Origin: Geobacteraceae bacterium
GTDB lineage: Bacteria > Desulfobacterota > Desulfuromonadia > Geobacterales > Geobacteraceae
Reading direction: 5' to 3'
Length of the DNA: 64,000 bases
NCBI GenBank assembly: GCA_023701365.1
Contig: JAMPXD010000002.1
Span: 1-64,000, forward strand
In this document: positions 1-64,000 of the stretch, one piece after another
Position numbering within the stretch: position 1 is the stretch's first letter
Layout: the number at the start of each line of letters is the position of its first letter
Program-made: the position numbers and the translations under genes
Notes under the pieces: generated by a model
What the model saw: the letters and a program-made list of their open reading frames with translations, nothing else
Told to the model about the DNA's origin: nothing
Databases searched by the model: none

Positions 1-119
1 GTTTTTACAGAAAGCTGGCAGCCTACGGTCATGTGGGAAGAATGGATATCGGCCTGCCCTGGGAAGTAACCGATAAGATCCAGCTGCTCAGGGACCGCGC
101 AGCCTCATACATAGTCTGA
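1..119 (+). CDS. metK: S-adenosylmethionine synthetase, 3' end only
   Basis: Frame 3 is open from the window edge to a TGA at 117-119 and encodes 38 residues. The segment [19 protein letters not shown] matches the C-terminal signature of MetK (usual form YGHFGR, then WE.TDK). MetK makes S-adenosylmethionine from ATP and methionine in the cytosol. Only the tail is visible, so completeness cannot be judged. The tail departs from the usual form (V for F after YGH, V for K after WE), so it may be a divergent or second copy. Confidence 0.7.
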
Positions 120-152
120 TAAACATATTACCGGAGATAGAGGAGACTCGTA

Positions 153-884
153 ATGAATGCAGAGACCGATGCGAAAACCGTAACCCACGGGGAGGGAATG
201 GGCGAGGCGGGGGTCACCGTCAAGGAGGGGATCATCAACACCATCATCAGTATCCAGCATGTCCAGGTGGAAATCGTCAACCTGGTAAGAAATACGGTCT
301 CCTCTGCCCTGCTGGCGACCGGCTCGATCGCCGGTGCATCAATAACCGTCACCCGGGATGTCTTCAAAGGGGCAATCGCGGCAACGGAAGAGATCGGGGT
401 CGGCCTCGCCACGACCTCGAAAAACGTCGCCAAGGGAATCATCATGGGTGTCAGCGACGTGGGGGGCGATATCGTGACCGCCGCAGGGCACACCTTCAAC
501 TGTGCCGTCAGGGAAACCTCCGCAGTCGGCGGCAATGTGGCTCAGGTCGCCAGGGCCGCATCCGATGGGGTCCTCGAAGCTACCAGAGAGGTCGGCGGCA
601 ACCTGGAGGAGGTGGCAAAGGCCCTCGTCACCGGCGCCATAGAGTCCGCAGGCGCCATCGGCAAGACGGCGGTTCAGACCGCCAGGGAAATGATGGTCGA
701 TGTTGTGGAGGGGGTAAAGGAAGTAGTGGGGACGGTTCTGCCGCAGCCCGGGAAGGCCGCGCCGGCCGGAGCGGAAGAAAAAGCCGCAGTCGCTCCGGTA
801 ATCGCCGGAAAGCCAGTCCGTAAGGCCGGCAAAGGGGCTGCCGCCCCTGCAAAAAAGAGGGGACCTGCCAAGGGGAAGGTTTAG
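153..884 (+). CDS. 22-residue-repeat amphipathic-helix protein, basic tail, unknown function
   Basis: A 243-residue protein with a good ribosome site (gaggag) 6-10 bases before ATG 153. I do not recognise an orthologue. Residues 35-188 divide cleanly into seven consecutive 22-residue units (starts at 35, 57, 79, 101, 123, 145, 167). Each has a hydrophobic residue at position 3, usually Gly at 5 and a small/aliphatic run near the end; the pattern is clearest in the SDVGG, SAVGG and REVGG units. There is no signal peptide or obvious membrane segment. The last 45 residues are rich in Ala, Pro and Lys (for example AKKRGPAKGKV), like histone-H1-type or phasin tails. The 22-residue period is typical of lipid-surface-binding amphipathic helices (apolipoprotein-like) and also occurs in LEA-type proteins. 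Binding to a membrane, granule or DNA is inference only. Confidence 0.75.
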   Translation: MNAETDAKTVTHGEGMGEAGVTVKEGIINTIISIQHVQVEIVNLVRNTVSSALLATGSIAGASITVTRDVFKGAIAATEEIGVGLATTSKNVAKGIIMGVSDVGGDIVTAAGHTFNCAVRETSAVGGNVAQVARAASDGVLEATREVGGNLEEVAKALVTGAIESAGAIGKTAVQTAREMMVDVVEGVKEVVGTVLPQPGKAAPAGAEEKAAVAPVIAGKPVRKAGKGAAAPAKKRGPAKGKV

Positions 885-918
885 GGACTCGGTAAATACT
901 AATGTTTTCCGAGTCCCT
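883..918. terminator. Bidirectional hairpin between convergent genes
   Basis: A perfect 10-bp stem (agggactcgg at 883-892 with ccgagtccct at 909-918) around a 16-base loop lies between the two facing stop codons and overlaps both. Neither side has a strong U-run, so it is a plausible but weak two-way terminator. Confidence 0.6.
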
Positions 919-1289
919 TATAGCAAGACCGTAATCAACGACAGGGCGGAGCCTTCGAACATTTTCTCGACACAGGCGCTCAGGACGACCTTGCCGACAA
1001 ACTGGCCGATTTTCCCCGTGGAGTCGGCGATATACTTCTCACTGGTAACGGCCTTCTCCGGGCGAAAATGCCCCTTTTGGGCGAGAATTTCCTTGATTGC
1101 CCCGGAGCTTGCTACTTTCGGGTCATAATTGACGACGACGCTGCCGGTCACGGGATTTGCTGAGACCGCCTGGACGCCGTCATGCTGCCCGAGAAAATCC
1201 TGAACCGATTTGCACTGCAGATGGTCCCCTTTCAGCACGGGACTCTTGACCCTCAACCGGCCCGGGACTTCATGGTAATAATGCGTCAT
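918..1289 (-). CDS. HMA-type heavy-metal-associated domain protein
   Basis: A 123-residue protein. Residues 1-75 have the compact beta-alpha-beta layout of HMA domains and begin with HEVPGRLRVKSP, a form seen in the HMA_2 group, which usually lacks the CxxC metal site. No CxxC is present here. The C-terminal 45 residues are more hydrophobic (KIGQFVGKVVLSACVEKMF) and could associate with a membrane. The start overlaps the end of the upstream zinc-finger gene by 20 bases, so the two are probably translationally coupled. A role in metal handling is inferred from family only; the arsenate reductase further upstream on the same strand is consistent but not proof. Confidence 0.65.
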   Translation of the reverse strand: MTHYYHEVPGRLRVKSPVLKGDHLQCKSVQDFLGQHDGVQAVSANPVTGSVVVNYDPKVASSGAIKEILAQKGHFRPEKAVTSEKYIADSTGKIGQFVGKVVLSACVEKMFEGSALSLITVLL

Positions 1290-1584
1290 GCTGTGTATCC
1301 TCCAACTTTATGTTGACGTAGGTAGCGCATTCCGGGTAACAAGAGCATCTATAGCGCAGCGAATGGCTTTCCGTCTTGTAGACATGCATCGAGCTTCCGC
1401 ATGCGGGGCAGGCCGGCCTGTTTTTGAGCGGCACTCTCATGCTTTCCAGAGTGAACTGCCTGCCGCATGACAAGCAGCGGTAGCGCTGCTTGTTCCCCGC
1501 AGTCATCCCGTACTTGTAAAAGGCGTCCTCGTTGCATCTGGGACACCTGATCTGCCGTCCGTCGTCAACCCTTTGTCCTTTCAT
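1270..1584 (-). CDS. Small double zinc-finger protein (InsA-like ribbon plus Ogr/Delta-like finger)
   Basis: A 104-residue protein with two cysteine modules. Residues 14-40 (CPRC ... YRCLSCGRQFT) look like the zinc ribbon at the N-terminus of InsA/IS1-type transposases. Residues 59-86 (CPACGS ... RYRCSCYPEC) have the CPxC-x-RYxC-x-C spacing of phage Ogr/Delta transcription activators. There is no helix-turn-helix or catalytic domain, so it is not a transposase. It may be a small regulator or a domesticated transposon/phage fragment. It overlaps the HMA gene by 20 bases in the same direction. No clear ribosome site precedes ATG 1584. Confidence 0.55.
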   Translation of the reverse strand: MKGQRVDDGRQIRCPRCNEDAFYKYGMTAGNKQRYRCLSCGRQFTLESMRVPLKNRPACPACGSSMHVYKTESHSLRYRCSCYPECATYVNIKLEDTQHDALLP

Positions 1585-1676
1585 CGTTTTTCATTCTCGC
1601 ACGGTATTGTTACAATCTTGTGAAGCAAAGGTGAATCTTCTATTACAGAGGAGCCAGCATATTACCCAGGGATCTT

Positions 1677-2102
1677 TCAGATTTCCCCCGCCCACTGTTC
1701 GATCCTTTCCCGGATCTGATCCCGAATTCTCCTGGCACCTTGCAGCTTTTCCTCGTCCGTGCCGGCAACTGCCGACGGGTCGGCGAAACTCCAGTTGAGT
1801 CTCCGTGCATGGCCGGGGAAAATCGGGCACCTCTCGGCGTTTGCCTCGTCGCAGACCGCGATGACGTAATTGAACAACTCCCCCTTCCTGTAGAGAGCGA
1901 AGACGTCCTTGGTCATGTTGCGGGAGATATCGATCCCTGCTTCCTCCATCACCCTGACGGCGTACGGGTTGAGCTGTCCTGGCTCCAGACCGGCGCTTCG
2001 CGCCTCGAACCGCTCTCCGGGGAGGTTGTTGAGAAAGGCTTCCGCCATCTGGCTCCGGGCGCTGTTATGGACGCAGACAAAGAGCACTCTCACCTTATTC
2101 AT
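1677..2102 (-). CDS. arsC: Arsenate reductase, thioredoxin-coupled (LMW-phosphatase fold)
   Basis: A 141-residue cytosolic enzyme that reduces arsenate to arsenite. The N-terminus carries the phosphatase-loop motif CVHNSARS (Cys10 nucleophile, Arg16), and two further cysteines, [10 protein letters not shown], lie at the position of the relay pair of the staphylococcal-type (Trx-linked) ArsC, roughly residues 83 and 91. The DPSA motif supplies the acid Asp. Length is normal for the family. No arsR or efflux gene lies beside it in the window, so it is an isolated ars gene here. It is divergent from the VapC remnant at 2243 with a 140-base spacer. Confidence 0.9.
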
Positions 2103-2242
2103 GGACTATCCTCCTTTGCTTCCAAATTTGATGTACGCTGCTTTTTCCCCCATATTGGATTTGGCCCCATATTCACACATCAACATCACAAACACATTAA
2201 TCAAAAAATACGATTTCGTTACAATCGGCATATAAGGAGCTG

Positions 2243-2452
2243 ATGAAGTGGCAAGTGTCGCACTCCAAAGAGGTGCGCCGCAACCTCCTTGCGGCCTCCC
2301 TCTATCGTGACTTGCGGAAAAAAGCGGTGACTGTGCCGTCCACCGACGCAGCCATCGCTGCCGTCGCCATCCACCATGGCATCCCTCTCTTCACCCGCGA
2401 TGAGCACTTCTCTGCAATCGCACGCCATTCGAAGCTGCAACTCCTTGCTTAA
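2243..2452 (+). pseudogene. VapC-type PIN toxin remnant (C-terminal third)
   Basis: A 69-residue reading frame with a good ribosome site (aaggagctg) before ATG 2243. Residues 32-69 (VPSTDAAIAAVAIHHG, then FTRDEHF) are the C-terminal part of a PIN-domain toxin, including the TRDxHF segment. The N-terminal acidic residues of the active site are absent, so a nuclease is not expected. Residues 1-30 do not match the toxin start, so this may be a fusion created by deletion. The 3' 134 bases recur at 3674-3807. Confidence 0.65.
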
Positions 2453-2469
2453 GAAGGCGCCCTATCTTG
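2336..2469 (+). repeat. VapC 3'-end duplication, copy A
   Basis: 134 bases covering the last 38 toxin codons plus the first bases after the stop are nearly identical to 3674-3807, with scattered differences. Both copies are in the same orientation and bracket the 2.47-3.67 kb toxin-antitoxin segment. This direct repeat could mark a duplication, or recombination between two related toxin genes. Confidence 0.85.
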
Positions 2470-2621
2470 ACACATTACCCCCTGAATGTTATCGTTCTTG
2501 ACATGCATAGGATATCAAGCGGGAATTAAGTAAGGTGTTCCGGAATTCGCGCAGGTTATCCAGCTTCTGGACACTTTTATCGAGAAGAACCGCCTGAAGC
2601 AACAGGCTATGGGAGGATAGC

Positions 2622-2888
2622 ATGCCGCAGACAGTGGAAGCCCTTTACCATGACGGGATCGTGGAGCTGAAGCGCAAGCCCGCGGGAATACGCAGGGCCA
2701 AGGCCCTGGTGATTTTTCTGGATGCCGACGAGGCGGAGGAGCGCCACGCGGTGGACCTGGAGAAGGTGAGAACGAGAAAGAGCGCCGTTGACCGGTGGAT
2801 CGGCGTCATCGAAGGGGCGGAACTCGGAGACTGGAAGGCCGAGCGCCGCGCCGCGATAGAAAGGAAGCCCCGTGAAAGTGCTCATTGA
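2622..2888 (+). CDS. Antitoxin of a PIN-toxin pair (VapB-like)
   Basis: An 88-residue protein with a strong ribosome site (gggaggatagc) before ATG 2622. The N-terminus (VEALYHDGIVEL) has the short strand-turn-strand look of VapB/AbrB-like or DUF104-like antitoxins. The C-terminal half is charged and helical, with a Trp-containing segment (SAVDRWIGVIEGAELGDW) likely to contact a toxin. Its end overlaps the start of the PIN gene by 17 bases, the usual toxin-antitoxin arrangement. The partner is frameshifted, so this may be an orphan antitoxin. Confidence 0.65.
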   Translation: MPQTVEALYHDGIVELKRKPAGIRRAKALVIFLDADEAEERHAVDLEKVRTRKSAVDRWIGVIEGAELGDWKAERRAAIERKPRESAH

Positions 2889-3283
2889 TACTAACGTGGT
2901 CCTTGACATCGCCCTGAACAGAAAGCCGTTCGTGGAGCATGCGGCGCTTCTGTGGCGGCTCGCGGAACAGAAGGAGATTACCGCCTGATACCAGCATCAC
3001 GGACATTTTCTACATCATCAACAAGCATGTCGGCCAGGAGAAGGCCCGCGCCTTCATTGCCGACATTCTGGACACGTTCAGGCTGGCGGACATCGATGAG
3101 GAGGGTTTCCGGGAGGCGCTGGGCTCCGATATGAGCGACTTCGAGGACGCGGTGCAGTACGTGATCTGCACGCGGAACGGCTGTGACGCGCTGGCGACGC
3201 GAAACAAGGCCGATTTCGGCGACAGGCCCAACGTGCTCGACCCCGCCGAGTTGATCGAGCGGATCAAGGCAGCAGGTGCCTAA
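2872..3283 (+). pseudogene. PIN-domain toxin (VapC), frameshifted
   Basis: A GTG start at 2872 overlaps the antitoxin and gives KVLIDTNVVLDIALNRKPF, the classic VapC start with the first active-site Asp. The frame hits TGA at 2986-2988 after 38 codons. The rest of the domain continues in the next frame from about 2989: TSITDIFYIINKHVG, then SDFEDAVQYVICTRNGCD and LATRNKADF, ending at 3283. All conserved PIN segments are present across the two frames, and about two residues are missing at the joint, so a small indel has broken the gene. Reading the TGA as selenocysteine does not restore the frame. Confidence 0.8.
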
Positions 3284-3350
3284 AACCAACCGATCCCGTC
3301 GGCCTTGGGCTGTCATCCGATAATCCGCACAATAGCATCATCCGAAGCAA

Positions 3351-3397
3351 AAACGCCGTGAATCCATTAAAGCAAAAGGGTTCACGGCGTTTTGTTT
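3351..3397 (+). terminator. Rho-independent-like terminator after the PIN gene
   Basis: A perfect 12-bp stem (aaacgccgtgaa at 3351-3362 with ttcacggcgttt at 3381-3392) with an 18-base loop, followed by tgttt. It lies 67 bases after the toxin stop. Confidence 0.7.
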
Positions 3398-3670
3398 AGT
3401 CATGGTTGTCTCTTGTCAGTGCCTGACAACTACGGTCGGTTTTCGCCCTTCAGAGAACAAGAGAGGGGTCAAGTCTCCACATCTGACATGCTTCGCTTGT
3501 ATCATGCAGTAATCACAATGGACACCTAGCGGGACGGGGACACCTAGCGAGACGTTCCTTTTTATTTGACTTAGAGGCTTTGGTAATCAAATAGAAAGGT
3601 ACGTCCCCCTTTCCTCCCATGATTTTATGCGTTTGGTTGCGAAAGCATAATTTCATGGGCGTCCCTCCTT
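3398..3670. other. Gene-free stretch with short repeats, REP-like
   Basis: No gene is visible. It holds a direct repeat (ggacacctagcg followed by gac, at 3520-3535 and 3538-3553) and a 15-bp imperfect hairpin (cccatgattttatgc at 3616-3630 with gcataatttcatggg at 3645-3659). The hairpin is flanked by cgtcccc and gcgtccc. The look resembles REP/IS200-type end sequences, but no transposase is present; this is inference. Confidence 0.4.
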
Positions 3671-3790
3671 TACCCGTCCACCGATGCGGCCATCGCTGCC
3701 GTCGCCATCCACCACGGCTTCCCTCTCTTCACCCGCGATGAGCACTTCTCTAAAATCGCACGCCATTCGAAGCTGCAACTTTTTGCCTAA
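3671..3790 (+). pseudogene. Second VapC C-terminal fragment
   Basis: Codons 3674-3787 encode PSTDAAIAAVAIHHG, then FPLFTRDEHFSKIARHS, and stop at TAA 3788-3790. The product is almost the same as the tail of the 2243-2452 remnant (Gly-Phe for Gly-Ile, Ser-Lys for Ser-Ala). No toxin N-terminus precedes it: the upstream DNA is the repeat-rich spacer. It is a dead fragment. Confidence 0.75.
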
Positions 3791-3807
3791 GAAGGCGCCT
3801 TATCTTG
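3674..3807 (+). repeat. VapC 3'-end duplication, copy B
   Basis: Direct repeat of 2336-2469. Similarity stops abruptly after tatcttg at 3807. The stop codon and the last two codons of the minus-strand lipoprotein gene (3800-5686) lie inside this copy, so the repeat boundary cuts into that gene. Confidence 0.85.
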
Positions 3808-5686
3808 TGGTTATTGTCCCGCCCGCACCCCAATTGCTCGGTACCGGCAGCAGCATGCCGCCAAGTCCGTCGGAATGAACATCTAAAGCACTTGAGGGGC
3901 CAAAATATAGCATGTCTGAAATTAGGTTGAGATTTCGCCCCGGTCCGACCAGCGACCCGTTAATCGTGATTGAGGTTGCTTGAACGCTTAAATCGCCTGC
4001 CCCTAAGTAGACCGTAACGCCCTCGCCGACGATGAACCTGTTGATATTGGTAAAGGTGCCGCTGAGCACGTCACCGTCGGCAGGGATCAGGTCGGCGCCC
4101 CCCCAGTCTTGCCCTTCGATAACTTTTTGTCCTTGCTCTGCGATATTGACTGGGGTGCATCCTAGTGCCTTCTTGTCAAAAACCTTCACATAATTGGCGC
4201 TGTCCTTGGTGACGAACACGATAATCTTCGTCGGCGTTTGGTAGACGAGCTTCGGCTCGCCGAGGAGCTCGACCGTCTTCTCCAGGAAGAAGTTCGTCTG
4301 GTTGATGACGAGCAGCTTGTTGAGGGTTGTTTTACTGACGAGGTAGAGGTAGCCGAGGAGATCGTCTGTCGCGAGATCAACATAGGCATAGCCGATATTG
4401 CCATTGTACTGGAGGTCCTGGCTGCTCAGGGAGGATGAGCTGAAGGTCGCGCCGGAAGCCACGGCGATCCTGGTTCCGTTCTTGATGATCCGCATCGGCA
4501 TGCCCAGATAGTAATCGCCGTGATAAGGGGAATCCTTTATCTCTGCGATGGCGCCAGTAACGGGGTCCACCTGGATGCGATGGATATCCGACGGACTGAC
4601 GTAGACGCTTTGCCCGTAGGCGACATTGTTTGCCGGATTGAAAGTGATATCGCCGAAACTGTACCAATAGTTCTTGCTGCTGAGAACCTGGCCCGTCGTC
4701 GTATCCATGGCCTTGAACACGCAGTCGTAGCTTCCCTTGCCGGCGGCCAACAGGACCTTGTCGCTTACGGCAACCATATTGTTCACTTCCGTCAGGATGT
4801 CACCGACGAGGGTCATTTTCTCAGTGGCAGGGTCAAGCCGGTAGATCTGCCCGCTGGGATATCCCAGAAGAAGCTCATCCTTGGCATAGCTCAAGGCCAC
4901 CGACAGGGGAGGAGCAGATATCGGAATATCCTTTTCCCGGATCATGGTATCGGCATTGTAGACCCCGATTATCTTGGCGCTGGCGTCGAGGATGTAGAGC
5001 TTGCCCGTCACTTCGCTGTAAAGGATCTTGCTCACCTGCTGGTCAACGGTTTTGTATCCCGGCATCGGATTGAGGCCGACGGTGAATGCCAGGGAGCCGG
5101 TTGTCGGATTTACCTGGACCGGATCGAACAAGACCTTCGTCTGTACTTCCACGCCGGCAATGACTTTGGAATCCGTCTCACCCGTATAAATCTCCTGCTC
5201 ACCGCTGAAAACGTGGACCGTTACATGCCAGTAACCGGCATCCAGGTTATCTATCCTGCCGGTAGCGATGTTATTGCTGACGGCCAGTTCCGTGGAAGTT
5301 GGCGCAAAGTTCTCCCGGGTGAGATTGACCGTCACGGAGGTGATCTGGGTAACAACCGTTGGATTGGTAAGTGTTATGTCAGCAGGCGCAGGAAGGATAA
5401 TTTTACCGCCTATAAGCGGAGCGTCAACGGTCGGGCGGTCGATGGCCGGACCCGAGATCAATGTGACGCTGCCGGCGGCAACCGTCGCCGCAGTCGTTAC
5501 GGCATCCACACTTTGCGCCGTTTGCACCTGCTGATTTGACGCAAGGTTCGATAGATCGAGACTGAAAGTCAGCGTCCCGGCCCCTGCCGTTTGACCTGCC
5601 GGAGCCGTTCCCGAACCTCCGCCGCATCCGCCAAGAAAGGTGATGAACAATATCCCCACAACCAGCAAACCGATGATCTTCTTCAT
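3800..5686 (-). CDS. Secreted lipoprotein with beta-propeller-like region, probably 3'-truncated
   Basis: ATG 5686 has ggagg nine bases upstream and is preferred to a TTG three codons earlier; the product is 628 residues. The N-terminus is a lipoprotein signal (KKIIGLLVVG, hydrophobic core, lipobox LGGC), so an outer-membrane or surface lipoprotein is likely. Residues about 40-190 are beta-rich. Residues about 200-510 have YVTN-like propeller repeats (for example KLYILDASAKIIGVYNADT and VALSYAKDELLLGYPSGQIY). The last 90 residues (GDVLSGTFTNINRFIVGEGVTVYLG) look like the opening turns of a parallel beta-helix, but the protein ends with GAGGTITTR inside the duplicated VapC tail. The natural C-terminus was therefore probably lost. 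Function unknown. Confidence 0.7.
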   Translation of the reverse strand: MKKIIGLLVVGILFITFLGGCGGGSGTAPAGQTAGAGTLTFSLDLSNLASNQQVQTAQSVDAVTTAATVAAGSVTLISGPAIDRPTVDAPLIGGKIILPAPADITLTNPTVVTQITSVTVNLTRENFAPTSTELAVSNNIATGRIDNLDAGYWHVTVHVFSGEQEIYTGETDSKVIAGVEVQTKVLFDPVQVNPTTGSLAFTVGLNPMPGYKTVDQQVSKILYSEVTGKLYILDASAKIIGVYNADTMIREKDIPISAPPLSVALSYAKDELLLGYPSGQIYRLDPATEKMTLVGDILTEVNNMVAVSDKVLLAAGKGSYDCVFKAMDTTTGQVLSSKNYWYSFGDITFNPANNVAYGQSVYVSPSDIHRIQVDPVTGAIAEIKDSPYHGDYYLGMPMRIIKNGTRIAVASGATFSSSSLSSQDLQYNGNIGYAYVDLATDDLLGYLYLVSKTTLNKLLVINQTNFFLEKTVELLGEPKLVYQTPTKIIVFVTKDSANYVKVFDKKALGCTPVNIAEQGQKVIEGQDWGGADLIPADGDVLSGTFTNINRFIVGEGVTVYLGAGDLSVQATSITINGSLVGPGRNLNLISDMLYFGPSSALDVHSDGLGGMLLPVPSNWGAGGTITTR

Positions 5687-5775
5687 ACCGCACAACCTCC
5701 TTTATCGAACTGCATCCGCATAAGATTGGAGATGGTTCATTGCATCTTAATCAGACCTTTGCCTGATGCTGAATA

Positions 5776-5820
5776 ATCAAAAAGCCCGCACCGGAGCACA
5801 TGGCTCACGACGCGGGATTT
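5776..5820 (-). terminator. Terminator-like hairpin after the response regulator gene
   Basis: Read on the minus strand, aaatcccgc (5820-5812) pairs with gcgggcttt (5789-5781) around a loop that itself holds a small gagc/gctc stem, followed by a T-run (tttttg). It sits between the end of the 5.9-27.3 kb cluster and the lipoprotein gene. A further acctc-ggaa-gaggt hairpin lies just upstream, so a structured leader for the lipoprotein gene is also possible. No known riboswitch core was recognised. Confidence 0.55.
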
Positions 5821-5928
5821 CCGGTACCTCTTCCGAGGTCTGCAAAGTACCAAGAGTTGCATATGTTTATCAAACTCATTGAAGATTAACAAGCAACAAT
5901 GCAATGAAACTTCTGTTACGGACAGGTG

Positions 5929-6852
5929 TCAGGAAACAACGTTTTCAAACCAGAGAATCAAATCGAACAGCGCAAACTGCACCGCCTGTACCGTGTAGCG
6001 GGTCGGCTTGCCCTGGCTGTCCTCGTCGATGGCGTGAATGCCGTCGGAGGAGACCTTGTAGATCATCTCGGAGAAGCGGTAGAGGGTGGAGCGGTAGTGG
6101 AGAAACACTTCACCCCGGTTCTGCTGGCTCTTCGGGTCGTAGCTCCCCTTCAGATGGTCGAGGATCTGGGCCAGGTTGACGCTCTGGATCTCGCTTTCCC
6201 CGTCCCGGTAGGTGATGAACCGGCGCGGCACCATGTCGGGCCGGCGCCGCTGGAGAACGATGTAGATCCGCTCTTGGATGGAGCGGAGATTCGCCAGGTT
6301 GCCCCTGATCCGGGGAAGGGAGGTCTCCTCCATGGTCCGCAGACAGTCGAGCAGCTCCTGGCGGGCATCCGGGCCGAGGTGCTCGTTGACGACCCGGAAC
6401 ACGTCCGGGTAGCGGCCGGCGATCCTGACCCACTCCAGCTCCAGGGCCTCCCCGCGCAGCCGGGCAAACATCTCCCCCTCGTCGCGCCCCTTCTTGTAGA
6501 CCCGCCAGATCCCGGAGAAGTCCTTCAGGTAGCGGTCGTAGAGGTGTTGCACCCCGGTGATCGCCGCGAGCGGCAGATGGGGCGCTCTTTCGGTGAAATA
6601 CTTGGTGGCCGCGATGATGAAGCTGGAATCGGGGGTCTCCTCGTCACGCCGCCGGTAGCACTCCACGTCGAGGATGACGCCGGCGATCTCGGCCCCCTTC
6701 TCCCCCTCCAGGATCTCCCTCCCCTCCTCAAGACTTGCGGCGTGGAGGAGGAAAATGCCGTGGCGCTGGGCATCCCTGAACAGGGCGTCCACGTAGCGCT
6801 CGTCATCGTCGATCATCAGCATCGTCAGTGCCATGGCAGCGTCGTTCTTCAT
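5929..6852 (-). CDS. Response regulator with unrecognised output domain
   Basis: A 307-residue protein. ATG 6852 overlaps the kinase stop as ATGA and is chosen over the longer open frame, which only shadows the kinase gene. Residues 10-130 form a receiver domain: the acidic triad DDD at 15-17, phospho-acceptor Asp62 in ILDVEC, Thr99 in AAITG and Lys120/121 in VYKKG. Residues 130-307 are mainly helical and match no DNA-binding or enzyme domain I know (no helix-turn-helix, GGDEF or HD motif). It is presumably phosphorylated by the upstream-encoded kinase. The output may be protein-protein binding. Confidence 0.8.
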   Translation of the reverse strand: MKNDAAMALTMLMIDDDERYVDALFRDAQRHGIFLLHAASLEEGREILEGEKGAEIAGVILDVECYRRRDEETPDSSFIIAATKYFTERAPHLPLAAITGVQHLYDRYLKDFSGIWRVYKKGRDEGEMFARLRGEALELEWVRIAGRYPDVFRVVNEHLGPDARQELLDCLRTMEETSLPRIRGNLANLRSIQERIYIVLQRRRPDMVPRRFITYRDGESEIQSVNLAQILDHLKGSYDPKSQQNRGEVFLHYRSTLYRFSEMIYKVSSDGIHAIDEDSQGKPTRYTVQAVQFALFDLILWFENVVS

Positions 6853-8144
6853 GTCAGCCGTCTCCTCGGCAGGGTGATCCGGAAGTGGACCGGGTCGTTG
6901 CCGATTTTCCGGAAGGCGCCGTGGTGCAGCTCGATGAACCGCGCCACCCATGCGCCGCCGAGCCCTTTGCCGGGGCTGTTCCTCCCCTTCCGGCCGAAGG
7001 CGAGGAAATCGGCGGTCCGCAGGCCCCGCGGGAATGGCATCCCGTTGTTGACGTAGTCGATGACAATCTCCTTCCCGGTCCGTCGCGCGCTGAAACGCAC
7101 CCGCAGCCCCTCCTCCCGGACAAAGCCGTCCGGGAAGCCGTGGACCTCGGCGTTCCGGAGGAGGTTTTTGATCGCCTGAACGAAGGAGGGGCGGTGCAGC
7201 CATACCTTTCCTGCCCCGGCGAAATCGGTCTCGATGGTAAATCTCGCCCCGCTGAACAGGGGGAGTATCTCCCGCTCGAACAGTGCGGCCAGCTCCACCT
7301 CGACGAAGTCTTTCTCCTCGATCCGGCCGGCGAACAGGTCCTCGGTGGTGTCGAGGATGTCCCTCATCTGGCCGAGGCTCACCACCGCCGCGTCGAGGGC
7401 GTCCCCGACCCGCTCGTCGCTCCCGTCGCGGCGCCGCCCGATGACCTCAGCCGCGGTCCCCCGCTTCCCCAGGTGCCCCTGCACGGCGAGGATCGGCGAA
7501 AGGGCGGTCCGGATCGTCGGGTTGAGGCTGTGGGTCAGGTGGCGGATGATGGCGAACCCGGTCTCCTGCCGCTCGGCGGCGAGCCTGGAGCGACGCCGCA
7601 GGAACCGCACGTGCAGGTAGTGGTCGAGGATGGCGCCAAGCGTTATCAGGACAATTACCGGAGCGGCGCTCAACGGGACCGGAAACAATAGAGGGCCGTT
7701 CAGATTGATGACGACAATCCCCGCGGCAAGGCCGAGATTGAGGAGCACCGCCAGCCGCAGCGACCTCACGAAGGTGCAGAGCGAAGCAGCCAGTGACACG
7801 GCAAGGAGGAGCGAGGCGATCGTTGGCAAGAGCGGCGCCTGAACGGTACGGCGTTCGAAAAGGAGGAGCTTGAGGTAGAGGAACGCGCGGATGCCGGCGT
7901 CGCTGATCCGGTCAGGAAGAGCGGTCTGGTCGAGGAAATAGACCGAGAAGGCGATCAGCAGCCCGCTCAGGATATTGGCGAAAAATACGCGGCGCCGGGT
8001 GAGGGAGAAGAGCTCCCGGCGCCTGCCGATGCAGGCGGCGAGAGCCTCCCGGTCGAAGCGGAGCCGCGGCGGCCTGCGGCTAAGCCGCAGAACCGCCGCG
8101 GCAAGGCGCCGCAGAGCCATACGCCAGGGTCGGTTCAGCTTCAC
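6849..8144 (-). CDS. Membrane sensor histidine kinase
   Basis: A 431-residue protein. Four hydrophobic segments lie at about 53-71, 104-124, 131-148 and 157-174, followed by a short linker (residues 175-195). The dimerisation region contains RHLTHSLNPT (candidate His202 or His205). The ATPase part has an N-box (QAIKNLLRNAEVHG) and a glycine lid (GKGLGGAWVARFIELHHG). It has no PAS, HAMP or large periplasmic domain, so the stimulus is probably sensed in or near the membrane. It starts 9 bases after the porin stop and overlaps the response regulator by 4 bases. It may monitor the envelope system encoded upstream. Confidence 0.85.
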   Translation of the reverse strand: MKLNRPWRMALRRLAAAVLRLSRRPPRLRFDREALAACIGRRRELFSLTRRRVFFANILSGLLIAFSVYFLDQTALPDRISDAGIRAFLYLKLLLFERRTVQAPLLPTIASLLLAVSLAASLCTFVRSLRLAVLLNLGLAAGIVVINLNGPLLFPVPLSAAPVIVLITLGAILDHYLHVRFLRRRSRLAAERQETGFAIIRHLTHSLNPTIRTALSPILAVQGHLGKRGTAAEVIGRRRDGSDERVGDALDAAVVSLGQMRDILDTTEDLFAGRIEEKDFVEVELAALFEREILPLFSGARFTIETDFAGAGKVWLHRPSFVQAIKNLLRNAEVHGFPDGFVREEGLRVRFSARRTGKEIVIDYVNNGMPFPRGLRTADFLAFGRKGRNSPGKGLGGAWVARFIELHHGAFRKIGNDPVHFRITLPRRRLT

Positions 8145-8153
8145 CCGCTACAC

Positions 8154-10016
8154 TCAGAACTTGGCGTTCAGGTTGAACTGGAAGACGTCAACGTCGAACG
8201 GCCCGGGAGTAAAAGTCCGGTCATTGATCTGGTTGGCGGTAAGCCACTTGGCCGAAAGCCAGAAATTTTTGTTCAGGCCCAGATCCCCGCCGACAATCCA
8301 TCCCTCGGCGTTAGTCCCCCCCAGGTGGAAATCGGAATCGGTAAACAGATCGACCACCGCGTCGGCCTCAAGACGCTTGTAGAAAAGGTAGGTCTTCCAC
8401 TGCCACGCGTCTTTCACCTGCTGGTGACCGACGGTTACTCCGAGCTGATACCCCTCGTTGTCGTTGCCGACACCGGAATCTCCCGAGAGCGTGAACACCT
8501 CATCCCGGTTGAAGCCGAGGTTATTGACATAGTCGCCCATAAAGACCAGGTGGACCGGGTCCCAGAATCCCAGGTCGAGCGCGGCCGTGACATTCAGCTC
8601 CTCGAACTTCGAGCCGAGCCCCGGGAAATGCGCTGTTCCGGCCAAATTCAGGTTGAAGACCGTGTTCCCCTTCTGCGTGTTGGTTACGTTTATCCCAAAT
8701 CCCGAAAAGTTATCCAGATCCGGGGTTTCGAATGGACGCCCCTGCATGTTCTCGAAACGGTAATAGGCAACGCCGAGCTTCATCCCCACATTTTCGTGCG
8801 GCCGGTATTCTCCGCCGATCTGGGCACCCCACAGCCACTTGTCGCGCTGGGAGAATTCAAGCTCCTCCAGCGGAAAGATCCCCGCCGTCAGGAACCCGCC
8901 GAGCGCATCGGTGATCTGGTGCGTGTAACTGGCGGCGACCCCTTCGAAGTTCAGATCCGGATCCCAAACGAGATCTGTGGCGAACCATGGACTCGGCAGC
9001 CTCCCTCCCCACAGGGTGAGTCCGGTGAGCGGCCTCCACCGGAGGTAGGCCAGATCGAGGACAAAACCGTCCTTGTTGAAGTAATCTCCCAAGGTATCAT
9101 TGGTTGAGACCGGGTCCTTCTCGTTGCCGGTCGCAAGGCGAATACCCGCCTCCACCTGATCGTTGACCTTTGCGTTCACCCCGAGACGCGCCCTGGTCCT
9201 GAGACGGTGTCGGTCGGCCAGGGTATTGATGAGGTCAAGGTTGTACGGGCTTTGATAGGTAGGGTTGTTGTTCTCGTCGAAAAACTCCCCCTGGTAGCGG
9301 AGCCGGATGTCCCCGGAGAGCTTGAAGCGGTTCAGCCATTCGGGGAGCTTGTCGGTCTTGCCCTGGATTTCGGAGAGCAGGGCAAACTTCTGGCCAATCC
9401 TGCGCCGCACGTCCTTCCCCACCTCGGCGGTGACGCCCTCGGCGAGCTGGTCGGCGGGGTGCTTCCTGCCGTATCGCTCGAACGCCTGCGCCGCCTCCCG
9501 GCGAGTCAGGACATGCTGGAGGGCGAGGAACCTGAGGCGGTCGCGCACCTCCTCGACCGGTACCGTCGTCATCCGGTATTCGATGTCGTCGGCACCGACC
9601 GCCGGCCGCTGCCGCTCCGGAACCAGTTCGCCGCGCACCTTCCGGCCCAACTCGTCCAGCCGCACCGCCAGCTCCACCTTCTCCTCCTCGCTGATGATCC
9701 CCTCCTCGCTGAGGATATCGAGGGCCTCGGCGGCCTCTTCCGGCGCAAAGGGAGCAGTCGGCAGTCCGGCCTCGGCAGCGGCGGTTTCATCCTCTTTCGC
9801 TGCCCCGGCCGACCCAGCGTCCTGGCTGAATTTTCTTCCCAGTTCCCGGGACTCCTCCGGGGTGATCACCTTCTTCTCCTCCAGGAGCCGGAGCAGCTCG
9901 CCGATGCCGGGCGCCGCCGCGGCCGGCGCAACTTCCTCCGCGCTGTACGCGGGAGCAATGCCGCCCAGCAGAGTGAGGACCGCCAAGCCGGCGATCATCG
10001 AACAACGAAACTTCAT
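8154..10016 (-). CDS. Putative outer-membrane porin (Porin_5-like)
   Basis: A 620-residue protein; ATG 10016 has ggagg six bases upstream. A cleavable signal peptide ends near AYSAEE. Residues about 40-210 are helical and acidic, likely a periplasmic coiled region. From KLSGDIRLRYQGEFF (about residue 233) to the C-terminal Phe (FQFNLNAKF) the sequence alternates like a large beta-barrel and ends in the Phe-terminated outer-membrane signature. This arrangement fits the putative porin family found in Geobacter-like bacteria. It lies 56 bases downstream of tonB, so it may be a partner or substrate channel of that motor. The transported substrate is unknown. Confidence 0.8.
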   Translation of the reverse strand: MKFRCSMIAGLAVLTLLGGIAPAYSAEEVAPAAAAPGIGELLRLLEEKKVITPEESRELGRKFSQDAGSAGAAKEDETAAAEAGLPTAPFAPEEAAEALDILSEEGIISEEEKVELAVRLDELGRKVRGELVPERQRPAVGADDIEYRMTTVPVEEVRDRLRFLALQHVLTRREAAQAFERYGRKHPADQLAEGVTAEVGKDVRRRIGQKFALLSEIQGKTDKLPEWLNRFKLSGDIRLRYQGEFFDENNNPTYQSPYNLDLINTLADRHRLRTRARLGVNAKVNDQVEAGIRLATGNEKDPVSTNDTLGDYFNKDGFVLDLAYLRWRPLTGLTLWGGRLPSPWFATDLVWDPDLNFEGVAASYTHQITDALGGFLTAGIFPLEELEFSQRDKWLWGAQIGGEYRPHENVGMKLGVAYYRFENMQGRPFETPDLDNFSGFGINVTNTQKGNTVFNLNLAGTAHFPGLGSKFEELNVTAALDLGFWDPVHLVFMGDYVNNLGFNRDEVFTLSGDSGVGNDNEGYQLGVTVGHQQVKDAWQWKTYLFYKRLEADAVVDLFTDSDFHLGGTNAEGWIVGGDLGLNKNFWLSAKWLTANQINDRTFTPGPFDVDVFQFNLNAKF

Positions 10017-10072
10017 ACAAACCTCCATATCGTTAACTCAAACCTCAAAACTCGTAACTCAAAACTTAAAAG

Positions 10073-10795
10073 TCACCCCTGTGAAGATATCTTTATCGTC
10101 ATCCCGCCGGGCATCCCGTCCGGCAGGGACTCGCTGACTCTCATCGCTACCAGCGCCGTTTTCAGCGCCTGGTCCATCCTGTCGCTCCCCGAAGGTCCGA
10201 CGATCCGCGAGCGGAGAATGGTGCCGTTGCCGCTCAGGACCAGGTGGACGGTTGCCTGGTGTTTCCCCTTGGGAAAGCCCCCATCCTGGTCGAGGATCGA
10301 CTTGACCCGCTGCCAGAGCTCCTTCTCGACCTTCTTCGTGTACCAGCCGTACTTGGCGAGAAGCCCGGCGTGGGAGAGCCCGCCGCCGCCCCCGCCGCCG
10401 AGGGTGATGCTCCTCCCCCCCTTCTTCCCGACCAGGCCGAATCCGTCGCTCCCCGCCCCCCCTTCGGCGTCGACCCCGAGGTCGCTGCCGGCAGGCGTGT
10501 TGTCCTGGGACTGGTCCGCCTGCTGGGGAGTGTCCTGGGGCTGGTCCATCGGGGCCTCCATCTGCTGGGGCTTGGGGATCTCCTTGAGCTGTTCCGGCTC
10601 GGGGAGTTTCTCCTTCACCTCCGGGGGCTTAAGGAGGGTGACCGTCGATACCTGGCTCTTCCGCCGCGGGCCGTCGTCGCTGAGAAAAACCTTGAGCACA
10701 AAGCCGGCGCCGCCGAGAAAGACCAGGCCGATAACCGCCGGGACGAGCCAGGTCTGATATGGATTCTTGTTTTTCTTTTTCTTCCGATCTGGCAT
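10073..10795 (-). CDS. TonB-family energy-transducing protein
   Basis: A 240-residue protein: a short basic cytosolic start, one membrane anchor (residues about 15-37, LVPAVIGLVFLGGAGFVL), a proline/glutamine-rich periplasmic spacer with PEPEQLKEIPKPQQ, a glycine run near residue 133, and a C-terminal TonB-like domain with YTKKVEKELWQRVK and VHLVLSGNGTI. TonB proteins carry proton-motive energy from ExbBD to the outer membrane. The ExbD gene lies just upstream. No TonB-dependent receptor is encoded anywhere in the window, so the recipient is unclear. Confidence 0.85.
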   Translation of the reverse strand: MPDRKKKKNKNPYQTWLVPAVIGLVFLGGAGFVLKVFLSDDGPRRKSQVSTVTLLKPPEVKEKLPEPEQLKEIPKPQQMEAPMDQPQDTPQQADQSQDNTPAGSDLGVDAEGGAGSDGFGLVGKKGGRSITLGGGGGGGLSHAGLLAKYGWYTKKVEKELWQRVKSILDQDGGFPKGKHQATVHLVLSGNGTILRSRIVGPSGSDRMDQALKTALVAMRVSESLPDGMPGGMTIKISSQG

Positions 10796-10902
10796 GGATA
10801 TTCTTGCACCTCGAACACTATTCAGGTTGATAGGCCGAAGACCGAAGGGATAACCCAGAACCTTCAGCCTTCAGCCTGCAGCCTTCAGCCTAAACCCCTT
10901 TG
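10796..10902. repeat. Degenerate short tandem repeat between exbD and tonB
   Basis: The spacer contains near-tandem copies of ccttcagc (about 10861-10891). A comparable run of aactcaaa/aactcgta units lies in the next spacer, 10034-10071. No gene or clear terminator is present. Confidence 0.5.
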
Positions 10903-11310
10903 TTATTTCACCAGCTTCTGCGTCACCAGCCCGAGCTGGGTGATCTCCAGTTTCTGGAGGATGTCCAGGACATCGATGATGCTCTTGTAGGAGATCTTCT
11001 CGTCCCCCCGCACCACCACGGGCAGACTGGGGTCCGACGCCTTGTACTGGCGCAGCCTCGTCTCCAGCTCGGCCAGGGTCACCGGAAAGCTGTCGAGGAA
11101 AACGGTCCCCTCAGCGGTGATGGTGATCGCCTTGGTGCTCGGCTTGATCTTGCTGGCAGCCGCGCTCGCCTTGGGGAGGTTGACGCTGATCCCCTGGACC
11201 GACGCCGTCACCACGATCATGAACACCACCAGGAGGTTCCAGGCCAGGTCGAGCATCGGCACCACGTTGATCTCGACTACCTCGTCATGGTCGTCTGCCG
11301 GCGCTTTCAT
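10903..11310 (-). CDS. ExbD/TolR-family motor subunit
   Basis: A 135-residue protein with one N-terminal membrane helix containing VVPMLDLAWNLLVVFMIV. The Asp in PMLD is the proton-carrying residue of ExbD/TolR. The rest is the periplasmic domain, with VVVRGDEKISYKSIIDVLD as in TolR. Its start overlaps the ExbB-fusion stop by 4 bases, so the two subunits are translationally coupled. With TonB it forms a proton-driven inner-membrane motor. Confidence 0.9.
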   Translation of the reverse strand: MKAPADDHDEVVEINVVPMLDLAWNLLVVFMIVVTASVQGISVNLPKASAAASKIKPSTKAITITAEGTVFLDSFPVTLAELETRLRQYKASDPSLPVVVRGDEKISYKSIIDVLDILQKLEITQLGLVTQKLVK

Positions 11311-13082
11311 GCCTCCTCCCCATGGAACCCTTCGACCCTCAGGGCATACTCTTCAATGAAATGGCGCGTTTCAACGTTCAGGTTTTTCATGTGCATTACC
11401 AGAAAGCTGTAGGCAAACAGGGCCGGAATCGCCACGAACAGGCCGAACAGGGTACAGGCCAGGGCCGAGGCGACCCCCGGGGCGATGGCGGACAGGTTGG
11501 CCTCCCCAGCTTCCGCCAGGCTGGCGAAGGTGTTCATGACCCCCCAGACCGTCCCGAGCAGCCCCCAGAACGGCCCGCCGGAGATGCCGAGAGTGAGCAC
11601 GATCATCCAGGCGTTCATCTTCCTGGTCTCGTCCGAACTGGCCCGATCCAGGGCGGCACGAAAGATATTCAATGACGACGGGGTCATAGAGACCTCTTCC
11701 TTACCCCCGCCATGCTTTTCGACCCAGTGCATGATCTGGTCGTAGCCGGCCCGGTATATCCGGAACAGGCTGGAGTTTTCGAAATCCTCATTCTCCAGGT
11801 CAAGCTCCAGCGGATCATGGAGCGAGTTGAAGCTCTCCAGAAATGCCTCGTTCCCCCGTTTGATCTTTTGCAGCCTGATGAATTTGCTGATGAACACCCC
11901 TGCGGCCATTAACAGCATGAAGGTACAGAGGGCGATAATCAGCCAGCCGTCGAAGGTGATGCTCCGGGCGGTGACCTTGATGAGGCGAATGGTGAGGTTC
12001 TCGCCCCCCCCTTTGCCGCTCTCCTCCTGCTGATAGGAGCTCAGCTTGCCGTCCTGCCCCTGGCCGGCGAACGCCGCGCCGATCCAGGCGGCCGGCCGTG
12101 CGGCGGCGGCGAGCTCGACCTCGTCCAGCTCGCCGGCAAAGAAATGATCGGCGGCAAGCGAGCCGCCGATGGCCATCTCGGCCGCGGGGGAGGGGATCGC
12201 CGCCGGCGCGGCGGTGGCGGCGGCCTCCTTGCCATTCAGGTAGACGGTGATCTTTTTCCCCGGCTCCGCCGTGACCGCAAGGTGATGCCATGCCTGCGGC
12301 GTCAGCGGCTGGCTCTTGCCGGTGATTGCCTCGCCTACCCGGGCATAGGCCCCCCCCTGGTCGAGCCCCACTTCGATCGACTGCTTGCCGTCACTCCAGG
12401 AGAAGAGGTAGGCGCTTCCCTGCTCCATGACCGGCTTTACCCAGGCGGAGAAGGTGAATCCCTTGCTGAAGTTGAGGGATGGGGCGCGCTTGACCACCAG
12501 CCGTTCGCCGTTGCCGCTGAAGGAGGCGCCGTTGCCGACGGCCGCCGCCACGCCCAGCTTGCCGTTGAACTCAGCCCCGTGGTTGCCGTAGGCGGTGGCG
12601 TCGCGCGGCGTTCCCTCCTTCTCGTCGAAATGGAAGACCGCCGCCTGCGCCGTGTCCCAGGTCCCCCCCGGGTCCGCGCCGGCCTGGGCCGAGCTGTTCC
12701 CGTAGTAGAGCCAGACATGGTCCTGGGCGGCATTCCCGGCGATCTGGGGGACCTTGACCCAGAACAGGGCGATCCCCTGCTGCGGATCGAATTTCTCCGC
12801 ATGGAACTTGAGCGGCGTCTTGTCGTCGCTCCCCAGGAAGCGGATGTCCGAGCCGTCTGGCTTCACACTGTCGAAGCTGAAGTTCCCGGCGTGGAGCCGC
12901 ACCAGGACCGGCACCTCGGCCAGGTTGTCGGCGATGTTCGCCCCATTGGCGGTCGTGTCGAGCGCCACCTTCTTCCGGTGCTCCCACTTGTCGTCCCACC
13001 AGGCCTCGGCCCGGAGCACCCCGGCGAGCAGCATGAACGCCGCCAGCAGCCCGATGATCGTCGTGAACTTTGTTCTTCTCAT
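11307..13082 (-). CDS. DUF2341-LamG-ExbB/TolQ fusion, proton channel with large periplasmic sensor-like part
   Basis: About 591 residues from ATG 13082 (ggaggg ten bases upstream; ATG 13091 is an alternative). After a signal peptide (LLAAFMLLAGVLRAEA), residues about 28-125 begin WWDDKWEHRKKVALD, typical of DUF2341. Residues about 150-320 are a LamG/concanavalin-like jelly roll with FTFSAWVKPV and WHHLAVTAEPGKKITVYLNG. A membrane helix follows (IIALCTFMLLMAAGVFI), then an ExbB/TolQ domain with GLLGTVWGVMNTFASL and ASALACTLFGLFVAIPA. ExbB normally lacks the large carbohydrate- or polymer-binding front part. The domain order suggests a motor whose periplasmic head touches a polymer or adhesin. 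It lies 32 bases after the giant adhesin gene and is coupled to exbD. Confidence 0.85.
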   Translation of the reverse strand: MRRTKFTTIIGLLAAFMLLAGVLRAEAWWDDKWEHRKKVALDTTANGANIADNLAEVPVLVRLHAGNFSFDSVKPDGSDIRFLGSDDKTPLKFHAEKFDPQQGIALFWVKVPQIAGNAAQDHVWLYYGNSSAQAGADPGGTWDTAQAAVFHFDEKEGTPRDATAYGNHGAEFNGKLGVAAAVGNGASFSGNGERLVVKRAPSLNFSKGFTFSAWVKPVMEQGSAYLFSWSDGKQSIEVGLDQGGAYARVGEAITGKSQPLTPQAWHHLAVTAEPGKKITVYLNGKEAAATAAPAAIPSPAAEMAIGGSLAADHFFAGELDEVELAAAARPAAWIGAAFAGQGQDGKLSSYQQEESGKGGGENLTIRLIKVTARSITFDGWLIIALCTFMLLMAAGVFISKFIRLQKIKRGNEAFLESFNSLHDPLELDLENEDFENSSLFRIYRAGYDQIMHWVEKHGGGKEEVSMTPSSLNIFRAALDRASSDETRKMNAWMIVLTLGISGGPFWGLLGTVWGVMNTFASLAEAGEANLSAIAPGVASALACTLFGLFVAIPALFAYSFLVMHMKNLNVETRHFIEEYALRVEGFHGEEA

Positions 13083-13114
13083 CTTCGTCATTCCCTCCAT
13101 CCGTATATGCTGTC

Positions 13115-16100
13115 TCATTGTTTTTCTCTTTCCTCTTCCTGTTTTTCCGTGTCGAAGCTGATGACCTTCACGTCGAGCCACGAGGTGGCAAAGGGGTTAC
13201 TATCTTCAGTTGCTCCCCCGGTCCCCTTGTCTTTCCCACCAGCGGCGGCGGAGGCCTGCTCGAACATCTTGCCGCTCTCAGTCATGGTGCCGCTCCCGGA
13301 AAGACTGCCGATGCTGAGGCTCGATGTCGAGGGGACGCCGACGGACTGACCGGACACCGAAAAGATGTTCTGGGCGTTAAGCACCGTCTGTGCTCCCACG
13401 AAAACCCTCCCCCCGCTGACCCCGGCCTCCCCCGCATCAATGATCCCTTCCGGCGCGGCAAGGTAGATATCGCCATATGCAGGCGGAGTCTGCGGCCCGG
13501 AGTCGCCGTCCGGGTCGTAGGTGACCGACCGGTAGCCGCTGCCGGCTGCCGGGGCCGGGAACACCGTCTCGTATCCGGTGATTTTAGTCTTGTCGTCGGG
13601 ATCGTTGTGCAGCGGCACTGACCGCGGCGGTGCGGCGCTGATGATGGTGCGCGATCCCCGGCCGGCGAATAAGTTGCCGAAATCGGACCAGGAGAGGATG
13701 TCGCCGCCGAAAAAGGTCATGATCCGCGATTCGTTGACGTTTACATCGCCTGTACTGTATGTAGATATGGTCCCGCCGAACTGGGTGGTGATGCCAGTGG
13801 AAGTTGCATCGTCGGCGTTGACGGTCCTCCCCACGTCAAGGTCGCCAAGGGCGATGATCCGGATGGAGCCGTTATCCTGCGTCGTTATCTCCGAGGAGGT
13901 GAGCGATACGCCGCCTGCGGGATTACCGTCTGCGGACTTGGGATCGGCCGGGGCAAGGGTCGGGTTGATAATGGCGGCGCGGGTCTCCTCGGCGACCCGG
14001 TTCATCTCGTCCAGGTCCCCGTCGGCAATGGCCTCGCTGATCCTGATGCTCGGCTCCTTCAGCGCCTCGAGAAAACTGGCGGCATTGGCCACATCCTGCC
14101 GGCTCTGCTCCTCGATCCGCTGCAGCTCACCGGCCGACGCGGTCGCCTGGGCAGGAGTGGCATCGTTGCCCGGATCATTGAGGGGAATGGAGGGGTCGAT
14201 TCCCGCGACGATGACGATATCCGCTCCATCACGATCAAGGGCCTGGTTGACCGTGTTGCCCACTGTCCTGACTCCCTTGCTGGTACCCAGATCGACGGAA
14301 CCGCCGGTCCTGAGCAGCAGGGCGCCGGGGCCCCCGAGCTCGATGCCGGTCTTTGCATTGTCCGAATCTCTTTTCATGGGGAGTTCCAGGTTGCCTCCCG
14401 CAGTAATCACGGTTACGTCGTCATCCGATATATTCTGCCCCTTGAAGTAAAGATCGTAGATATCGCCTTCAGCCGTTATGACTCCTCTTTTCGGCAACAT
14501 CAGGGTAAGGTGCCTGATGTCGCCCCCTTCGGCCCGCACCTCCACGGGCGCCGTATCTTCCTCATGAACCGGCCTCGACGCATGGAATTCCGGTTTGTCA
14601 GAGGTAGTGAGCATAGTGTAGAGGTTAGCCGCTGTATCAAGCGAGTTTCCTATGTATTTGGGCTCTTTTCCGGGGAAGACCGCTGCCGGATCGGCGTCCG
14701 AGACTATTATCCCGGCCGGGTCGCCCGCCTTGGCCGGCTCGCCCAGCACGCTCCCACCGGCGACGAGCCGCAGGTTGCCGGTCTTCGAAGGGGCCATGGC
14801 GAACTGGGCGCCTATCGAAATATCCCCGGCCGCCTCGATGGAAAGGTTCGGCGGCAGGATAAGCTGGGAGTTACCCGTCAGAGGCTTGGAGTTGTTACCA
14901 TAGGAGCTGATCCCCTTGAGGGAAGCGTTTCCGTGGCGGGCATTGACGGCAACGCTGGTGCTCTGGTCGTAGGTCACGTTCCATTTGGTGAAGGCGTCAT
15001 TCTTGTTGGCAAGGGTGGGGTTGACAATGGCGCCGAGCACCACCTCGCCTTCGGCGTCGACCGTTATGTCACCCTTGAATGCCTCGATGACCTGGTACCC
15101 CGGCTCGTTAATATTCGTGAGGGTGTTCTTCACGGGGAGAATGTTTCCTGCCGTCCTGAGCGTTCCTGTTCCATCCCTCAGCAGGAAGCGGCCCGAGAGG
15201 TCCCCCCCCGCCTCCACCCGGAGATCGCCCGCGCCGAACGCGCCGATCTGCCCCTCGAAGCGCTTGCCGGTCCGGACTGTGACATCTCCGCCGGCCATGG
15301 CCGCTACCCCCTCAATCGCCTTCTCTGTGAGGGTGTTTTTGTAGGACGCGGCCCATTCTCTCAAACCACTGCCGGTCTGACCGTTGACGGAGTCCCAGGA
15401 TCTGAGGTCGGGTTTACCAGTGCCGTCGTCGTAGGAGCCGCCGACCCTGAGGCTGATCGGCCCGCCGCCGGCATATTTCCAGTAGTTGTTTAATGGTATA
15501 CCTTCGTCGGTGGTCCAGATGTTTAACGGAATATCCTTCGGCCTCTCGCCGGCGGTCCTGATGGCACCGCTGTTGACCAGGTCCTTGCCGGTAGTCACGG
15601 CTATCGAGCCGAGGGCCGACTGGATGGCGGCATCCTTGTTGATGGCCAGTTTTCCGCCGACTTTTCCGCTGATCGCGCCCTGGTAGGTGCCCATGGTGTA
15701 GTTCATCGAGGAGTCGATCATGTACCCCGGCCGCTGGTATTTACTGTCGGTTGATGTCTGGATCGTCGTGTCGCCGCCCGAGGCGAACCTGATCCGGCCA
15801 CTCTCGGTGTAGACGTGGGCGCTGACCTTGTTCGAAGTATTACCGACGGTCAGGTTCCCAGTTCCCTTCCTGACGGCGTAAGGGTTGGCCGCCGTGGTGT
15901 CGGCCCCGGCCACGAGCCCGATGTCCCAGGACGGTGCGGCGGTGGCGACGTACAGCGAGCTCATGGCGGTCCTGGCGTCGGCGATCTTCTGTTCGATCTT
16001 CAGATCATTCCCGGCGCGGATGGTCAGCCTGCCGACGCTCTGGCTGGACAGGTCCAGGGCGGTCCCGTGGGTCAGGCTGGTAGCGCTGCTCACCTCGACT

Positions 16101-19100
16101 TCGGGCCGGAACTGGAAGATGTTCGCCTTCTCTCCGAGTGCATCGGTAATGTCCTTGGTCTTGGCCGCCGCGTTCTCCATGATGTAACCGGCCGTCTTCG
16201 TCCACTCGGCACTGCTGGTTGCCGAAGTCTTGTCGACGGCGTAGGCGATGATCTCCTTCGCCCCGGTCACGGTGCCGTTCAGGTCGACGCCCAGCTTTCC
16301 CGTCTTCAGATCGGTAACCCTGTTCCCATCGGCGTCATAGAGCGCCGACCTGAGAGTGACCGTCCCGCCGGTGAGCTCTTCCCTGAGCGTTTCCATGACC
16401 GGTTTGCCGTTGTCGTAGAATTGCAGGTTTCCGTTGTCGTCCATCTTTTGGCGGATAGTATCGTGGACGGTCTTACCTCCCGCTACGCTGACGGTGCCCC
16501 CGGCATTCACCACGACCCCGTCATCGGCAACCTCTCTCTTCACCACTACAACCCGACCGTCTGTGCTCCCCAGTTCGATGGTGCTTCCCTTGTCGGCGGC
16601 CGTGCCGTCGGCTTTCATGGCATCCGCCCTGACGATTCCGCCATTGTCGACGGTCATGTTGTTCTTGGCGTACAGCTCCACTGTGCCGCCGCCAGCGACA
16701 TGGGAGGCGTCCACCGTCCCCTTGACGGTCAGGCTCCCCTGGTCAACCGACATCAGGACGTGCCTGGCCTTGATCGTCTCCCCTGCGGCCACCGTGAGCT
16801 CTTCCTGGTTGCGGAGACGCACATCCACGGACTCGTCAAACCCGCCGTCCGTAGTCGCCTTTGCGATCCCCGCCGAAGAATCTACGCTCGCGGCATCAAT
16901 AACGAGGCTCCCTCCCCGCCCGCCGGCGGCATTCCCTTTGAGATCACCCTTGAGCTCGGCCTTACCGTTCACCGCGCTGATGACCAGCTCGCCCGCGTCT
17001 CCCTGGGTCCCGGCGGAAATATCGACCACCGCTTCCGCAGCAACGTTGACCGTTTTGTTGTCGGCGGTCAGTTTCACCGTTCCGCCAGACGAATGGTCGG
17101 TGCCTCTGGCCGCGGTCAGGGAGCCTTTCGCGAGGAACACCCCGTCGTTGTCGCGGCTGCCGGTGGCGACCAGCGACACGGCGCCGCCGTTCACGGAAAG
17201 CTCGCCCTGCTGGTTGACACTGCTCCCTTTGATTTCGAGGCTGCCCCCCACCGAATCGTTCGCCTTGGTCTCAAGCTGCTCGACCCTGCCGCTGCGGGCG
17301 ATCGTGGCTACGCCTGCCGCATTCACGATGAAGTCGGCCGGGGTGAAGGGGACGCCCGCTTCCTTACGGTAGGCGGCGGTGACCCGGCTGTTGTCCCGCA
17401 CCGTTATCTTCCCGCCGGGGGCGGTCCCGTCGGCAACTTCATGCTCGACGGCTCCCGTGGCCATGGTCAGATTGCCGTCCGTCTGAATGCTCCCTATCCC
17501 GCTGAACACGATGTCCCTGACGCTGTCGAGCCGTATGTCGTTGAACCCGTCAAAGCGCAGTTTGCCTCCGACGTTCGTGTACTCATTGCTTTTAGGGTCA
17601 ATAATACTAAAGCTGCCCTTCCCGACCACCGCGATGTCGTCGGCCTCTACAGTCAGGCTGCCCCCGGTGTCGTCAAGTGCCCCACTACTGTCGGAAGTTC
17701 CGCCACCACGCAGTGTCACGCTCCGCGCCGCCACCTTCACGATGGCGCCGCTGCCGTCAAGATCGGCACCGGTGACCCGCTCGGCATCGAACACCACGTC
17801 GCCTGCGGTCGCCAGGTTCCGGTCGCCTGCAAAGGCGATCTCGCGCGCTTCCAGCACGACAGTCTCCGGAGTCCCCTCGACGGCCTTCACGGTCCCGTCC
17901 GGATTGGTTTCCCCGCTCTTCTTCCCTTTCCAGCCGCTGTCCGTCAGATGGATGCCCGGCCCGGACGGGATCGAGCCGTCGGCGTTGAAGGTGATGATCT
18001 CGGAGGAGTAGGTGAGGGTCCCGCCGTCGGCATCGATGACGCCGTCATTCTGGAGGGAGCCGGTGCGCAGGGTTACGTCGGTGTCCCCCTTGACCGTGGC
18101 GCCGGCGCCAATGACGGTGGTACCGCCGTCGGTCGCCGAGGTGGGGGTGACAAACGCGACGGTGCCGTCGCCCAGTTCCTTCGAGGCATGGATCTCGGCG
18201 TTCTGCCCCACGGAAATCGACGGCCCGCCCTGCTTTTTCGCCTCGAAACTGAACGACCCGGCGGTCAGCCTCGAATTGTCTTCGATGGAAACCGTTTCGG
18301 TCTGCACATCGCCGAGCTTCACCGAGTTGAAGTTCCCCTGGTTGATGAAATCCTCGGTAAGGTAGAGCCACCCTTGGTATGTATCGTCCAGCGGTGTCTG
18401 GAAATTGAAAGAGGCCGGCAGCGGCTCGGCGGCCTTGCGCACCGCCACGTTCAGTGCCGACAGGTCTATGCCCCCTCCCCGGTAACCGTCGAGGGGCGTA
18501 GTGTTCAGGTTCCCTTCGAGCAGCACGGTGTCTCCGGTAACGGACAGCGTGCCGCCGTTGCCGGCAACCAGGGGCTCGCTGTCAGGGAAGATGAAATTCC
18601 CCTCTTTCAGGACATCTGAGGCCTTGCGCACGGAGTATCCGGTCAGCTGCGGCGAAGAGACGCCGGTTCCGGCCTCGGTCAGGTAGCCCCCCGCCACCTG
18701 GTACCCTTCCGCGCTCAGAAGACGGTCGGTGGAAGCAACCGGTTTGCCGAGGCTTTTCACCACGTAGGCGGAGGGATGGAACGCGTACTGCTCGGGAACG
18801 ATGGTGTAGTATCCGGCCGGCACCGCTCCGTTCTCCGCCAGGTAGATCTGCCGCCCCGGCAGGCTCATCAGGCTCGACGGCAGGATCACCAGGTTGCCGG
18901 ACGCGGGAGCGATGGGGTTGAAGCTCCCCTCCATCCCCGTCATGAACTGGTAAGCGAAGAGTTCCCCGCCGCCCGCCTGATCCATCAGCGCGCCGGGACG
19001 CACGATCACCTCGGTGGCTTCCATGGCTATCTTCTTCTCCGGCGCGTCGATGACCTCGATACGGTCCTCTCGGGCAGAATTATCGACTTCCTTATCGACC

Positions 19101-22100
19101 GTATCCCAGAACTGACCATCATAGGTGCCGTAGCGGACCTTCTCCTCGCCGCGCGTGGCGGTGACGCTCTCCTCCGTCAAGTAGAGACGTCCCACAGCGT
19201 CGTCTTCCTTGTCCGCGTCAGCCCTGAGCGTTATGACGCCGACAGGCGCCAGCAGCGTGCCGTCGTGAAGCAGCGACCCCCCCGCCTCAACCGTGAGGCT
19301 TCCGCCCGCCGAGTCGATCATCCCCGACACCGGCCGCTCCGATCTGCTGATGGTTACGTTGCCTCCCGCCGTGATGGTGAAATCCGTGGGGACGTAACCG
19401 CCATTGTCAGCTTTCTCCTCATGCATGGCCGGATAGATGCGCCCGGCGGACAGGGTAAGATCGCCGGCGGTTTTGAGGGAGCCGCTCCAGTCGATCTTGT
19501 CATTTTCCTCCAGGATCCCCGCGTACCGGCGGTCGAAGAGCCGCATATCATCAATCTTCGCGACATCCACCAAGGCGGCGCCTGAAATGACGATATCGCC
19601 GTCGATGTCGAGGAAGCCGCCACGATCCCCCCCCTCCAGGCGGAGCGTCCCCTCTCCCGCCGATTCGGTACGGTAGGACGGAATGTGGCTGTTCATGAGC
19701 CGCAGCCAGGGGGCCTTCAGCGTCACGGTATCGGCGCCGCCGAGGACGAACTCCGGCGTGTCGAGGGTGATCCTGCGGCCGGCCGCAATGCCGGTGGCAT
19801 CCGCGAAGATGATGGAGTGGTCGGCCGCGAAGGTCAGGTCGTCGAAACCGGCCGCGACGACCTTCTGCAGGTCCGCATCGAACAGCGTCATCCCTTCGGC
19901 TGACCTCACTTTATTATCGTCATCGAGCTTTCTGGTGAGGGAAAAGGTCCCACCGGCAAGGCCCGCGACGCTGTCGTCGCCCTTGGCCAGGAACGTGGCG
20001 GCAAAGGGGTTCGCCACCGCCGTTTCCAGGCCGCTGTTGTCCCGGTATTTGAGTTCCACGGAACCGGGAGAGCCGGCAACGGTCTGGGCAACGACCCTCC
20101 ACGTCGAGTTCTTGAAGTAAGATGTCGTCGCCGAAGCGCCGGAAACGTCCAGGAGTGCCCCCTCCTCCACGGCAACGGCATAGCCGTCCATCTTGATGGT
20201 TCCGCCGTTCAGGGGGGTAGCGCCCAGTGCATAGCCGGGAGCGATGATTTTCAGGTCCGGCCTGTTGAAGCCGCGGGCAAGCAGGCGGCTGGTATCGCGA
20301 AGGAGGATGCTTGAGTCCGCCAGGTTCGGTGTCGTAAGGGTGATGGTGCCCGCTGGGGCACTCACGGTTCCGGCGACGTCGACCGTGTTCCCGTACAGCG
20401 ACACCGCGCCGCCGGGTGCGGCGGAAACGGTCGCGTTCCGCTGGACTGTCAGCGTGGAGATCAGGTCTGTGGGTTTGTGTTCGCTGTCGTTCCAGTCAAA
20501 CGCTATTCCGGCGGCGAGGTTGACCGCGGTGGCCCCGACCAGGTTGTCCGCCGCCTCGATCAGCGCCAGCCGCCCGAGGCCGCCGGGAACCGGCTGCTGA
20601 TAACGGGTTCGAGACGGGCTCAAAACAACATCACCGGCAACATCCAGGTCGCCGACACCGCTCTTGAGGGTGATGGAGCTGAACCCGGTTGCAGCAAAAG
20701 CCGCGTCATCGAGCACCAGCTTCTCTTCCGCAGCACCCGAGACAGCGGCCGGGTCGCTCACCACCGCGACCTCATCGGCATGGAGCGTGATGCTCCCCCC
20801 CTTCTTGCCGGCAAGGGCGTATCCGGCCAGGGTCCCGTCAAGTTTTATGGTGCTTCCCTGAACAGTCAGGCTCCCGGCGTCGCCTCCGGTCACCTTCTTT
20901 TGCTCATCGATCAGGATTCCGCCGCTCACATCCACCCGTGACCCGGCACCGAGCTCGACCCCTGCGCCTTCCAGGGTGTTGTCCTTGAGCGTGACGGTAC
21001 CCCCTGTGAGATGGGGTGCCCGCGCCTCGGGATTTGAGGCATCCTTCCCCAGGGGGGTGCGGTCAAACTTCTGGCCGGCCACCGATATGGAGCTCCCTTC
21101 GCCAAGGACGATCCCGGAGGTTATCTCGGTGTGACGGCTGTCGGAGGCCAACGAGGTGATGGTATCGTAGTTGAGCAGGGAAACGGTCCCCCCCGCAGCC
21201 TCTATTGAGCCATCGTGCTCGATGCGGCGGCCCGATACCACGACCGAACCGGCCGGAGCGACGCGCAGACGTGCATCACCTTCGATCCGGACCGTATCGT
21301 TGGCATAAAGCCTCACGTCCCCCAGACCTGCAGCGTTTAGCGCCTCCGAGGAAATATACGACACGTCCGCCATAAGGTCCTGCGGCAACAGCGACGTAAC
21401 AGTGATGGCGCGCGTGACGAAATCCATGCCTGACGGTATCTGGACTGAATCGATCTTCTTCCCGAGCTCGACGCTGCCTGCCCGCGGCTCGGCCCGCCCG
21501 CGGGCCTTGCGGGTCCCGGTATCGTTGAGGGGGTCGGCCGCCATGGTCTGGAAGACCCCCCTTTGGACCGAGCCGTCCAGGGTGCCCGCCACGGCGAACT
21601 GCCGGGCCGCGATGGTGAGGCTCCCCGCGTCGGCCCCCTCCACGTGGGCGGGCCGGCTGATGTCGCGGGTGACCACCGCGTCGTAGGTCAGGTAGCGGGG
21701 GGCCGAGGCTATGTCGTATATCTTGGTGCCCGACTTGAGATAGCTGATCTTGTTCGACCCCGCCGCGAAGCTGCTCCCCCCACCGGCAAAACCGAGAAAT
21801 GCCCCGTCCTGCACGGTGACGTCGCCGTTGGCGAGGTCGCTGGCATAGAGGGAGACGGTCCCCCCCTTCACCGCCCGCTCCCGGGCGGTCACCAGGGGGG
21901 CCAGGTAGCTGGAAACGTCGCCGATGTTGCAGCCCAGATTGGCATCGAAGTAGATCTTCTCCCCCTTCAGAAACCCGTACTTCTGGATCTGCTCGTCCTT
22001 CAGGTTGTCGGAAGTGAATTCGAAGCTTATCTGGTTCACATCGGCAGGCCGGTTTTCGAGCCAGAGGCCGCTCACGTCGATGCTGCTTTCGCTCCCCAGG

Positions 22101-23410
22101 TAGACCCGGTTCTTGGCGCCCATCAGGACCGTCCCCGCCGGAGCATCGATTTTTCCGTCCACCTCGATCAGGTCCACATCGACCGAGCGTTGGTCCAAAA
22201 GAGCCGGGTCGGACGGTATGGCGCCCGCCGGCGCGAGACCGCTCACCACCAGCTTACCCCCGGTGAAGCTGTAGGCGCTCAGCGTGTCGTCCACGGTCTG
22301 GGACGAGTCGGAGATGGGCATCCGGATGACGCTGTCCTTCTCCAGCGCCACCAGGTCGCTGGCCAGCAGCTCCACCAGCCCCTGCTTGGTTGCCGTGGTT
22401 TCGGAGATGATCGCCCCCTGGTTTCTGACGCTCTTGCCGTACATCCCCACCGTGCCGGCAACGGTGGCAAGGGTGCCGCTGGTGAAGTTGGTGACTGTGC
22501 CGGGGTTGACCAGCCCGCCGACCACGTACTGGCGGACCGGCAACTCCGTGCTGCGCCCCTGTTCCGTCAGAATGTCCCCCTCCAGCTTCAGCATGACTTC
22601 GTCGGCGGCCACGAGACCTATCTGACCGGTCGGGACAAGGGGCGGATCGGTGGGTTGGCGTTGGATGGCAGGGTCTTCGCCGATGGCGCCGCTGTTCTCT
22701 ACGCTGGTACCGATCAGGTACACCACGCCGCCCGAAGCGGTCGCGATGACACCCTCGTTGGAGACGCCGCCATTCCACTCCTCGACCGGCTCCTGAACAG
22801 TCGTGTCGGTCTGGCCGCCCTGGGTCCGGGCGAAATTGAGGACGTTGTTGGTAAAATTGTCGTTGGTGATGTCCAGCGAGGAGGCAAAGAGCGAATGGGT
22901 GTTGACCCTGGCGGTCGGAGAAAAGAGGATGCCGTTCCGGTTGATGAGATAGACCTTGCCGTCTGCCTTGATAGTGCCGAATATCTTGCTCGGTGAGCTG
23001 GTATCCAGGACCCTGTTCAGGACAGACCAGTCTCTGTTTCCCTGCTGGTTGAACCAGACCGTGGCCTGCTCGCCGACATTGAAGGTGTTCCAGTCGATGA
23101 TCGCTTTGTCGGCGGTCTGGTTAACCGTCATCTCGTTGCCCAGAGTGACCGGCCTGTCGGCATTTATCAGGGTGTTCCCTTCCTTCCAGACCGGCAGGGC
23201 GTTGAGCGCGGGAGCGGTCACGCTCCGGCCGGTCAGGGCGGGGAGAACCCGCGCACTGGCAGGCATGACCCCCCTGGAGAGCTGGAGAGCCCCTGCCTTC
23301 GGAACACTGCGGGAGAGGCTCTCGGCATTGGCGATAACCGGCGCCAGCGCCGTCGACAGCGACACGCAGAACGCCAGGGATTTATGTATCAGACTGTGTT
23401 GCTTTCCCAT
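13115..23410 (-). CDS. Giant TpsA filamentous haemagglutinin-like adhesin (two-partner secretion)
   Basis: A 3431-residue exoprotein. Residues 1-29 are a signal peptide (ALAPVIANA). Residues about 75-340 are the TPS secretion domain, with DKAIIDWNTFNVG, VWFNQQG, LNRVLDTSSPSKIFG and the hallmark LINRNGILFSP at 155-164. Most of the rest is parallel beta-helix: hundreds of short turns of the type GGTVTL, GGSLTVEA and GSIEAAGGTVSLL. There is no C-terminal barrel, so export depends on a TpsB. The C-terminus is short, charged and contains GGKDKGTGG. The matching TpsB gene lies 21 bases upstream. It is probably surface-held or released for attachment and biofilm roles; the ligand is unknown. The gene is intact, with no frameshift. 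Confidence 0.93.
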   Translation of the reverse strand: MGKQHSLIHKSLAFCVSLSTALAPVIANAESLSRSVPKAGALQLSRGVMPASARVLPALTGRSVTAPALNALPVWKEGNTLINADRPVTLGNEMTVNQTADKAIIDWNTFNVGEQATVWFNQQGNRDWSVLNRVLDTSSPSKIFGTIKADGKVYLINRNGILFSPTARVNTHSLFASSLDITNDNFTNNVLNFARTQGGQTDTTVQEPVEEWNGGVSNEGVIATASGGVVYLIGTSVENSGAIGEDPAIQRQPTDPPLVPTGQIGLVAADEVMLKLEGDILTEQGRSTELPVRQYVVGGLVNPGTVTNFTSGTLATVAGTVGMYGKSVRNQGAIISETTATKQGLVELLASDLVALEKDSVIRMPISDSSQTVDDTLSAYSFTGGKLVVSGLAPAGAIPSDPALLDQRSVDVDLIEVDGKIDAPAGTVLMGAKNRVYLGSESSIDVSGLWLENRPADVNQISFEFTSDNLKDEQIQKYGFLKGEKIYFDANLGCNIGDVSSYLAPLVTARERAVKGGTVSLYASDLANGDVTVQDGAFLGFAGGGSSFAAGSNKISYLKSGTKIYDIASAPRYLTYDAVVTRDISRPAHVEGADAGSLTIAARQFAVAGTLDGSVQRGVFQTMAADPLNDTGTRKARGRAEPRAGSVELGKKIDSVQIPSGMDFVTRAITVTSLLPQDLMADVSYISSEALNAAGLGDVRLYANDTVRIEGDARLRVAPAGSVVVSGRRIEHDGSIEAAGGTVSLLNYDTITSLASDSRHTEITSGIVLGEGSSISVAGQKFDRTPLGKDASNPEARAPHLTGGTVTLKDNTLEGAGVELGAGSRVDVSGGILIDEQKKVTGGDAGSLTVQGSTIKLDGTLAGYALAGKKGGSITLHADEVAVVSDPAAVSGAAEEKLVLDDAAFAATGFSSITLKSGVGDLDVAGDVVLSPSRTRYQQPVPGGLGRLALIEAADNLVGATAVNLAAGIAFDWNDSEHKPTDLISTLTVQRNATVSAAPGGAVSLYGNTVDVAGTVSAPAGTITLTTPNLADSSILLRDTSRLLARGFNRPDLKIIAPGYALGATPLNGGTIKMDGYAVAVEEGALLDVSGASATTSYFKNSTWRVVAQTVAGSPGSVELKYRDNSGLETAVANPFAATFLAKGDDSVAGLAGGTFSLTRKLDDDNKVRSAEGMTLFDADLQKVVAAGFDDLTFAADHSIIFADATGIAAGRRITLDTPEFVLGGADTVTLKAPWLRLMNSHIPSYRTESAGEGTLRLEGGDRGGFLDIDGDIVISGAALVDVAKIDDMRLFDRRYAGILEENDKIDWSGSLKTAGDLTLSAGRIYPAMHEEKADNGGYVPTDFTITAGGNVTISRSERPVSGMIDSAGGSLTVEAGGSLLHDGTLLAPVGVITLRADADKEDDAVGRLYLTEESVTATRGEEKVRYGTYDGQFWDTVDKEVDNSAREDRIEVIDAPEKKIAMEATEVIVRPGALMDQAGGGELFAYQFMTGMEGSFNPIAPASGNLVILPSSLMSLPGRQIYLAENGAVPAGYYTIVPEQYAFHPSAYVVKSLGKPVASTDRLLSAEGYQVAGGYLTEAGTGVSSPQLTGYSVRKASDVLKEGNFIFPDSEPLVAGNGGTLSVTGDTVLLEGNLNTTPLDGYRGGGIDLSALNVAVRKAAEPLPASFNFQTPLDDTYQGWLYLTEDFINQGNFNSVKLGDVQTETVSIEDNSRLTAGSFSFEAKKQGGPSISVGQNAEIHASKELGDGTVAFVTPTSATDGGTTVIGAGATVKGDTDVTLRTGSLQNDGVIDADGGTLTYSSEIITFNADGSIPSGPGIHLTDSGWKGKKSGETNPDGTVKAVEGTPETVVLEAREIAFAGDRNLATAGDVVFDAERVTGADLDGSGAIVKVAARSVTLRGGGTSDSSGALDDTGGSLTVEADDIAVVGKGSFSIIDPKSNEYTNVGGKLRFDGFNDIRLDSVRDIVFSGIGSIQTDGNLTMATGAVEHEVADGTAPGGKITVRDNSRVTAAYRKEAGVPFTPADFIVNAAGVATIARSGRVEQLETKANDSVGGSLEIKGSSVNQQGELSVNGGAVSLVATGSRDNDGVFLAKGSLTAARGTDHSSGGTVKLTADNKTVNVAAEAVVDISAGTQGDAGELVISAVNGKAELKGDLKGNAAGGRGGSLVIDAASVDSSAGIAKATTDGGFDESVDVRLRNQEELTVAAGETIKARHVLMSVDQGSLTVKGTVDASHVAGGGTVELYAKNNMTVDNGGIVRADAMKADGTAADKGSTIELGSTDGRVVVVKREVADDGVVVNAGGTVSVAGGKTVHDTIRQKMDDNGNLQFYDNGKPVMETLREELTGGTVTLRSALYDADGNRVTDLKTGKLGVDLNGTVTGAKEIIAYAVDKTSATSSAEWTKTAGYIMENAAAKTKDITDALGEKANIFQFRPEVEVSSATSLTHGTALDLSSQSVGRLTIRAGNDLKIEQKIADARTAMSSLYVATAAPSWDIGLVAGADTTAANPYAVRKGTGNLTVGNTSNKVSAHVYTESGRIRFASGGDTTIQTSTDSKYQRPGYMIDSSMNYTMGTYQGAISGKVGGKLAINKDAAIQSALGSIAVTTGKDLVNSGAIRTAGERPKDIPLNIWTTDEGIPLNNYWKYAGGGPISLRVGGSYDDGTGKPDLRSWDSVNGQTGSGLREWAASYKNTLTEKAIEGVAAMAGGDVTVRTGKRFEGQIGAFGAGDLRVEAGGDLSGRFLLRDGTGTLRTAGNILPVKNTLTNINEPGYQVIEAFKGDITVDAEGEVVLGAIVNPTLANKNDAFTKWNVTYDQSTSVAVNARHGNASLKGISSYGNNSKPLTGNSQLILPPNLSIEAAGDISIGAQFAMAPSKTGNLRLVAGGSVLGEPAKAGDPAGIIVSDADPAAVFPGKEPKYIGNSLDTAANLYTMLTTSDKPEFHASRPVHEEDTAPVEVRAEGGDIRHLTLMLPKRGVITAEGDIYDLYFKGQNISDDDVTVITAGGNLELPMKRDSDNAKTGIELGGPGALLLRTGGSVDLGTSKGVRTVGNTVNQALDRDGADIVIVAGIDPSIPLNDPGNDATPAQATASAGELQRIEEQSRQDVANAASFLEALKEPSIRISEAIADGDLDEMNRVAEETRAAIINPTLAPADPKSADGNPAGGVSLTSSEITTQDNGSIRIIALGDLDVGRTVNADDATSTGITTQFGGTISTYSTGDVNVNESRIMTFFGGDILSWSDFGNLFAGRGSRTIISAAPPRSVPLHNDPDDKTKITGYETVFPAPAAGSGYRSVTYDPDGDSGPQTPPAYGDIYLAAPEGIIDAGEAGVSGGRVFVGAQTVLNAQNIFSVSGQSVGVPSTSSLSIGSLSGSGTMTESGKMFEQASAAAGGKDKGTGGATEDSNPFATSWLDVKVISFDTEKQEEEREKQ

Positions 23411-23431
23411 GATTCAATCCCTCTAATTTTA

Positions 23432-25048
23432 TCAGAACTGCCCGTTCACCATGAAATGGAGCCGGTTGTCCCCCTTTTCGATCCGGTCGGAATCGGCTAG
23501 GGCGAAAGCCAGTGCCACCTCGTATCCCAGATGCCCGAAGAGCGTACCTCGCACCCCGATGCCGGTCCCCTGGAGGGTCCGGTTGCGGGTTTCCTCGGGA
23601 AGCGGCTTCCTGAGCCAGAGAGATGCCACATCGTAGAAAAGGTAGGGGGTCAGCTGGAACGAATCTCCCGGTTTGATGCTCGGGGCCGCCAGCTCGACCG
23701 AGGCATGGGCCGCGTTGTCGCCCAGGGCCTCGCTCTCCTTGTATCCCCGCACGCTCTCCATGCCGCCGCCCGCGTACTGCTCGTTGGCGACGAGAGGCTC
23801 GCTCGCCAGCTGGCCGTCTGCCCGGACCTTCGCTTCCATCCCGAAGGAGAGCTTCTGCTGCCGCTCCACTCCCAAGACGCCGGTGAGGAAGTTCCCCTTC
23901 GCCTCACCCCGCTTGTTAACCATGTCAATCTGGTCTGTCACCGCGCCGCGGAACGCCATGGAGAGGCCGGCGTTGAAGATGGTCAGGCCGGAGGAATCCG
24001 CAAGCGAGGCGTCATAGCCGAGCGAAAACGGGAGGTAGCTCACCTCGGTGGTGAAGCCGGCTGTCTCCCGGAATTTCTTGTAGTCGACGCCGAGGGTCAC
24101 GCTGTGGTTGTAATCCCCCGCCTTGGGGAGCGGCATCAGGTAGCGGCCGCCGGCAATGAACCCCCGGCCGATGGTCTGGATGTCCCCCACCGCCGCAATG
24201 GTGTCGGTGTCAGACCAGACCCCGTAGAAAACGATCCGCCGGTCGTCGTGCCACGGGTCGGGGAGGACGTAGGAGCCTGAGAGGACCTGCACCTCGCTCG
24301 GCTTCTCGGGTGAGGTCTGGTACTGGACCCCCACCGAATGCTCCCGCTGCCAGAGGTTGTCGTAGCGGAGCGCGGCGTTCAGCCTGAGCTCGGTGGTGTC
24401 GTGGCTCGCCCGGTTGTTCAGCTCCAGGCTGCCGTGGAGCGGGAACCGGTCCTCCACCTTCAGCTCCACCTCCACCGTGCCGGCCTCCTTCGACGGCGCG
24501 AGCCCCGGCGTGATCCGCAGGTCGGGGTTCCGGTTGGCCCTGGCGAACTCCTCGGTGATGGTCGGCACGTGGGGAATCTGCCCCTCAGCCAGGGACGGGA
24601 ATAACTGCCGGACCGTCTCCTCGGGGAAATGGCGGAGCCCGGCCACCTTCTCCGCGCCGATCCGCTGCTCGATCACCTGGAGGTAGACGAAGCCCCCCTC
24701 CACCGACTGCTCGGGGATGTTGACGATGACCGTCGGGTAGCCCCGGTCATGATGGAACTTTTCCAGCCGCTCGCGCGCCTGTTCCACGGCGGCCGCGGTC
24801 CGGCCGTCGCCGCGCAGATCGTCCAGCAGCTCCCGCAGCTCGTCCCGGGGAAAGACCGTGTTGCCGGAGATCACGAAACGCCTGATGGGAAAGGTCACTT
24901 CCTTCTGGCCGGCGGCAACGGCACTCTCTTCAGCGGCAGAAGCCGTGGTGAGCGCCAGGTTCAGCAGGAAGAGTACCAAGAAGATTACGAAAAGCAGCCA
25001 GTGCAGGGTGCTCTGTTTCCTGAAGAGACGGGGATTTCCAGTTGCCAT
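23432..25048 (-). CDS. TpsB outer-membrane transporter (FhaC/ShlB family)
   Basis: A 538-residue protein with a signal/anchor segment (LLFVIFLVLFLLNLALTTASAA). Residues about 50-125 form the first POTRA domain (PIRRFVISGNTVFPRDEL ... VIVNIPEQSVEGGFVYLQVIEQ). A second POTRA region follows, up to DRFPLHGSLELNNRAS. The C-terminal 300 residues are a 16-strand-type barrel with the conserved VRGY loop motif (GGGMESVRGYKES) and a terminal Phe. It moves the adjacent giant adhesin across the outer membrane. Gene order tpsB-tpsA with a 21-base gap is standard for the pair. Confidence 0.93.
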   Translation of the reverse strand: MATGNPRLFRKQSTLHWLLFVIFLVLFLLNLALTTASAAEESAVAAGQKEVTFPIRRFVISGNTVFPRDELRELLDDLRGDGRTAAAVEQARERLEKFHHDRGYPTVIVNIPEQSVEGGFVYLQVIEQRIGAEKVAGLRHFPEETVRQLFPSLAEGQIPHVPTITEEFARANRNPDLRITPGLAPSKEAGTVEVELKVEDRFPLHGSLELNNRASHDTTELRLNAALRYDNLWQREHSVGVQYQTSPEKPSEVQVLSGSYVLPDPWHDDRRIVFYGVWSDTDTIAAVGDIQTIGRGFIAGGRYLMPLPKAGDYNHSVTLGVDYKKFRETAGFTTEVSYLPFSLGYDASLADSSGLTIFNAGLSMAFRGAVTDQIDMVNKRGEAKGNFLTGVLGVERQQKLSFGMEAKVRADGQLASEPLVANEQYAGGGMESVRGYKESEALGDNAAHASVELAAPSIKPGDSFQLTPYLFYDVASLWLRKPLPEETRNRTLQGTGIGVRGTLFGHLGYEVALAFALADSDRIEKGDNRLHFMVNGQF

Positions 25049-25078
25049 GCTGATTCATTTCACCTTTCTCGGGGTCCG

Positions 25079-26347
25079 CTACGACTGCGCCAATACTTTC
25101 TTCAATGTTTCGGCAAGCGCAGCGCCGTCGCGGAAACCGTCCATTTTCCCGGCCACGCTACCGTCGGCATTGAGGAGCAGCACCAGGGGGAAGCCCGACT
25201 GGCCATAGCGGGCCTTGTATTCCTTCTGCCTGTCCGAATTGACCTTCACCCATACGAACCGGTCACGCAGGTTCTTGACCCTGGGATCTTCCAGGCTTTC
25301 GCTGAAGAGCTTCCGGCACCAGTTGCACCAGTCGGCGTAGAGGACCAGCACCGCCGGCCTGTTCTCCCTGCGGGCAGCGGCAAGCCCCGCATCATGGTCC
25401 TCCTGCCAGGGCAGGGTCACCATCCTCAGCCTCGATCCCTTGGTGAGCGAGACGACTTCCAGGTCGAGGAGAAGGTCCCTTCCCGCCAGCGGGTGGTTGA
25501 AATCGACCGTGAAGGTGTCGTTGTCCACGACGGCAACCCGCCCCTCCCGGGACTCGACCTCGAACCGGGCGCCGCTGCGCGGCGAGAGGGTGAGGTTCAC
25601 CTTCTCCCCATCGACCCCGACGGTGACGGAGCCGAAGCTCTCCTCGAAGCGCTCGCCGTCCCTGGCGACCATCTCCAGCTTCACGTCGCGCTCGCCGACC
25701 TCGGCGACCCGCCCGGCCACGTAGGGGGAGAGCCGCACCTCTTTCCCCGGCGAGGGGAATCCCTCGAAATGTTGCACGTACTCTGCGGCGCTGAGGCGGA
25801 TGGTGCGGGGCATGGATTTGATCCGCGGAAAGGTGACCCTCTTTGCCGGGTCGATGGGACCGTACCCCTTGTCGGCGGAGATCTTCACCCGCTTCTTCCC
25901 GCCCGCGGCCATCCCGGCCAGCGCGTCCCCGATCCCCGGCGGCTCCGATGGCGCGCCGGCCACGACTTCGACCGGGGCGAACCCCTGCTGCTCCCGGTAA
26001 GCCTCGCTCTTTTTGCGGCCCTTGTCACTGGCGGCCTCCGCGAAGGTCGTCCCGACGAGAGAGCCGTCCTCCAAGGTGAGGACGTAGTTGACCTGCACCA
26101 GGTCTCCCGGCTGCACCCGCGCCGGGTCCTCGTCGAGATCGATGCTCACAGCCTTGCCGCCGTTCTCACCGGCCTCCCTGACGGCATCCTCGAGGCGCTT
26201 CCGGACCTCGGCAAGGCCCGGCTTATCGGAAGCTCCCGCAGGGGGCTGGCAACAGGGCTTTCCGTCCTCCGCACGGGAGTGCGGCGCGGCGGAAAGAAGA
26301 AGAGCGGCGACGAGCAGTGACAAGATGAATGGTTTTTTCGAAAGCAT
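25079..26347 (-). CDS. Periplasmic FKBP-type prolyl isomerase fused to a thioredoxin domain
   Basis: A 422-residue protein. The signal peptide ends near APHSRAEDG, followed by CC. Residues about 80-180 are FKBP-like (VQPGDLVQVNYVLTLEDGSLVGTT, DALAGMAAGGKKRVKI). Residues about 200-300 resemble the SlyD flap and end with the hallmark DFNHPLAGRDLLLDLEVV. Residues about 312-422 form a thioredoxin fold with YADWCNWCRK (CxxC) and cis-Pro in SGFPLVLLLN. One chain thus offers proline isomerisation and disulfide chemistry. It lies 30 bases before tpsB, so a role in keeping the adhesin or motor parts foldable in the periplasm is a reasonable inference. Confidence 0.85.
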   Translation of the reverse strand: MLSKKPFILSLLVAALLLSAAPHSRAEDGKPCCQPPAGASDKPGLAEVRKRLEDAVREAGENGGKAVSIDLDEDPARVQPGDLVQVNYVLTLEDGSLVGTTFAEAASDKGRKKSEAYREQQGFAPVEVVAGAPSEPPGIGDALAGMAAGGKKRVKISADKGYGPIDPAKRVTFPRIKSMPRTIRLSAAEYVQHFEGFPSPGKEVRLSPYVAGRVAEVGERDVKLEMVARDGERFEESFGSVTVGVDGEKVNLTLSPRSGARFEVESREGRVAVVDNDTFTVDFNHPLAGRDLLLDLEVVSLTKGSRLRMVTLPWQEDHDAGLAAARRENRPAVLVLYADWCNWCRKLFSESLEDPRVKNLRDRFVWVKVNSDRQKEYKARYGQSGFPLVLLLNADGSVAGKMDGFRDGAALAETLKKVLAQS

Positions 26348-26407
26348 GGTATTCCTTTCCTGCTTTGTAACTGATCAGGTTGATGTGCTGCTGAAGACGT
26401 CCAGCCA

Positions 26408-26494
26408 CATAACCCCTCCCAGCCTCCCCTTAACTTAAGGGGAGGAGGATTACATTCCCCCTCTTAAGCTAAGAGGGGGTGAGGGGGAGTTATG
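26408..26494. repeat. Composite palindromic repeat between the two FKBP genes
   Basis: Two strong hairpins lie side by side: cctccccttaa/ttaaggggagg (26423-26445, 11-bp stem, 1-base loop) and ccccctctta/taagaggggg (26457-26479, 10-bp stem, loop agc). Outer arms (cataacccctccc and gagggggagttatg) pair around both. The right arm covers the stop codon of the upstream FKBP gene. It may act as a transcript stabiliser or partial terminator inside the cluster. Confidence 0.8.
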
Positions 26495-27338
26495 GCCTGG
26501 TCGGTTCTGAATGGTCACCCTGCTTTAAGGGTTCGACAGCCTCCACCTCCACCTCGCAGGAAAGCGTCTCACCGCCGAACCGGTAGCCATAATCGATGGT
26601 GAAGTCACGCTCGCTCACCTCGCTGATCCGCCCGACAAGGGGGCCGGACCTGACCAGCAGCCCCACTTGGGCATCTATCTCTATCTCGTAGCGGTCCCCG
26701 GCGTCCCGCACCTTCCCCGGGCCGAATGGGGTCTGGATCTCCCCCCCCTCGGGAAGGGGGAAGCTGATGACCGCCTCCTGTTCGCTCACCGCCGTCACTT
26801 GGCCGGGGAAGGCGGGGTCTATGACAAAGCGCCGTCCGACCTCCGGCTCCCGGCCGGTCTTGGCGGCGTATTCCTCCCGGGAAAGCCTCATCTCCTTCGG
26901 TCTTTTCCTGACCCTGGCCATCCGGAGAAACCTCTCGTTCCCGGCAAGCCCGGCGACCGCTTCACCCTTGAGCTCCACCCTTTTCTTCTCCCCGACCGAC
27001 ATCCCCGGCAGCGCCGGGGCCAGGCCGGCCGCGATATCGTCTTCAAAACCGGGTCCTCCCGGGTTTGCGGCCGGCGCGACCCCCGCCTCCAGGGAAAGCG
27101 GGACGGCTCCCTTGCGCGCCATGAACAGCGCCGACTTCGGCACGGACGGGTCGGCGGCGGCGTCTTTCCCCGTGGTCGCCGCCAGCTCGCCGTTCGGAAG
27201 ACGGCAACTGTACCCGACCCGGACCCGGTCGCCGACGCCGACGCCGACGGTCCGGCGTTCGGCAGTCGCCGCGCAACCGGTGGCCACCGTCACGAGAAGA
27301 ATCGCCATGCATTTATATATGTGTGTCGAATGTCCCAT
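26490..27338 (-). CDS. FKBP-like lipoprotein, first gene of the secretion cluster
   Basis: A 282-residue protein from ATG 27338, chosen because ggaggagaataggg lies directly upstream; the open frame extends 24 codons further without support. A lipoprotein signal is present (ILLVTVATGC). Residues about 40-140 match the first FKBP part of the neighbouring fusion (VGVGDRVRVGYSCRLPNGELAATT, PALPGMSVGEKKRV). Residues about 165-275 match its SlyD-like part, but the NHPLAG motif is degraded to YRFGGETL, so isomerase activity is doubtful. It is likely a membrane-anchored chaperone paralogue. It heads the minus-strand cluster, with no gene upstream on that strand for over 3 kb. Confidence 0.75.
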   Translation of the reverse strand: MGHSTHIYKCMAILLVTVATGCAATAERRTVGVGVGDRVRVGYSCRLPNGELAATTGKDAAADPSVPKSALFMARKGAVPLSLEAGVAPAANPGGPGFEDDIAAGLAPALPGMSVGEKKRVELKGEAVAGLAGNERFLRMARVRKRPKEMRLSREEYAAKTGREPEVGRRFVIDPAFPGQVTAVSEQEAVISFPLPEGGEIQTPFGPGKVRDAGDRYEIEIDAQVGLLVRSGPLVGRISEVSERDFTIDYGYRFGGETLSCEVEVEAVEPLKQGDHSEPTRP

Positions 27339-27667
27339 CCCTATTCTCCTCCCTCCGGTTCCCATCGGCGTGGCATAACCTAACAGGTATTTGTTACATC
27401 TGCTTGTCATGCAGGATGCAATTTCAAAAAATATTTATTCATCAAACTTTTTACTGGTTGTAATGGAGATGAAACAATCGCCTGATACAGTCGCACCCGG
27501 TTCATGGCGAGGGAGTTTACCTGGCGGGCCGAAATTTAACCAAATATTCAGAGAACCTTAACACGGAAGTAGCAATAGGGTGCTAGCATCCCCAACCGTA
27601 GTTTGCAGGAGAGCGAAGTCCCGGCACGGCAATCCGGTCAAACCGGCCGGGACTCACCGGAAGCGAC
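27339..27667. other. Divergent intergenic region
   Basis: About 330 bases separate the minus-strand cluster from the plus-strand small gene. An AT-rich block (27420-27475) probably holds promoters for one or both sides, but no convincing -35/-10 pair could be fixed. A hairpin gtcccgg/ccgggac (27618-27624 with 27647-27653), with an inner ccggt-caa-accgg stem, lies just before the small gene. Confidence 0.4.
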
Positions 27668-27886
27668 ATGAACGGAGCCATGGAAAACAAGAACGATAAA
27701 CAACAGATCGGCAAGCCGGTGAAGCTGAGCAGGACGGAGAAGCACGACCGGCTGTTCGAGATGATCCATGCCCTGGCCGGCAAGGAGTTCACCGGTTACC
27801 TCAAGGTCAACTTCAGCCAGGGGGGGATCGCCAGGATAGAGAAGTTCGAGGAAATCGCGCTCGGCCGCGAGGCGCTGAAAGAATAA
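27668..27886 (+). CDS. Small DUF2292/YezD-like protein
   Basis: A 72-residue cytosolic protein. The segment GYLKVNFSQGGIARIEKFEEI resembles the core of DUF2292/YezD proteins (GSITIVVQDGKVVQIEKTEK form), a family of unknown role often near sulfur-assimilation genes. ATG 27668 has ggaag ahead; an internal ATG at 27680 is possible. It is monocistronic and followed by a strong terminator. Confidence 0.6.
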   Translation: MNGAMENKNDKQQIGKPVKLSRTEKHDRLFEMIHALAGKEFTGYLKVNFSQGGIARIEKFEEIALGREALKE

Positions 27887-28003
27887 GGGGAGTGCGGCAG
27901 ACGAAGGGGCGAAAGCGCTGATTCTCCTTCCGCCTTTCGCTCTTGCGCGCTTCCGAGCTAATTGAATACCGGGTACTTTGCTGACCTGTTCCGCAGGAAA
28001 CAG

Positions 28004-28047
28004 AAAGCCCAAATCAAGAGAAGCTTCTGCTTGATTTGGGCTTTTTT
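28004..28047 (+). terminator. Strong Rho-independent terminator
   Basis: A perfect 15-bp stem (28004-28018 with 28030-28044), an 11-base loop agaagcttctg that can itself pair, and a run of six T at 28042-28047. Confidence 0.9.
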
Positions 28048-28178
28048 GTTTTCAAAAGCCCGGCAGAACAGGGAAAGGGGGTGGACAAGGAGACAGATTC
28101 GTACAGTGGCAGCATGAATGGATTATCACCGGGAAGCATGAACAGCAGCATATCAACCAACCAACACAGGAGAAAGAA

Positions 28179-28904
28179 ATGAAAAAGAAGCTGATTGCCC
28201 TTCTCGCCGGCGCGCTGTTGACCGTCGCCATGGCCGGCAACGCCCTCGCCTACTTCGAGCAGGGCCACATCATCCGGGTCGTCTACAACCAGTCGACCAT
28301 GACCGAGGTCGCCACCGACCTCGGCGCGGCCTCCACCGTCCTCGCCGGCGGCACCTTCGGCGGCGGCGCCGACTCCTTCCTCAACTACGGTAGTCTCGGC
28401 AGCGCGGCGGTCGGCGACCTGAAGGTCACCTACTTCGGCGTCACCATCGGCTCCAAGGACCTCTGGCTCTCCAGCAATGCCGCGACCCAGAGCGTGTTCA
28501 CAACTTCCTGGAGTGCAAGCAGTGGAACAATCGGCAGCGTCCTGAGCAGATACGCTGGCCTCGGCGGTTCCAGCAACACCCTCGGCATGAGCGATGCCAA
28601 CTCCTACTGGGTTAAGGAAGACGCGAACGGCACCAAGGTCGGCAAGTTCAACACGTTCTACTCAGCCGCCAACGGCGAAATCGCCCTGGGGGCACTGGAT
28701 ACTGTCGGTTACACCACCCAGAACCTCTTCTTCTGGGACAATCCGAGCACGACCGGCCAGGGCGCCGGGGTCAAGACCGTAACCCTCAAGACCCTGGCCG
28801 ACGGCAGCACCCAAGTGGTAGCGACCCCGATTCCCCCCGCCTTCATGCTGATGGGCTCCGGCCTCCTCGGCCTGGTGGGGATCAGAAGGAAGTTCAACAA
28901 GTAA
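28179..28904 (+). CDS. PEP-CTERM-like secreted protein
   Basis: A 241-residue protein with a ribosome site (aggagaaag) before ATG 28179. The signal peptide ends at GNALA. The body is rich in Gly, Ser and Thr, with no enzyme motif. The C-terminus has the tripartite exosortase sorting form: a proline motif (PIPPAF), a hydrophobic helix (MLMGSGLLGLVGI) and a basic end (RRKFNK). Such tails are cut by an exosortase and the protein goes to the cell surface or exopolysaccharide. No exosortase gene is in the window. Confidence 0.8.
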   Translation: MKKKLIALLAGALLTVAMAGNALAYFEQGHIIRVVYNQSTMTEVATDLGAASTVLAGGTFGGGADSFLNYGSLGSAAVGDLKVTYFGVTIGSKDLWLSSNAATQSVFTTSWSASSGTIGSVLSRYAGLGGSSNTLGMSDANSYWVKEDANGTKVGKFNTFYSAANGEIALGALDTVGYTTQNLFFWDNPSTTGQGAGVKTVTLKTLADGSTQVVATPIPPAFMLMGSGLLGLVGIRRKFNK

Positions 28905-28983
28905 CATCTTGAGGGATTTGTTCGCACATCCCCCGGCTGCGCCGGGGGAAACCATCAACCCTAATATCAAAGGAGACTGTATC

Positions 28984-30285
28984 ATGAAGAAGAGCATCAA
29001 GACCCTGGCCGCCACCGCCGCCGTCCTCGCCATGGCCGGCGCGGCCCACGCCGCCAACGTTGACATCAACATCTACGGCGCCTCCGCCCAGTACCTCTTC
29101 TGGAACGACGCCGCCGACAACTTCCTGATCGCCAAGGGGTGCACCGGCGTTACCCAGGCCGCGGACAGCAGCGGCAAGCACGGCGTCACTTCCGGCAACA
29201 GCTGCACCGCCTTCGGCGGCAACAACGTGACCATCCGCTACTCCGGCAAGGCCTCCTACGAGTCGGTCCGCTCCCTCACGGCGTCCTCCAACCCCGACGG
29301 CTGCGCCAACGGCTACCTGCGGAAGATGGCCAACTCGGTCGCCGACCCCAACAACCTCACCTGCCAGACCGTAACCCTCGGCGCCTCCGACGTGGCGGGC
29401 GAAGCGTTCGTCCAGGAGAGCCACGGCCAGAAGTTCGGCCCCCGCGCCGGCGGCGACTGGAACGTCACCCTGACCGGCGAGGACGCCAGCAGCCTCACCC
29501 ACACCAACCCCCTCGTGGTGCCGTTCGGCTTCTTCGTGAACAACGCGGTCACCGCCAAGAAGTGCACCACCGCAGCCGGCATGCTGGCCGGCGAATACTG
29601 CGCGGCTGACGCCGACTGCGGCGGCACGGCCGGCTCCTGCGGCGCCGCAAGCACCATCGACAACATCACTCGCCTCCAGGCGGTCAACATCTTCTCCGGC
29701 ACCGCCAGCGACTGGTCCGATTTCGGCGCCTACTTCACCGCCCAGCCAATCGTCGCCTGCATCCGCCACGCCGGCTCCGGCACCGCCGCCGCCTTTGACT
29801 GGTCGGTCATGCGCGGCAATGGCTGGGGCAACGCAGTCGCAACCTGGGAAGACGCGGGGAGAATCTGGTTCAACGAGTCGGCGGGCGACAGCATCAAGTG
29901 CGTCAACGGCAACAGCACCACCGCCACGACCGGCTCCCTCATCGGCGCCATCGGCTACGCCGACGCCGATCAGGCGACCGGCGTAGCCGGCACCAGCCAG
30001 AACGTCAAGGCCGTCAAGTACAACGGCGCCTTCGGCACCCGCTTCAACATCCGCAACGGCCTCTATGATTTCTGGACCACCCAGTGGATCTACGAAGACC
30101 CGGCCCGCACTACCGCGGCCCAGCGCCCGGTAGTCGACGCCCTCACCGCCTACGCCGCCATCCCGGGCAACGTCCCCTCCACCAAGGCCAAGTACTGGGC
30201 CACCGCCGATGAGATGAAGTTTTTCAAGGGCGGCGAAGCCGAGTACCCCTTCTTCAGCGGCGCCATCGACCCCCAGACCCCCTAG
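28984..30285 (+). CDS. PstS-like periplasmic substrate-binding protein
   Basis: A 433-residue protein. ATG 28984 has aaaggagac upstream and starts a signal peptide (AAVLAMAGAAHA); the open frame upstream is unsupported. The fold resembles phosphate-type binding proteins: an early NIYGASAQYLFW strand, and IRHAGSGTAAAFDW matching the RSDGSGTT loop of PstS that binds the oxyanion. A cysteine-rich insert (KKCTTAAGMLAGEYCAADAD) near residue 200 is unusual. It lies 79 bases after the CTERM gene, with no ABC transporter permease or ATPase nearby, so it may be a surface or periplasmic ligand binder rather than a transporter part. Confidence 0.7.
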   Translation: MKKSIKTLAATAAVLAMAGAAHAANVDINIYGASAQYLFWNDAADNFLIAKGCTGVTQAADSSGKHGVTSGNSCTAFGGNNVTIRYSGKASYESVRSLTASSNPDGCANGYLRKMANSVADPNNLTCQTVTLGASDVAGEAFVQESHGQKFGPRAGGDWNVTLTGEDASSLTHTNPLVVPFGFFVNNAVTAKKCTTAAGMLAGEYCAADADCGGTAGSCGAASTIDNITRLQAVNIFSGTASDWSDFGAYFTAQPIVACIRHAGSGTAAAFDWSVMRGNGWGNAVATWEDAGRIWFNESAGDSIKCVNGNSTTATTGSLIGAIGYADADQATGVAGTSQNVKAVKYNGAFGTRFNIRNGLYDFWTTQWIYEDPARTTAAQRPVVDALTAYAAIPGNVPSTKAKYWATADEMKFFKGGEAEYPFFSGAIDPQTP

Positions 30286-30313
30286 TCTGGTCTTAAATTC
30301 GCTGCAATCAGGT

Positions 30314-30342
30314 GAGGGGCCTTTTCCAAGGCCCCTCTTTTT
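30314..30342 (+). terminator. Rho-independent terminator
   Basis: A 10-bp perfect stem gaggggcctt/aaggcccctc with loop ttcc, followed by five T, 28 bases after the PstS-like gene. Confidence 0.9.
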
Positions 30343-30367
30343 CCTTTCATGGAGCATGGAGACAATC

Positions 30368-30979
30368 ATGAAAATGATTTCCGGAATGATCGCGGCTCTC
30401 CTTCTTCTCGGGACAGGAAATCATGCCCGGGCGGCCCTGGCCGAGCCACCGGCGCAAACCCTCTTGAGCGGGACCTTATCTGTGGCCGAGCGAAAGGAGG
30501 ATCGGGCGGCTGTCTTCGGGCAGAACGGCACTGGCCGGATTTCATCCGGGAGCAGCCAGTCGCCCAAGGAGGCACTGCATCTCCAGGGACTGAGCAGTCC
30601 CGCTGCTTCCCCCCTCTCCTCCCCGGCCGCGCCAGGCGGCCTAACCGTGGCGGCGGGCCAGGGGACCGCACTCCCCGCCGGCCAGAACACCAGCAAAGAG
30701 CAGGTGCCTGCCGAGTCCGCAGGCCTCATCCTCTCCTCTGCCGGCGCATTCACCCTGGCTTCCCAGGCGGAATCCGGCAAGCAGCAGAGGGGCTTCTATC
30801 TGGACAGTCCCGACGCACCCGGGGCGGGGGTTCGATTCAGCTCTCTCGCCCCGGCCAGCATCATCAACGTCACCACCACTCAGCCCCAGGCCGTGCCGCT
30901 TCCAGCCACGCTGCTCCTATTCGGGTCCGGGCTCGCGGGGCTCGTTGCATTGAAAAAGAGGGGCATGTTTTCCCGGTGA
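30368..30979 (+). CDS. VPLPA-CTERM surface protein
   Basis: A 203-residue protein. ATG 30368 is preferred to ATG 30356 because ggag lies six bases before it. The signal peptide ends near GNHARA. The middle is low-complexity Ser/Ala/Pro/Gln sequence without a known domain. The C-terminus is a textbook exosortase signal: VPLPA, the helix TLLLFGSGLAGLVAL and basic KKR. It follows a terminator, so it likely has its own promoter or relies on read-through. Confidence 0.8.
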   Translation: MKMISGMIAALLLLGTGNHARAALAEPPAQTLLSGTLSVAERKEDRAAVFGQNGTGRISSGSSQSPKEALHLQGLSSPAASPLSSPAAPGGLTVAAGQGTALPAGQNTSKEQVPAESAGLILSSAGAFTLASQAESGKQQRGFYLDSPDAPGAGVRFSSLAPASIINVTTTQPQAVPLPATLLLFGSGLAGLVALKKRGMFSR

Positions 30980-31100
30980 TGCCGCCGTCACCCCGTCGCA
31001 CCCCGAAGAACACGTTACGGGTAATTATAGAAGCACGGAAACGTTACGATGCCACCGGCACCCCTGAGTAAAAGGTCGATCCAGTATCTACGCTGAAAAA

Positions 31101-31134
31101 GAAGGCCCCGCATCTGATGATACGGGGCTTTTCA
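31101..31134 (+). terminator. Terminator-like hairpin
   Basis: aaggccccg (31102-31110) pairs with cggggcttt (31123-31131, one G-U), followed by a short T-run. It lies about 120 bases after the VPLPA-CTERM gene. Confidence 0.65.
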
Positions 31135-31528
31135 TTTCGACGTCCCTTGATTCGCTCATTTTGTTGAAGTACGGAAAATTCGGTACTCCAGCCGGTGGGA
31201 CTCTCCTTGGAGACTTATGGCATTTAATGGCGTCTTTAACCGTCAAATATGCTTCATCGGTAAAAGGTGGCTGCTGGTATCGGTGGTGGTACTGGTGGTA
31301 GTCGGCAGGAAAGGTATATCCTGGAAGGCCTCCTCGCAAGGGAGGCTTCTTTTTGCCGAGTAACAGCCGCCAGCAACCTGAGACGTTGCCAAAATCTGGG
31401 CCACTCCTCTTCCCTCGCTCATACCTGTTCACCCTACGTCTCATCGAAACTCCATGGGGGGGAATCACTTCCCGGTGGCAATTGCGCCATGCCTGTCAAA
31501 CAACTGGTAAAACCTCTAGATATCTGGT
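31135..31528. other. Gene-free stretch before the defence-like island
   Basis: No convincing gene on either strand. It contains a gtggt/tggta-rich run (31268-31300) and a second terminator-like hairpin at 31326-31354 (ggcctcc/ggaggct with loop tcgcaag and a T-run). Open frames here have no ribosome site and atypical composition. Confidence 0.5.
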
Positions 31529-33130
31529 ATGTTTCAACAATTTCTAACTAAAGAGAGTCCCATAAGAGACAGAGTACCGCACGTGGAGAAACTGAGGATA
31601 TTTGTCAGCTCGGTTCAGAAAGAGCTCGAAAACGAACGCATCGCCATTACCGAGCTGGTTTCGTCCGATCCCTTTCTCGGTCGGCATGTGGAGGCAATTC
31701 TGTTCGAGGAGCTTCCGGCGTCGGCCATTTCTGCGGAGGCAGCCTATCTCAGCGCCCTGCATTCCTGTCACATATACATCGGGATTCTCGGCTTCGAATA
31801 CGGCCGTAAGGGTCCTGATGGCCTTTCCGCGACCCACCGGGAGTATACTGAGGCCAAGCGGCTGGGAATACCCACCTTCTTCTTCGTCAAAGGCGACAAT
31901 ACGCAGGATGGGCGCCGTGATGAGGAGATGAAGGCCCTTTTCGCCGAAATCCGCGATGAACAGCACGGCTATGTCTATAAGCGCTTCACCCACTACCAGA
32001 GCCTGAAATCATCCGTCCGGGCCGTGTTGCTCGCTGAACTCGAAAAACAGGGCATGCGCCCAACCTCCGAGGAGACGGCAATTGCCGAGCAAACCATTGC
32101 CCAAGCCTCCGATTTCGACTCCCGCCTCATGGAGCGCGCCGATATAGCCGAGCTGGACAAGGACCTGTGTCGCCGCTTTGTCGCGGCATGCACCGGCACC
32201 CCGGAGAAAGAGTTGGAGGAAGACAGCATTCGGAATACGCTGATGAACCGCGGGTTGATCTGGCAGAATGAAGACTCCAGGGCCATCCACCCGACGGCCG
32301 CCGGCCTGCTTCTGTTGGGGAGAAGTCCCGAGACCTTCTTCCCGCAGGTCCGCATTGCCGCCAACGCTTTCGGAGGAAAAGAACGGGGCGAACCGATTGA
32401 CCGCGAGGAAATCCGTGACGCCCTGCCCATCGCGATCGAGCGTACCTTTCAGTTCCTCAAGCGCAACATGCGGCACACCACGCGCATCGAGGGCTTCTCC
32501 AAGGTGGAAATTCATGAGTACCCCTATGAAGCCTTGCGGGAAGCCGTCGTCAATGCCGTTGCCCATCGTGACTACGATCTTGCCGGTTCAAGCATACGGG
32601 TGGAAAAGTATGCCGACCGCATCGAGATTGTCAGCCCCGGCCTCCCGCCTGAACCAATAACCCTGCAGAAGATCGAGCGGCTCGACTACATCGCCTGTTC
32701 CCGCAATCCGAATCTTGCCCGGGGGCTTTCATTTTTCGAGCGCATTGAAGAGCAGGGGGACGGCTTGCGCCGGATCGTGCGCGAGTCGGAAGGAATCGGC
32801 TTGTCACGTCCTCAGTTTCAGTTCCGAGACGGGCACTTCAAGGTCATCTTCTTTGCACCTGAGGATATGCTGAAGCTGAAGAGCCAGGGTGCCAGGCCGG
32901 TTTTCGAGGTGCCAATTGAGGTAGTGACCACATTGAATGAAACGCAAAAGACCATCCTCCGTGTATTGATCGAAAAGGGAGAGCTGACATCATCTGAGAT
33001 GTCTGAAATGTTGGGAGTGACCCCCCAGGCTATTCGGAAGTCTATGAATTACTTAAAAGTAAATGGCCTGGTCAGACAAATCGGCCAAGGCAAAAAGACG
33101 GTCTACGTGCTTGCCCAAAAAGACTCGTGA
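31529..33130 (+). CDS. DUF4062 / HATPase / winged-helix protein, defence-like
   Basis: A 533-residue protein. Residues about 20-135 are a DUF4062 domain (KLRIFVSSVQKELENER ... IYIGILGFEYGRKGPDGLSATHREY ... GIPTFFFVKGDN), a TIR-like Rossmann fold. Residues about 200-440 have the HATPase_c_4 arrangement often annotated as RecG-like (YPYEALREAVVNAVAHRDY, VEKYADRIEIVSPGLPP). The last 60 residues are a winged helix (LTSSEMSEMLGVTPQAIRKSMNYL). Such proteins sit in phage-defence and stress islands, but their mechanism is not established. Start ATG 31529 has a poor ribosome site; GTG 31583 is an alternative. It is followed by the nuclease-NTPase gene. Confidence 0.75.
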   Translation: MFQQFLTKESPIRDRVPHVEKLRIFVSSVQKELENERIAITELVSSDPFLGRHVEAILFEELPASAISAEAAYLSALHSCHIYIGILGFEYGRKGPDGLSATHREYTEAKRLGIPTFFFVKGDNTQDGRRDEEMKALFAEIRDEQHGYVYKRFTHYQSLKSSVRAVLLAELEKQGMRPTSEETAIAEQTIAQASDFDSRLMERADIAELDKDLCRRFVAACTGTPEKELEEDSIRNTLMNRGLIWQNEDSRAIHPTAAGLLLLGRSPETFFPQVRIAANAFGGKERGEPIDREEIRDALPIAIERTFQFLKRNMRHTTRIEGFSKVEIHEYPYEALREAVVNAVAHRDYDLAGSSIRVEKYADRIEIVSPGLPPEPITLQKIERLDYIACSRNPNLARGLSFFERIEEQGDGLRRIVRESEGIGLSRPQFQFRDGHFKVIFFAPEDMLKLKSQGARPVFEVPIEVVTTLNETQKTILRVLIEKGELTSSEMSEMLGVTPQAIRKSMNYLKVNGLVRQIGQGKKTVYVLAQKDS

Positions 33131-33131
33131 G

Positions 33132-33251
33132 TTTTTCCGCAACCGTTCCGCAACCAGATTCAGAGGAATCCGCAACTTGACGGGCACAGCTAAATAGCAG
33201 AAGCTTTCCGCAACCATTCCGCAACCGGATTCGGGAGAATCCGCAACCGGA
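33132..33251 (+). repeat. ccgcaacc-rich direct repeat
   Basis: Two units of about 48 bases (33132-33179 and 33204-33251) share tttccgcaacc, then ttccgcaacc, gattc and gaatccgcaac. The unit ccgcaac recurs again near 33352-33368. The remainder of the 33131-33552 spacer shows no gene. Confidence 0.7.
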
Positions 33252-33552
33252 TTAATCAACCGACGAAAAGAAGGTGAATCTGCTACTATCCGCTACCAAA
33301 TTTCGGGTGATCTGCTACCTCTCCGGGTGAAATTGGGCGGGGATGGGTTTCCGCAACTAAGCGCAACCGGATAGGAAGTATCCTAACCGGCTTTAAATTT
33401 GCCGGCATCGAAGGATCATACGGAAGAAACCGCATGTCAGTGATTCGAGTAATGAATCGTTCGCTCCGAGTGATTGACTGGAGGGAATTCCAAAGGATGG
33501 CGGCAAGTCAAACCCGACCCCGTGATTTCCCCCTCCGGAAAGGAACAGAATA

Positions 33553-36500
33553 ATGTCGCTTCCAGGTGGACCAGCAGATAAACTCGGCAACCGCTACGAG
33601 TTATGGTGGACTGTCTCTCAGCTCGTTCGGATGCTCCATGGCCAAGCTGAGAGCATTCGTATAGAAGACCCTGGCGTCACGAAGGCGGAGTTTGTAATTG
33701 TCAGCCAAGGCCGGAGAGAGCTTCACCAAGCAAAGCGGAGCCATCAAGATGGGAAATGGAGCCTTAGTTCCCTCGCCGGCGCCGGCATTCTTGAGGCAAT
33801 TTTCACTCAACTGTCAGGTAATGATGGCCGTTTTACCTTTGTGTCGAGCAGCGACGCACGAGAACTTGCTGAACTGGCTGATCGTGCACGGCAGGCAGAG
33901 TCCCCGGCGGAATTTGAATCCCCTTTTCTCGATGCTAAGGAGATAAAAGCGGATTTTGAAAAACTGAAAACTAACTGGAGTAATACCGACCTTACGACTG
34001 CCTATGGAATACTGCGCCGAATTGAGGTGCGCACAATCGACGAGCGTAGCCTAGAAGAGCAGGTCCAATTGGGGCTCAGGTCGCTGTTTCTTCAGGATAC
34101 CGATGCTATTTCGGCTGAGTTAAGGCGGATTGCGGAGGACTCAATACACCGGACCATCACCCGTGATCAGCTTGTCACTCAACTTGGAGAACGTGGTTTC
34201 AGACTGCGTCGACTTCCAAGGCTGGAGGATGCTGCCGCACTCATCAGTGAAGTGACCGACCGATACATTGCGGTTGGAAAGAGGAAACTTATCCGAAAGT
34301 CGCTCATGTCCCGTGAGGCAACGCAAACGATCCTGCAACGGATCAGGGAGGAAAGCCGAGGCACTGATTTTATCCTCTCTGGCAGGGCCGGCTCTGGCAA
34401 ATCCGGATGTGTCATCGAACTAGTTGAAAGCCTCCGGGCAATGGAAATTCCTGTACTAGCTTTTCGCCTTGACCGCCTCGATCCCGTTACAACGAGTGTT
34501 GAACTGGGGCAACAGCTGGGGCTTGAAGAATCACCGACTCTTGTTCTTTCAGCGGCGGCCACAGGGTCCATGGCTGTACTAATTGTGGACCAGCTTGACG
34601 CCGTTAGCTCGACCTCTGGCCGCAACGCCGGGTTTCTCGATGCTATTGAGAATTTGATGGGTGAAGTTAGAGGCCTGCGGGACAAGCTGAAACTTCACGT
34701 AATAGTCGTATGCCGGACTTTCGATTGGGAGAACGACCATCGGTTGAGGCGGATGCTCGCAGAGAGCCACGAAAAAATTGAAGCCACTGAATTCTCACCG
34801 GACGTGGTAAGGACTATCCTCTCCGCTGAACGTTTTGACACTACACTATTTCAGCCGCGACAGTTGGAATTGCTGAGATTGCCACAAAATCTCTCCCTGT
34901 TTCTTGACATCGGTTTCGACCCACTGAGGGCTCCGGTGTTCAACACGGCAAAGGAACTTTTCGATCGTTACTGGGACACTAAACGTCGTGCGGTAGCTGA
35001 GCGAACTGCACCTTTGCCGGAGCAATGGCCGGACCTCATCCAGCTCCTTTGTGATGAGATGACTCGCACGCAACAGCTCTCCGTTCTCCGCGAGAAGCTG
35101 GACCGGTTTGCAAATGACTATGTCGCACAGATGGCTTCAGAAGGTGTTCTCACGTTCGACGGCAAGCGCTATGGATTTGGCCACGAAAGTTTTTTTGACT
35201 ACTGCTTTGCACGCTCTTTCGTCGCGAGGAACGAGCCGATAACAGAATTCCTCACTGCCTCAGAGCAACATCTTTTCCGGCGGGCACAGGTGAGGCAGGT
35301 TCTGACGTATCTTCGGGACGCTGACCGCCAGCGTTACTGCGCTGAGGTCCGCGCCATCCTCACGGACACACATGTCCGAACTCACCTTAAAGACCTCGCC
35401 ATAACCTTCATCACGAACCTATTAGACCCCGGTAACGATGAATGGGATGTGTTATATCCTTTGCTAGAATCTGAAGTGGCATCCTTAGGGACCGGTCAAC
35501 GCAACAGCGACAAGTTTGCCTCTCTTGTATGGCAGCATTTCTTTTCTTCATCGTTATGGTTTCATCTTGCCGACGAACGGGGCCTCATTGCTGCCTGGCT
35601 TGTATCTGATAATAATAGCCTTGCCAACATGGGGGTTACATACTTGCGGTTTCACCAAAGCCACTCAGGTGATAGGGTGGCTGAACTGCTGGAGCCTTAT
35701 GTTGGCGCTGGCGGCGAGTGGAGGAATCGGCTTCGATTTGTAATGGAATGGGCTGACCATGAAAACAGCCGCCGTTTTTTCGAACTGTTCCTTCGGCTCA
35801 TCGACGATGGCACTCTTGATGAGGCTCGTGGACCTATCGCCGTTAACAGCACTTTCTGGAGCATCCTCCATGGGTTAGCAGAGGCTCGCCCGGATTGGTT
35901 GCCTGAGGTAATCCGCCATTGGTTGACACGACGATTGCTGTTGGTCCAGCAGCAAATGCCGGAGGGTGCCAGGCGAAGATGGCGGGACATCTTTAATAAT
36001 GACGACTTCGCGAGCACGTATTTCGCTGGTGCAGCCGCCAAAGCACCGGAAGAATTCGTACAGAATGTACTGCAGGTTGTTTTGCAGATTTCTTCTGCAG
36101 CCCTTTACGAGGAAGAGGATAAAGCGCCCAGGCGAGATGCTGTTTGGCCGGCATTAATAAATGGGAACCCCTCTATTGATAGTGCTTGCATCAGTACTTT
36201 GGTCCATGCTTTGCGATCTTTGGCAAAAGAAAAGCCAGAGACGCTTGTTGATACGATCAGGGAACTCCGGACGCTCGATACTTATATCGCCAACTACTTG
36301 CTCATGAATATTTTCACTGCCGGCGCGATTTCCTTTGCCGATGAAGCTGTCAAAACAATTTGTGACCAGCCTTGGCGTTTGAACTGTGGATTTTCTGGCA
36401 GTCCTTACTGGATTTCGATGGAAGCAATTGCAGCAGTGATGCCGCATTGTTCGGAAGAAAGTCGAACAAAACTGGAGACGGTAATTTTGGCCTTTTCCCC

Positions 36501-38073
36501 TGAATACGAACGAAGGGCTGAGGGCATTAAGTTCGCTGGTAGGGCTTGTTTTGCGCTTTTATCTGCGATTCCGGCAGTATACCTGACCAGAGGGGGGCTT
36601 GCACGTTTCAATGAACTAGAGAGAAAGTTCGGGAAACCCTATGGGCCGCCTAAAGAACTCCGCGCCTACTCTGTCGGATCTCCAATACCGAAGGAAGCAG
36701 CTGAAAAAATGACAGACGAACAGTGGTTAATCGCCATTGCGAAATACCGCTTGGAGGATCGGTTTAATCGGTGGGACAATCTGGGAAAAGGGGGTGCAGC
36801 TGAGCTCGCGGGCATGCTGCGGGAGTATGCCAAAAACGAGCCGGAACGATTCGCCCGTTTGAGCTTGCAGTTCCCTGCAGACACAAATCCGGTCTACATT
36901 GAACGGACACTGGAGGGGCTGAAAGGGGCATCCGCCCCAATGGAGCTCAAACTTGAAGTCTGCCGTAAAGCATACGGGGAGTGCCGCGAGGGGTGCGGAA
37001 AAGCCATTGCCGATTTGCTCGGAAGTATTGACGAGACACTTCCGGAGGATGCCGTGCAAATGCTCAATTGGCTGGCAACGGAACACCCTGAACCGGATAG
37101 GGCTGAGGAGGAAACCCGTGGCGAAGTAAGTCACGGCAACGATTTCCATACCCGCGGCATGAATACTGCTCGTGGTCGTGCTGCGGAAGCAATCCGAGAT
37201 TTAATACATAGAGACTCCGATTATATCGAAAGATTTCAGCCTACTCTCGACCATCTAGCCAAAGACATCAGCATTCCTGTCCGCTCATGCTTTGCTTCGA
37301 CTTTGATTTCAGTTGGTTGGCACAACGCACCACTTGCAATGGAGCTTTTTCAAATCGCCGCCACTGACCAACGTTTGCTAGAGACCGAGTATGCCCAGCG
37401 ATTCATTTACTATCACCTTGCGGAACATTTTGATGAGTTGAGACCTTTTGTGGAGAAAATACTACGCTCAGACTTGCCGAATGTAAGTCGGGCTGGAGGG
37501 AGGCTGGCCAGCATAGCGGCTCTCTACCACGAGGAAGCTAGCGGTCTGGTAGAGGAGGCGATTTCCGGAACGCCTTCCCAACGGCATGGAGTTGCGGAAG
37601 TTGCCGCTGGTAATATCGCCGACGAGGAATGTCGTGCATGGTGCAAAGAACGCCTACTACATTTTTTCCACGACCCCGCCCCAGAAGTCAGGCGGGAGGC
37701 AGCATCGTGTTTTCGTCAGCTCCAAAATGAGCCATTGGAATCGTATGAGGATATTATAACTGCCTTTTGTGATAGCCCAGCCTATGAAGAGGATTCGTTC
37801 CCCATTCTCCATATATTAAAGGCGTCGTTGCGCCGACTGCCCGGCATCACATGCATGGTTTGCGAGAAATTCCTTTTGCGTTTCAGCGATGAAGCGAAGG
37901 ATATTCGTACCAGTCGGGCTGGAGATGTGCATACTGTTGTGAAACTCGTTTTCCGCACCTACCATCAGCATCAGAATGATGAATGGGCATCCCGCTGTCT
38001 CGACTTAATTGACCGTATGTGCCTGGAAGGCATCAGGGATGCATCAAAAGGATTCGATGAATATGAACGGTAG
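33553..38073 (+). CDS. Predicted nuclease-NTPase-alpha-solenoid defence protein (Cap4/STAND-like)
   Basis: A 1506-residue cytosolic protein. Residues 1-110 look like a Cap4/DUF4297-type PD-(D/E)xK nuclease: GNRYELWW with Glu16, Asp39 in RIEDPG, the QxK motif at 59-61 (ELHQAKR), then FTFVSSSDA. Residues about 250-560 are a P-loop NTPase: Walker A GRAGSGKS at 277-284, Walker B LIVDQLD at 343-349, and a sensor-like VVCRTFDWEN. From about 600 to the end the protein is helical, with HEAT-like units near the C-terminus (PEVRREAASCFRQL). This effector-switch-sensor order matches STAND anti-phage proteins such as Avs, where the repeats detect a phage protein. The exact family is not certain. It has a weak ribosome site (ggaaaggaac) ahead. 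Confidence 0.75.
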   Translation: MSLPGGPADKLGNRYELWWTVSQLVRMLHGQAESIRIEDPGVTKAEFVIVSQGRRELHQAKRSHQDGKWSLSSLAGAGILEAIFTQLSGNDGRFTFVSSSDARELAELADRARQAESPAEFESPFLDAKEIKADFEKLKTNWSNTDLTTAYGILRRIEVRTIDERSLEEQVQLGLRSLFLQDTDAISAELRRIAEDSIHRTITRDQLVTQLGERGFRLRRLPRLEDAAALISEVTDRYIAVGKRKLIRKSLMSREATQTILQRIREESRGTDFILSGRAGSGKSGCVIELVESLRAMEIPVLAFRLDRLDPVTTSVELGQQLGLEESPTLVLSAAATGSMAVLIVDQLDAVSSTSGRNAGFLDAIENLMGEVRGLRDKLKLHVIVVCRTFDWENDHRLRRMLAESHEKIEATEFSPDVVRTILSAERFDTTLFQPRQLELLRLPQNLSLFLDIGFDPLRAPVFNTAKELFDRYWDTKRRAVAERTAPLPEQWPDLIQLLCDEMTRTQQLSVLREKLDRFANDYVAQMASEGVLTFDGKRYGFGHESFFDYCFARSFVARNEPITEFLTASEQHLFRRAQVRQVLTYLRDADRQRYCAEVRAILTDTHVRTHLKDLAITFITNLLDPGNDEWDVLYPLLESEVASLGTGQRNSDKFASLVWQHFFSSSLWFHLADERGLIAAWLVSDNNSLANMGVTYLRFHQSHSGDRVAELLEPYVGAGGEWRNRLRFVMEWADHENSRRFFELFLRLIDDGTLDEARGPIAVNSTFWSILHGLAEARPDWLPEVIRHWLTRRLLLVQQQMPEGARRRWRDIFNNDDFASTYFAGAAAKAPEEFVQNVLQVVLQISSAALYEEEDKAPRRDAVWPALINGNPSIDSACISTLVHALRSLAKEKPETLVDTIRELRTLDTYIANYLLMNIFTAGAISFADEAVKTICDQPWRLNCGFSGSPYWISMEAIAAVMPHCSEESRTKLETVILAFSPEYERRAEGIKFAGRACFALLSAIPAVYLTRGGLARFNELERKFGKPYGPPKELRAYSVGSPIPKEAAEKMTDEQWLIAIAKYRLEDRFNRWDNLGKGGAAELAGMLREYAKNEPERFARLSLQFPADTNPVYIERTLEGLKGASAPMELKLEVCRKAYGECREGCGKAIADLLGSIDETLPEDAVQMLNWLATEHPEPDRAEEETRGEVSHGNDFHTRGMNTARGRAAEAIRDLIHRDSDYIERFQPTLDHLAKDISIPVRSCFASTLISVGWHNAPLAMELFQIAATDQRLLETEYAQRFIYYHLAEHFDELRPFVEKILRSDLPNVSRAGGRLASIAALYHEEASGLVEEAISGTPSQRHGVAEVAAGNIADEECRAWCKERLLHFFHDPAPEVRREAASCFRQLQNEPLESYEDIITAFCDSPAYEEDSFPILHILKASLRRLPGITCMVCEKFLLRFSDEAKDIRTSRAGDVHTVVKLVFRTYHQHQNDEWASRCLDLIDRMCLEGIRDASKGFDEYER

Positions 38074-38280
38074 GATCCCAAAAAGAGAAAACGGTGGGGT
38101 TGCACCTCGGAGTAATGGGGGCAGTTCCCAACACGGGACAAAACCGAGTATATACACCTGAATACACTATTGACAATACAGATGCAGATATCTTGCCCAT
38201 GGCAGGCGAGGCGGCTATCATCCAGAAGCCGGCTGTGAGGAAGTTGGTAGGTATTTGAATCAAGGGAAAAACATCGCCCT
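38074..38280. other. Spacer between the nuclease-NTPase gene and the Wadjet-like operon
   Basis: No gene is seen. AT-rich segments near 38150-38185 could hold the promoter of the five-gene operon, but no clear pair of boxes was fixed. Confidence 0.4.
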
Positions 38281-39192
38281 ATGCAGCTCGATCTCTTTTG
38301 CGACAATCGCCGCACCATCCGGTTGAACGATGCCGGGGAGATGCTCCGTGCCCTCGATCTGGAGAAGGCCCTGGCCGTATATGCGGATTTGCTGAACGAC
38401 GCACCCGACGACAGGACCATCCGGCAGTTGCAAAGTTCGGTCGGGCAGTGGCGCGACACCCTCTCCCGTTTTCATGCTTGTCCCATGGGGAGTGGCCGTC
38501 TCCATGAGCTCTGGCTGAATTTGACGGATGGCACGCCGCCACAGTTGGCAGTCGGCGTTCTCGAGCTGCTGATTGCCGGATTGAAAGGACTCCCTGCACC
38601 GGAACTGATATTTGTCCCACCACGATTCCATATCGGCACGATCCTGATGGCACAGGAGAGATTTACGGATGCGGAGTTTTGGTTCTCCTGCGCCCTCACC
38701 AGTGGAATCGGAGAGCGAGCCCGTTTCCTCGGCTGGCGGGGCGATGCCCTGATGTTGCTCGGAGACGCCGGGAGGGCGAGGGAGTCCTATCTCGCCGCAT
38801 TCCTCGAAGAACCGCACGACGTGGACCTGACGTCGCAGAAAGACCGACTGATCCACAACCTCCTTTTCTCCCTGGAAAGCGAAGGAAGCGATGAAATAGC
38901 GGACGATGAAATCGTTTGCTGGCTCCCGGTCTGGGGGTGGCTGCACGGCGAGTTTGTCCTGAGCATGGAAGAAGTTGCGGCGGATAGCGATGCGTTTGCC
39001 GCCTCTCTTGAAAAGACCGAACGTCTGCGGGATATGACGCTGCCACGCGTCTGGTTCGATTATCTCCGGTATGCGGAGTACCTGCGGACTATGTGCCGCA
39101 ATGACCGGGAACTGGTGCGGGTGCGGCGCAGGATGCGGGAGCTGAGTGGCTTCATGTTCGACCGGTACATGGAGAAAGTCAGGGGCCGCTAG
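38281..39192 (+). CDS. TPR-like helical protein leading the Wadjet-like operon
   Basis: A 303-residue cytosolic protein. Two or three TPR-like helix pairs are visible: ALDLEKALAVYADLLNDAPDD near residue 25, FHIGTILMAQERFTDAEFWFSCAL near 120, and GWRGDALMLLGDAGRARESYLAAF near 145. No catalytic motif is seen. It ends 16 bases before the JetA-like gene in the same direction, so it is very likely the first gene of that operon. Standard Wadjet operons have four genes, so this is an added component, perhaps for target recognition or assembly. The ribosome site is poor. Confidence 0.7.
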   Translation: MQLDLFCDNRRTIRLNDAGEMLRALDLEKALAVYADLLNDAPDDRTIRQLQSSVGQWRDTLSRFHACPMGSGRLHELWLNLTDGTPPQLAVGVLELLIAGLKGLPAPELIFVPPRFHIGTILMAQERFTDAEFWFSCALTSGIGERARFLGWRGDALMLLGDAGRARESYLAAFLEEPHDVDLTSQKDRLIHNLLFSLESEGSDEIADDEIVCWLPVWGWLHGEFVLSMEEVAADSDAFAASLEKTERLRDMTLPRVWFDYLRYAEYLRTMCRNDRELVRVRRRMRELSGFMFDRYMEKVRGR

Positions 39193-39208
39193 GGATTCAG
39201 AGCAAGCC

Positions 39209-40426
39209 ATGGCCATCAACCCACAATCATTCTTCAACTTCGCCGCGCAGAATTACCCTCTTCTGCACGACATCTTCCGCAAAAGCGGCGGGATGAATGA
39301 CGCGGAGCTGTCCGACCTGATCCGGCGGCACCGCGTCGGCCTGGAATCCCCTTCCACCCTCATCGAAAAACTCATCAACCTCAAGATAATCGAACCGCTT
39401 CCCGATGCCACCGCCAGCTATGAAATGAGCAGGACGGTTTCCGTCTTGTTCCGCTTCCTGCTGCAGGAACAGCGTCTTACCTCGACCGCCGTCATCCATG
39501 CTTACCTGGATGAACTTGAACGGGCGCAAACCGACCTTGACCATGCCATTCGCGACGACAAGCACAGCCTGATCGAACGGGCGCTTGACGAGATCACCGA
39601 AACGATGGAGCGGATTCGCCAGGACTCGCGGGCCAACCGCGAGGCGATCATCAACGAGGTGATGACCGTCAAGTCGAACCGGGAGAAACGGACCGTTTCC
39701 GAGAGGTTCGAAAAGATTCTCCTTCTCTGGAACCATTACCTCGAACCCCTCAAAGACCTCATCGATGTCCGCAAAACCATGGATGCCTCGCTCGACAGCC
39801 TCGAACGGCTGCTGAAGCAGGGAGCGGAACAGTTTCTGCTGGACGGAGCGCTGCACCGGGAGTTCGCCCGCTGTTCGGTCCGCCTGGTGAGGCTCAGGCG
39901 CGACATGACGGCGGATTTCCACGAGTCCATGCACGAGGTGGAACCGCTCTATGTTTCCCTGAAACAGGACAGCTCGCTCGCCAGGGGCGTTGCGCGGGCG
40001 CTGGAGAGGATCGGCAAGGAAGGGATCAGGAGCCTCAACCTGCCGACGGCGCTGGCGCTTCGCACCGAAAGGCTGCGCGAGGGGCTGTTCGACAACACGG
40101 ACATCGAGGCCTTTCTGCACAATGTCCGCGGCTACCAGCCACAGGAACCGCCGGTGATCAACCTCGGGACGGAACTTCTTTCACCCCGATTTATTCCCCC
40201 GGACGAGCTCATCGACACGTTGCGGCAAGCGCTCCCCGTCGGCGATGTCCTGCAGTGGCTCCTCAATCGTTATGAGGGCTATCCTTTCCCCGAGCTGCTG
40301 CGGGCCTATGGCCGCATCTTCGGCAGCGATGCGTTTAAGGCCGGTTTTTCCAGAGAGGAAAAGAAATATCAATTACCCGGCATGACGGTCCACGCCCGTC
40401 CGTTGGCCGTGGAGGCAATGCCATGA
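39209..40426 (+). CDS. jetA: JetA/MukF-like subunit of a Wadjet-type complex
   Basis: A 405-residue protein. The N-terminal 80 residues look like a winged helix (GMNDAELSDLIRRHRVGLESPSTLIEKLINLKII). The centre is long-helical (ERALDEITETMERIRQDSRANREA), as in kleisin-type MukF/JetA proteins. It is assigned by position ahead of JetB-, SMC- and TOPRIM-like genes rather than by close family match; it resembles neither the DUF3375 (type I) nor the DUF5716 form I know. The last codons overlap the JetB-like start (ATGA). Confidence 0.65.
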   Translation: MAINPQSFFNFAAQNYPLLHDIFRKSGGMNDAELSDLIRRHRVGLESPSTLIEKLINLKIIEPLPDATASYEMSRTVSVLFRFLLQEQRLTSTAVIHAYLDELERAQTDLDHAIRDDKHSLIERALDEITETMERIRQDSRANREAIINEVMTVKSNREKRTVSERFEKILLLWNHYLEPLKDLIDVRKTMDASLDSLERLLKQGAEQFLLDGALHREFARCSVRLVRLRRDMTADFHESMHEVEPLYVSLKQDSSLARGVARALERIGKEGIRSLNLPTALALRTERLREGLFDNTDIEAFLHNVRGYQPQEPPVINLGTELLSPRFIPPDELIDTLRQALPVGDVLQWLLNRYEGYPFPELLRAYGRIFGSDAFKAGFSREEKKYQLPGMTVHARPLAVEAMP

Positions 40427-40968
40427 TCGATAACCCTTGCGACCTTCCCTACCTGGACGAGATTTTCCAGCGTCTCTGCCGCGGCAGGCATATCTGCGCG
40501 GAAGACGGTAACCATTATCACGCCCTGTATGACAACCTCGACCTGTACCAGCAGCTGTTCGACCGGCTGGGATTCCGCCTCGAGGCGCATCCCCGGGATT
40601 TTTACTATTTCCGCGGGGAAAAGACCCTGAGCGACGGCAGTTCGCGGATGGCGCTGTTCATCTTCATCCTGATGGAGTTTCTCGAAGGCCAGGGGGAACC
40701 GGTCGCCGAAAGCATCCTCACCAGGGAATTCGCCATTGCCGACATGCCCCACTTTTCCACGGAGCGGTATCGCCTCTACATGAAGGAGAGCGGCATTGCG
40801 GATCATGACGGTTTGGAAGGGGTGGTGAACAATCTGGAAAAATTCGGCTTTGCCGTGCGGAGAGGGGGCTCGTTCCGGTTCCGTTCCCCGGTGTACCGCT
40901 TTTTCGACATCTGCCATGCGATCCTGCAGGCCGATCAGAGACAGGCGGAGAGCGAGGTTTCTTCATGA
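40423..40968 (+). CDS. jetB: JetB/MukE-like subunit
   Basis: A 181-residue protein with paired winged-helix character (LDEIFQRLCRGRHICAEDGNHYHAL; NNLEKFGFAVRRGGSFRFRSPVYRFFD). The last segment is typical of the wHTH wing in MukE/JetB-like KITE proteins, which bridge the kleisin and the SMC heads. It overlaps both neighbours by 4 bases, so the subunits are translationally coupled. Confidence 0.7.
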   Translation: MIDNPCDLPYLDEIFQRLCRGRHICAEDGNHYHALYDNLDLYQQLFDRLGFRLEAHPRDFYYFRGEKTLSDGSSRMALFIFILMEFLEGQGEPVAESILTREFAIADMPHFSTERYRLYMKESGIADHDGLEGVVNNLEKFGFAVRRGGSFRFRSPVYRFFDICHAILQADQRQAESEVSS

Positions 40969-43679
40969 GCGTCGTAGGCCCTACCCGGCTGATCATCCTG
41001 AAGTCGGGCAAATACGATTACGGCGAAGTGGAACTCGTCCGGCCGCTGCATCTGGTCGGGCCGAACAACGTGGGGAAGACCTCCCTGATTGCGGCCCTCC
41101 AGTTTCTCTATATCGACGACCAGCGCCACATGCACTTCTCCCGGGACATGGACGACACCAGGCGCTACTATTTCCCCGATCCGAACAGCTACATCCTGTT
41201 CGAATGCCTGACCCCCACCGGCTACCGGGTGGTCGGCGTCCAGGGGCTCGGCCCCCTCAAACGGTACGAGTTCAGAAGGTTCAGCTATCAGGGTAAGTTC
41301 GACATCGCCGACTTCCTGGATGAATCGGGCAAGTTGCGCCAGGAGGATGAAATCCGGGGGCTCTTGGCCGACCGGGATTATCGGAAGCTTGAACCGAACC
41401 AGTTGAAGGCGGCGCTGACCGGCAGCGGCGAAAACAACGGCGTTCATCTCGGCCTCGTGCCGACCCGCGACAGCGACGCCTATCGTCGGTTTCGCCGGGT
41501 GTTCAGCAACCTCCTCCGGTTGGCCCATCTGAGCCAGGAAGACCTGAAGCGGTTCCTGTACGAAATCTACGAATCCGAGTTCAAGCAGAAGAGCATCGAT
41601 CTCGAGACCGGCTATTCGAGCCAGTTTGAAAAGGTGAAACGGCTGGCCGACGAGGTGCGCGGGCTGCAGGCGGTGGCCGACGACATCCGGCGAGCGCTCC
41701 TTTTGGCCGCCGAACGGGACGAGGTCCGCGGCAATCTGCCGCTCCTTTTCGCCAATATCGGCCGCGCCTGGGAAGAGATCCGGGCCGAGCTCGTCGAGTC
41801 GCGGGAAAGGCTCAATCTGCAGCTGGAGCAACTCGCCGGCAAGGAGAGTCAGGCGAAGGAGGAGCACCGGGATACTGAACAGTCGATGAGGTCGCTCGAC
41901 CAGCAATTGGGGACGCTCAAGAGGGACCTCAAGAACATCGAGCAGGAGAAGACCGAATTCCGGGATTATCTTGCCGACATCGAGAATGCCAAGATCGCCA
42001 ACCTCAAGACCCAGATCGAGGAAGTCGGCTATCTGTTGAAAAACGCCGTGCAGGAGCCTGCCGCCCGGGTAGCCGCACGCATCGCGTCGCACGAGAAGGA
42101 GTTGGCAGCCCAAAGGAGGCTTCTGGAAGGGATCACCCGGACAGCGGCGACAAAACTGAAGGGATTGTGCGGCGAGGCAGACCTGAAGCAGGCGTTTCGG
42201 CTCCTGAACCACAAGGTTCTCGGCCTCCAGTTGGGCGCCGACGGCCTGCAAATCGACGATGAAGTCGGGCTGCAGGCGCGGATCAAGGCCATCTCGGAGA
42301 GAATGGCCGCTGGTGTTTACCATGACGGCGCCGTGACGCTATCCCTTGCCTCGCTAGACCCCCCTTGTCTCGAGGAATATACCGATCCGGCGTTGATCGC
42401 CGAAAAGATCAAGGTGCTCGAAGAAACGGTGGCGCGGGATAAAAAGACGCTCCAGGCTGCGGAAGAAGCCGAAAAACTGTCCTCCCAAAAAAAGGCGTTG
42501 GAGCAGGAACACGAGGAACTCACGGAGAAACGCCGTCGTTTCTCGGTGTTCCAGGAGAACCTGGCCAAGGCCAAGGAATGGCAAAAGGAGCATGACCAGC
42601 TGGAAAAGAAGAGTTCCCAGTATGCCGAGCGTCTGAACAACTTGAGGGAAATGCAGCGGGAGATAGACAGGGAAAGGATTGGTATCAAGGGGCGCCTTAC
42701 GCAATCCGTCACCAAGGAAGAGAAATATCTGGAAGACATCCGCTTGGTGCAGCGCCCGGACCTGTCTTGGGCGCAGGGTGGGACTCTCCAGCTCCCCGCT
42801 TCCTTCGAGGAGATGCATGCCGTCTATCTCGAATTGCATGCCAGACAGAAGGCCCTCGATGCGGAACTCGGGAACAGATTGCTGGTGATCGACAGCCGGA
42901 CATACGGCCGCAGCAAAGGCGACTCCGAGGCGGAGACGTTGCGGATACTCGGGGAAGAGCTGGATGCGCTCGCGCAAAAGGAGGAAGCCGCCGAAAAGCT
43001 CTGGTCCGGGCTCGCCGCCGGCCTGCAGAGCTCCATCAAGAACATGCTCGGCGATCTGGACAGATTGAGGGGAAAGGTCGAGGACCTCAACCGCCAGCTG
43101 GCCAAGGTATCCGTGTCGAATCTGCAGAGGCTGCGCCTGGAGCTGGACGAGAACGACCAACTGGTGCCTTGGCTGAAGAAGGTCATTCGCCAGGAGGACT
43201 CCCCCCTGTTCGCCTCAACCCAGGATACCAGTGAAGCATACGGGTGCATCGGCGAGTTTCTGCGAAAATCGGGACGGATCGAATTGCGCCAGCTGTTCGA
43301 GCTCAAATTCGTCGTGACCACGGCGGACGGGAAAGAGCGGGAGTACGCGAAACTGGAAAGCATCGAGTCGAACGGCACGACGATCACCATCAAGGTGCTC
43401 ATCAATTTGATGCTGCTGCGTGGACTTCTGGACAACCGCAAGGAGGTCAGCATCCCGTACTACCTCGACGAAGCGTCGAGTCTCGACCAGGACAACGCCA
43501 GCGCCATTGTTCGGCAGTCGCGGATACTGGGTTTCACCCCTGTCCTTGCCAGTCCGGAGGCGATGGATGCCGCCGACAACCTCTATTTCCTCAAGGACAA
43601 CGGCGGCCGGCTCATCCTCGATTCAAGCGCGTTGGTGCGAATCCACCGGGAGGAGACCGATGAAGTCTGGCCCACTTGA
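40965..43679 (+). CDS. jetC: JetC: SMC/MukB-like ATPase
   Basis: A 904-residue protein. Walker A GPNNVGKTS sits at 32-40. Two long coiled-coil regions (about 240-390 and 480-600) surround a hinge-like middle. The C-terminal head has Walker B SIPYYLDEASSLDQDN near residue 835 and FTPVLASPEAMDAAD. Head-coil-hinge-coil-head order is that of SMC proteins. In Wadjet the SMC complex extrudes DNA loops and marks small circular DNA for cutting. It is shorter than the about 1100 residues of type I JetC. It overlaps jetB by 4 and jetD by 20 bases. Confidence 0.88.
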   Translation: MSVVGPTRLIILKSGKYDYGEVELVRPLHLVGPNNVGKTSLIAALQFLYIDDQRHMHFSRDMDDTRRYYFPDPNSYILFECLTPTGYRVVGVQGLGPLKRYEFRRFSYQGKFDIADFLDESGKLRQEDEIRGLLADRDYRKLEPNQLKAALTGSGENNGVHLGLVPTRDSDAYRRFRRVFSNLLRLAHLSQEDLKRFLYEIYESEFKQKSIDLETGYSSQFEKVKRLADEVRGLQAVADDIRRALLLAAERDEVRGNLPLLFANIGRAWEEIRAELVESRERLNLQLEQLAGKESQAKEEHRDTEQSMRSLDQQLGTLKRDLKNIEQEKTEFRDYLADIENAKIANLKTQIEEVGYLLKNAVQEPAARVAARIASHEKELAAQRRLLEGITRTAATKLKGLCGEADLKQAFRLLNHKVLGLQLGADGLQIDDEVGLQARIKAISERMAAGVYHDGAVTLSLASLDPPCLEEYTDPALIAEKIKVLEETVARDKKTLQAAEEAEKLSSQKKALEQEHEELTEKRRRFSVFQENLAKAKEWQKEHDQLEKKSSQYAERLNNLREMQREIDRERIGIKGRLTQSVTKEEKYLEDIRLVQRPDLSWAQGGTLQLPASFEEMHAVYLELHARQKALDAELGNRLLVIDSRTYGRSKGDSEAETLRILGEELDALAQKEEAAEKLWSGLAAGLQSSIKNMLGDLDRLRGKVEDLNRQLAKVSVSNLQRLRLELDENDQLVPWLKKVIRQEDSPLFASTQDTSEAYGCIGEFLRKSGRIELRQLFELKFVVTTADGKEREYAKLESIESNGTTITIKVLINLMLLRGLLDNRKEVSIPYYLDEASSLDQDNASAIVRQSRILGFTPVLASPEAMDAADNLYFLKDNGGRLILDSSALVRIHREETDEVWPT

Positions 43680-44523
43680 TTCCCTGGCGAGACACCTGGC
43701 GACCCTTTCGGACAGCTCCTCGCTCCCTGCCAGCAGTGTGTCCAAAGCTGACCGGCAGCGGCTCCGGACCCTTTTCGATGCCGGCGTCATCGAAGAAGTG
43801 AGATCGGGCGCCGGCCGTCGCCTTGTGGTGACGAACCAGACGGCCCTGCGGGCGTTTGTCCGCTCGCTTTATCCGTCGGGGCTGGAAGGATCCAAGGGGG
43901 ATCTCCCGGCAAGGAGCAGGGCCGTTGCCGAGCGCAGGGACTCGAAAAAGACAATCGGGAAGAGGCCAACAATATTACTGGTCCGTGGGTTCAATGGCTG
44001 CGCTTTCCAGAAGGATGAGTCACAGTTGTCCGTGGCCGAGTGGACCAGGAGTGCGGGGGTGGCGTCTCTTTGCCTGGATGCGATTGCAGAATGGCAATGT
44101 CGGGGGACACTGGGCCTCGTGGAGAACCTGGAGACCTTCTGGCATATCGAGGGAATAGCCCCGTTTGTCGATCTGGCAATCTATGCTGAAGGGAGAATCG
44201 GCGCCGATGTCCTCGATTGGCTCAGCTCTCCGGGTATGATCGGAACCAGGGTGGTTCATTTTCCGGACTATGACCCTGTCGGGATGGATGAGTACTTGCG
44301 AATCAAACGCGCATGTCCGGAGAGGACGGAACTCTTCCGGCCTCCTGATCTGGAAAAGCTCTTTACTCGCTATGGAAAGGCGCAACTGCTGCATGATAAT
44401 AGTGCTGTTCTAGCCAGGCTGCGGAAATGTGCCGACAGTGAAGTCCGTTATGTGGTGGAGCTGATGGATCGATTCGGGGTTGGTCTGGAGCAGGAGGCGA
44501 TCATGATTGATCTGACATTATGA
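43660..44523 (+). CDS. jetD: JetD: TOPRIM-like nuclease subunit
   Basis: A 287-residue protein. ATG 43660 follows ggaggagaccg and lies inside the jetC end. Residues 1-75 form a helix-turn-helix-like region (SSVSKADRQRLRTLFDAGVIEEV). The C-terminal part carries the TOPRIM signature: catalytic Glu in VENLETFWHIE, then YAEGRIGADVLDWL, then DxD in HFPDYDPVGMDEY, as in DUF2220/DUF2399 proteins. JetD cuts the DNA in Wadjet systems. It is shorter than type I JetD and lacks a clear DUF3322 front domain. Confidence 0.82.
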   Translation: MKSGPLDSLARHLATLSDSSSLPASSVSKADRQRLRTLFDAGVIEEVRSGAGRRLVVTNQTALRAFVRSLYPSGLEGSKGDLPARSRAVAERRDSKKTIGKRPTILLVRGFNGCAFQKDESQLSVAEWTRSAGVASLCLDAIAEWQCRGTLGLVENLETFWHIEGIAPFVDLAIYAEGRIGADVLDWLSSPGMIGTRVVHFPDYDPVGMDEYLRIKRACPERTELFRPPDLEKLFTRYGKAQLLHDNSAVLARLRKCADSEVRYVVELMDRFGVGLEQEAIMIDLTL

Positions 44524-44536
44524 ATAGCGCGCCTGC

Positions 44537-45658
44537 TCAGATCGCCACCCCCCTGCTTTCCCGCTCGATCTTGTCCACCACGCAGTAAATCCCCCCTTCC
44601 TTCAGCCCCGGCTTGAAGCAGCCGTTGCAGGAGATGCAGCGGGCCCGGGCCTCGTTCCCCTCCTCCCAGCGCCGCGGCAGATGGGGCTCACGGATCAGGG
44701 GGCGGGCGAGTGCCACGTAATCTGCCTCCTCCCGGCGGATCACCCCCTCCACGAGCTCGAAGGTCCTGAACCCCCCGACCACCATCACCGGACACCCCAC
44801 CCCGTTCTTGATCCTGGCCGCCAGCGGCAGGTTGTAGGCCTCCTGCTCCCGTCGGTCGATCCCCTGGCGGACCGGGGTCTCCTCCCCAGAGGCGGGGGTG
44901 CCGCCGCTCACCTCGATGGCGTCCACTCCCTCCTCATCTAGCGCCCGGGCGGCAAACAGGGCGTCGTCCGGCTGCAGTCCCCCCTCCAGGTTGTCGGCGC
45001 CGTTCAGCTTTACCAGCACCGGGAAGTCCTTCCCCACCGCGTGCCGCGTGCTCCGGTAGCATTCCAGCAGGAAGCGGCACCTGCGCTCCATGCTGCCGCC
45101 GTAAGCATCCTCCCGCCGGTTGGTGAGGGGGGAGAGGAACTGGTTGATCAGGTAGCCGTGGGCCGCATGGAGCTGCACCGCGTCGAAGCCGAACTCCCTG
45201 GCGCGCGCCGCGCCCTCGCCGAACAGGCGGACCAGGGCCTCGATGTCGGCGAGGGGAAGCTCCGCGGGGAGTTCCGGGAACTGCTTTGCTTCAATAGCCG
45301 ACGGCGCCACCGGCCGGGTGCCGGTTACCCTGGCGGAGCTCTGTCCACCGCAGTGGACCAGCTGGAGGCAGATCTTTCCCCCTTCCCCGTGCACGGCCCG
45401 GGTCAGGGCCCGCATCTGGTCGGCAAAGCCGCTGTGTATCCCCATCTGGCCGGGGAGTTGCCTGCCGTCGGGGCGGATGAAGGTGTAGCCGGTGACGAGC
45501 AGGCCGGCCCCACCCCTGGCCAGGTTGGCATAGTAGACGGCGAGCTTCGGGCTGGGGCGGCCGTCCTCCTCGCACATCCCCTCCCAGGTGGCGGAGCGGA
45601 CCAGCCGGTTGGCCAGGGTCATGCCGTTGATCCGCGTCTCGTCGAATATCTTCCGCAT
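44537..45658 (-). CDS. Old-yellow-enzyme family NADH:flavin oxidoreductase
   Basis: A 373-residue FMN-dependent TIM-barrel protein. Family motifs are clear: NRLVRSATWEGM near the start, QLVHCGGQS, HAAHGYLINQFLSPLTN (FMN and active site), REDAYGGS and VGGFRT. The C-terminus has CISCNGCFKPG, like the 4Fe-4S-binding cysteines of 2,4-dienoyl-CoA-reductase-type members, but the protein lacks the second NAD domain of those larger enzymes. The substrate cannot be read from sequence. It is convergent with the jet operon, 13 bases apart. Confidence 0.88.
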   Translation of the reverse strand: MRKIFDETRINGMTLANRLVRSATWEGMCEEDGRPSPKLAVYYANLARGGAGLLVTGYTFIRPDGRQLPGQMGIHSGFADQMRALTRAVHGEGGKICLQLVHCGGQSSARVTGTRPVAPSAIEAKQFPELPAELPLADIEALVRLFGEGAARAREFGFDAVQLHAAHGYLINQFLSPLTNRREDAYGGSMERRCRFLLECYRSTRHAVGKDFPVLVKLNGADNLEGGLQPDDALFAARALDEEGVDAIEVSGGTPASGEETPVRQGIDRREQEAYNLPLAARIKNGVGCPVMVVGGFRTFELVEGVIRREEADYVALARPLIREPHLPRRWEEGNEARARCISCNGCFKPGLKEGGIYCVVDKIERESRGVAI

Positions 45659-45718
45659 AACGTTACCCCGTTACCATTCAAAATAGGCAATTGAAAGAAG
45701 TCAAAACCGGAAAAGCCT

Positions 45719-45868
45719 TAACCACAGAGACCCACAGGGCCTAAAGGACTCAGAGGAACGCAGAGGAAAGACAAAGATCGTAAACGTCTTGAAAAAACAG
45801 CCTGGGACAAGGCGCTTCGCGTTTATTGCCAATCGATTTTCCTCTGTGACCTCTGTGACCTCTGTGGC
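45719..45868. repeat. Cacagag/ctctgtg inverted repeat
   Basis: The spacer between the OYE and pyk genes holds ccacagaga (45722-45730) pairing with cctctgtgg (45859-45867), and cagaggaaa (45762-45770) pairing with tttcctctg (45838-45846). The right side contains tandem gacctctgt units. The pattern is that of a dispersed intergenic palindrome. It may serve as the terminator of the upstream transcript. Confidence 0.65.
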
Positions 45869-45884
45869 TAGTGCTTTTGAATAG

Positions 45885-47327
45885 TCAAAAAATCTCGTAA
45901 AACACCCCGGTCCCCAGCTTGTGTACCTTCATCTGGTTGGTGGAGCCGCGCGCCTCGACCGGCACCCCCATGGTGAGCACCACCAGGTCCCCCTTCCTGA
46001 AGCCGGCGCCGAGGAGGGTCTTCTCCACGGTGGCGATCTGCTGGTCGGGACTCTCCACCGAGCCGATCGGGGAGGAATGCACCCCCCAGGAGAGGGCGAG
46101 GCGACGCCGGGTCTCCGGGAAGGGGGTGAAGGCGATGATCGGGAGCTGGGGGCGGTACTTGGCGATCAGCCTGGCGGTGCTCCCCGACTGGGTGAAGACC
46201 ACCACCGCCCTCGCCTTGAGCGAGGCGGCCGCCCGGCAGGCCGCCTCCGCCACCGCCTCGGAAATGTTGCCGCTCTGGTTTTCCCTGGGCACCGCCTGCC
46301 GCTGCAGCTCGGAGCGCTCCACGTCGAGGGCGACCTTGACCATGGTCCTGACCGCCTCGACCGGGAACTGGCCGGAGGCGGTCTCGCCGGAAAGCATCAC
46401 CGCGTCGGTGCCGTCCAGGATGGCATTGGCCACGTCGGAGGTCTCCGCCCGGGTCGGCCGTGGGTGGTTGATCATCGATTCGAGCATCTGGGTGGCGGTG
46501 ATCACCGGTTTCCCCGCGCCGTTGCAGGCCCGGATGATTTTCTTCTGGATCAGCGGCACCTTCTCGGCGGCAATCTCCACCCCCAGGTCGCCCCGGGCCA
46601 CCATCACCGCGTCGGCAGCCTTGAGGATCGCCTTGAAGTTGCGGAGCGCCTCCGGCTTCTCGATCTTGGCCACCACCGGGGTGTTGCGGCCGTGCTCGAA
46701 GATGATCCGCTTCAGCTCCTCCACGTCCTCCCCCCTCCTGACGAAGGAGAGGGCGATGAAGTCCACCCCCATCTCCAGGCAGAACTCCAGGTCGCCCCGG
46801 TCCTTGTCGGTGAGGGAGGGGGCGGAGACGTCCACCCCGGGGAGGTTGATCCCCTTCAGATCCTTGAGGATGCCCCCCTCCACGACCACGCAGTGGACGG
46901 TGTTCCCCGCGACTGACTGGACCTTCAGCTCGATCAGGCCGTCGTCCATCAGGATCCGCGAGCCCGGCCTGACGTCGCCGGGGAGCGCCCGGTAGATGGT
47001 GGAGATCAGCCCCCGGCGGCCGAGGATGTCGTCGGTGGTGATGTCGAGCAGGTCACCCTTGACGAGGGGGAGGGCGCCGTTCTGCATCCGGCCGGTCCTG
47101 ATCTTCGGCCCCTGGAGATCGGCGAGGATGCCGATCTGCCGCCCCATGGTTTCAGAGAGGCGACGGACGGTGCCGATCGCCTCCCGTTTGGCGTCGTTCG
47201 AGCCGTGGGAGAAATTGAGGCGGAACAGGTCGGCCCCGGCGAGGATGAGCCGCTCGATCAGCTGGGGGGAGGAACTGGCCGGGCCCAGGGTGGCGATGAT
47301 TTTGGTCTTGCGGGCGGGTATGGTCAT
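45885..47327 (-). CDS. pyk: Pyruvate kinase
   Basis: A 480-residue glycolytic enzyme making pyruvate and ATP from phosphoenolpyruvate. ATG 47327 ([17 protein letters not shown]) has ggagaccc ahead and is preferred to upstream codons. Motifs: [28 protein letters not shown] with the catalytic Lys, [11 protein letters not shown] for metal binding, and [10 protein letters not shown]. The C-terminal regulatory domain includes [16 protein letters not shown]. Full length. Confidence 0.96.
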
Positions 47328-47415
47328 GGGTCTCCATGAGCGCGGAAGCCGGAAGGCTGGAAGCACGGGAGGAATGCCTTAACTTCCGCTCTTCCGGCCA
47401 TCCGCGCTGCCGCGC

Positions 47416-47751
47416 TTAGTGATGGTAGCGTCCCTTCCTCTCCCGGTGCTTGGAGTTGGGCGCCTTGTGGCAGTCGAAGCAGGGCTGCTCCTCCACCTTC
47501 CGGAGTTCGAGAGCCGAATCGGGTTTAGCCGCCTGAGGCATGGTGCCCTGTTCCGTCTGGAAGGAGAGCTTGGCGCGCTCGTCGGTCAGGATCGGGGCCT
47601 GGTAGACTACCCGCCAGTTGTTGCTGATCGCAACGGTATGGCACTGGTCGCATCCCCCCGGCGGCGGGATGGTCTTCCAGGTGTGGAACATGGTGCAGCC
47701 GGAACAGAGCAGCAGGAGGATGGAGAGGAGCGGAAACAGGCAATTCTTCAT
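47416..47751 (-). CDS. Small di-haem c-type cytochrome lipoprotein
   Basis: A 111-residue protein. ATG 47751 has aaggag seven bases upstream; the longer open frame is unsupported. A lipoprotein signal is visible (LLSILLLLCSGC). Two CxxCH haem sites follow, CDQCH near residue 34 and CFDCH near residue 91. The distal His ligands may come from the HxxxR/YHH C-terminus. It is probably a membrane-attached periplasmic electron carrier, as is common in Geobacter-like metal reducers. Partners are not in the window. Confidence 0.85.
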   Translation of the reverse strand: MKNCLFPLLSILLLLCSGCTMFHTWKTIPPPGGCDQCHTVAISNNWRVVYQAPILTDERAKLSFQTEQGTMPQAAKPDSALELRKVEEQPCFDCHKAPNSKHRERKGRYHH

Positions 47752-47900
47752 GGACGGACTCCTTGGCATGGTTGGCGGGACGGCTGCGGTCCCTGAGCGG
47801 CGCTCAAATCTTACCACACCGGCAGGGAAAAACAACCGCTGCGCCCCCATGCGCCTCTTTTTCGTTGCATCCCTGCGGTGGCTTGACTTATAAAAAAGGG

Positions 47901-48548
47901 ATGGAACAGCGCATCCGCCGGATATTCGACCTCCTCCTGCACCATTACGGCCCGCGCCACTGGTGGCCGGCCGAGACCCCTTTCGAGGTCTGCGTCGGGG
48001 CGATCCTGACCCAGAACACCAACTGGGGGAACGTGGAGAAGGCGATCGCCAACCTGAAGCGGGAACGACTCCTCGCCCCCGAGGCGCTGCGGGAGCTGCC
48101 GGTCGAGAGGCTGGCCGGGGTGATCAGGCCGGCCGGTTTTTTCAACGTGAAGAGTGACCGGCTCAAGGAGTTCGTCGCCTGGCTGTTCGACAGGCATGGC
48201 GGCAGCCTGGAGAGGATGTTCAGCGGCGACTGGCAGGAACTGAGGGAGGAATTGCTGACTGTGCGGGGGATCGGCCGGGAGACCTGCGACTCCATTCTTC
48301 TCTATGCGGGGGGGAAGCCGTCGTTCGTGGTGGATGCCTATACCAGGCGGCTTTTCGCGGCTCTCGGGCTGATCCCGGCTAACGCCGGCTACGAGGAGGT
48401 GCGCGCCCTGTTCATGCAGAACCTCCCGGCCGACCCGGCGCTGTTCAACGAATATCACGCCCTGATCGTCCAGCACGGCAAGGAGCATTGTCGCAAGAAA
48501 CCGCGCTGCGCGGGGTGCGGGCTTCATCTCCTGTGCCGGCCGGCCTGA
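47901..48548 (+). CDS. Endonuclease III-like DNA glycosylase without the catalytic Lys
   Basis: A 215-residue protein from ATG 47901; the open frame extends upstream but only this start fits the family. The helix-hairpin-helix LTVRGIGRETCDSILLYA and the conserved Asp in SFVVDAYTRR are present. The position of the EndoIII lyase Lys is Glu here (GRET for GRKT), so a monofunctional glycosylase is expected, as in MIG/MutY-like members. The C-terminus has four cysteines for a 4Fe-4S cluster (CRKKPRCAGCGLHLLC). It removes damaged or mispaired bases; the exact lesion is unknown. Confidence 0.88.
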   Translation: MEQRIRRIFDLLLHHYGPRHWWPAETPFEVCVGAILTQNTNWGNVEKAIANLKRERLLAPEALRELPVERLAGVIRPAGFFNVKSDRLKEFVAWLFDRHGGSLERMFSGDWQELREELLTVRGIGRETCDSILLYAGGKPSFVVDAYTRRLFAALGLIPANAGYEEVRALFMQNLPADPALFNEYHALIVQHGKEHCRKKPRCAGCGLHLLCRPA

Positions 48549-48590
48549 CGCCCCGCCCGCTCCTCTTCTCCCCTGCCGCCCCCCCGCGCA

Positions 48591-49163
48591 TCACTCCCCT
48601 GTCCTTTCCCCGAAGACGATATCGAGGAACTGCTTGAGAATGGCGGCGGTCAGCCCCCAGATCTCGTCGTCATGGTAGCTGTAAAAGTAGACCGGATGCG
48701 TGCGCCCTTTCCAGCTCCAGTCCTCGGCGCGGAATATCTCCGGGCGGAGCAGGTGGGAGAGAGGGACTTCGATGAGCCGCTCGATTTCGCCGGCATTGAT
48801 CCGGAACAGGGGGTCGCTCGGGAGAAACCCCACAAAGGGGGTCACCAGATAGTTGTGGATGGAGTAGAAGTCGTCCAGCGCCCCGAGGACCTCCACGTCG
48901 GCGGGGGCTATTCCCACTTCTTCCCGGCTTTCCCGGAGGGCGGTTTCAAGGGTGTCCCGGTCTTCCGGATGGCGGACTCCGCCGGGGAAGGAGATCTCCC
49001 CCCGATGGTGGTGGAGGTGCTCGGTCCGTTTGGTGAAGAGGACATGGCAGGAGCCCTCCTTCAGATAGATGGGGAGCAGGACCGCGGCGGGGACCGGACC
49101 GGGGGGCATCGCGATCCGTTCGCGGCCGGCCAGGGCGGCCTTTATTCTTTCTCTTAAGTCCAT
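48591..49163 (-). CDS. CoA-type Nudix hydrolase
   Basis: A 190-residue protein from ATG 49163 (DLRERIKAAL); an upstream in-frame ATG lies in repeat DNA and is unlikely. The UPF0035-type front LFTKRTEHLHHHRGEISFPGG is followed by a complete Nudix box (GGVRHPEDRDTLETALRES, then REEVGI). This subgroup hydrolyses coenzyme A or related dinucleotides (NudL/CoAse). The downstream core is intact. Confidence 0.85.
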   Translation of the reverse strand: MDLRERIKAALAGRERIAMPPGPVPAAVLLPIYLKEGSCHVLFTKRTEHLHHHRGEISFPGGVRHPEDRDTLETALRESREEVGIAPADVEVLGALDDFYSIHNYLVTPFVGFLPSDPLFRINAGEIERLIEVPLSHLLRPEIFRAEDWSWKGRTHPVYFYSYHDDEIWGLTAAILKQFLDIVFGERTGE

Positions 49164-49167
49164 AAAA

Positions 49168-49236
49168 CTCAAAGTTTTGAGCTTTGAGTTCTTAGTTTTG
49201 AGGTTATTCAACTAAAAACTCAAAACTCAAAACTGC
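49168..49236. repeat. Degenerate aactcaaa tandem repeat
   Basis: The spacer between rpe and the Nudix gene is made of variants of actcaaaa and its complement (ctcaaagttttgagctttgag, then aaaactcaaaactcaaaact). It can fold into hairpins. Similar runs occur at 10034-10071. Confidence 0.7.
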
Positions 49237-49238
49237 CT

Positions 49239-49904
49239 TTAAAGAACCGGCTCTTTCGCCCGCCGCTTCAGCTCGCCGATGGTGGCGGCGTAGTCGGGGC
49301 TGCCGAACACCGCGCTCCCCGCCACGAACACATCCGCGCCGGCGTGGGAGATCCGGTCGATGTTGTCGATCTTCACGCCGCCGTCCACCTCCAGCTCCGC
49401 CTCCAGCCCCCGCTTGTCGAGCACCGCCCGCAGGGCGTGGATCTTGGGGAGGCACGCCTCGATGAACGACTGCCCGCCGAAGCCGGGGTTGACGGTCATC
49501 AGCAGCACCAGGTCGAGCTCCTCCAGGACGTAGTCGAGGCAGCCGAGGGGGGTGGCCGGATTGAGGGAGACCCCGGCCCGCTTGCCGAACGATCTTATCA
49601 GCTGCACGGTCCGGTGCAGGTGGTGGGTCGCCTCGGCGTGAACGACGATGATGTCCGCGCCGGCCCGGGCGAACTCGGGGATGTAGAGGTCGGGGTTGGC
49701 GATCATCAGGTGGACGTCGAGGGGGAGGTCGGTCACCTTGCGGACCGCCTCCACCACCAGCGGCCCGATGGTGATGTTCGGCACGAAATGGCCGTCCATG
49801 ACGTCCACATGGATATAGTCGGCGCCCGCCGCGGCCACGGCCCGCACCTCGTCCCCCAGCCGGGCGAAATCGGCGGAGAGGATGGATGGCGCGATCTTTT
49901 TCAT
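49239..49904 (-). CDS. rpe: Ribulose-phosphate 3-epimerase
   Basis: A 221-residue TIM-barrel enzyme of the pentose phosphate pathway, interconverting ribulose 5-phosphate and xylulose 5-phosphate. Motifs: [32 protein letters not shown] with the catalytic Asp and His, [21 protein letters not shown], and [10 protein letters not shown] near the end. The start has ggagg seven bases upstream (tttggaggaaac). Full length. Confidence 0.96.
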
Positions 49905-49940
49905 GTTTCCTCCAAAGGGCTTTATATGACTTTTCCAAAC

Positions 49941-50061
49941 GAATTCGGAAAAAGCTCCAGATGCAAGGCGCGCGAGGAGCGGGGCGCGAGGCGTAGCAGC
50001 GCTACGTTGAGCGTCACGCGACGAAGGGCAACGCCGCAGATGGACTTTTTACGGATTCGTC
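49941..50061. repeat. Long imperfect palindromic repeat overlapping the rsmB end
   Basis: About 120 bases whose left arm (gaattcggaaaaagctccag, then atgcaaggcg) pairs with the right arm (cgccgcagatgg, then actttttacggattcgtc). The centre is GC-rich with a gtagcagcgctac hairpin. The last three codons and stop of rsmB lie in the right arm. I recall similar sequence as a dispersed intergenic repeat in Geobacter-like genomes; that is memory, not a search. Confidence 0.75.
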
Positions 50062-51401
50062 CGGCGCAGCCGGGCGGCGAAGAAGCCGTCCATCCCGTGC
50101 CTGTGCGGCCAGCTCCGGAAAAAGCCCCGCTCGGTGAAGAGCTCGGCGTAATGAGGGAACAGCTCCCGTAAGTCTTCTAGCACAAAATCGGGGCGCCGGG
50201 AAAGAAAATCGTCGACCACCCCCTCATTTTCCTCCCGGGTCGTGGAGCAGGTGGCGTAGAGGAGGGTCCCCCCCTCCGCCAGGCGGCCGGCGGCGTTTTT
50301 CAGGATCGCCTGCTGGATCGGGACCAGCTCCGCGATGCTCTGGCGGCTCTTCCACCACTTACCCTCGGGGTTGCGCCGCAGCACGCCGAGGCCGGAGCAG
50401 GGGGCGTCCACCAGTATCCTGTCAAATCGACTCTCCTCCATCGCCGGCAGCGGCCTGGCGGCGTTGAGAGGGAGGGTCTCGATGATGGCGATGCCGAGCC
50501 GGGCGGCGCTCTCCTCGATCAGCGCCAGCTTGCGCGGGGCCGCGTCGCAGGCGAGGATGGCTCCCCGGTTCTCCATCAGCTGGGCCATGTGGGTGGTCTT
50601 TCCCCCCGGGGCGGCGCAGACGTCCAGCACCCGCTCGCCGGGTTGCGGGCCGAGGAGGATGGCGGCCAGCTGCGACGATTCGTCCTGCACCGTGAACAGC
50701 CCCTCCCGGAAGCTCGCCAGGGTGGCGAGTTGGATGGAACCGGAGAGATGGAGGGCGAAGGGGGACCAGCGCCCCTCTGCGGCGGTCACCCCTTCGGCGG
50801 CCAGCCGGGCGCGGAGCTCGTCGCGGCCCGTTTTCAGGGTGTTGACCCGGACCGTGAAGGGGGGCGTTGCCAGCATGGCCCGGGCCAGGGCCTCGGCCCC
50901 CTCCAGCCCCAGCTGGTCGAGCCACTCCGCGGCCAGCCAGCGGGGCGAGGAGTGGCGGGCGGCAATGAAGCCGGCCGGGTCGGCGTCCCGGTCCGGATAG
51001 CGGATGGCGTCCCGCTCCCGGTCGGCGCTGCGGAGCACCGCGTTGATGAAGCCGGCGGCGCGGGGGGCCAGGCCATGGGCGAGTTGGACCGTTTCATTGA
51101 CGGCGGCGGAGACCGGCACCCGGTCGAGGAAAAATTCCTGGTAGAGGCCGAGGCGCAGCAGGATCAGCACCGCTGTCTCCAGCTTTTCCGCGCGCTGTTT
51201 GGAGAACTGGTTGATGATCTGGTCGAGGGTGCCGCGCTGGCGCAGCACCCCGTAGACCAGCTCGGTGAGGAGTCCCCGGTCCGGCCCCTTGAGGAGGCCG
51301 CCGGTGAGTTCCCGGTCGATCAGGATGTCGGCGTACGAGTGTTCCTTCTCGATCCGGAGCAGGATGTCGAATGCGGCGCGGCGGGGGTTTGTGGTAGACA
51401 A
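50049..51401 (-). CDS. rsmB: 16S rRNA m5C967 methyltransferase
   Basis: A 450-residue protein. Residues 1-140 form the NusB-like RNA-binding domain (NPRRAAFDILLRIEKEHSYAD). The catalytic domain has the SAM motif VLDVCAAPGGKTTHMAQL and both cysteines of the RNA m5C mechanism: DAPCSGLG and YATCST. The end RLRRTNP is encoded partly by the palindromic repeat, so the last residues may be repeat-derived. It lies upstream of rpe, probably in one transcript (rsmB-rpe-Nudix). Confidence 0.95.
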   Translation of the reverse strand: MSTTNPRRAAFDILLRIEKEHSYADILIDRELTGGLLKGPDRGLLTELVYGVLRQRGTLDQIINQFSKQRAEKLETAVLILLRLGLYQEFFLDRVPVSAAVNETVQLAHGLAPRAAGFINAVLRSADRERDAIRYPDRDADPAGFIAARHSSPRWLAAEWLDQLGLEGAEALARAMLATPPFTVRVNTLKTGRDELRARLAAEGVTAAEGRWSPFALHLSGSIQLATLASFREGLFTVQDESSQLAAILLGPQPGERVLDVCAAPGGKTTHMAQLMENRGAILACDAAPRKLALIEESAARLGIAIIETLPLNAARPLPAMEESRFDRILVDAPCSGLGVLRRNPEGKWWKSRQSIAELVPIQQAILKNAAGRLAEGGTLLYATCSTTREENEGVVDDFLSRRPDFVLEDLRELFPHYAELFTERGFFRSWPHRHGMDGFFAARLRRTNP

Positions 51402-51430
51402 TGGGACTCCTTGGCAGAGAAAGATCGGTA

Positions 51431-51499
51431 TAAACGCAAAGCGTTTATTGGTGAGAGCCGCAGGCTCTCATCCCCGAAGGGGACAACCCGGAGGGTTGC
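51431..51499. repeat. Array of four abutting hairpins with three-base loops
   Basis: Four perfect hairpins stand next to each other: ataaacgc-aaa-gcgtttat (51431-51449), tgagagcc-gca-ggctctca (51453-51471), tcccc-gaa-gggga (51472-51484) and caaccc-gga-gggttg (51485-51499). All loops are purine-rich triplets except gca. No coding function is seen. It lies between htpX and rsmB on the minus strand. Confidence 0.85.
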
Positions 51500-51529
51500 T
51501 AAAGCGCGAAAGATCGGAAGGATAAAGCA

Positions 51530-51567
51530 AAAGCGCGGAAATGAAAAGTCTTTCCTTCCGCGCTTCC
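51530..51567 (-). terminator. Hairpin after htpX
   Basis: aagcgcggaa (51532-51541) pairs perfectly with ttccgcgctt (51556-51565). Read on the minus strand it is followed by ttttgcttt, a usable U-run, 30 bases after the htpX stop. Confidence 0.7.
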
Positions 51568-51594
51568 TCGCTTCAGTCTTCCGCGCTGCGGGAT

Positions 51595-52449
51595 TTATCC
51601 GCGCCGGCCGTAGGCCATCTCCTCCAGCCTCCTGACCCGCTCCTCCAGCGGCGGGTGGGTGGAGAAGAGCGCCATCAGGCCGCCGCCGGTCAGGGGGTTG
51701 ACGATGAACATGTGGGCGGTGGCCTCGTTGGCATGCATCGGGATCTGCTGGTTGGCCATCTGCAGCTTCCTCAGGGCGCTGGCGAGGTGGAGGGGGTTGC
51801 CGGCGACCTCCGCCCCCCCCCGGTCCGCCTCGTACTCCCGGGAGCGGGAGATCGCCATCTGGATCAGCATGGCGGCGATCGGGGCGACGATCGCCATGGC
51901 GATCAGGCCGAAGGTGCCCCCCCCTTCTTCGTCCCGGTCCCGGCCGCCGCCGAAGATGGCGGCCCACTGAGCCATGTGGGCGAGATAGGTGATGGCGCCG
52001 GCGATGGTGGCGGCCACCGAGGAGATCAGGATATCCCGGTGCTTCACGTGGGAGAGCTCGTGGGCCATCACCCCCAGCAGCTCGTCGCGGGTGAGTATCC
52101 GCATGATGCCGGTGGTCGCCGCCACGGCCGCATGCTCCGGGTTTCTCCCGGTGGCGAAGGCGTTCGGGGTCTCGGACTGGATGATGTAGACCCGCGGCAT
52201 CGGGATCGCCGCCTGGGCGGCCAGCTGCCGGACCATCCCGTAGAATTCCGGGTAGTCAGTCTCGGTCACCCCCCGGGCGCCATACATGGCCAGGACTATC
52301 TTGTCGGAAAACCAGTAGGAGACGAAGTTCATCAGCGCGGCCATTACCAGGGCCATGGTCATCCCCGACCTGCCGCCGATGGCGCCCCCTGCCAGCACCA
52401 GCAGAACGGTCAGCAGTGCCATCAGAAATGTCGTTCTCAATGCGTTCAT
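51595..52449 (-). CDS. htpX: Membrane zinc protease HtpX
   Basis: A 284-residue inner-membrane M48 protease for quality control of membrane proteins. Two N-terminal membrane segments (residues about 5-25 and 31-48), the zinc motif HELSH at 130-134, a third ligand in [10 protein letters not shown], and two more hydrophobic segments near 145-165 and 185-205. Family sequence [18 protein letters not shown] and [11 protein letters not shown] agree. Full length. Usually stress induced; no promoter is fixed here. Confidence 0.95.
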
Positions 52450-52607
52450 TTATGGATACCTCGTGCAATGTCAAATAAGTACAGATTAAGTATAGTCATT
52501 GCCGGGGAAAACTGCAAGGGCTGCGCCAGCGGCCCCCTCCTTGACTTGCCGGAAAGCTCGGCTAATCTTGGTGGTGAGCATCAAATTTACCGGAAGGAGG
52601 TTTCACC

Positions 52608-53171
52608 ATGGGAATCATCGTATGGGAGTCGGAGCTGAACAAGTCCCTGACCCGCGGCCAGGCGGAGAAAAAGCCGGTCCTGCTCGATTTCTTCAACCCC
52701 GGCTGAATAGGCTGCAAACAGATGGGTGCAGTTACGTACCCCAATGAAAAGGTGGCGGATTTCGTGACGAGCCGGCTGGTGCCGCTCCAGGTGCCCTCGG
52801 ACAGTTCGCTGGCGGCTGATTTCAAGGTCAAGTGGACCCCCACCATCATCGTCCTCGACTACTACGGCAGGGAGCACCAGCGCACGGTCGGCTTCTTCCC
52901 CCCCGAGGAGTTCATCCCGTCGCTGCTGCTGGGGATGGGGAAGGTCGACTTCGACACCGATCAGTTCAACGACGGCATCCTCCATTTCGATGCGCTCCTG
53001 AAGGAATACCCGAGGAGCGCAGCCGCGCCGGAGGCGATCTACCTCCGCGGGGTGAGCCGCTACAAGTCCTCCCACAATGCCGCCCCCCTCAAGGAGGCGT
53101 ATGAAAAACTGAAAGCCGACTATCCGGCGAGCGAATGGACCAAGCGGGCCGAGCCCTATGGCCTGCTCTAG
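52608..53171 (+). CDS. Thioredoxin-fold selenoprotein with UxxC motif (in-frame TGA)
   Basis: ATG 52608 has a strong ribosome site (aaggagg, seven bases). The frame runs to codon 33, TGA at 52704-52706, and continues in the same frame to TAG 53169-53171, 187 residues in all. Around the TGA the product reads LLDFFNPGUIGCKQM, exactly where thioredoxins have FxxxWCxxCKxM, so the TGA replaces the first redox Cys (U33, C36). The fold continues with FKVKWTPTIIVLDYYGRE, including the cis-Pro (WTP). Residues about 120-185 add a helical TPR-like tail (HFDALLKEYPRSAAAPEAIYLRG). A SelA gene is in the window. It is probably a cytosolic redox protein, as no signal peptide is seen. Without selenocysteine insertion the product would be a 32-residue stub. 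Confidence 0.88.
52710..52733 (+). promoter_or_regulatory. Candidate bacterial SECIS hairpin
   Basis: Just after the TGA, ctgca (52712-52716) pairs with tgcag (52727-52731), extended by two G-U pairs, around the ten-base loop aacagatggg. Its place within about 30 bases downstream of the UGA and the G/U-rich apical loop fit a SelB-binding element. The stem is short, so this is only a candidate. Confidence 0.55.
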
Positions 53172-53204
53172 GCTGTTAGTCCGCAACTGTGCCGATATGG
53201 AAAT

Positions 53205-53232
53205 CGGGGGCCTCGTCGCCCCCCTTTTTTTT
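53205..53232 (+). terminator. Rho-independent terminator after the selenoprotein gene
   Basis: gggggc (53206-53211) pairs with gcccccc (53218-53224), followed by eight T. The rest of the spacer, 53233-53581, shows no gene; it has a gcgcgc/cgcgcaagcgcg-rich patch near 53430-53460. Confidence 0.85.
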
Positions 53233-53581
53233 GTGGCATGCTGTGGGCACTGTAATGGATTGATCTTTAGGGTTTATTCGACTATAAATACGAACTGACA
53301 AGGAAGGGCAAAACCTTAACTGGAAGCAGGAAAGGCGGAAAAATCTGATAACGGCTGATTAACCCTTAAGCCCAAACAATGATGTCTTTGAATCAGCTTT
53401 GATCCGACTTTTCCGATTTTTCCGTGCCTGCGCGCTGTAGCGCTTCGGCGCGCAAGCGCGTTCCATTAAGATTAAGATTTTTGTCTTTACAAACCATAAG
53501 TTGCAGATTGTTTTGCTCACCAGATGGAGACACTCAAGTCATAAGCGACTCAGAAGACTCCGTGCGGGACAAGGGGGCGGT

Positions 53582-55015
53582 TTGGATCAGATACTCTGGG
53601 GATTGCTCATCGCGGCAACGGCCGGGCTGGCGCTGTTCTCGGCCGGCCATGCCCTCCTGTTCAAGCGGGACCCGCGGGCGGCCCTCGGCTGGATAGTCAT
53701 CAGCCTGGCCCTCCCCCTGGCCGGCCCCTTCCTCTACTGGACCATGGGGATCAACCGGATCAACCGGCGGGCGCGCCACTGGCTGGAGAGCGGCCGCCGC
53801 CTGACCGGCTGGGCGAGTTTTCCGGAGGGGCGCGGCGAGGAAGCAGCAGAGGCCCTCCCGTCCGGCGCCGAGTACCTGAGCGAGCTGCGCGCGCTGGCGG
53901 ACCGGGTTACCAGGTTCCCCCTCCTTTCCGGCAACAGAATCGTGCCGCTGCAAAACGGCGAGAACGCCTATCCAGCCATGCTGGTGGCGATCAACGGTGC
54001 CCGCGACACGGTGCATCTGAGCACCTACATCTTCGACGGGGACCGGACCGGGCGCAGCTTCACGGACGCCCTGAGGAGCGCCGCCGCACGGGGGGTCGAG
54101 GTCAGGGTGATCGTCGACAGCCTGGGGGAAAAGTATTCCCGCCCCACGGCGCGCAGGCTCCTGAAGGGGTCGCGGGTGCGGCTCGGCCGGTTTCTGCCGC
54201 TGCGGCAGGGGGGGTACGTCAACCTCCGCAACCACCGGAAGATCCTGGTGGTGGACGGTCGGAAGGCGTTCACCGGCGGCATGAACATCGGCGACCGGCA
54301 CATGACGGTTGTGGGTGCCACGGCGGCGCCGGTGGTCGATCTCCACTTCATGGTCGAGGGGCCGGTGGTCGCCGACCTGCAGCGGGTATTCCTCGGGGAC
54401 TGGCATTTCGTGACCGGCGAGATCCTCGACGACCCGCGCCTGTTCCCGCCGCTCCCCCCTGCCGGCCCCGCCCTGGTGCGGGCGGTCAGCGACGGCCCGG
54501 AGAAAGAGTTCCGCAGGCTCCACCTGATCATCCTGGGGGCACTCGCCTGCGCCCGCCAGCGGGTGCTGATCATGACCCCCTACTTCATCCCCGACCGGCC
54601 GCTCGTCTCCGCCCTGGCGACCACCGCCCTGCGCGGCGTCGAGGTGACCCTGGTCCTCCCCGCCAGAAACAACCTCCCCTTTGTCCACTGGGCCAGCCGC
54701 GCCTACCTCTGGGAACTGCTGCAGCAGGGGATCAGGGTCTACTACCAGCCGCCGCCGTTCGTCCACAGCAAGCTCCTGCTGGTGGACGGGGCCTGGAGCC
54801 TGATCGGCTCGGCCAACCTCGACCCGCGCAGCCTCAGGCTCAATTTCGAGCTCGATCTGGAGGTATACGACCGGGAGTTCACCGGGCTCCTGGAGCGGGA
54901 CTTCCTGGCGACGGTGGCCCGCTCCAGCGAGACGACCCTGGCGGAGATGGACGGCCGGCCCCTGCCGGAGCGGTTGAGGGATTGCGCGGCGAAGCTCTTT
55001 TCGCCGTACCTGTGA
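53582..55015 (+). CDS. cls: Cardiolipin synthase (phospholipase D family)
   Basis: Start TTG 53582 is chosen because aagggggcgg lies just upstream and the product then begins with a membrane segment (ILWGLLIAATAGLALFS); the longer frame is basic and unsupported. 477 residues. A second membrane segment (LGWIVISLALPLAGPFLYW) follows. Two HKD motifs are complete: HRKILVVDGRKAFTGG and HSKLLLVDGAWSLIGSAN. It joins phosphatidylglycerols into cardiolipin at the inner membrane. Full length for the family. Confidence 0.92.
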   Translation: MDQILWGLLIAATAGLALFSAGHALLFKRDPRAALGWIVISLALPLAGPFLYWTMGINRINRRARHWLESGRRLTGWASFPEGRGEEAAEALPSGAEYLSELRALADRVTRFPLLSGNRIVPLQNGENAYPAMLVAINGARDTVHLSTYIFDGDRTGRSFTDALRSAAARGVEVRVIVDSLGEKYSRPTARRLLKGSRVRLGRFLPLRQGGYVNLRNHRKILVVDGRKAFTGGMNIGDRHMTVVGATAAPVVDLHFMVEGPVVADLQRVFLGDWHFVTGEILDDPRLFPPLPPAGPALVRAVSDGPEKEFRRLHLIILGALACARQRVLIMTPYFIPDRPLVSALATTALRGVEVTLVLPARNNLPFVHWASRAYLWELLQQGIRVYYQPPPFVHSKLLLVDGAWSLIGSANLDPRSLRLNFELDLEVYDREFTGLLERDFLATVARSSETTLAEMDGRPLPERLRDCAAKLFSPYL

Positions 55016-55037
55016 AGGGGGCGCGCCCCGCCATCTA

Positions 55038-55068
55038 GAATTTGCCATGGCTGGCACATGGCAAATTC
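55038..55068. other. 11-bp inverted repeat between cls and the DJ-1/HD-GYP gene
   Basis: gaatttgccat (55038-55048) and atggcaaattc (55058-55068) pair perfectly around a 9-base loop. There is no T-run directly after, so it could be an operator for the downstream gene as well as a weak terminator for cls. Confidence 0.6.
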
Positions 55069-55155
55069 CGTTGATTTTATCCAATGTGCAATGTATAGAA
55101 GTTGGTATTGGCTTGCTGGCCATGGAATCTTGCGCAACCTGATATGGGGAGAACG

Positions 55156-56331
55156 ATGGCCTTGGTGGCGGTAATCCTGGCGGACGGATTTGAAGAAGTG
55201 GAAGCCGTGACAGTGATCGATGTCCTGCGGCGCGCCGAAATCGACGTGCTGGTGGCGGGCCTTCATCCCGGCCCGGTGCGAAGCGCCCGGGATCTGCGGG
55301 TCGTCGTTGACGTGGACCTGGACGCCCTCTGGCCGAAGACCCTGGACATGGTGGTCCTCCCCGGCGGCAAGGAAGGGGTGAAGGCGCTGCGCAGGGACAA
55401 GCGGATTGCCGCACTCCTCCGCGCGGTCGCCGAGCGGGGAGTGGCCGTCGCTGCCATCGGCACGGCCCCCGTGCTCCTTGCCGAGGCCGGTCTTCTGGCC
55501 AACCGCCGGGTCACCGCCTGCCCCTCCTGCCGACAGCGGCTCGGTGCGGTCTTCTATGAAGATGCCTGCATCGTCGAGGATGGCCCGGTCATCACCGGGA
55601 GAGGTCCGGGCGCGGCCCTCCCCTTTGCCCTGGCCATGGTTGCCCGGTTCACCGGCAATGAAAGGGCTGTCGCGCTCGGCAGGGAACTGTTTGTCCATGA
55701 TGCGGGGAAGGAGCGGGAGATCTGGAGCCAGCGGCTCTTCGACAATACCCTCCAGGCGCTGGTGGCCGCCCTGGAGATAAAGGACCCCTATACCCAGGGC
55801 CACGCCAAGCGGGTCACCGATTACGCGCTCTGCATCGGCAGCCGGCTAAAGCTCTCCGAGGGAGAACTGCGCGACCTCTACATGGGGGCGCTGCTCCACG
55901 ACATCGGCAAGATCGGCACCCATGAGCAGCTGCTCAACAAGAAGGGAAACCTCTCCCTGGAGGAGGAGACGCTGGTCAGGGAGCATCCGCTCAAGGGGAC
56001 CCTGATGGTTGTCGGCATCGAGAACCTCAGCCACATTGTGCCGACCATCCTGCACCACCACGAACGCTGGGACGGGAAGGGTTATCCGGGACGGCTCAGG
56101 GGGGAGCAGATTCCGCTCCATGCCCGGATAGTGGCGGTGGCCGACGCCTTTGACGCCATGAGCACCAACCGGACCTACCGCAAGGCCCTTGGCGAGCAGA
56201 GCATTCTGGATGAATTGAAGAAAGAGCGGAAAAAACAGTTCGACCCCCGTCTCCTGGATCTCTTCATCCAATGCCTGAAGGAGACGGACGGGGCGCCGGG
56301 CGGGATTGCTTCGTACCTGTTGAATGAATAG
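55156..56331 (+). CDS. DJ-1/PfpI domain fused to an HD-GYP domain
   Basis: A 391-residue protein from ATG 55156 (ggggagaacg ahead). Residues 1-175 are a DJ-1/PfpI fold: VAVILADGFEEVEAVT with the conserved Glu, LPGGKEG, and the elbow VAVAAIGTAP at 97-105. The elbow Cys of DJ-1 proteins is replaced (IGT), so the enzyme site looks lost. Residues about 188-391 form an HD-GYP phosphodiesterase: LLHDIGKIGT (HD at 248-249), REHPLKG, HHHERWDGKGYPGRL (GYP at 309-311) and VADAFDAM. HD-GYP enzymes break down cyclic di-GMP or related dinucleotides. The dead DJ-1 part may sense a ligand or oxidation state. Confidence 0.88.
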   Translation: MALVAVILADGFEEVEAVTVIDVLRRAEIDVLVAGLHPGPVRSARDLRVVVDVDLDALWPKTLDMVVLPGGKEGVKALRRDKRIAALLRAVAERGVAVAAIGTAPVLLAEAGLLANRRVTACPSCRQRLGAVFYEDACIVEDGPVITGRGPGAALPFALAMVARFTGNERAVALGRELFVHDAGKEREIWSQRLFDNTLQALVAALEIKDPYTQGHAKRVTDYALCIGSRLKLSEGELRDLYMGALLHDIGKIGTHEQLLNKKGNLSLEEETLVREHPLKGTLMVVGIENLSHIVPTILHHHERWDGKGYPGRLRGEQIPLHARIVAVADAFDAMSTNRTYRKALGEQSILDELKKERKKQFDPRLLDLFIQCLKETDGAPGGIASYLLNE

Positions 56332-56387
56332 CGTCGAGGGGCGTAGCCCTGGGCCACCAACTCATTATTGCCGGTCCCGCGTGTGAT

Positions 56388-57164
56388 TCAGCGGGTTCCG
56401 CGATATCTTTCGATATTCACCAGCGCCCGCTCCAGCGCCTCCCGGCTGTGGGCCTCGATGGTCCAGGCTGCGTCCGGGGCGTACCGCTCCATGAGCTTGA
56501 AGAAGAGCTCGAAATCGATGTTACCCTCCCCGATCGGGGCATGATCGTCCTTTACCCCGAAATTGTCGTGGATGTGGGCCTCGGCGATGAAGCCCCCCAG
56601 CTCCGCGAACCACTCCTCCATCCCCACCTTGGCAAACAGATTCCAGTGGCCGACATCGAAGCAGTGCCGCACGACGGGCGAATCGAGCGCCTCCAGGAGC
56701 GCCCGCAGGGTGGCGGGCTCTTCCTCGAAGATGTTCTCCACGGCGATCGTGCAGCCGATTTTCTCCGCCCGCTCCAGCACCTCGCGGTAGCTGTCGATGG
56801 CGTGGCCGAGCCAGGTTTCCTGGATCGCGCCGTAGCGCCACTTGTCGTAGCCGGGGTGGAGGACCATCAGCCGCGGCTTCAGGATCGCGGCGGCGTCCAG
56901 TGCCTGGTGGAACCGGTGCAGGGTCGCCTTCCGGAGCAGCGGCTCGGCCGAGCCGGGGTTCAGGTCCATGAACGGGCCATGGATGGTGGTCTGCCGGCCG
57001 TTCCGGGCCAGGGCCTCGGCAATGGCCGCGAGTTCTTCCGGGATCAGGCTGTCGAGGACGTCGCCGGGCAGGAAGACCTCAGGGTTGACGCCCCGCTCCA
57101 GGACCAGCGGCAGGTTGTCCCGGAGGAAGGGATAGGGGACGTGGACAAATATCTGGTTATTCAT
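56388..57164 (-). CDS. Xylose-isomerase-like TIM-barrel protein
   Basis: A 258-residue protein from ATG 57164, which overlaps the end of the potassium-channel gene by 8 bases. It has the AP-endonuclease-2/sugar isomerase layout: TTIHGPFMDLNPG, VLHPGYDKW, IAVENIFEEEP (metal Glu), HCFDVGHWNLF, AHIHDN and GEGNIDFE, then TIEAHS. All metal ligands of the barrel are present, so it is probably an active isomerase, epimerase or endonuclease. The substrate is unknown. Coupling to a potassium channel gene is unexpected. Confidence 0.85.
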   Translation of the reverse strand: MNNQIFVHVPYPFLRDNLPLVLERGVNPEVFLPGDVLDSLIPEELAAIAEALARNGRQTTIHGPFMDLNPGSAEPLLRKATLHRFHQALDAAAILKPRLMVLHPGYDKWRYGAIQETWLGHAIDSYREVLERAEKIGCTIAVENIFEEEPATLRALLEALDSPVVRHCFDVGHWNLFAKVGMEEWFAELGGFIAEAHIHDNFGVKDDHAPIGEGNIDFELFFKLMERYAPDAAWTIEAHSREALERALVNIERYRGTR

Positions 57165-58212
57165 GGTGGTGCGGTTCTCCCCGGTGTTTTTTGATGATCG
57201 CGTCAGCGCAGGCTGCACAGCTGATCAGCTCTTCCACTTTCTGGATGGCGGCCGGCTCGCCGAGGACGATCAGGGTGTCGCTGGCCTCCAGCTTGGCATG
57301 GGAGCTGGGGTTGAAGACCATCTTGCCAACGGCCTTCTTGATGCCGATGATGATCACCCCGGTCTCCTTGCGAAAGCCTGAGCTTACCAGGTTCTCGCCG
57401 ATGAAGGCGGAATGCTCCGGGATGGTGATCTCCTCCATCTGGAGCTCGAGGTGTTCCCGGCCGGTGGCGATCTCGATGAAGTCCACCACGTTGGGGCGCA
57501 GAATCGCCTGGGCCATCCGGCTGCCGCCGATCAGATAAGGGGAGACCACCTTGTTGGCGCCGGCCCGTTTCAGCTTGATTTCCGACCCCTCTTCGCCGGA
57601 GCGTGCCAGGATGTAGAAGTCCGGGTTGAGGCCGCGGGCCGTGAGGGTGATATAGACGTTTTCCGTGTCCGAGGTAACCACGGAGATCAGCCCCTTCGCC
57701 TTCCTGATCCCCGCCTTCAGGAGGGTCTCGTCATCGGTGGCGTCCCCGTGGAGAAAGAGGTACCCCTCTTCCTTCAGCTTGTCGATGATCTCGACGTTCT
57801 TCTCCACCACCAGAAAGGGGAGTGGCTTGGCGGCGAGCTCCTTGCAGATCAGCGAACCCATCCTGCCGAAGCCGCAGATGATGTAATGGTCCTTCAAGGC
57901 CTCAACCATTTTTTCCACCTTTTTCCTCCCGATGATCCTCTGGAACTGCCCCTCGAACATGATCTGGGCGAGGCTCCCGACCAGGTAGCCGAGCACGCTG
58001 ACGCCGATGATGATGAGGAAGATGGTGAAGATCTTGCCGGCGTCGGATAACTCGTGGACTTCCCTGAATCCGACCGTGCCGAGGGTGATCACCGTCATGT
58101 AGAGGGCGTCGAGAACGCGCCATCCTTCGAGCCCCATGTAACCGGCCGTGCCTATGGAAACGAGAAAGAAGAGTACCAGAATGGAAATCTTCAGGTGTCG
58201 CATTGGGTCCAT
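57157..58212 (-). CDS. Potassium channel with RCK/TrkA domains
   Basis: A 351-residue inner-membrane protein. Two membrane helices (about 8-28 and 62-85) flank the pore loop with filter TLGTVGF, a variant of TVGYG followed by Arg. Residues about 108-230 are a TrkA-N/RCK domain (YIICGFGRMGSLICKELA, HGDATDDETLLKAGI). Residues about 245-330 are TrkA-C. The extreme C-terminus has two cysteines and HHH (SCAACADAI, EPHHHE), possibly a metal or redox sensor. ATG 58212 has ggag six bases upstream. It resembles MthK-type ligand-gated channels. Confidence 0.9.
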   Translation of the reverse strand: MDPMRHLKISILVLFFLVSIGTAGYMGLEGWRVLDALYMTVITLGTVGFREVHELSDAGKIFTIFLIIIGVSVLGYLVGSLAQIMFEGQFQRIIGRKKVEKMVEALKDHYIICGFGRMGSLICKELAAKPLPFLVVEKNVEIIDKLKEEGYLFLHGDATDDETLLKAGIRKAKGLISVVTSDTENVYITLTARGLNPDFYILARSGEEGSEIKLKRAGANKVVSPYLIGGSRMAQAILRPNVVDFIEIATGREHLELQMEEITIPEHSAFIGENLVSSGFRKETGVIIIGIKKAVGKMVFNPSSHAKLEASDTLIVLGEPAAIQKVEELISCAACADAIIKKHRGEPHHHE

Positions 58213-58303
58213 GCGCTGCTCCTCTGCCCCCTAGATTACTATCAGAATTCCCAAATGGCAAGTACTAGCTTGGGCGCAGCATAGGGCGATTCGTGTGATT
58301 TGC

Positions 58304-58331
58304 TTGACATTTTCTGTATACTGTATACAAT
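58304..58331 (+). promoter_or_regulatory. Sigma70-type promoter with GntR-type operator
   Basis: TTGACA at 58304-58309 and TACAAT at 58326-58331 are 16 bases apart. Between and over the -10 lies the perfect palindrome tgtatac-t-gtataca (58315-58329), containing two GTATAC cores typical of GntR-family sites. Binding would block polymerase, so the downstream GntR gene probably represses itself. Confidence 0.8.
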
Positions 58332-58359
58332 AACACGATTTCTTTTCGGGAGAAACCCT

Positions 58360-59067
58360 ATGAAAAAGAACGTGGAAAAGCATCTGACCCTGCGCGAAAA
58401 GATCCTGGAAACAATCCGTGACGCCATCATCAGCGGCGCCCTGAAACCGGGCGAGAAGGTGGCGGAGCCGGAACTGGCCGAGCGTTTCGGCATCAGCAGG
58501 ACCCCCATCCGGGAGGCCTTCCGTCAGCTGGAATCGGAGGGATACCTCACCGTGATCGCGCGCAAGGGGGCGGTGGTGGTTTCTTTCTCGGAAAAGGATG
58601 TGGAGGAATTCTATGCCATCAAGAGCATCCTGGAGGGGTATGCAGCCCGCCGGGCCTGTGAAAACGTGACCCCCCGGGAGCTGGAAAAACTCCAGGCGAT
58701 CAACGCGAAGCTCCTCCACCTGGCCGACGATGGTGACTTCAAGCACTTTTTCAAGGTGCACAACGATTTCCACGAACTGTTCATCCGGGCGGCCGACAAC
58801 GAGAAGCTGTACGAGCTGATCATGAACCTGGTGGGTAAGTTCCAGCGGCTCCGGATCGCCTCCCTCAGCCTGCCGGGGAGGATGCACATCTCGGTCGAGG
58901 AGCATGACAAGATTATCGAGGCGTTCCGGAACAGGGACGCGGACCTCGCGGAACAACTGGTGCGCAAGAATGCCGAATACGGCGGCAAGGTGCTGATGCA
59001 GAGCAGCGACGGCGGCCGCCCCCTGAAACCTGCCGAGAGAACGGCGGCCCTCCATATGGACCTGTAG
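58360..59067 (+). CDS. GntR-family transcriptional regulator (FCD/FadR group)
   Basis: A 235-residue protein. Residues about 10-75 are the GntR winged helix (LREKILETIRDAIISGALKPGE, ELAERFGISRTPIREAFRQLESEGYL). Residues about 85-215 are the helical FCD effector domain with metal ligands in HNDFHELFIRAA and EEHDKIIEAFRNRD. It likely responds to a small organic acid, but the ligand and targets are unknown. The operator-like palindrome sits in its own promoter. selA follows 67 bases later and could be co-transcribed. Confidence 0.9.
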   Translation: MKKNVEKHLTLREKILETIRDAIISGALKPGEKVAEPELAERFGISRTPIREAFRQLESEGYLTVIARKGAVVVSFSEKDVEEFYAIKSILEGYAARRACENVTPRELEKLQAINAKLLHLADDGDFKHFFKVHNDFHELFIRAADNEKLYELIMNLVGKFQRLRIASLSLPGRMHISVEEHDKIIEAFRNRDADLAEQLVRKNAEYGGKVLMQSSDGGRPLKPAERTAALHMDL

Positions 59068-59134
59068 GGGAAAGGTTAGCGGCCCGTGCAGATTCGCTTG
59101 ACAGCGGGATGATCGCGAAGGTATCTTGGTGGCC

Positions 59135-60517
59135 ATGCTGAAAAACATCCCGAAAGTCGACAAGGTGCTGGAGTGGCCGGCGGTCAAGGTCCTGCTCGGC
59201 GATTACCCCCGGCCGGTCCTGGTCAAGGCGGTGCGCGCCGTCCTGGCGGCGGTGCGAGGCGAGCTCATGGCGGGGGAAGCGGGCCACGAGGCGCTCACGG
59301 AGAGCGGCGTAGCCGAGCGGGTGCGCCGGGAGCTGGCCGCGGCCGGCGCCTTCAGCCTGAAGCGGGTGGTGAACGGCACCGGGGTGGTGATACATACCAA
59401 TCTCGGCCGCTCTCCCCTGCCGGAGACGGTCCGGCAGACCCTGCTCGACGTCGCCTTCGGCTACTCGAACCTGGAGTTCGACCTGGAGCGGGGCGAGCGG
59501 GGGAGCCGCTATTCCCATGTGGAACGGCTCCTGTGCGAGCTGACCGGCGCCGAGGCGGCGCTGGTGGTGAACAACAATGCGGCAGCGGTCCTCCTCGCCC
59601 TGTCGGCCCTGGCGGCCGGCCGGGAGGCGGTGGTCTCCCGGGGCGAGCTGGTGGAGATCGGCGGCTCGTTCCGAATCCCCGACGTGATGCGGCAGAGCGG
59701 CGCCATCCTCAGGGAGGTCGGCGCCACCAACCGGACCCACCCCCGCGATTACCGCAACGCCGTGACCCCTGAGACCGGCCTCCTCCTCAAGGTCCATACC
59801 AGCAATTTCGCCCTGGTCGGCTTTACCTCCGAAGTCACCGCCCATGAGCTGGTCGACATCGGCCGGGAGTTCTCCCTGCCGGTCATGGCCGACGTCGGGA
59901 GCGGCAACCTGGTCGATCTCGCCCGGATCCTGGGGGGTGGGGAGCCGACCGTGCAGGAGTTCGTCCGCGCCGGGGTGGACGTGGTCACCTTCAGCGGCGA
60001 CAAGCTCCTCGGCGGACCCCAGGCGGGGATCATCGTCGGCAGGAAGAACTGGCTGGAGCTGATGAAGAAGCACCCACTGCTGCGGGCGGTGCGGATCGAC
60101 AAGCTGACCCTGGCCGCGCTGGAAGGGACCCTGCGGCTCTACCGCGACGAGCGCCAGGCCCTCGCCGAGATCCCGACCTTGCGGATGCTCGCGGCGACCG
60201 CTCCCGAGCTGGCCGCCCGCGGCAGGAAACTCCTGCGGCGGCTGCGCCGGGCTGTCCCGGCGACGGTCAGCCTGACTCTGGTGGACGGCACCTCCCAGGT
60301 GGGAGGGGGGGCACTTCCGTTGCTGGAGCTGCCGACGTCCCTGATCTCGGTGGAGGTGGCGGGGGTCTCGGCTCAGAAGCTGGAGGTCATGCTGCGCAGG
60401 CGCGATGTTCCCGTTGTCGGCAGGATCTGGAAGGAGAGGTTTCTCCTCGATCTCCGCACCATCATGGACGACGACCTCCCCCTGCTCCTCTCCGCGCTCA
60501 GCTCCCTCGGGAAATGA
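59135..60517 (+). CDS. selA: L-seryl-tRNA(Sec) selenium transferase
   Basis: About 460 residues; ATG 59135 is used, but TTG 59126 or GTG 59129 are possible as aagg lies just before them. This PLP enzyme turns seryl-tRNA(Sec) into selenocysteinyl-tRNA. Motifs: VVNGTGVVIHTNLGRSPL, FGYSNLEFDLERGERGSR, VVNNNAAAVLL, REVGATNRTH, VMADVGSGNL and the PLP-Lys in TFSGDKLLGGPQAGI. Full length. selB, selD and tRNA-Sec are not in the window. The selenoprotein at 52.6 kb needs this enzyme. Confidence 0.96.
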   Translation: MLKNIPKVDKVLEWPAVKVLLGDYPRPVLVKAVRAVLAAVRGELMAGEAGHEALTESGVAERVRRELAAAGAFSLKRVVNGTGVVIHTNLGRSPLPETVRQTLLDVAFGYSNLEFDLERGERGSRYSHVERLLCELTGAEAALVVNNNAAAVLLALSALAAGREAVVSRGELVEIGGSFRIPDVMRQSGAILREVGATNRTHPRDYRNAVTPETGLLLKVHTSNFALVGFTSEVTAHELVDIGREFSLPVMADVGSGNLVDLARILGGGEPTVQEFVRAGVDVVTFSGDKLLGGPQAGIIVGRKNWLELMKKHPLLRAVRIDKLTLAALEGTLRLYRDERQALAEIPTLRMLAATAPELAARGRKLLRRLRRAVPATVSLTLVDGTSQVGGGALPLLELPTSLISVEVAGVSAQKLEVMLRRRDVPVVGRIWKERFLLDLRTIMDDDLPLLLSALSSLGK

Positions 60518-60766
60518 CCTCTCTCGGGGCATCCGCCTGATGGAAAGAATGAGCCGCGGTAACACCGCATAAAAATAGCTTAACAACAACCGGGCAAATG
60601 ATATTTTGTCTGGTTTTTTTTTCCAGTTCTTGTATATTATTAAAACAGCATTATACAGATAATGAAAATATTTGATCCGATCGCAGAACTAAGCTTTTTT
60701 TATATTGATATCCGTTCTATTTTCAGTTTATGAAACGGCCGGAGAAATCTCTGGCGGAAACCTGAC
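60518..60766. other. AT-rich spacer before ispD
   Basis: No gene is seen. The block 60600-60725 is much more AT-rich than its surroundings, with T- and A-runs and segments such as tatattat. It probably holds the ispD promoter, but several boxes are possible and none stands out. Confidence 0.45.
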
Positions 60767-61480
60767 ATGAAGGTTATTGCGCTTATCCCGGCAGCCGGGA
60801 TGGGAAAAAGGATGGGGGCGGGGATCAACAAGCAGTACCTGCTGCTGGACGGCAAGCCGATCGTGGCGCACACCATCTCGATTTTCGAATCCGCCCCGTT
60901 CGTCGACGCCATCTACCTGATCACCCCGGAAGCGGAGATCCCCTACTGCCGCGAGCAGGTGGTGGAAAAATACGGTTTCACCAAGGTCCGCCGGATCGTC
61001 CCCGGGGGGGCGGAGCGGCAGCATTCGGTGCTGAACGGGCTGCGGGCCGTGGCAGATGCCGGCGACGACGATGTGGTCCTGATCCACGACGGGGTTCGGC
61101 CCTTCATCCCGGTCCAGGTCCTGGAGCGGGCCGTAGCGGCTGCTACGGTACATGACGGGGCGCTGGTGGCGGTACCGGCCAAGGATACCGTCAAGGTGGT
61201 GATGGACGGGATCGTCAGGGAAACCCCGGCGCGGGAGAACATCTGGCTTGCCCAGACGCCGCAGGCATTCCGCTACGGGGTGATCCGGGCCGCCCATGAG
61301 ATCGCCGCGGCGGAGGGGTTTCTCGGTACCGACGACGCCATGCTGGTGGAACGCCTGGAAAAGGAGGTCCATGTGGTTCTGGGGGATTACCGCAATATCA
61401 AGATCACCACGCCGGAGGACCTGATCCTGGCTGAGGCGTTCATGAAAGAAGCAGGCAAAGGGCAAAAGGCTAAAGGCTAA
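60767..61480 (+). CDS. ispD: 2-C-methyl-D-erythritol 4-phosphate cytidylyltransferase
   Basis: A 237-residue enzyme of the MEP isoprenoid pathway, joining CTP and methylerythritol phosphate. Motifs: [21 protein letters not shown] (CTP loop), [36 protein letters not shown] and [14 protein letters not shown]. Full length. ispF follows, matching the common ispD-ispF pairing. Confidence 0.96.
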
Positions 61481-61523
61481 AGGTGAAACGCAAAGGTTTT
61501 CCTTTTGCCCTTAGCCCTTAGCC
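61456..61523. repeat. Degenerate ggctaaa / ttagccc inverted repeat
   Basis: The end of ispD and the spacer hold aaaaggctaaaggctaaagg; the complementary arm ccttttgcccttagccctta lies at 61501-61520. It can form one long imperfect hairpin between ispD and ispF. The last ispD codons (GKGQKAKG) lie in the left arm, so the C-terminal tail may be repeat-derived. Confidence 0.65.
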
Positions 61524-61603
61524 CTGCCCGCCTCAATATGCACTACAGATATTTTAACAGTGCTTCAAAGCAAATTCCGGAAAAGTTGACAGAAAGGATC
61601 CAC

Positions 61604-62077
61604 ATGCGCATCGGCCACGGCTACGACGTCCACCGCCTGGTGGAGGGGAGGAAGCTGATCCTCGGCGGCGTCGACATTCCCTGGGAGAAGGGGCTGCTCG
61701 GCCACTCGGACGCCGACGTCCTCCTCCATGCCATCTCCGACGCCATCCTGGGGGCCATTGCGGCAGGGGACATCGGCAAGCACTTCCCCGACACCGACCC
61801 CCGCTACAAGGGGGCCGACAGTCTGAAGCTCCTGGCCCATGTCATGGCGCTGGCGGACTGCAAGGGGTACCGGCTCGGCAACCTGGACGCCACCATCGTG
61901 GCCCAGCGCCCCAAGCTCGCCCCCCATATTGCGGGGATGCGGGACAACATCGCCAGAGTCCTGGCCGCCGACCCCGACCGGGTCAACGTCAAGGCGACCA
62001 CCACCGAGGAGCTCGGCTTCGCCGGCCGGGGTGAGGGGATCGCCGCCTATGCGGTGGTCTTGCTGGAGCGAAAGTAA
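61604..62077 (+). CDS. ispF: 2-C-methyl-D-erythritol 2,4-cyclodiphosphate synthase
   Basis: A 157-residue enzyme that follows IspD and IspE in the MEP pathway. ATG 61604 ([11 protein letters not shown]) has agaaaggatc upstream; the open frame begins 33 codons earlier but this start fits the family. Motifs: GHGYDVHRL with metal ligands, [34 protein letters not shown] and [17 protein letters not shown]. Full length. Confidence 0.96.
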
Positions 62078-62108
62078 CAAGAAATAATCCCTTGAAGGAA
62101 TAGCAGAC

Positions 62109-63779
62109 ATGACAACTCCCGAAATCACTGGTCCCGCCAACTTCCTCCGCGCCATAGTCGCGGACGACCTGCGTAGCGGCAAGCACGAGACGATCGTGAC
62201 CCGCTTTCCCCCCGAGCCGAATGGCTACCTCCACATCGGCCACGCCAAATCCATCTGCCTCAACTTCGGCCTGGCCCGGGACTTCGGCGGGCGCTGCCAC
62301 CTGCGCTTCGACGACACCAACCCGGTCAAGGAAGAGGTGGAGTACATCGAATCGATCAAGGAGAGCGTCCGCTGGCTCGGCTTCGACTGGGGGGAGCACC
62401 TCTACTACGCCTCCGATTACTTCGGGCAGCTCTACCAGTGGGCAGAGTACCTGATCACCGAGGGGAAGGCCTACGTGGACGACCTCACGGCCGAGGAGAT
62501 CCGCGCCCATCGCGGCACCCTGACCGAGCCGGGCAAGGAGAGCCCGTACCGGGGGCGCTCGGCGGAGGAGAACCTGGAGCTGTTCCGCCGAATGCGGGAC
62601 GGCGAATTCCCTGACGGGGCCAGGGTGCTGCGGGCCAGGATCGACATGGCCGCCCCCAACATGAACCTGCGCGACCCGGTGCTGTACCGGATCATCCATG
62701 CCCCCCACCCCCATGCCGGGGACAAGTGGCGCATCTATCCGATGTACGACTATGCCCACGGACAAAGCGACGCCATCGAGGGGATCACCCACTCCATCTG
62801 CACCCTGGAGTTCGAGGACCATCGGCCCCTCTACGAGTGGTTTCTCGACAACCTGCCGGTGCCGAGCCGCCCCCGGCAGTACGAGTTCGCCCGCCTCAAC
62901 CTGACCTACACGGTGATGAGCAAGCGCAAGCTCCTGCAGCTGGTCCAGGAGGGCGACGTGGCCGGCTGGGACGACCCGCGCATGCCGACCCTGATGGGGC
63001 TGCGCCGGCGCGGCTACACCCCGGAGTCGCTCAGGAGCTTCTGCGACAGGATCGGCGTCGGCCGCAGCGACAGCTGGATCGAGATGGGGCTTTTGGAGGA
63101 GTGCGTCCGGGAGGACCTGAACGAGCGGGCGCCGCGCGCCATGGCGGTCCTGAGGCCCCTCAGGCTGGTGATCGAGAATTATCCCGAGGAGCGGGCCGAG
63201 GAGTTCGAGGCGGCCAACCATCCGCAGCGGCCGGAGCTGGGGAGCAGGAAGATCCCCTTCTGCCGGGAACTCTGGATCGAGCGGGACGATTTCTCGGAGG
63301 AGCCGGTGAAGGGGTTCAAGCGCCTCGCCCCGGGCGGGGAGGTGCGGCTGCGCAACGCTTACATCGTCAAGTGCACCGGGGTGGTGAAGGCCGAGGGGGG
63401 AGAGGTGGTGGAGGTCCGTTGCGTCTACGACCCCGATTCCCATAGCGGCGGCACCTCCGCGGGACGGAAGGTGAAGGGAGTGATCCACTGGGTCTCGGCG
63501 CGGCACGGGGTATCGGCGGAGGTGCGCCTCTACGACCGCCTCTTTACCCTCCCCAACCCGACCGGGGACGACTGGAAGAGCGCCATCAATCCCAATTCGG
63601 TGGAGCTGCTGCAGGAATGCAGGCTTGAGCCATCCCTGGCTGCCGCCCGGCCGGAAGAGCGTTTCCAGTTCGAGCGGCAGGGATATTTCTGCGCCGACGC
63701 CAAGGATTCTCTGCCGGGAGCGCCGGTCTTCAACCGGGTGACGACCCTGCGCGACTCATGGGTCAAGGCAGGCCAATAG
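62109..63779 (+). CDS. glnS: Glutaminyl-tRNA synthetase
   Basis: A 556-residue class I enzyme charging tRNA(Gln). ATG 62109 has aaggaatagcag ahead. Motifs: [18 protein letters not shown] (HIGH), [36 protein letters not shown] and [11 protein letters not shown] (KMSKS form). The C-terminal anticodon-binding barrels follow. Presence of GlnRS means Gln-tRNA can be made directly. Ends 31 bases after ispF begins the gap, so ispD-ispF-glnS is likely one operon. Confidence 0.96.
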
Positions 63780-63884
63780 CATTACCCCCTTTTCCCAGGG
63801 GGATTGCCCGGCGTTCCTCTTATCGGACAGGTCTGATGATGAGCCCCCGTTTGCACAGCCGGAGAGAGGGGGCAAGCGAGGCAT

Positions 63885-64000
63885 ATGGAACTGCGCGTCC
63901 TTGTGATAAACGAGCGGGAGTCGTTCTGCGAGTTCCTGTCCGGACTGCTGACGGCTGAAGGGCATACCCCGCTCTGCGCCCGGGGCTTCAGGGAAGCATC
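63885..64000 (+). CDS. Receiver-like domain protein, 5' part only
   Basis: From ATG 63885 the product reads MELRVLVINERESFCEFL, then SGLLTAEGHTPLCARGFREA, to the window edge. This is the beta1-alpha1-beta2 start of a CheY-like receiver. The acidic pair after beta1 (usually DD) is NE here, so metal binding may be weakened. The rest lies outside the window, so the output type is unknown. Confidence 0.6.
   Translation, partial: MELRVLVINERESFCEFLSGLLTAEGHTPLCARGFREA

What the first reader, a model, noticed from the sequence alone, without database searches (positions are those of the whole stretch)
5929..27338. Two-partner adhesin secretion locus with its own TonB motor, chaperones and two-component system
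Ten minus-strand genes with small gaps or overlaps encode FKBP lipoprotein, FKBP-Trx, TpsB, TpsA, ExbB fusion, ExbD, TonB, porin, kinase and regulator. TPS systems are known to need only TpsA and TpsB and no energy source at the outer membrane. A dedicated proton-driven motor in the same transcript suggests an energised step: adhesin release, retraction, surface movement or sensing. I know of no described system of this composition.
Basis: partly seen in the sequence, partly recalled or inferred. Interest (0 to 1): 0.78.

Follow-up and report, generated by a model that had tools for sequence, protein, structure and literature searches.

The report
Giant adhesin export locus with motor
A relative of Geobacter carries one gene block for making, exporting and probably mechanically handling a giant surface protein with its own proton-driven motor; the same kind of block is already known, though barely studied, in Pseudomonas aeruginosa, and it turns out to be widespread and inseparable from one particular type of surface protein.

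Summary
Ten collinear minus-strand genes (5929-27410) encode two FKBP-like proteins, TpsB, a 3431-aa TpsA, an ExbB with a periplasmic DUF2341-LamG extension, ExbD, TonB, a Porin_5 protein, a kinase and a regulator. It is not chance: 11 of 57 relatives carry the core in the same order. However, "no described system of this composition" is wrong. Pseudomonas aeruginosa has pdtA and, in one transcript, phdA-pdtB-exbB2-exbD2-tonB4-porin-PA0697-YbjN-PPIase; its TonB system was called uncharacterised in 2020. Pseudomonas relatives reproduce that order, and an ExbB checked there has the same fusion.

What I add: in about 646 genomes, the TpsA C-terminal domain DUF3739 and the fused ExbB occur in exactly the same 24. 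TpsA proteins of the other type live without this motor. DUF3739 TpsAs end in a disordered linker and a conserved short strand motif that loosely resembles a TonB box but does not meet the classical pattern. The two-component genes are accessory: adjacent in 3 loci, co-inherited in 9 of 12.

Best reading: a Pdt-type two-partner secretion system whose motor pulls on the retained C-terminus of the giant adhesin, or on its transporter. The linkage is shown; the mechanism is inferred.

The parts
26490..27410 (-). lipoprotein with an FKBP-like domain; putative periplasmic chaperone (start may be 27338)
   Evidence: lipobox TVATGC; FKBP_C sub-threshold; homologous to next gene and syntenic in relatives
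25079..26347 (-). FKBP-thioredoxin fusion with signal peptide; putative folding factor
   Evidence: Pfam FKBP_C 8.4e-08, Thioredoxin_7 5.4e-12
23432..25048 (-). TpsB outer-membrane transporter (POTRA + ShlB barrel)
   Evidence: short pre-POTRA segment in the family
13115..23410 (-). TpsA, 3431-aa filamentous-haemagglutinin-type exoprotein
   Evidence: TPS domain (residues 89-342) and DUF3739 (3235-3360)
13331..13708 (-). DUF3739, closing part of the TpsA beta-helix; exact co-occurrence with the motor
   Evidence: AlphaFold model
13151..13180 (-). C-terminal short motif WLDVKVISFD after a disordered linker (TonB-box-like, hypothesis)
   Evidence: 57/59 DUF3739 tails carry the motif against 1.8% of shuffled tails
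11307..13091 (-). ExbB/TolQ-like proton channel subunit with N-terminal periplasmic DUF2341 + LamG domains
10903..11310 (-). ExbD/TolR subunit with the conserved membrane Asp (VPMLDLAWN)
10073..10795 (-). TonB-family energy transducer (membrane helix, about 110-residue linker, TonB_2 domain)
8154..10028 (-). Porin_5: 16-strand barrel with an N-terminal helical periplasmic stalk
6849..8144 (-). membrane sensor histidine kinase (accessory)
   Evidence: adjacency in 3 of 12 loci
5929..6855 (-). receiver-like regulator (accessory), output domain unknown
   Evidence: homologues in 9/12 locus genomes and 1/46 others

Best explanation
This is a Pdt-type two-partner secretion locus. SHOWN (by sequence and co-occurrence): TpsB and a giant DUF3739-type TpsA travel with a dedicated ExbB(DUF2341-LamG)/ExbD/TonB motor and a stalked porin. 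INFERRED: the two FKBP-like proteins keep TpsA competent in the periplasm; TpsB threads it out N-terminus first; the end of the beta-helix (DUF3739) and the flexible C-terminal tail stay on the periplasmic side, as the FhaB prodomain does. TonB, driven by proton flow through ExbB/ExbD, engages that tail (or the TpsB POTRA domains) and pulls or pushes, so that completion, retention or release of the adhesin is energised and controllable. The LamG/DUF2341 heads on the ExbB oligomer bind glycan, peptidoglycan or the substrate, and the porin's stalk links the outer membrane to the machine. Odds: family identity about 0.95; motor functionally dedicated to this TpsA about 0.9; motor acting directly on the TpsA tail or TpsB about 0.45. 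The confidence below is for the whole statement including the mechanism.
For: DUF3739 and the ExbB fusion occur in the same 12/58, 5/297 and 9/299 genomes, with none discordant. TPS domains occur in 25/58 of the same genomes, 13 of which lack both DUF3739 and the motor, so the link is to this TpsA type and not to TPS in general. In 80 named genomes ExbD is next to ExbB in 80, TonB in 77 and porin in 76, with TpsB or TpsA beside them in nearly all. Catalytic residues are kept: ExbB GTV and AxxT threonines are invariant, and ExbD has the PMLD/PLVD aspartate. The TpsA C-terminus is modelled as a beta-helix, then a disordered linker (pLDDT about 40), then a conserved strand motif in 57/59 tails against 1.8% in shuffles, absent from five complete motorless TpsA tails. 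[quoted passage not shown] PopC export needs ExbB/ExbD/TonB (PMC6434023).
Against: TPS export has been reconstituted in vitro without added energy (stated in PMC5422565). The TpsA tail motif does not meet the classical TonB-box pattern as I recall it (0/59 full, 19/59 core) and could equally be a POTRA-binding or folding element. No TonB partner site was recognised in TpsB. Single transposon mutants in P. aeruginosa tpsA, tpsB, tonB4 or PA0696 gave no zebrafish virulence phenotype (PMC2729926), so no energised step has been seen. The comparison with motorless TpsA tails is small (n = 5).
Confidence: 0.45

Rival explanations
1. Scavenging and import: TpsA is a surface or released capture protein (as HxuA is for haem), and the motor energises uptake of what it catches through the locus porin or another receptor; the locus serves nutrient acquisition.
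For: HxuABC couples a TPS protein to a TonB-dependent receptor (PMC5422565); the P. aeruginosa relative is induced by phosphate starvation (PMC4971064); a porin gene lies with TonB in 76 of 80 loci.
Against: The porin is modelled with 16 strands and no plug, nearest to OmpM1, not as a 22-strand TonB-dependent receptor; no TonB-dependent receptor gene was recognised among the genes of the locus; import would not explain the exact tie to one C-terminal domain of TpsA.
Confidence: 0.2
2. Envelope coupling: a Tol-like motor braces or remodels the outer membrane-peptidoglycan link around the secretion site, through the stalked porin and the lectin-like ExbB heads, without touching TpsA.
For: The ExbB part scores nearer to TolQ than to ExbB (113 v 74 bits; 1e-33 v 8e-23); ExbD nearer to TolR; porin resembles the outer-membrane attachment porin OmpM1.
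Against: The motor never appears without a DUF3739 TpsA in the genomes sampled, which a general envelope function would not predict.
Confidence: 0.2
3. Signalling: the motor and TonB relay the state of the adhesin to the regulators (a kinase pair here, VreA/VreI/VreR-like elsewhere).
For: VreAIR-like genes next to TpsB in many relatives, VreA-like proteins with STN and TonB-like domains; the kinase/regulator pair is co-inherited.
Against: Regulators differ between lineages and are often absent next to the locus while the motor is constant.
Confidence: 0.1
4. Surface movement: the motor drags the long adhesin as in gliding (GldLM or Agl-like).
Against: No gliding or type 9 secretion genes recognised in the locus or among annotated recurrent neighbours; no motility role described in the papers found.
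Confidence: 0.05

Closest known systems
Pseudomonas aeruginosa PdtA/PdtB with ExbB2-ExbD2-TonB4 and PA0696-PA0699 (PUMA3/VreI regulon)
   Same: TPS pair, ExbB-ExbD-TonB, putative porin, a peptidyl-prolyl isomerase, one promoter for phdA-pdtB-exbB2D2-tonB4-PA0696..0701 (PMC4971064, PMC7035377). Pseudomonas chlororaphis and fluorescens loci show that gene order; P. chlororaphis has the DUF2341-LamG-ExbB fusion and DUF3739.
   Different: Here TpsA sits between TpsB and ExbB; chaperones are FKBP-like (one with thioredoxin) instead of PpiC-type; a histidine kinase and regulator replace VreAIR; no PA0697/YbjN genes in the block.
Bordetella FhaB/FhaC
   Same: Giant beta-helical TpsA with TPS domain; C-terminal part retained in the periplasm as a control element (PMC8263021).
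   Different: No motor genes reported as part of it in the sources read; whether its C-terminal region has DUF3739 was not tested here.
Haemophilus HxuA/HxuB/HxuC
   Same: TPS operon tied to the TonB machinery (PMC5422565).
   Different: There TonB energises a dedicated haem receptor, HxuC; no such receptor was recognised here and the motor itself is in the locus.
Myxococcus Oar/PopC secretion
   Same: ExbB/ExbD/TonB powers export across the outer membrane (PMC6434023).
   Different: Exporter is a TonB-dependent receptor, not a TpsB; substrate is a protease, not a giant adhesin.
TolQ-TolR / ExbB-ExbD motors
   Same: Channel subunits and key residues.
   Different: About 390-residue periplasmic DUF2341-LamG extension on the ExbB subunit; DUF2341 extensions on such subunits are noted as of unknown function in PMC12505986.

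Membership tests
Two-partner secretion (type Vb) | TpsA with N-terminal TPS domain and TpsB with POTRA + ShlB/FhaC barrel, adjacent | tested here: met
Two-partner secretion (type Vb) | secretion needs no energy source beyond TpsB | not testable with these tools
   needs mutants; locus composition argues for an energised step somewhere
Pdt-type TPS (P. aeruginosa PdtAB-ExbB2D2-TonB4) | TpsB/TpsA linked to ExbB-ExbD-TonB-porin in this order | tested here: met
   window and relatives; Pseudomonas loci; gene list in PMC7035377
Pdt-type TPS (P. aeruginosa PdtAB-ExbB2D2-TonB4) | DUF2341-LamG-ExbB fusion and DUF3739 TpsA, as in a Pseudomonas member | tested here: met
   window; P. chlororaphis; P. 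aeruginosa itself was not among the fetched genomes
Pdt-type TPS (P. aeruginosa PdtAB-ExbB2D2-TonB4) | PpiC isomerase, YbjN, PA0697 and VreAIR genes in the block | tested here: not met
   not in the window block, which has FKBP-like proteins and a kinase/regulator pair instead, hence 'variant'. These genes also vary among the other relatives, so they are not strictly defining.
TonB-ExbB-ExbD energy transducer | conserved channel Thr residues, ExbD Asp, TonB C-terminal domain | tested here: met
TonB-dependent receptor (for the porin) | 22-strand barrel with plug and TonB box | tested here: not met
   16 strands, no plug in the model; best fold match OmpM1
TonB box (for the TpsA tail motif) | classical pattern [DENF][ST][LIVMF][LIVSTEQ]Vx[AGP][STANEQPK] (recalled from memory) | tested here: not met
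   0/59 full pattern, 19/59 inner six positions

The most novel reading that the evidence does not exclude
A distinct, widespread branch of type V secretion is powered: DUF3739-type TpsA proteins carry a C-terminal handle on a flexible linker that TonB grips, so a proton-driven ExbB(lectin)-ExbD-TonB motor works directly on the exported protein, contrary to the rule that type V secretion uses no energy source.
Probability: 0.3. Interest if true: 0.88.

Novelty: new variant of a known kind. Interest (0 to 1): 0.6.

Why it matters
Type V secretion is taught as needing no energy source at the outer membrane. Here a whole class of TPS systems, spread over several bacterial phyla, never occurs without its own proton motor in the genomes sampled, and the class can be recognised by one domain (DUF3739). 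That turns an unexplained P. aeruginosa gene list into a testable rule, points to one specific contact (TonB to the TpsA tail or TpsB) to look for, and offers non-pathogenic hosts to test it in.

Tried and rejected
(1) A FhaC-like plug helix missing from TpsB as a mark of motor-linked systems: motor-linked TpsBs have short pre-POTRA segments, but so do some motorless ones, so not discriminating. (2) A TonB box in TpsB: none recognised. (3) The porin as a TonB-dependent receptor: rejected by the model. (4) Strict TonB box in the TpsA tail: 0/59. (5) PDB fold match for the TpsA C-terminus: none with E below 0.1. (6) ORF 28894-30369 on the minus strand as a recurrent neighbour: probably a low-complexity artefact opposite a plus-strand ORF. 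(7) Fetching P. aeruginosa itself: not among the 80 loci returned; its gene list is taken from papers and its fusion inferred from other Pseudomonas.
Full report
CHECK OF THE OBSERVATION. The first gene has a lipobox and is similar to the second, but its FKBP match is below threshold; the 'regulator' matches no Pfam family but begins like a receiver. The ExbB subunit most likely starts at 13091 with a signal peptide and carries DUF2341 and a LamG/ConA-like domain ahead of its first membrane helix. Its channel part scores nearer to TolQ than to ExbB. Gaps are short (142, 30, 21, 23, -4, 107, 44, 9, -7). Apart from the TpsA body, the genes were scanned and no minus-strand promoter-like site was seen, so one transcript is plausible but not tested.

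IS IT MORE THAN CHANCE. Among 58 genomes of the same family and order, the window's included, 12 encode the full-length ExbB fusion. In the 11 others the locus runs TpsA-ExbB-ExbD-TonB-porin, with TpsB and one or two FKBP-like genes upstream where the contig or fetched stretch reaches (some stretches end early, and TpsB was not found by homology in one otherwise complete locus, G045). ExbD is 81-96% identical to the window's, TpsA only 30-39%: the motor is conserved, the adhesin diversifies. A wider sample gave three further phylum members, two of them with the same order over the whole locus.

WHERE ELSE. Within the stretches held around ExbB they carry ExbD (80/80), TonB (77), the porin (76), a PA0697-like gene (69), TpsB (54), YbjN (45), a PpiC-type isomerase (44; Pfam) and, in 17-23, VreA/VreI/VreR-like genes. 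Plasmids of Methylosinus, Klebsiella, Cupriavidus, Burkholderia, Variovorax and Aquabacterium carry it too.

THE KNOWN RELATIVE. In P. aeruginosa one promoter drives phdA, pdtB, exbB2, exbD2, tonB4 and PA0696-PA0701, and another drives pdtA (PMC4971064). [quoted passage not shown] The Pseudomonas loci fetched here show the same order, and the P. chlororaphis ExbB has DUF2341 and LamG. The window locus is therefore a variant of this kind and not a system without precedent. P. aeruginosa itself was not fetched; that it has the fusion is inference. The 2017 TPS review does not mention ExbB at all, and no paper in the library mentions DUF3739.

THE NEW RULE. DUF3739 (the end of TpsA) and the fused ExbB are present together or absent together: 12 of 58 relatives, 5 of 297 phylum members, 9 of 299 Pseudomonadota. 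After removal of shared genomes that is 24 of about 646, with no discordant genome; one of the nine (G638) shows only the C-terminal part of the ExbB fusion, at a contig edge. Fisher tests on the single samples give 1e-12, 5e-11 and 2e-17, ignoring shared ancestry. TPS domains occur in 25 of the 58 relatives, 13 of them with neither DUF3739 nor the motor. So the motor goes with this TpsA type, not with TPS in general. Caveat: the protein search scores only the best few candidates in each genome. In the relatives, DUF3739 TpsAs are also longer (median 3394 against 1970 residues, p = 0.005; some of the latter are cut by contig ends).

THE TAIL. The last 452 residues of TpsA were modelled with 32 sequences (pLDDT 80): beta-helix, a three-helix insert, DUF3739 as the closing turns, then a disordered linker and a conserved decapeptide, WLDVKVISFD in the window. 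It is found in 57 of 59 tails against 1.8% of shuffled tails (the pattern was drawn up after looking at the tails, so the figure measures conservation and is not an independent test); the other two have close variants. It is absent from the five complete motorless tails seen. A short strand motif on a flexible linker is how TonB boxes are built, but the classical pattern (recalled, PROSITE PS00430) is not met (0/59; inner six positions 19/59). It could equally bind a POTRA domain. I treat TonB engagement of this tail as a hypothesis.

THE PORIN. The model has 16 strands after a helical periplasmic region (the helical part is of low to moderate confidence) and matches best the outer-membrane attachment porin OmpM1 (E 5.6e-16). 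It is not a plugged TonB-dependent receptor, which lowers the nutrient-import reading and suggests a structural link to the cell wall.

THE TWO-COMPONENT PAIR. Adjacent in 3 of 12 loci (window, G002, G039), but present somewhere in 9 of the 12 locus genomes against 1 of 46 others (Fisher 2e-07), and checked as a kinase-regulator pair in the six non-adjacent cases. It is a co-inherited regulator, not core.

MECHANISM. Shown: composition, order, co-occurrence, intact motor residues. Inferred: TpsB exports TpsA; its C-terminus is retained as in FhaB (PMC8263021); TonB does work on the tail or on TpsB. Export across the outer membrane powered by ExbB/ExbD/TonB has a precedent in PopC (PMC6434023). 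Against: TPS translocation runs in vitro without added energy (PMC5422565), so the motor may serve retention, release or turnover rather than translocation itself; and single P. aeruginosa mutants had no zebrafish virulence phenotype (PMC2729926).

VERDICT. Observation confirmed; functional coupling strongly supported; novelty claim corrected (known, uncharacterised relative); mechanism open and now testable.

Noticed in passing
window 38281-44523, + strand: Four or five overlapping plus-strand genes with an MksE match (4.5e-31) and weak JetC and JetD matches: an Mks/Wadjet-like SMC system, possibly anti-plasmid defence.
   Followed up: partly
window 31529-38073, + strand: DUF4062 + HATPase_c_4 (AlbA-like) protein followed by a 1506-aa protein with weak STAND NTPase/HEAT matches and a PDC-M54A (candidate defence) match: looks like part of a defence island beside the adhesin locus.
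   Followed up: partly
window 28179-28904, + strand: Secreted protein with a PEP-CTERM-like tail; homologues near many of the related adhesin loci, though the family seems repeated around these genomes.
   Followed up: partly
L050 and L049 (Klebsiella plasmids): The Pdt-type locus sits on large Klebsiella plasmids; the L050 plasmid is typed as conjugative and has two giant TpsA genes, VreAIR-like regulators and arsenic resistance genes nearby.
   Followed up: no
L052:19697-20513: Aquabacterium plasmid locus has two successive ExbD genes behind the ExbB fusion.
   Followed up: no
L084: Paraburkholderia MAG locus with several broken DUF3739 TpsA ends in tandem upstream of TpsB, perhaps a store of silent TpsA C-termini.
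   Followed up: no
window 3800-5695, - strand: Lipoprotein-like gene downstream of the regulator with no firm family; no homologue found next to the related loci examined.
   Followed up: partly

Follow-up and report, generated by a model that had tools for sequence, protein, structure and literature searches.

The window analysed here comprises 64,000 nucleotides (positions 1 to 64,000 of contig JAMPXD010000002.1 in assembly GCA_023701365.1, Geobacteraceae bacterium), and it carries at 38281-44523 five tightly packed open reading frames on one strand, all of them intact (Table 1). They encode a TPR-like protein, a kleisin, a KITE subunit, an SMC ATPase and a TOPRIM nuclease. The stop codon of the TPR-like gene and the start of the kleisin gene are separated by a 16-bp gap, and the TPR-like gene is probably co-transcribed with the genes that follow it. 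The kleisin and KITE genes overlap by 4 bp (ATGA), as do the KITE and SMC genes (ATGA), and the SMC and TOPRIM genes overlap by 20 bp. The gene positions and the gap given in a preliminary description of this DNA were found again, and the JetA/JetB/SMC/TOPRIM logic proposed there corresponds to what we observe, a kleisin-KITE-SMC-TOPRIM order typical of JetABCD-type SMC-nuclease modules.

Downstream, an opposite-strand, flavin-oxidoreductase-like host gene lies at 44537, 13 bp past the operon end. Upstream of the operon are a gene with DUF4062, HATPase_c_4 and HTH domains (31529-33130) and a gene for a 1506-aa NTPase related to the PADLOC candidate PDC-M54A (33553-38073), both of which were probably acquired as island genes. 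Because of these two upstream genes, the setting of the module looks like a small defence island. The third-position GC of the NTPase gene is 0.52, compared with 0.7-0.9 in its surroundings.

Table 1 Features of the operon and a further member of the TPR family
Feature	Position	Strand	Remark
TPR-like protein	38281-39192	+	303 aa; neighbour of the module in a short-gap operon
QLDLF, residues 2-6 of the TPR-like protein	38284-38298	+	candidate beta-clamp-binding-type motif; pattern in homologues and consensus
Kleisin (JetA / MksF role)	39209-40426	+	405 aa
KITE subunit (JetB / MksE role)	40423-40968	+	181 aa
SMC ATPase (JetC / MksB role)	40965-43679	+	904 aa
SMC Walker A GPNNVGKT, residues 32-39	41058-41081	+	alignment A1
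SMC Walker B Asp835-Glu836	43467-43472	+	invariant in alignment A1
TOPRIM nuclease (JetD / MksG role), compact form	43660-44523	+	287 aa
DNA common to the window and the four closest modules (mobile four-gene unit)	39207-44512	+	blastn and edge alignments
TPR family member	L165:5012-5968		starts QLSLF

Families of the four core proteins

The kleisin aligned through residues 49-378 with NCBIfam NF040857, a 412-aa Mks kleisin model (62 bits, E 4e-17), and an iterated profile recovered full-length homologues in ~45 loci at E<1e-90; judged from these profiles, the protein is a member of the known MksF kleisin family and no orphan. The KITE subunit matched the MksE family of Pfam (PF21980) with 108.8 bits against a cut-off of 27 and reached only 13.8 bits with DUF4194; the Pfam scan also gave a weak MukE match. 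The SMC protein matched the 926-position model NF040859 from residue 5 to residue 866 (242 bits, E 8e-72), and since the equivalog cut-off of this model is 1900 bits, the protein ranks as a relative rather than an equivalog. Both the kleisin and the SMC protein fall short of narrow equivalog cut-offs despite full-length homology. Residues G32, P33, N34, N35, G37, K38 and T39 of the SMC protein, together with its Walker B residues, are invariant among the five sequences of alignment A1. The names of the two NCBIfam models appear to be swapped with respect to common usage: NF040857, which matches the kleisin, is named MksB, and NF040859, which matches the SMC protein, is named MksF.

When the PDB was searched by sequence with single proteins and profiles, no true relative of the SMC protein was found, one run yielding coiled-coil chance matches, nor was any true relative of the nuclease, for which a structure model was needed. 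The AlphaFold2 model of the nuclease (pLDDT 91.7) matched C. glutamicum MksG best (8b7f, Z 13.7), followed by topoisomerase VI-A (Z 13.6) and P. aeruginosa JetD (7til, Z 12.7), while the next, unrelated rows stood at Z of about 7. The good match to MksG and JetD is limited to residues 100-287, the N-terminal part being a generic winged helix. The winged helix and TOPRIM fold are shared with topoisomerase VI A and Spo11 (Z 13.6 and 11.4), but identity to these proteins is only 11-15%, and the window nuclease, unlike them, is encoded in an SMC operon. In the Pfam JetD_C family it scored 18 bits, below the cut-off of 22, whereas its relative in locus L020 passed with 25.2. The catalytic-type residues E155 and D203-x-D205 (E-DxD) are invariant in 22 nuclease homologues. 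On the predicted structure, therefore, the protein is a JetD/MksG-like TOPRIM nuclease, with its catalytic residues intact.

Relatives, mobility and the SMC tree

A scan of the genome collection gave 44 loci, and with iterated profiles nearly all of those with enough sequence encode kleisin, KITE, SMC and TOPRIM proteins in the same order. The four closest modules (L048-L051) consist of exactly the same four genes and are 79-89% identical in DNA by blastn, a conservation which shows that the coding signal is real. Their homology to the window runs from 39207 to about 44495-44512, with none elsewhere in the window, and edge alignments place the borders of the shared DNA 2 bp before the kleisin ATG and at the end of the nuclease gene. 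The flanks of the four modules are unrelated to those in the window: one lies behind McrB/McrC and an N6-methyltransferase (L048), one has a C5-methyltransferase further upstream (L049), one lies behind a helicase (L050), and one has Schlafen-AlbA and KAP NTPase genes upstream (L051). The four genes thus move together from one island to another. Less closely related members are found on plasmids of Salinibacter, Pseudomonas and Neptuniibacter, and genomes of Desulfobacterota, Elusimicrobia, Kiritimatiellia and Salinibacteraceae carry the same four-gene core. Within the phylum the module is patchy (6 of 297 genomes), and in two related MAGs its copies have decayed by stops and deletions (L021/L090 and L022/L091). 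A scan of viral contigs with the SMC protein gave no match.

We placed the SMC protein in an IQ-TREE phylogeny of SMC head domains (56 sequences, LG+F+R4; types II and III absent). It falls in a 40-member, mostly nuclease-bearing clade (UFBoot 96), which is sister to a Pseudomonadota MksB clade holding the Pseudomonas-type MksBEF condensins, with a UFBoot of 98 for the joint clade. Type I JetC (UFBoot 97) and MukB branch apart from both. MukBEF shares the kleisin-KITE-SMC architecture of the window, but it has no nuclease, its SMC protein is much longer (~1490 aa), and its branch in the tree is a separate one. The nearest branch, that of Pseudomonas-type MksBEF, is also the most similar in build, with an SMC protein of ~900-930 aa, a kleisin of ~405-410 aa, an MksE-type KITE and the same gene order. 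We conclude that the four genes make up a true SMC-nuclease module, which belongs to the MksB family and has the order MksF-E-B-G.

In contrast to the window, no nuclease gene was detected near the condensin loci L119/L120 and L121 of the Pseudomonadota clade. These loci branch at two places among nuclease-bearing ones, namely L024 and L122, and L025, L026, L123 and L124 (support 72-100). Because condensins lacking the nuclease nest in this way among nuclease-bearing loci, moderate backing is gained for a published proposal in which MksBEF descends from defence modules that lost JetD.

The MksBEF of P. aeruginosa acts in chromosome organisation. As this is the closest characterised kin of the window module, a chromosomal role is conceivable, in which the module would be an MksBEF-type chromosome-folding condensin that has retained a nuclease and serves mainly in chromosome segregation. 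We consider this unlikely, because the module is patchily distributed, sits in defence islands and on plasmids, is decaying in two genomes and keeps its nuclease residues intact, features that point to a defence cassette rather than a housekeeping condensin. Our preferred reading, which we hold with good though not full confidence, is that the four genes form a self-contained anti-plasmid module of the Wadjet/MksBEFG kind, residing in a defence island.

The TPR-like gene and its family

The preliminary description suggested that the TPR-like protein could be an extra subunit of the system. The TPR label itself is weak but plausible: the protein scored 21.3 bits with Pfam TPR_2, below the cut-off of 27 bits, other TPR models of Pfam were likewise weak, and no family of NCBIfam or PHROG was matched. 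AlphaFold2, run from two sequences, gave no usable model (pLDDT 44.6). The protein belongs to a sparse family (alignment A4) with varied gene neighbourhoods, most of whose full-length members have an N-terminal QLxLF-type motif. One lies between cas3 and cas1 in a type I-B operon (L041:3781-4737), another some 1.5 kb ahead of a type I-C operon (L042:6741-7709), and a second family gene of the window's own genome is found 28 bp before dinB (L038:778-1689). Of the two MAGs with decayed modules, G270 has a second, truncated copy (L169:1928-2242).

A five-subunit Wadjet subtype, with the TPR-like protein as accessory subunit, for example as a recruiter whose QLDLF motif connects the SMC motor with the replication clamp, would account for the narrow gap on the same strand. 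A family member adjoins the module in 3 of about 45 loci, and full-length members occur in only about 15 of the 297 genomes of the phylum, which makes chance adjacency improbable a priori. The co-occurrence of TPR gene and module has a P of 0.02, but of 0.18 when two related genomes are collapsed to one, so that what is left of the association is weak. The arrangement, on the other hand, differs every time, and two of the three modules are decayed: the gene is upstream on the same strand in the window, intact but upstream and divergent in L090, and a remnant downstream in L091, the latter two loci belonging to one bacterial family other than the window's. Neither the four closest modules nor about 40 others have the gene next to them, and a single-sequence search with the window protein, which distant members could escape, found none anywhere in the genomes of those four. 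Most family members sit elsewhere, such as inside the type I-B cas operon, and the conserved DNA of the module begins only just before the kleisin ATG. No fifth gene recurs, there being no neighbour shared by more than 5 of 49 loci. A five-subunit system is, for these reasons, quite improbable. The possibility that contig ends make the gene seem missing was considered and rejected, since upstream sequence reaches 1 kb or more in 42 of the 49 loci. The TPR-like gene neighbours the module by chance or through the island and does not count among its conserved genes. Lack of conservation beside the module was named in the preliminary description as evidence against its proposal, and on that test the extra subunit is refuted.

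Most full-length homologues keep Q-L/I-x-L-F at the N-terminus, with MQLDLF in the window, QLSLF in L041, L040 and L165, and QLDLF in L043. Binding to the beta clamp occurs through a motif with the consensus QLxLF (PMC4549789), and the QLDLF of the window protein is, as a lead from its sequence, a candidate for such a motif. A search of the termini of the four core proteins gave no clamp-type motif. It is conceivable, though we think it very improbable, that the TPR-like protein is an optional partner through which the replication clamp is linked with the SMC nuclease and, in other genomic settings, with CRISPR-Cas or DNA polymerase IV; if so, this link would steer defence by where replication happens.

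Relation to the Wadjet types and proposed function

None of the PADLOC JetA and JetB models matched the window even at E<=10, and the best JetC1 match to the SMC protein (5e-6) covered the coiled coil only, accompanied by a weak JetD1 match. Using the same library, known DUF3375- and DUF5716-type systems scored 0 to 1e-270 for JetC, 1e-231 (DUF3375) and 1e-110 (DUF5716) for JetA, and 1e-177 and 1e-107 for JetD, so the miss does not stem from lack of power. Neither the JetA1 (DUF3375/DUF5716) nor the JetB1 (DUF4194) model of PADLOC type I is matched; the module also falls outside the JetA, JetB, JetC and JetD models of types II and III, with JetC2 and JetC3 giving coiled-coil matches only (E 1.5e-3 and 4.7e-4), in a comparison that had no type II or III genome as positive control. 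A type II/III JetC search across the phylum found no match, its controls being silent as well, and in a JetC1 search with a permissive threshold most matches were coiled-coil noise, a single one being a real type I system (G025). Locus L119, which scores above the NCBIfam condensin cut-off, is also missed by PADLOC.

The module shares the kleisin-KITE-SMC-TOPRIM order, the TOPRIM fold and E-DxD with Wadjet type I/MksBEFG of C. glutamicum and P. aeruginosa PA14, but differs from it in lacking matches to the JetA (DUF3375/DUF5716) and JetB (DUF4194) families, in its SMC protein (904 aa versus ~1100 aa) and in its nuclease (287 aa versus ~370-415 aa). That it is nevertheless a divergent, ordinary member of PADLOC type I (DUF3375/DUF4194) is hardly credible, since the common four-gene logic and order and the faint JetC1 and JetD1 matches are set against a JetC1 score far below those of known JetC and a type I JetC clade of its own. 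Of what had been proposed from the sequence alone, the unlikeness of the JetA-like protein to DUF3375 and DUF5716 is thus borne out, and JetC and JetD are indeed short next to type I, although their size is normal for the MksB family. The suggested undescribed subtype survives in part: the module lies outside all three PADLOC types and groups with MksB, outside the type I clade of a tree that did not include types II and III, but it has no extra subunit.

In the type I Wadjet studied, an SMC dimer-of-dimers extrudes loops until, on small circles, no DNA is left, and this triggers the nuclease (PMC10586767). By homology to such Wadjets, the kleisin and KITE subunits of the window module would hold two SMC ATPase dimers together as a motor, which would load on DNA and extrude loops. 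If the DNA is a small circle, this motor would run out of it, so that the TOPRIM nuclease would be activated and cut, while the large chromosome would escape cutting.

The module is probably a machine of a known general kind, a DNA-looping motor joined to a DNA cutter, of a lineage missed by standard defence-gene models. It fills a gap between the defence Wadjets and the Pseudomonas MksBEF condensin: the nuclease is kept in a whole clade of MksB-family complexes, and condensins lacking it branch at two places among nuclease-bearing relatives, which makes the idea of nuclease loss testable. Because PADLOC 2.0 misses this lineage, plasmid defence is probably underestimated in surveys that cover Desulfobacterota, Elusimicrobia, Kiritimatiellia and Salinibacteraceae.

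Follow-up and report, generated by a model that had tools for sequence, protein, structure and literature searches.

A probable selenoprotein with a thioredoxin-like domain and a TPR-like tail in Geobacteraceae and its relatives across the phylum

The stretch of Geobacteraceae DNA analysed here (the window, 64,000 nucleotides of contig JAMPXD010000002.1) raises the question of whether one of its TGA codons ends a reading frame or is translated within it as selenocysteine (Sec), and what kind of protein would result. The gene at 52608-53171 on the forward strand, delimited with the help of its homologues, runs for 187 codons through a single TGA (52704-52706, residue 33) to a TAG stop at 53169-53171, the frame being open from the TGA to that stop. 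With the TGA read through, the product has 187 residues (MGIIVWESELNK...DFFNPGUIGCKQM...WTPT...PYGLL). As the initial annotation had claimed, the TGA stands at the first redox position with cysteine three residues on: the putative Sec33 and the presumed resolving Cys36 (TGC, 52713-52715) form a UIGC motif. The strong start that it described is also there, since a Shine–Dalgarno (SD) sequence AGGAGG (52595-52600) lies 7 nt before ATG 52608, and in 49 of 50 loci from the order the match at this position reaches 5-6 of 6 nucleotides. The mechanical list of open reading frames, in line with what was foreseen for automatic annotation, holds only a 149-residue frame from the internal ATG at 52722-52724 (Met39), which has no good SD sequence and leaves out the first active-site residue. 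Forty TGA codons in the window lie 20 or more codons beyond an upstream start and are followed by 100 or more open codons; of these, TGA 52704-52706 is the only one combined with an SD match of at least 5/6 and a UxxC or CxxU motif; this uniqueness and the homologues described below rule out a chance open frame. On the opposite strand, a merely open antisense frame of 199 codons (52587-53186) spans the whole gene.

Homologues were sought with the window protein in 141 genomes of the order, and 50 of them had matches with E values of 1e-10 or below. Of these genomes, 49 contributed one locus each and G053 a second one, so that fifty loci were taken; G082 was left out, as it gave a 61-residue end piece alone. 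The column of the TGA contains TGA in 30 loci, TGC in 13, TGT in 7, and no other codon, and Cys at +3, Phe at −5 and Met at +6 are each found in 50/50. The alignment with cysteine homologues, named beforehand as a check, thus showed cysteine replacing Sec in 20 of the 50 loci and TGA in the other 30. Coding on both sides of the TGA was likewise borne out, dN being below dS both upstream and downstream in 10 hand-picked pairs, in one of which upstream dS was saturated. A profile made from 30 members of the order (A3) had matches in 108 of the 395 genomes of the phylum to which it was applied. Full-length matches, defined as reaching profile position 180 or beyond, numbered 89 (rows counted by hand), 78 with one TGA and 11 with no stop; 46 of the further loci were examined. 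In the final set, all 63 Sec-type proteins, which come from many families of the phylum, have exactly one TGA, located in UxxC. The 31 non-Sec rows are the 20 CxxC forms of the order and 11 relatives from elsewhere in the phylum, three with CxxC and eight with CxxS or no cysteine.

Several other observations concern these relatives. A paralogous subfamily (L058:3992-4570, L059:3986-4567, L060:3989-4567 and L132-L134) is characterised by the motif DFW(F/Y)xGU(L/I/V)GC, and G053 carries both this and the main type. The homologue L049 (G050:C9) has an apparent frameshift near residue 143, with the remainder in another frame. A scan of genome contigs with exact back-translated patterns, by which most relatives are missed, found a single relative, in Geomobilimonas luticola; viral contigs gave 38 pattern matches, with no relative among them.

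In the phylogenetic tree of 94 rows, built in a quick and a careful version, the order's 20 Cys forms group as a single clade (100/100) that lies within the Sec forms, and the 38-row clade that holds them together with 18 Sec rows is supported at 98/84. Over the whole tree, at least four changes of the Sec/Cys label are needed. The simplest reading for Geobacterales would be one Sec-to-Cys change in this clade, accompanied by loss of the hairpin discussed below. A SelB match over the cut-off is present in 20/20 genomes of the Cys clade, so that the Sec machinery was not lost there. Nine of the 11 Cys-side relatives from outside the order form a deep separate branch. The initial annotation had regarded homologues lacking cysteine at the Sec position as evidence against a selenoprotein; none occurs among the order loci, while eight of the 11 distant relatives are of this kind, and because of their separate deep branch they are not taken as a refutation. 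In eight of the nine distant relatives L123-L131, CxxS replaces UxxC or cysteine is absent; these relatives seem to represent a branch that has lost the redox motif, the profile match nevertheless spanning nearly their whole length.

A hairpin of the bSECIS type is predicted at 52724-52741 on the forward strand, where GGGTGC (52724-52729) pairs with GTACCC (52736-52741) around a loop at 52730-52735. Bacterial SECIS loops lie 16-37 nt after the TGA, and the loop G at 52731 is 25 nt after it in the window. By itself, the window's hairpin is only moderately better than chance: its z is −1.62, 13 of 200 shuffles being as good, and synonymous shuffles give p 0.043 by energy and 0.09 by stem length. 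Among the relatives, 52/63 Sec rows have a stem of at least 6 bp whose loop lies 24-26 nt after the TGA, where synonymous shuffling predicts 3.2; for the Cys-side rows the count is 7/31 against 3.5 expected. These tallies count related sequences and not independent events. Shorter stems occur in Sec rows as a 4-bp apical stem (10/63) or with 5 bp (1/63). The commonest stem of the Sec rows is GGRTGC with GTAYCC; the paralogous group has GAATACG-GGTC-CGTATTC, and in two Sec rows with Phe for Tyr both arms differ (GGAAGC/GTTTCC and GGAAAC/GTTTCC). Folding energy gives a mean z of −2.07 for 30 Sec rows, 17 of which have p at or below 0.05, and of −0.60 for 20 Cys rows, none of which does; standard pairs fill 88.4% of cells in 27 distinct Sec rows (A1) versus 57.1% in the 20 Cys rows. 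Some results speak against this pairing: changes on both sides affect only 2 of 7 pairs in the 27 Sec rows, which 160 of 500 shuffles equal, a register slid by −2 scores higher, and RNAalifold on 30 Sec rows preferred another 4-bp pairing without compensatory pairs and did not choose the bSECIS stem. Codon conservation is a weak test of the hairpin (0.64 vs. 0.53 in Sec rows, 0.83 vs. 0.76 in Cys rows), and Rfam gave no relevant match near the gene and none over threshold in the window. The hairpin that had been described behind the TGA is retained as one that goes with the TGA form of the gene across its relatives, as judged from their aligned sequences.

The predicted Sec machinery is complete in the genome: beside SelA, it has SelB on contig C264 (371 bits, over the cut-off), SelD on C167 and tRNA-Sec on C60 (78.2 bits vs. 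a cut-off of 47). The selD gene itself (L061, G000:C167:7214-8134) has one in-frame TGA and looks like a selenoprotein gene. The selA gene, named by eye from its sequence, occupies 59126-60517 on the forward strand of the window and starts 6.5 kb from the start of the Sec gene. This distance had been given correctly in the initial annotation, but its use as evidence was dropped: a selA homologue lies near about 4 of 25 other loci (three recognised by the selA frame, one by the frame opposite to selA; flanks of 4-6 kb), and the closeness is incidental. As for the immediate neighbourhood, a terminator-like hairpin with a T run (53206-53231, forward strand) is located 3′ of the gene and ends in eight T; two such sites were found in the region vs. 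1.3 in shuffles. With this hairpin behind it and an upstream neighbour in the opposite orientation, the Sec gene probably stands alone. By eye, the neighbours resemble rsmB and HtpX upstream and phospholipase D downstream. Comparison of neighbourhoods in search of an operon partner revealed neighbours common only to close relatives, none being conserved across the phylum.

The protein consists of two parts. The Thioredoxin_2 domain (PF13098) covers residues 19-103 (52662-52916) with 40.4 bits vs. a cut-off of 27 and is matched in 30/30 family members; the matches to PF13098, PF13899 and PF00085 all fall within residues 6-103. It is followed by a helical TPR-like tail (52902-53165), recognised from profile matches, the structural model and structure matches. 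TPR families match residues 107-181 of the window protein below the Pfam cut-off, and TPR_6 is found in 20/30 members at E 0.01. The model (pLDDT 96.8, pTM 0.91) combines a thioredoxin fold, in which residue 33 directly precedes helix 34-43, with tail helices 99-116, 120-133, 140-155, 159-171 and 176-186. The best Foldseek matches include E. coli YbbN (CnoX), the C-terminal domain of DsbD, and DsbH; the tail alone matches BamD and YbgF TPRs with Z of about 13, a score that helical repeats may attain through a shared arrangement. The tail residues E142, A143, G148, W177 and P183 are each present in at least 95% of the 50 order loci. The protein is probably cytosolic, as no signal peptide is apparent by eye. 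The earlier description as a thioredoxin-fold UxxC protein stands with regard to PF13098 and the UIGC motif; it had overlooked the TPR-like tail, and the class is already named in print. Elsewhere in the window, a thioredoxin-domain match at 25109-25375 (reverse strand) lies inside an uninterrupted open frame of 431 codons, and a TPR_20 search of the same genome gave five matches, whose open frames range from 643 to 1219 codons.

Selenoproteins called "thioredoxin" and "thiol:disulfide interchange protein" are both listed for G. metallireducens and G. uraniireducens in PMC1794560, the latter name also for Syntrophus aciditrophicus. Two reviews define the "thiol:disulfide interchange protein" class by PF13098 and UxxC, with WP_011366075.1 as an example (PMC9312934, PMC13188914). 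The "Thioredoxin" cluster that includes Geobacter sulfurreducens GSU3446, as given in PMC1914089, is probably the classical Sec thioredoxin. In each of four genomes searched (the window's own, G026, G047 and G051), the family of the window gene is the only TGA-bearing PF13098 match, and there is one separate TGA-bearing PF00085 match, in agreement with the two classes attributed to G. uraniireducens. The window protein resembles the "thiol:disulfide interchange protein" class in Pfam family, UxxC and taxa, and most probably belongs to it, an assignment made by elimination with WP_011366075.1 known by its description; its TPR-like tail is not mentioned in the class descriptions, as far as accessible. 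The literature search, which covered titles and text passages, found no paper that gives the sequence motif of this protein or describes a Sec thioredoxin joined to a TPR. To the class literature, in the parts available, the present analysis would add the TPR-like tail, the spread over the phylum mostly in the Sec form, and the Sec-to-Cys clade.

The classical Sec thioredoxin of the same genome (L160:1264-1560, G000:C15:1264-1560; motif WUPHC; PF00085) shares with the window protein the thioredoxin fold, UxxC and occurrence in the same genomes. However, the two are only 26% identical over 82 residues, the matched part of the classical protein has no TPR tail, and the window protein scores 33.2 bits with TIGR01068, below the cut-off of 96.8. 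The closest curated profiles are those of the DsbD C-terminal domain and TsoB, a selenoprotein resembling a rhodanese/DsbD fusion; 30/30 members match them at E 1e-5 or better. The window protein matches only the last hundred positions of these profiles, with 42.3 bits vs. 330 for DsbD (NF001419) and about 42 vs. 805 for TsoB (NF045694), and reaches the cut-off of no NCBIfam model.

Does the UGA nevertheless act as an ordinary stop, leaving a 32-residue peptide, a restart at ATG 52722 that yields 149 residues, or a pseudogene? The ORF list indeed shows just the 149-residue frame, and Met39 is invariant in 50/50 loci. But Met39 is equally invariant in the Cys forms, which carry no stop, the internal ATG has an SD match of only 2-4/6 in all 50 loci, residues 1-32 are under purifying selection, and the TGA is kept at one column across the phylum. 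The SD data together with the homologues rule out the restart, and an ordinary stop in any form appears extremely improbable. The Sec/Cys exchange, the coding constraint before and after the TGA, the association of the hairpin with TGA-bearing forms, and the complete Sec machinery all uphold the selenoprotein proposed initially, and a selenoprotein with a thiol-redox role is highly probable on this comparative evidence. SelB and Sec-tRNA, guided by the downstream hairpin, would read UGA 52704 as selenocysteine. Sec33, placed before the first active-site helix of the fold, would attack client proteins at disulfides or at thiols oxidised in other ways, which would thereby be reduced; Cys36 would then join Sec33 in an internal selenenylsulfide and so release the product, and a system of the thioredoxin-reductase type would recharge the protein. 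The fold and the motif are computed; the substrate, the direction of the reaction and the partner are inferred.

The tail rather more probably than otherwise docks clients or a partner, and client docking as in CnoX is suggested by analogy; a reductase with a docking tail would be the most likely role, of which a CnoX-like chaperedoxin is a bolder form. CnoX (YbbN) itself has a thioredoxin domain followed by TPRs in one chain, as predicted here, and is among the best structural matches: over both domains, Foldseek ranks first a 285-residue Salmonella "putative thioredoxin", presumably the YbbN counterpart, and third E. coli YbbN. Caulobacter CnoX combines an active thioredoxin motif and reductase role with holdase activity, according to PMC6282202. 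By this special form of the selenoprotein reading, which we consider rather unlikely, the TPR would bind unfolding proteins, UxxC would keep their cysteines reduced, and clients would be handed over to GroEL or DnaK. Yet the window protein is shorter (187 vs. about 285 residues), its TPR families are other ones, and it has Sec for Cys or Ser; the joint alignment has an rmsd of 10-12 Å. The Pfam domains TPR_19 and TPR_20 are typical of CnoX, and at E 0.01 they were detected in 1/30 and 0/30 members, respectively. A dedicated reductase or peroxidase-type enzyme, whose tail would hold one fixed partner or complex instead of many clients, is somewhat less improbable, though still doubtful: the tail is well conserved, as for a single fixed interface, but such conservation could serve the fold alone, and the phylum-wide lack of a conserved gene neighbour speaks against a fixed partner. 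The boldest version, in our view the least likely of these three, is a selenocysteine chaperedoxin spread over the phylum, a CnoX-like protein of minimal size: its TPR would hold the oxidised clients of anaerobes, and selenium chemistry instead of sulfur would rescue them upon exposure to oxidants.

The corrected reading restores a gene that a start-codon caller cuts short at the active site, and a little-noticed selenoprotein class proves widespread in its phylum. The Sec-to-Cys switch, in which the hairpin was apparently lost but SelB kept, offers matched natural pairs bearing on the role of selenium in a thioredoxin fold. If the Sec chaperedoxin were true, the purpose of selenium would be put to a natural experiment by the Geobacterales clade that changed Sec to Cys but kept SelB.
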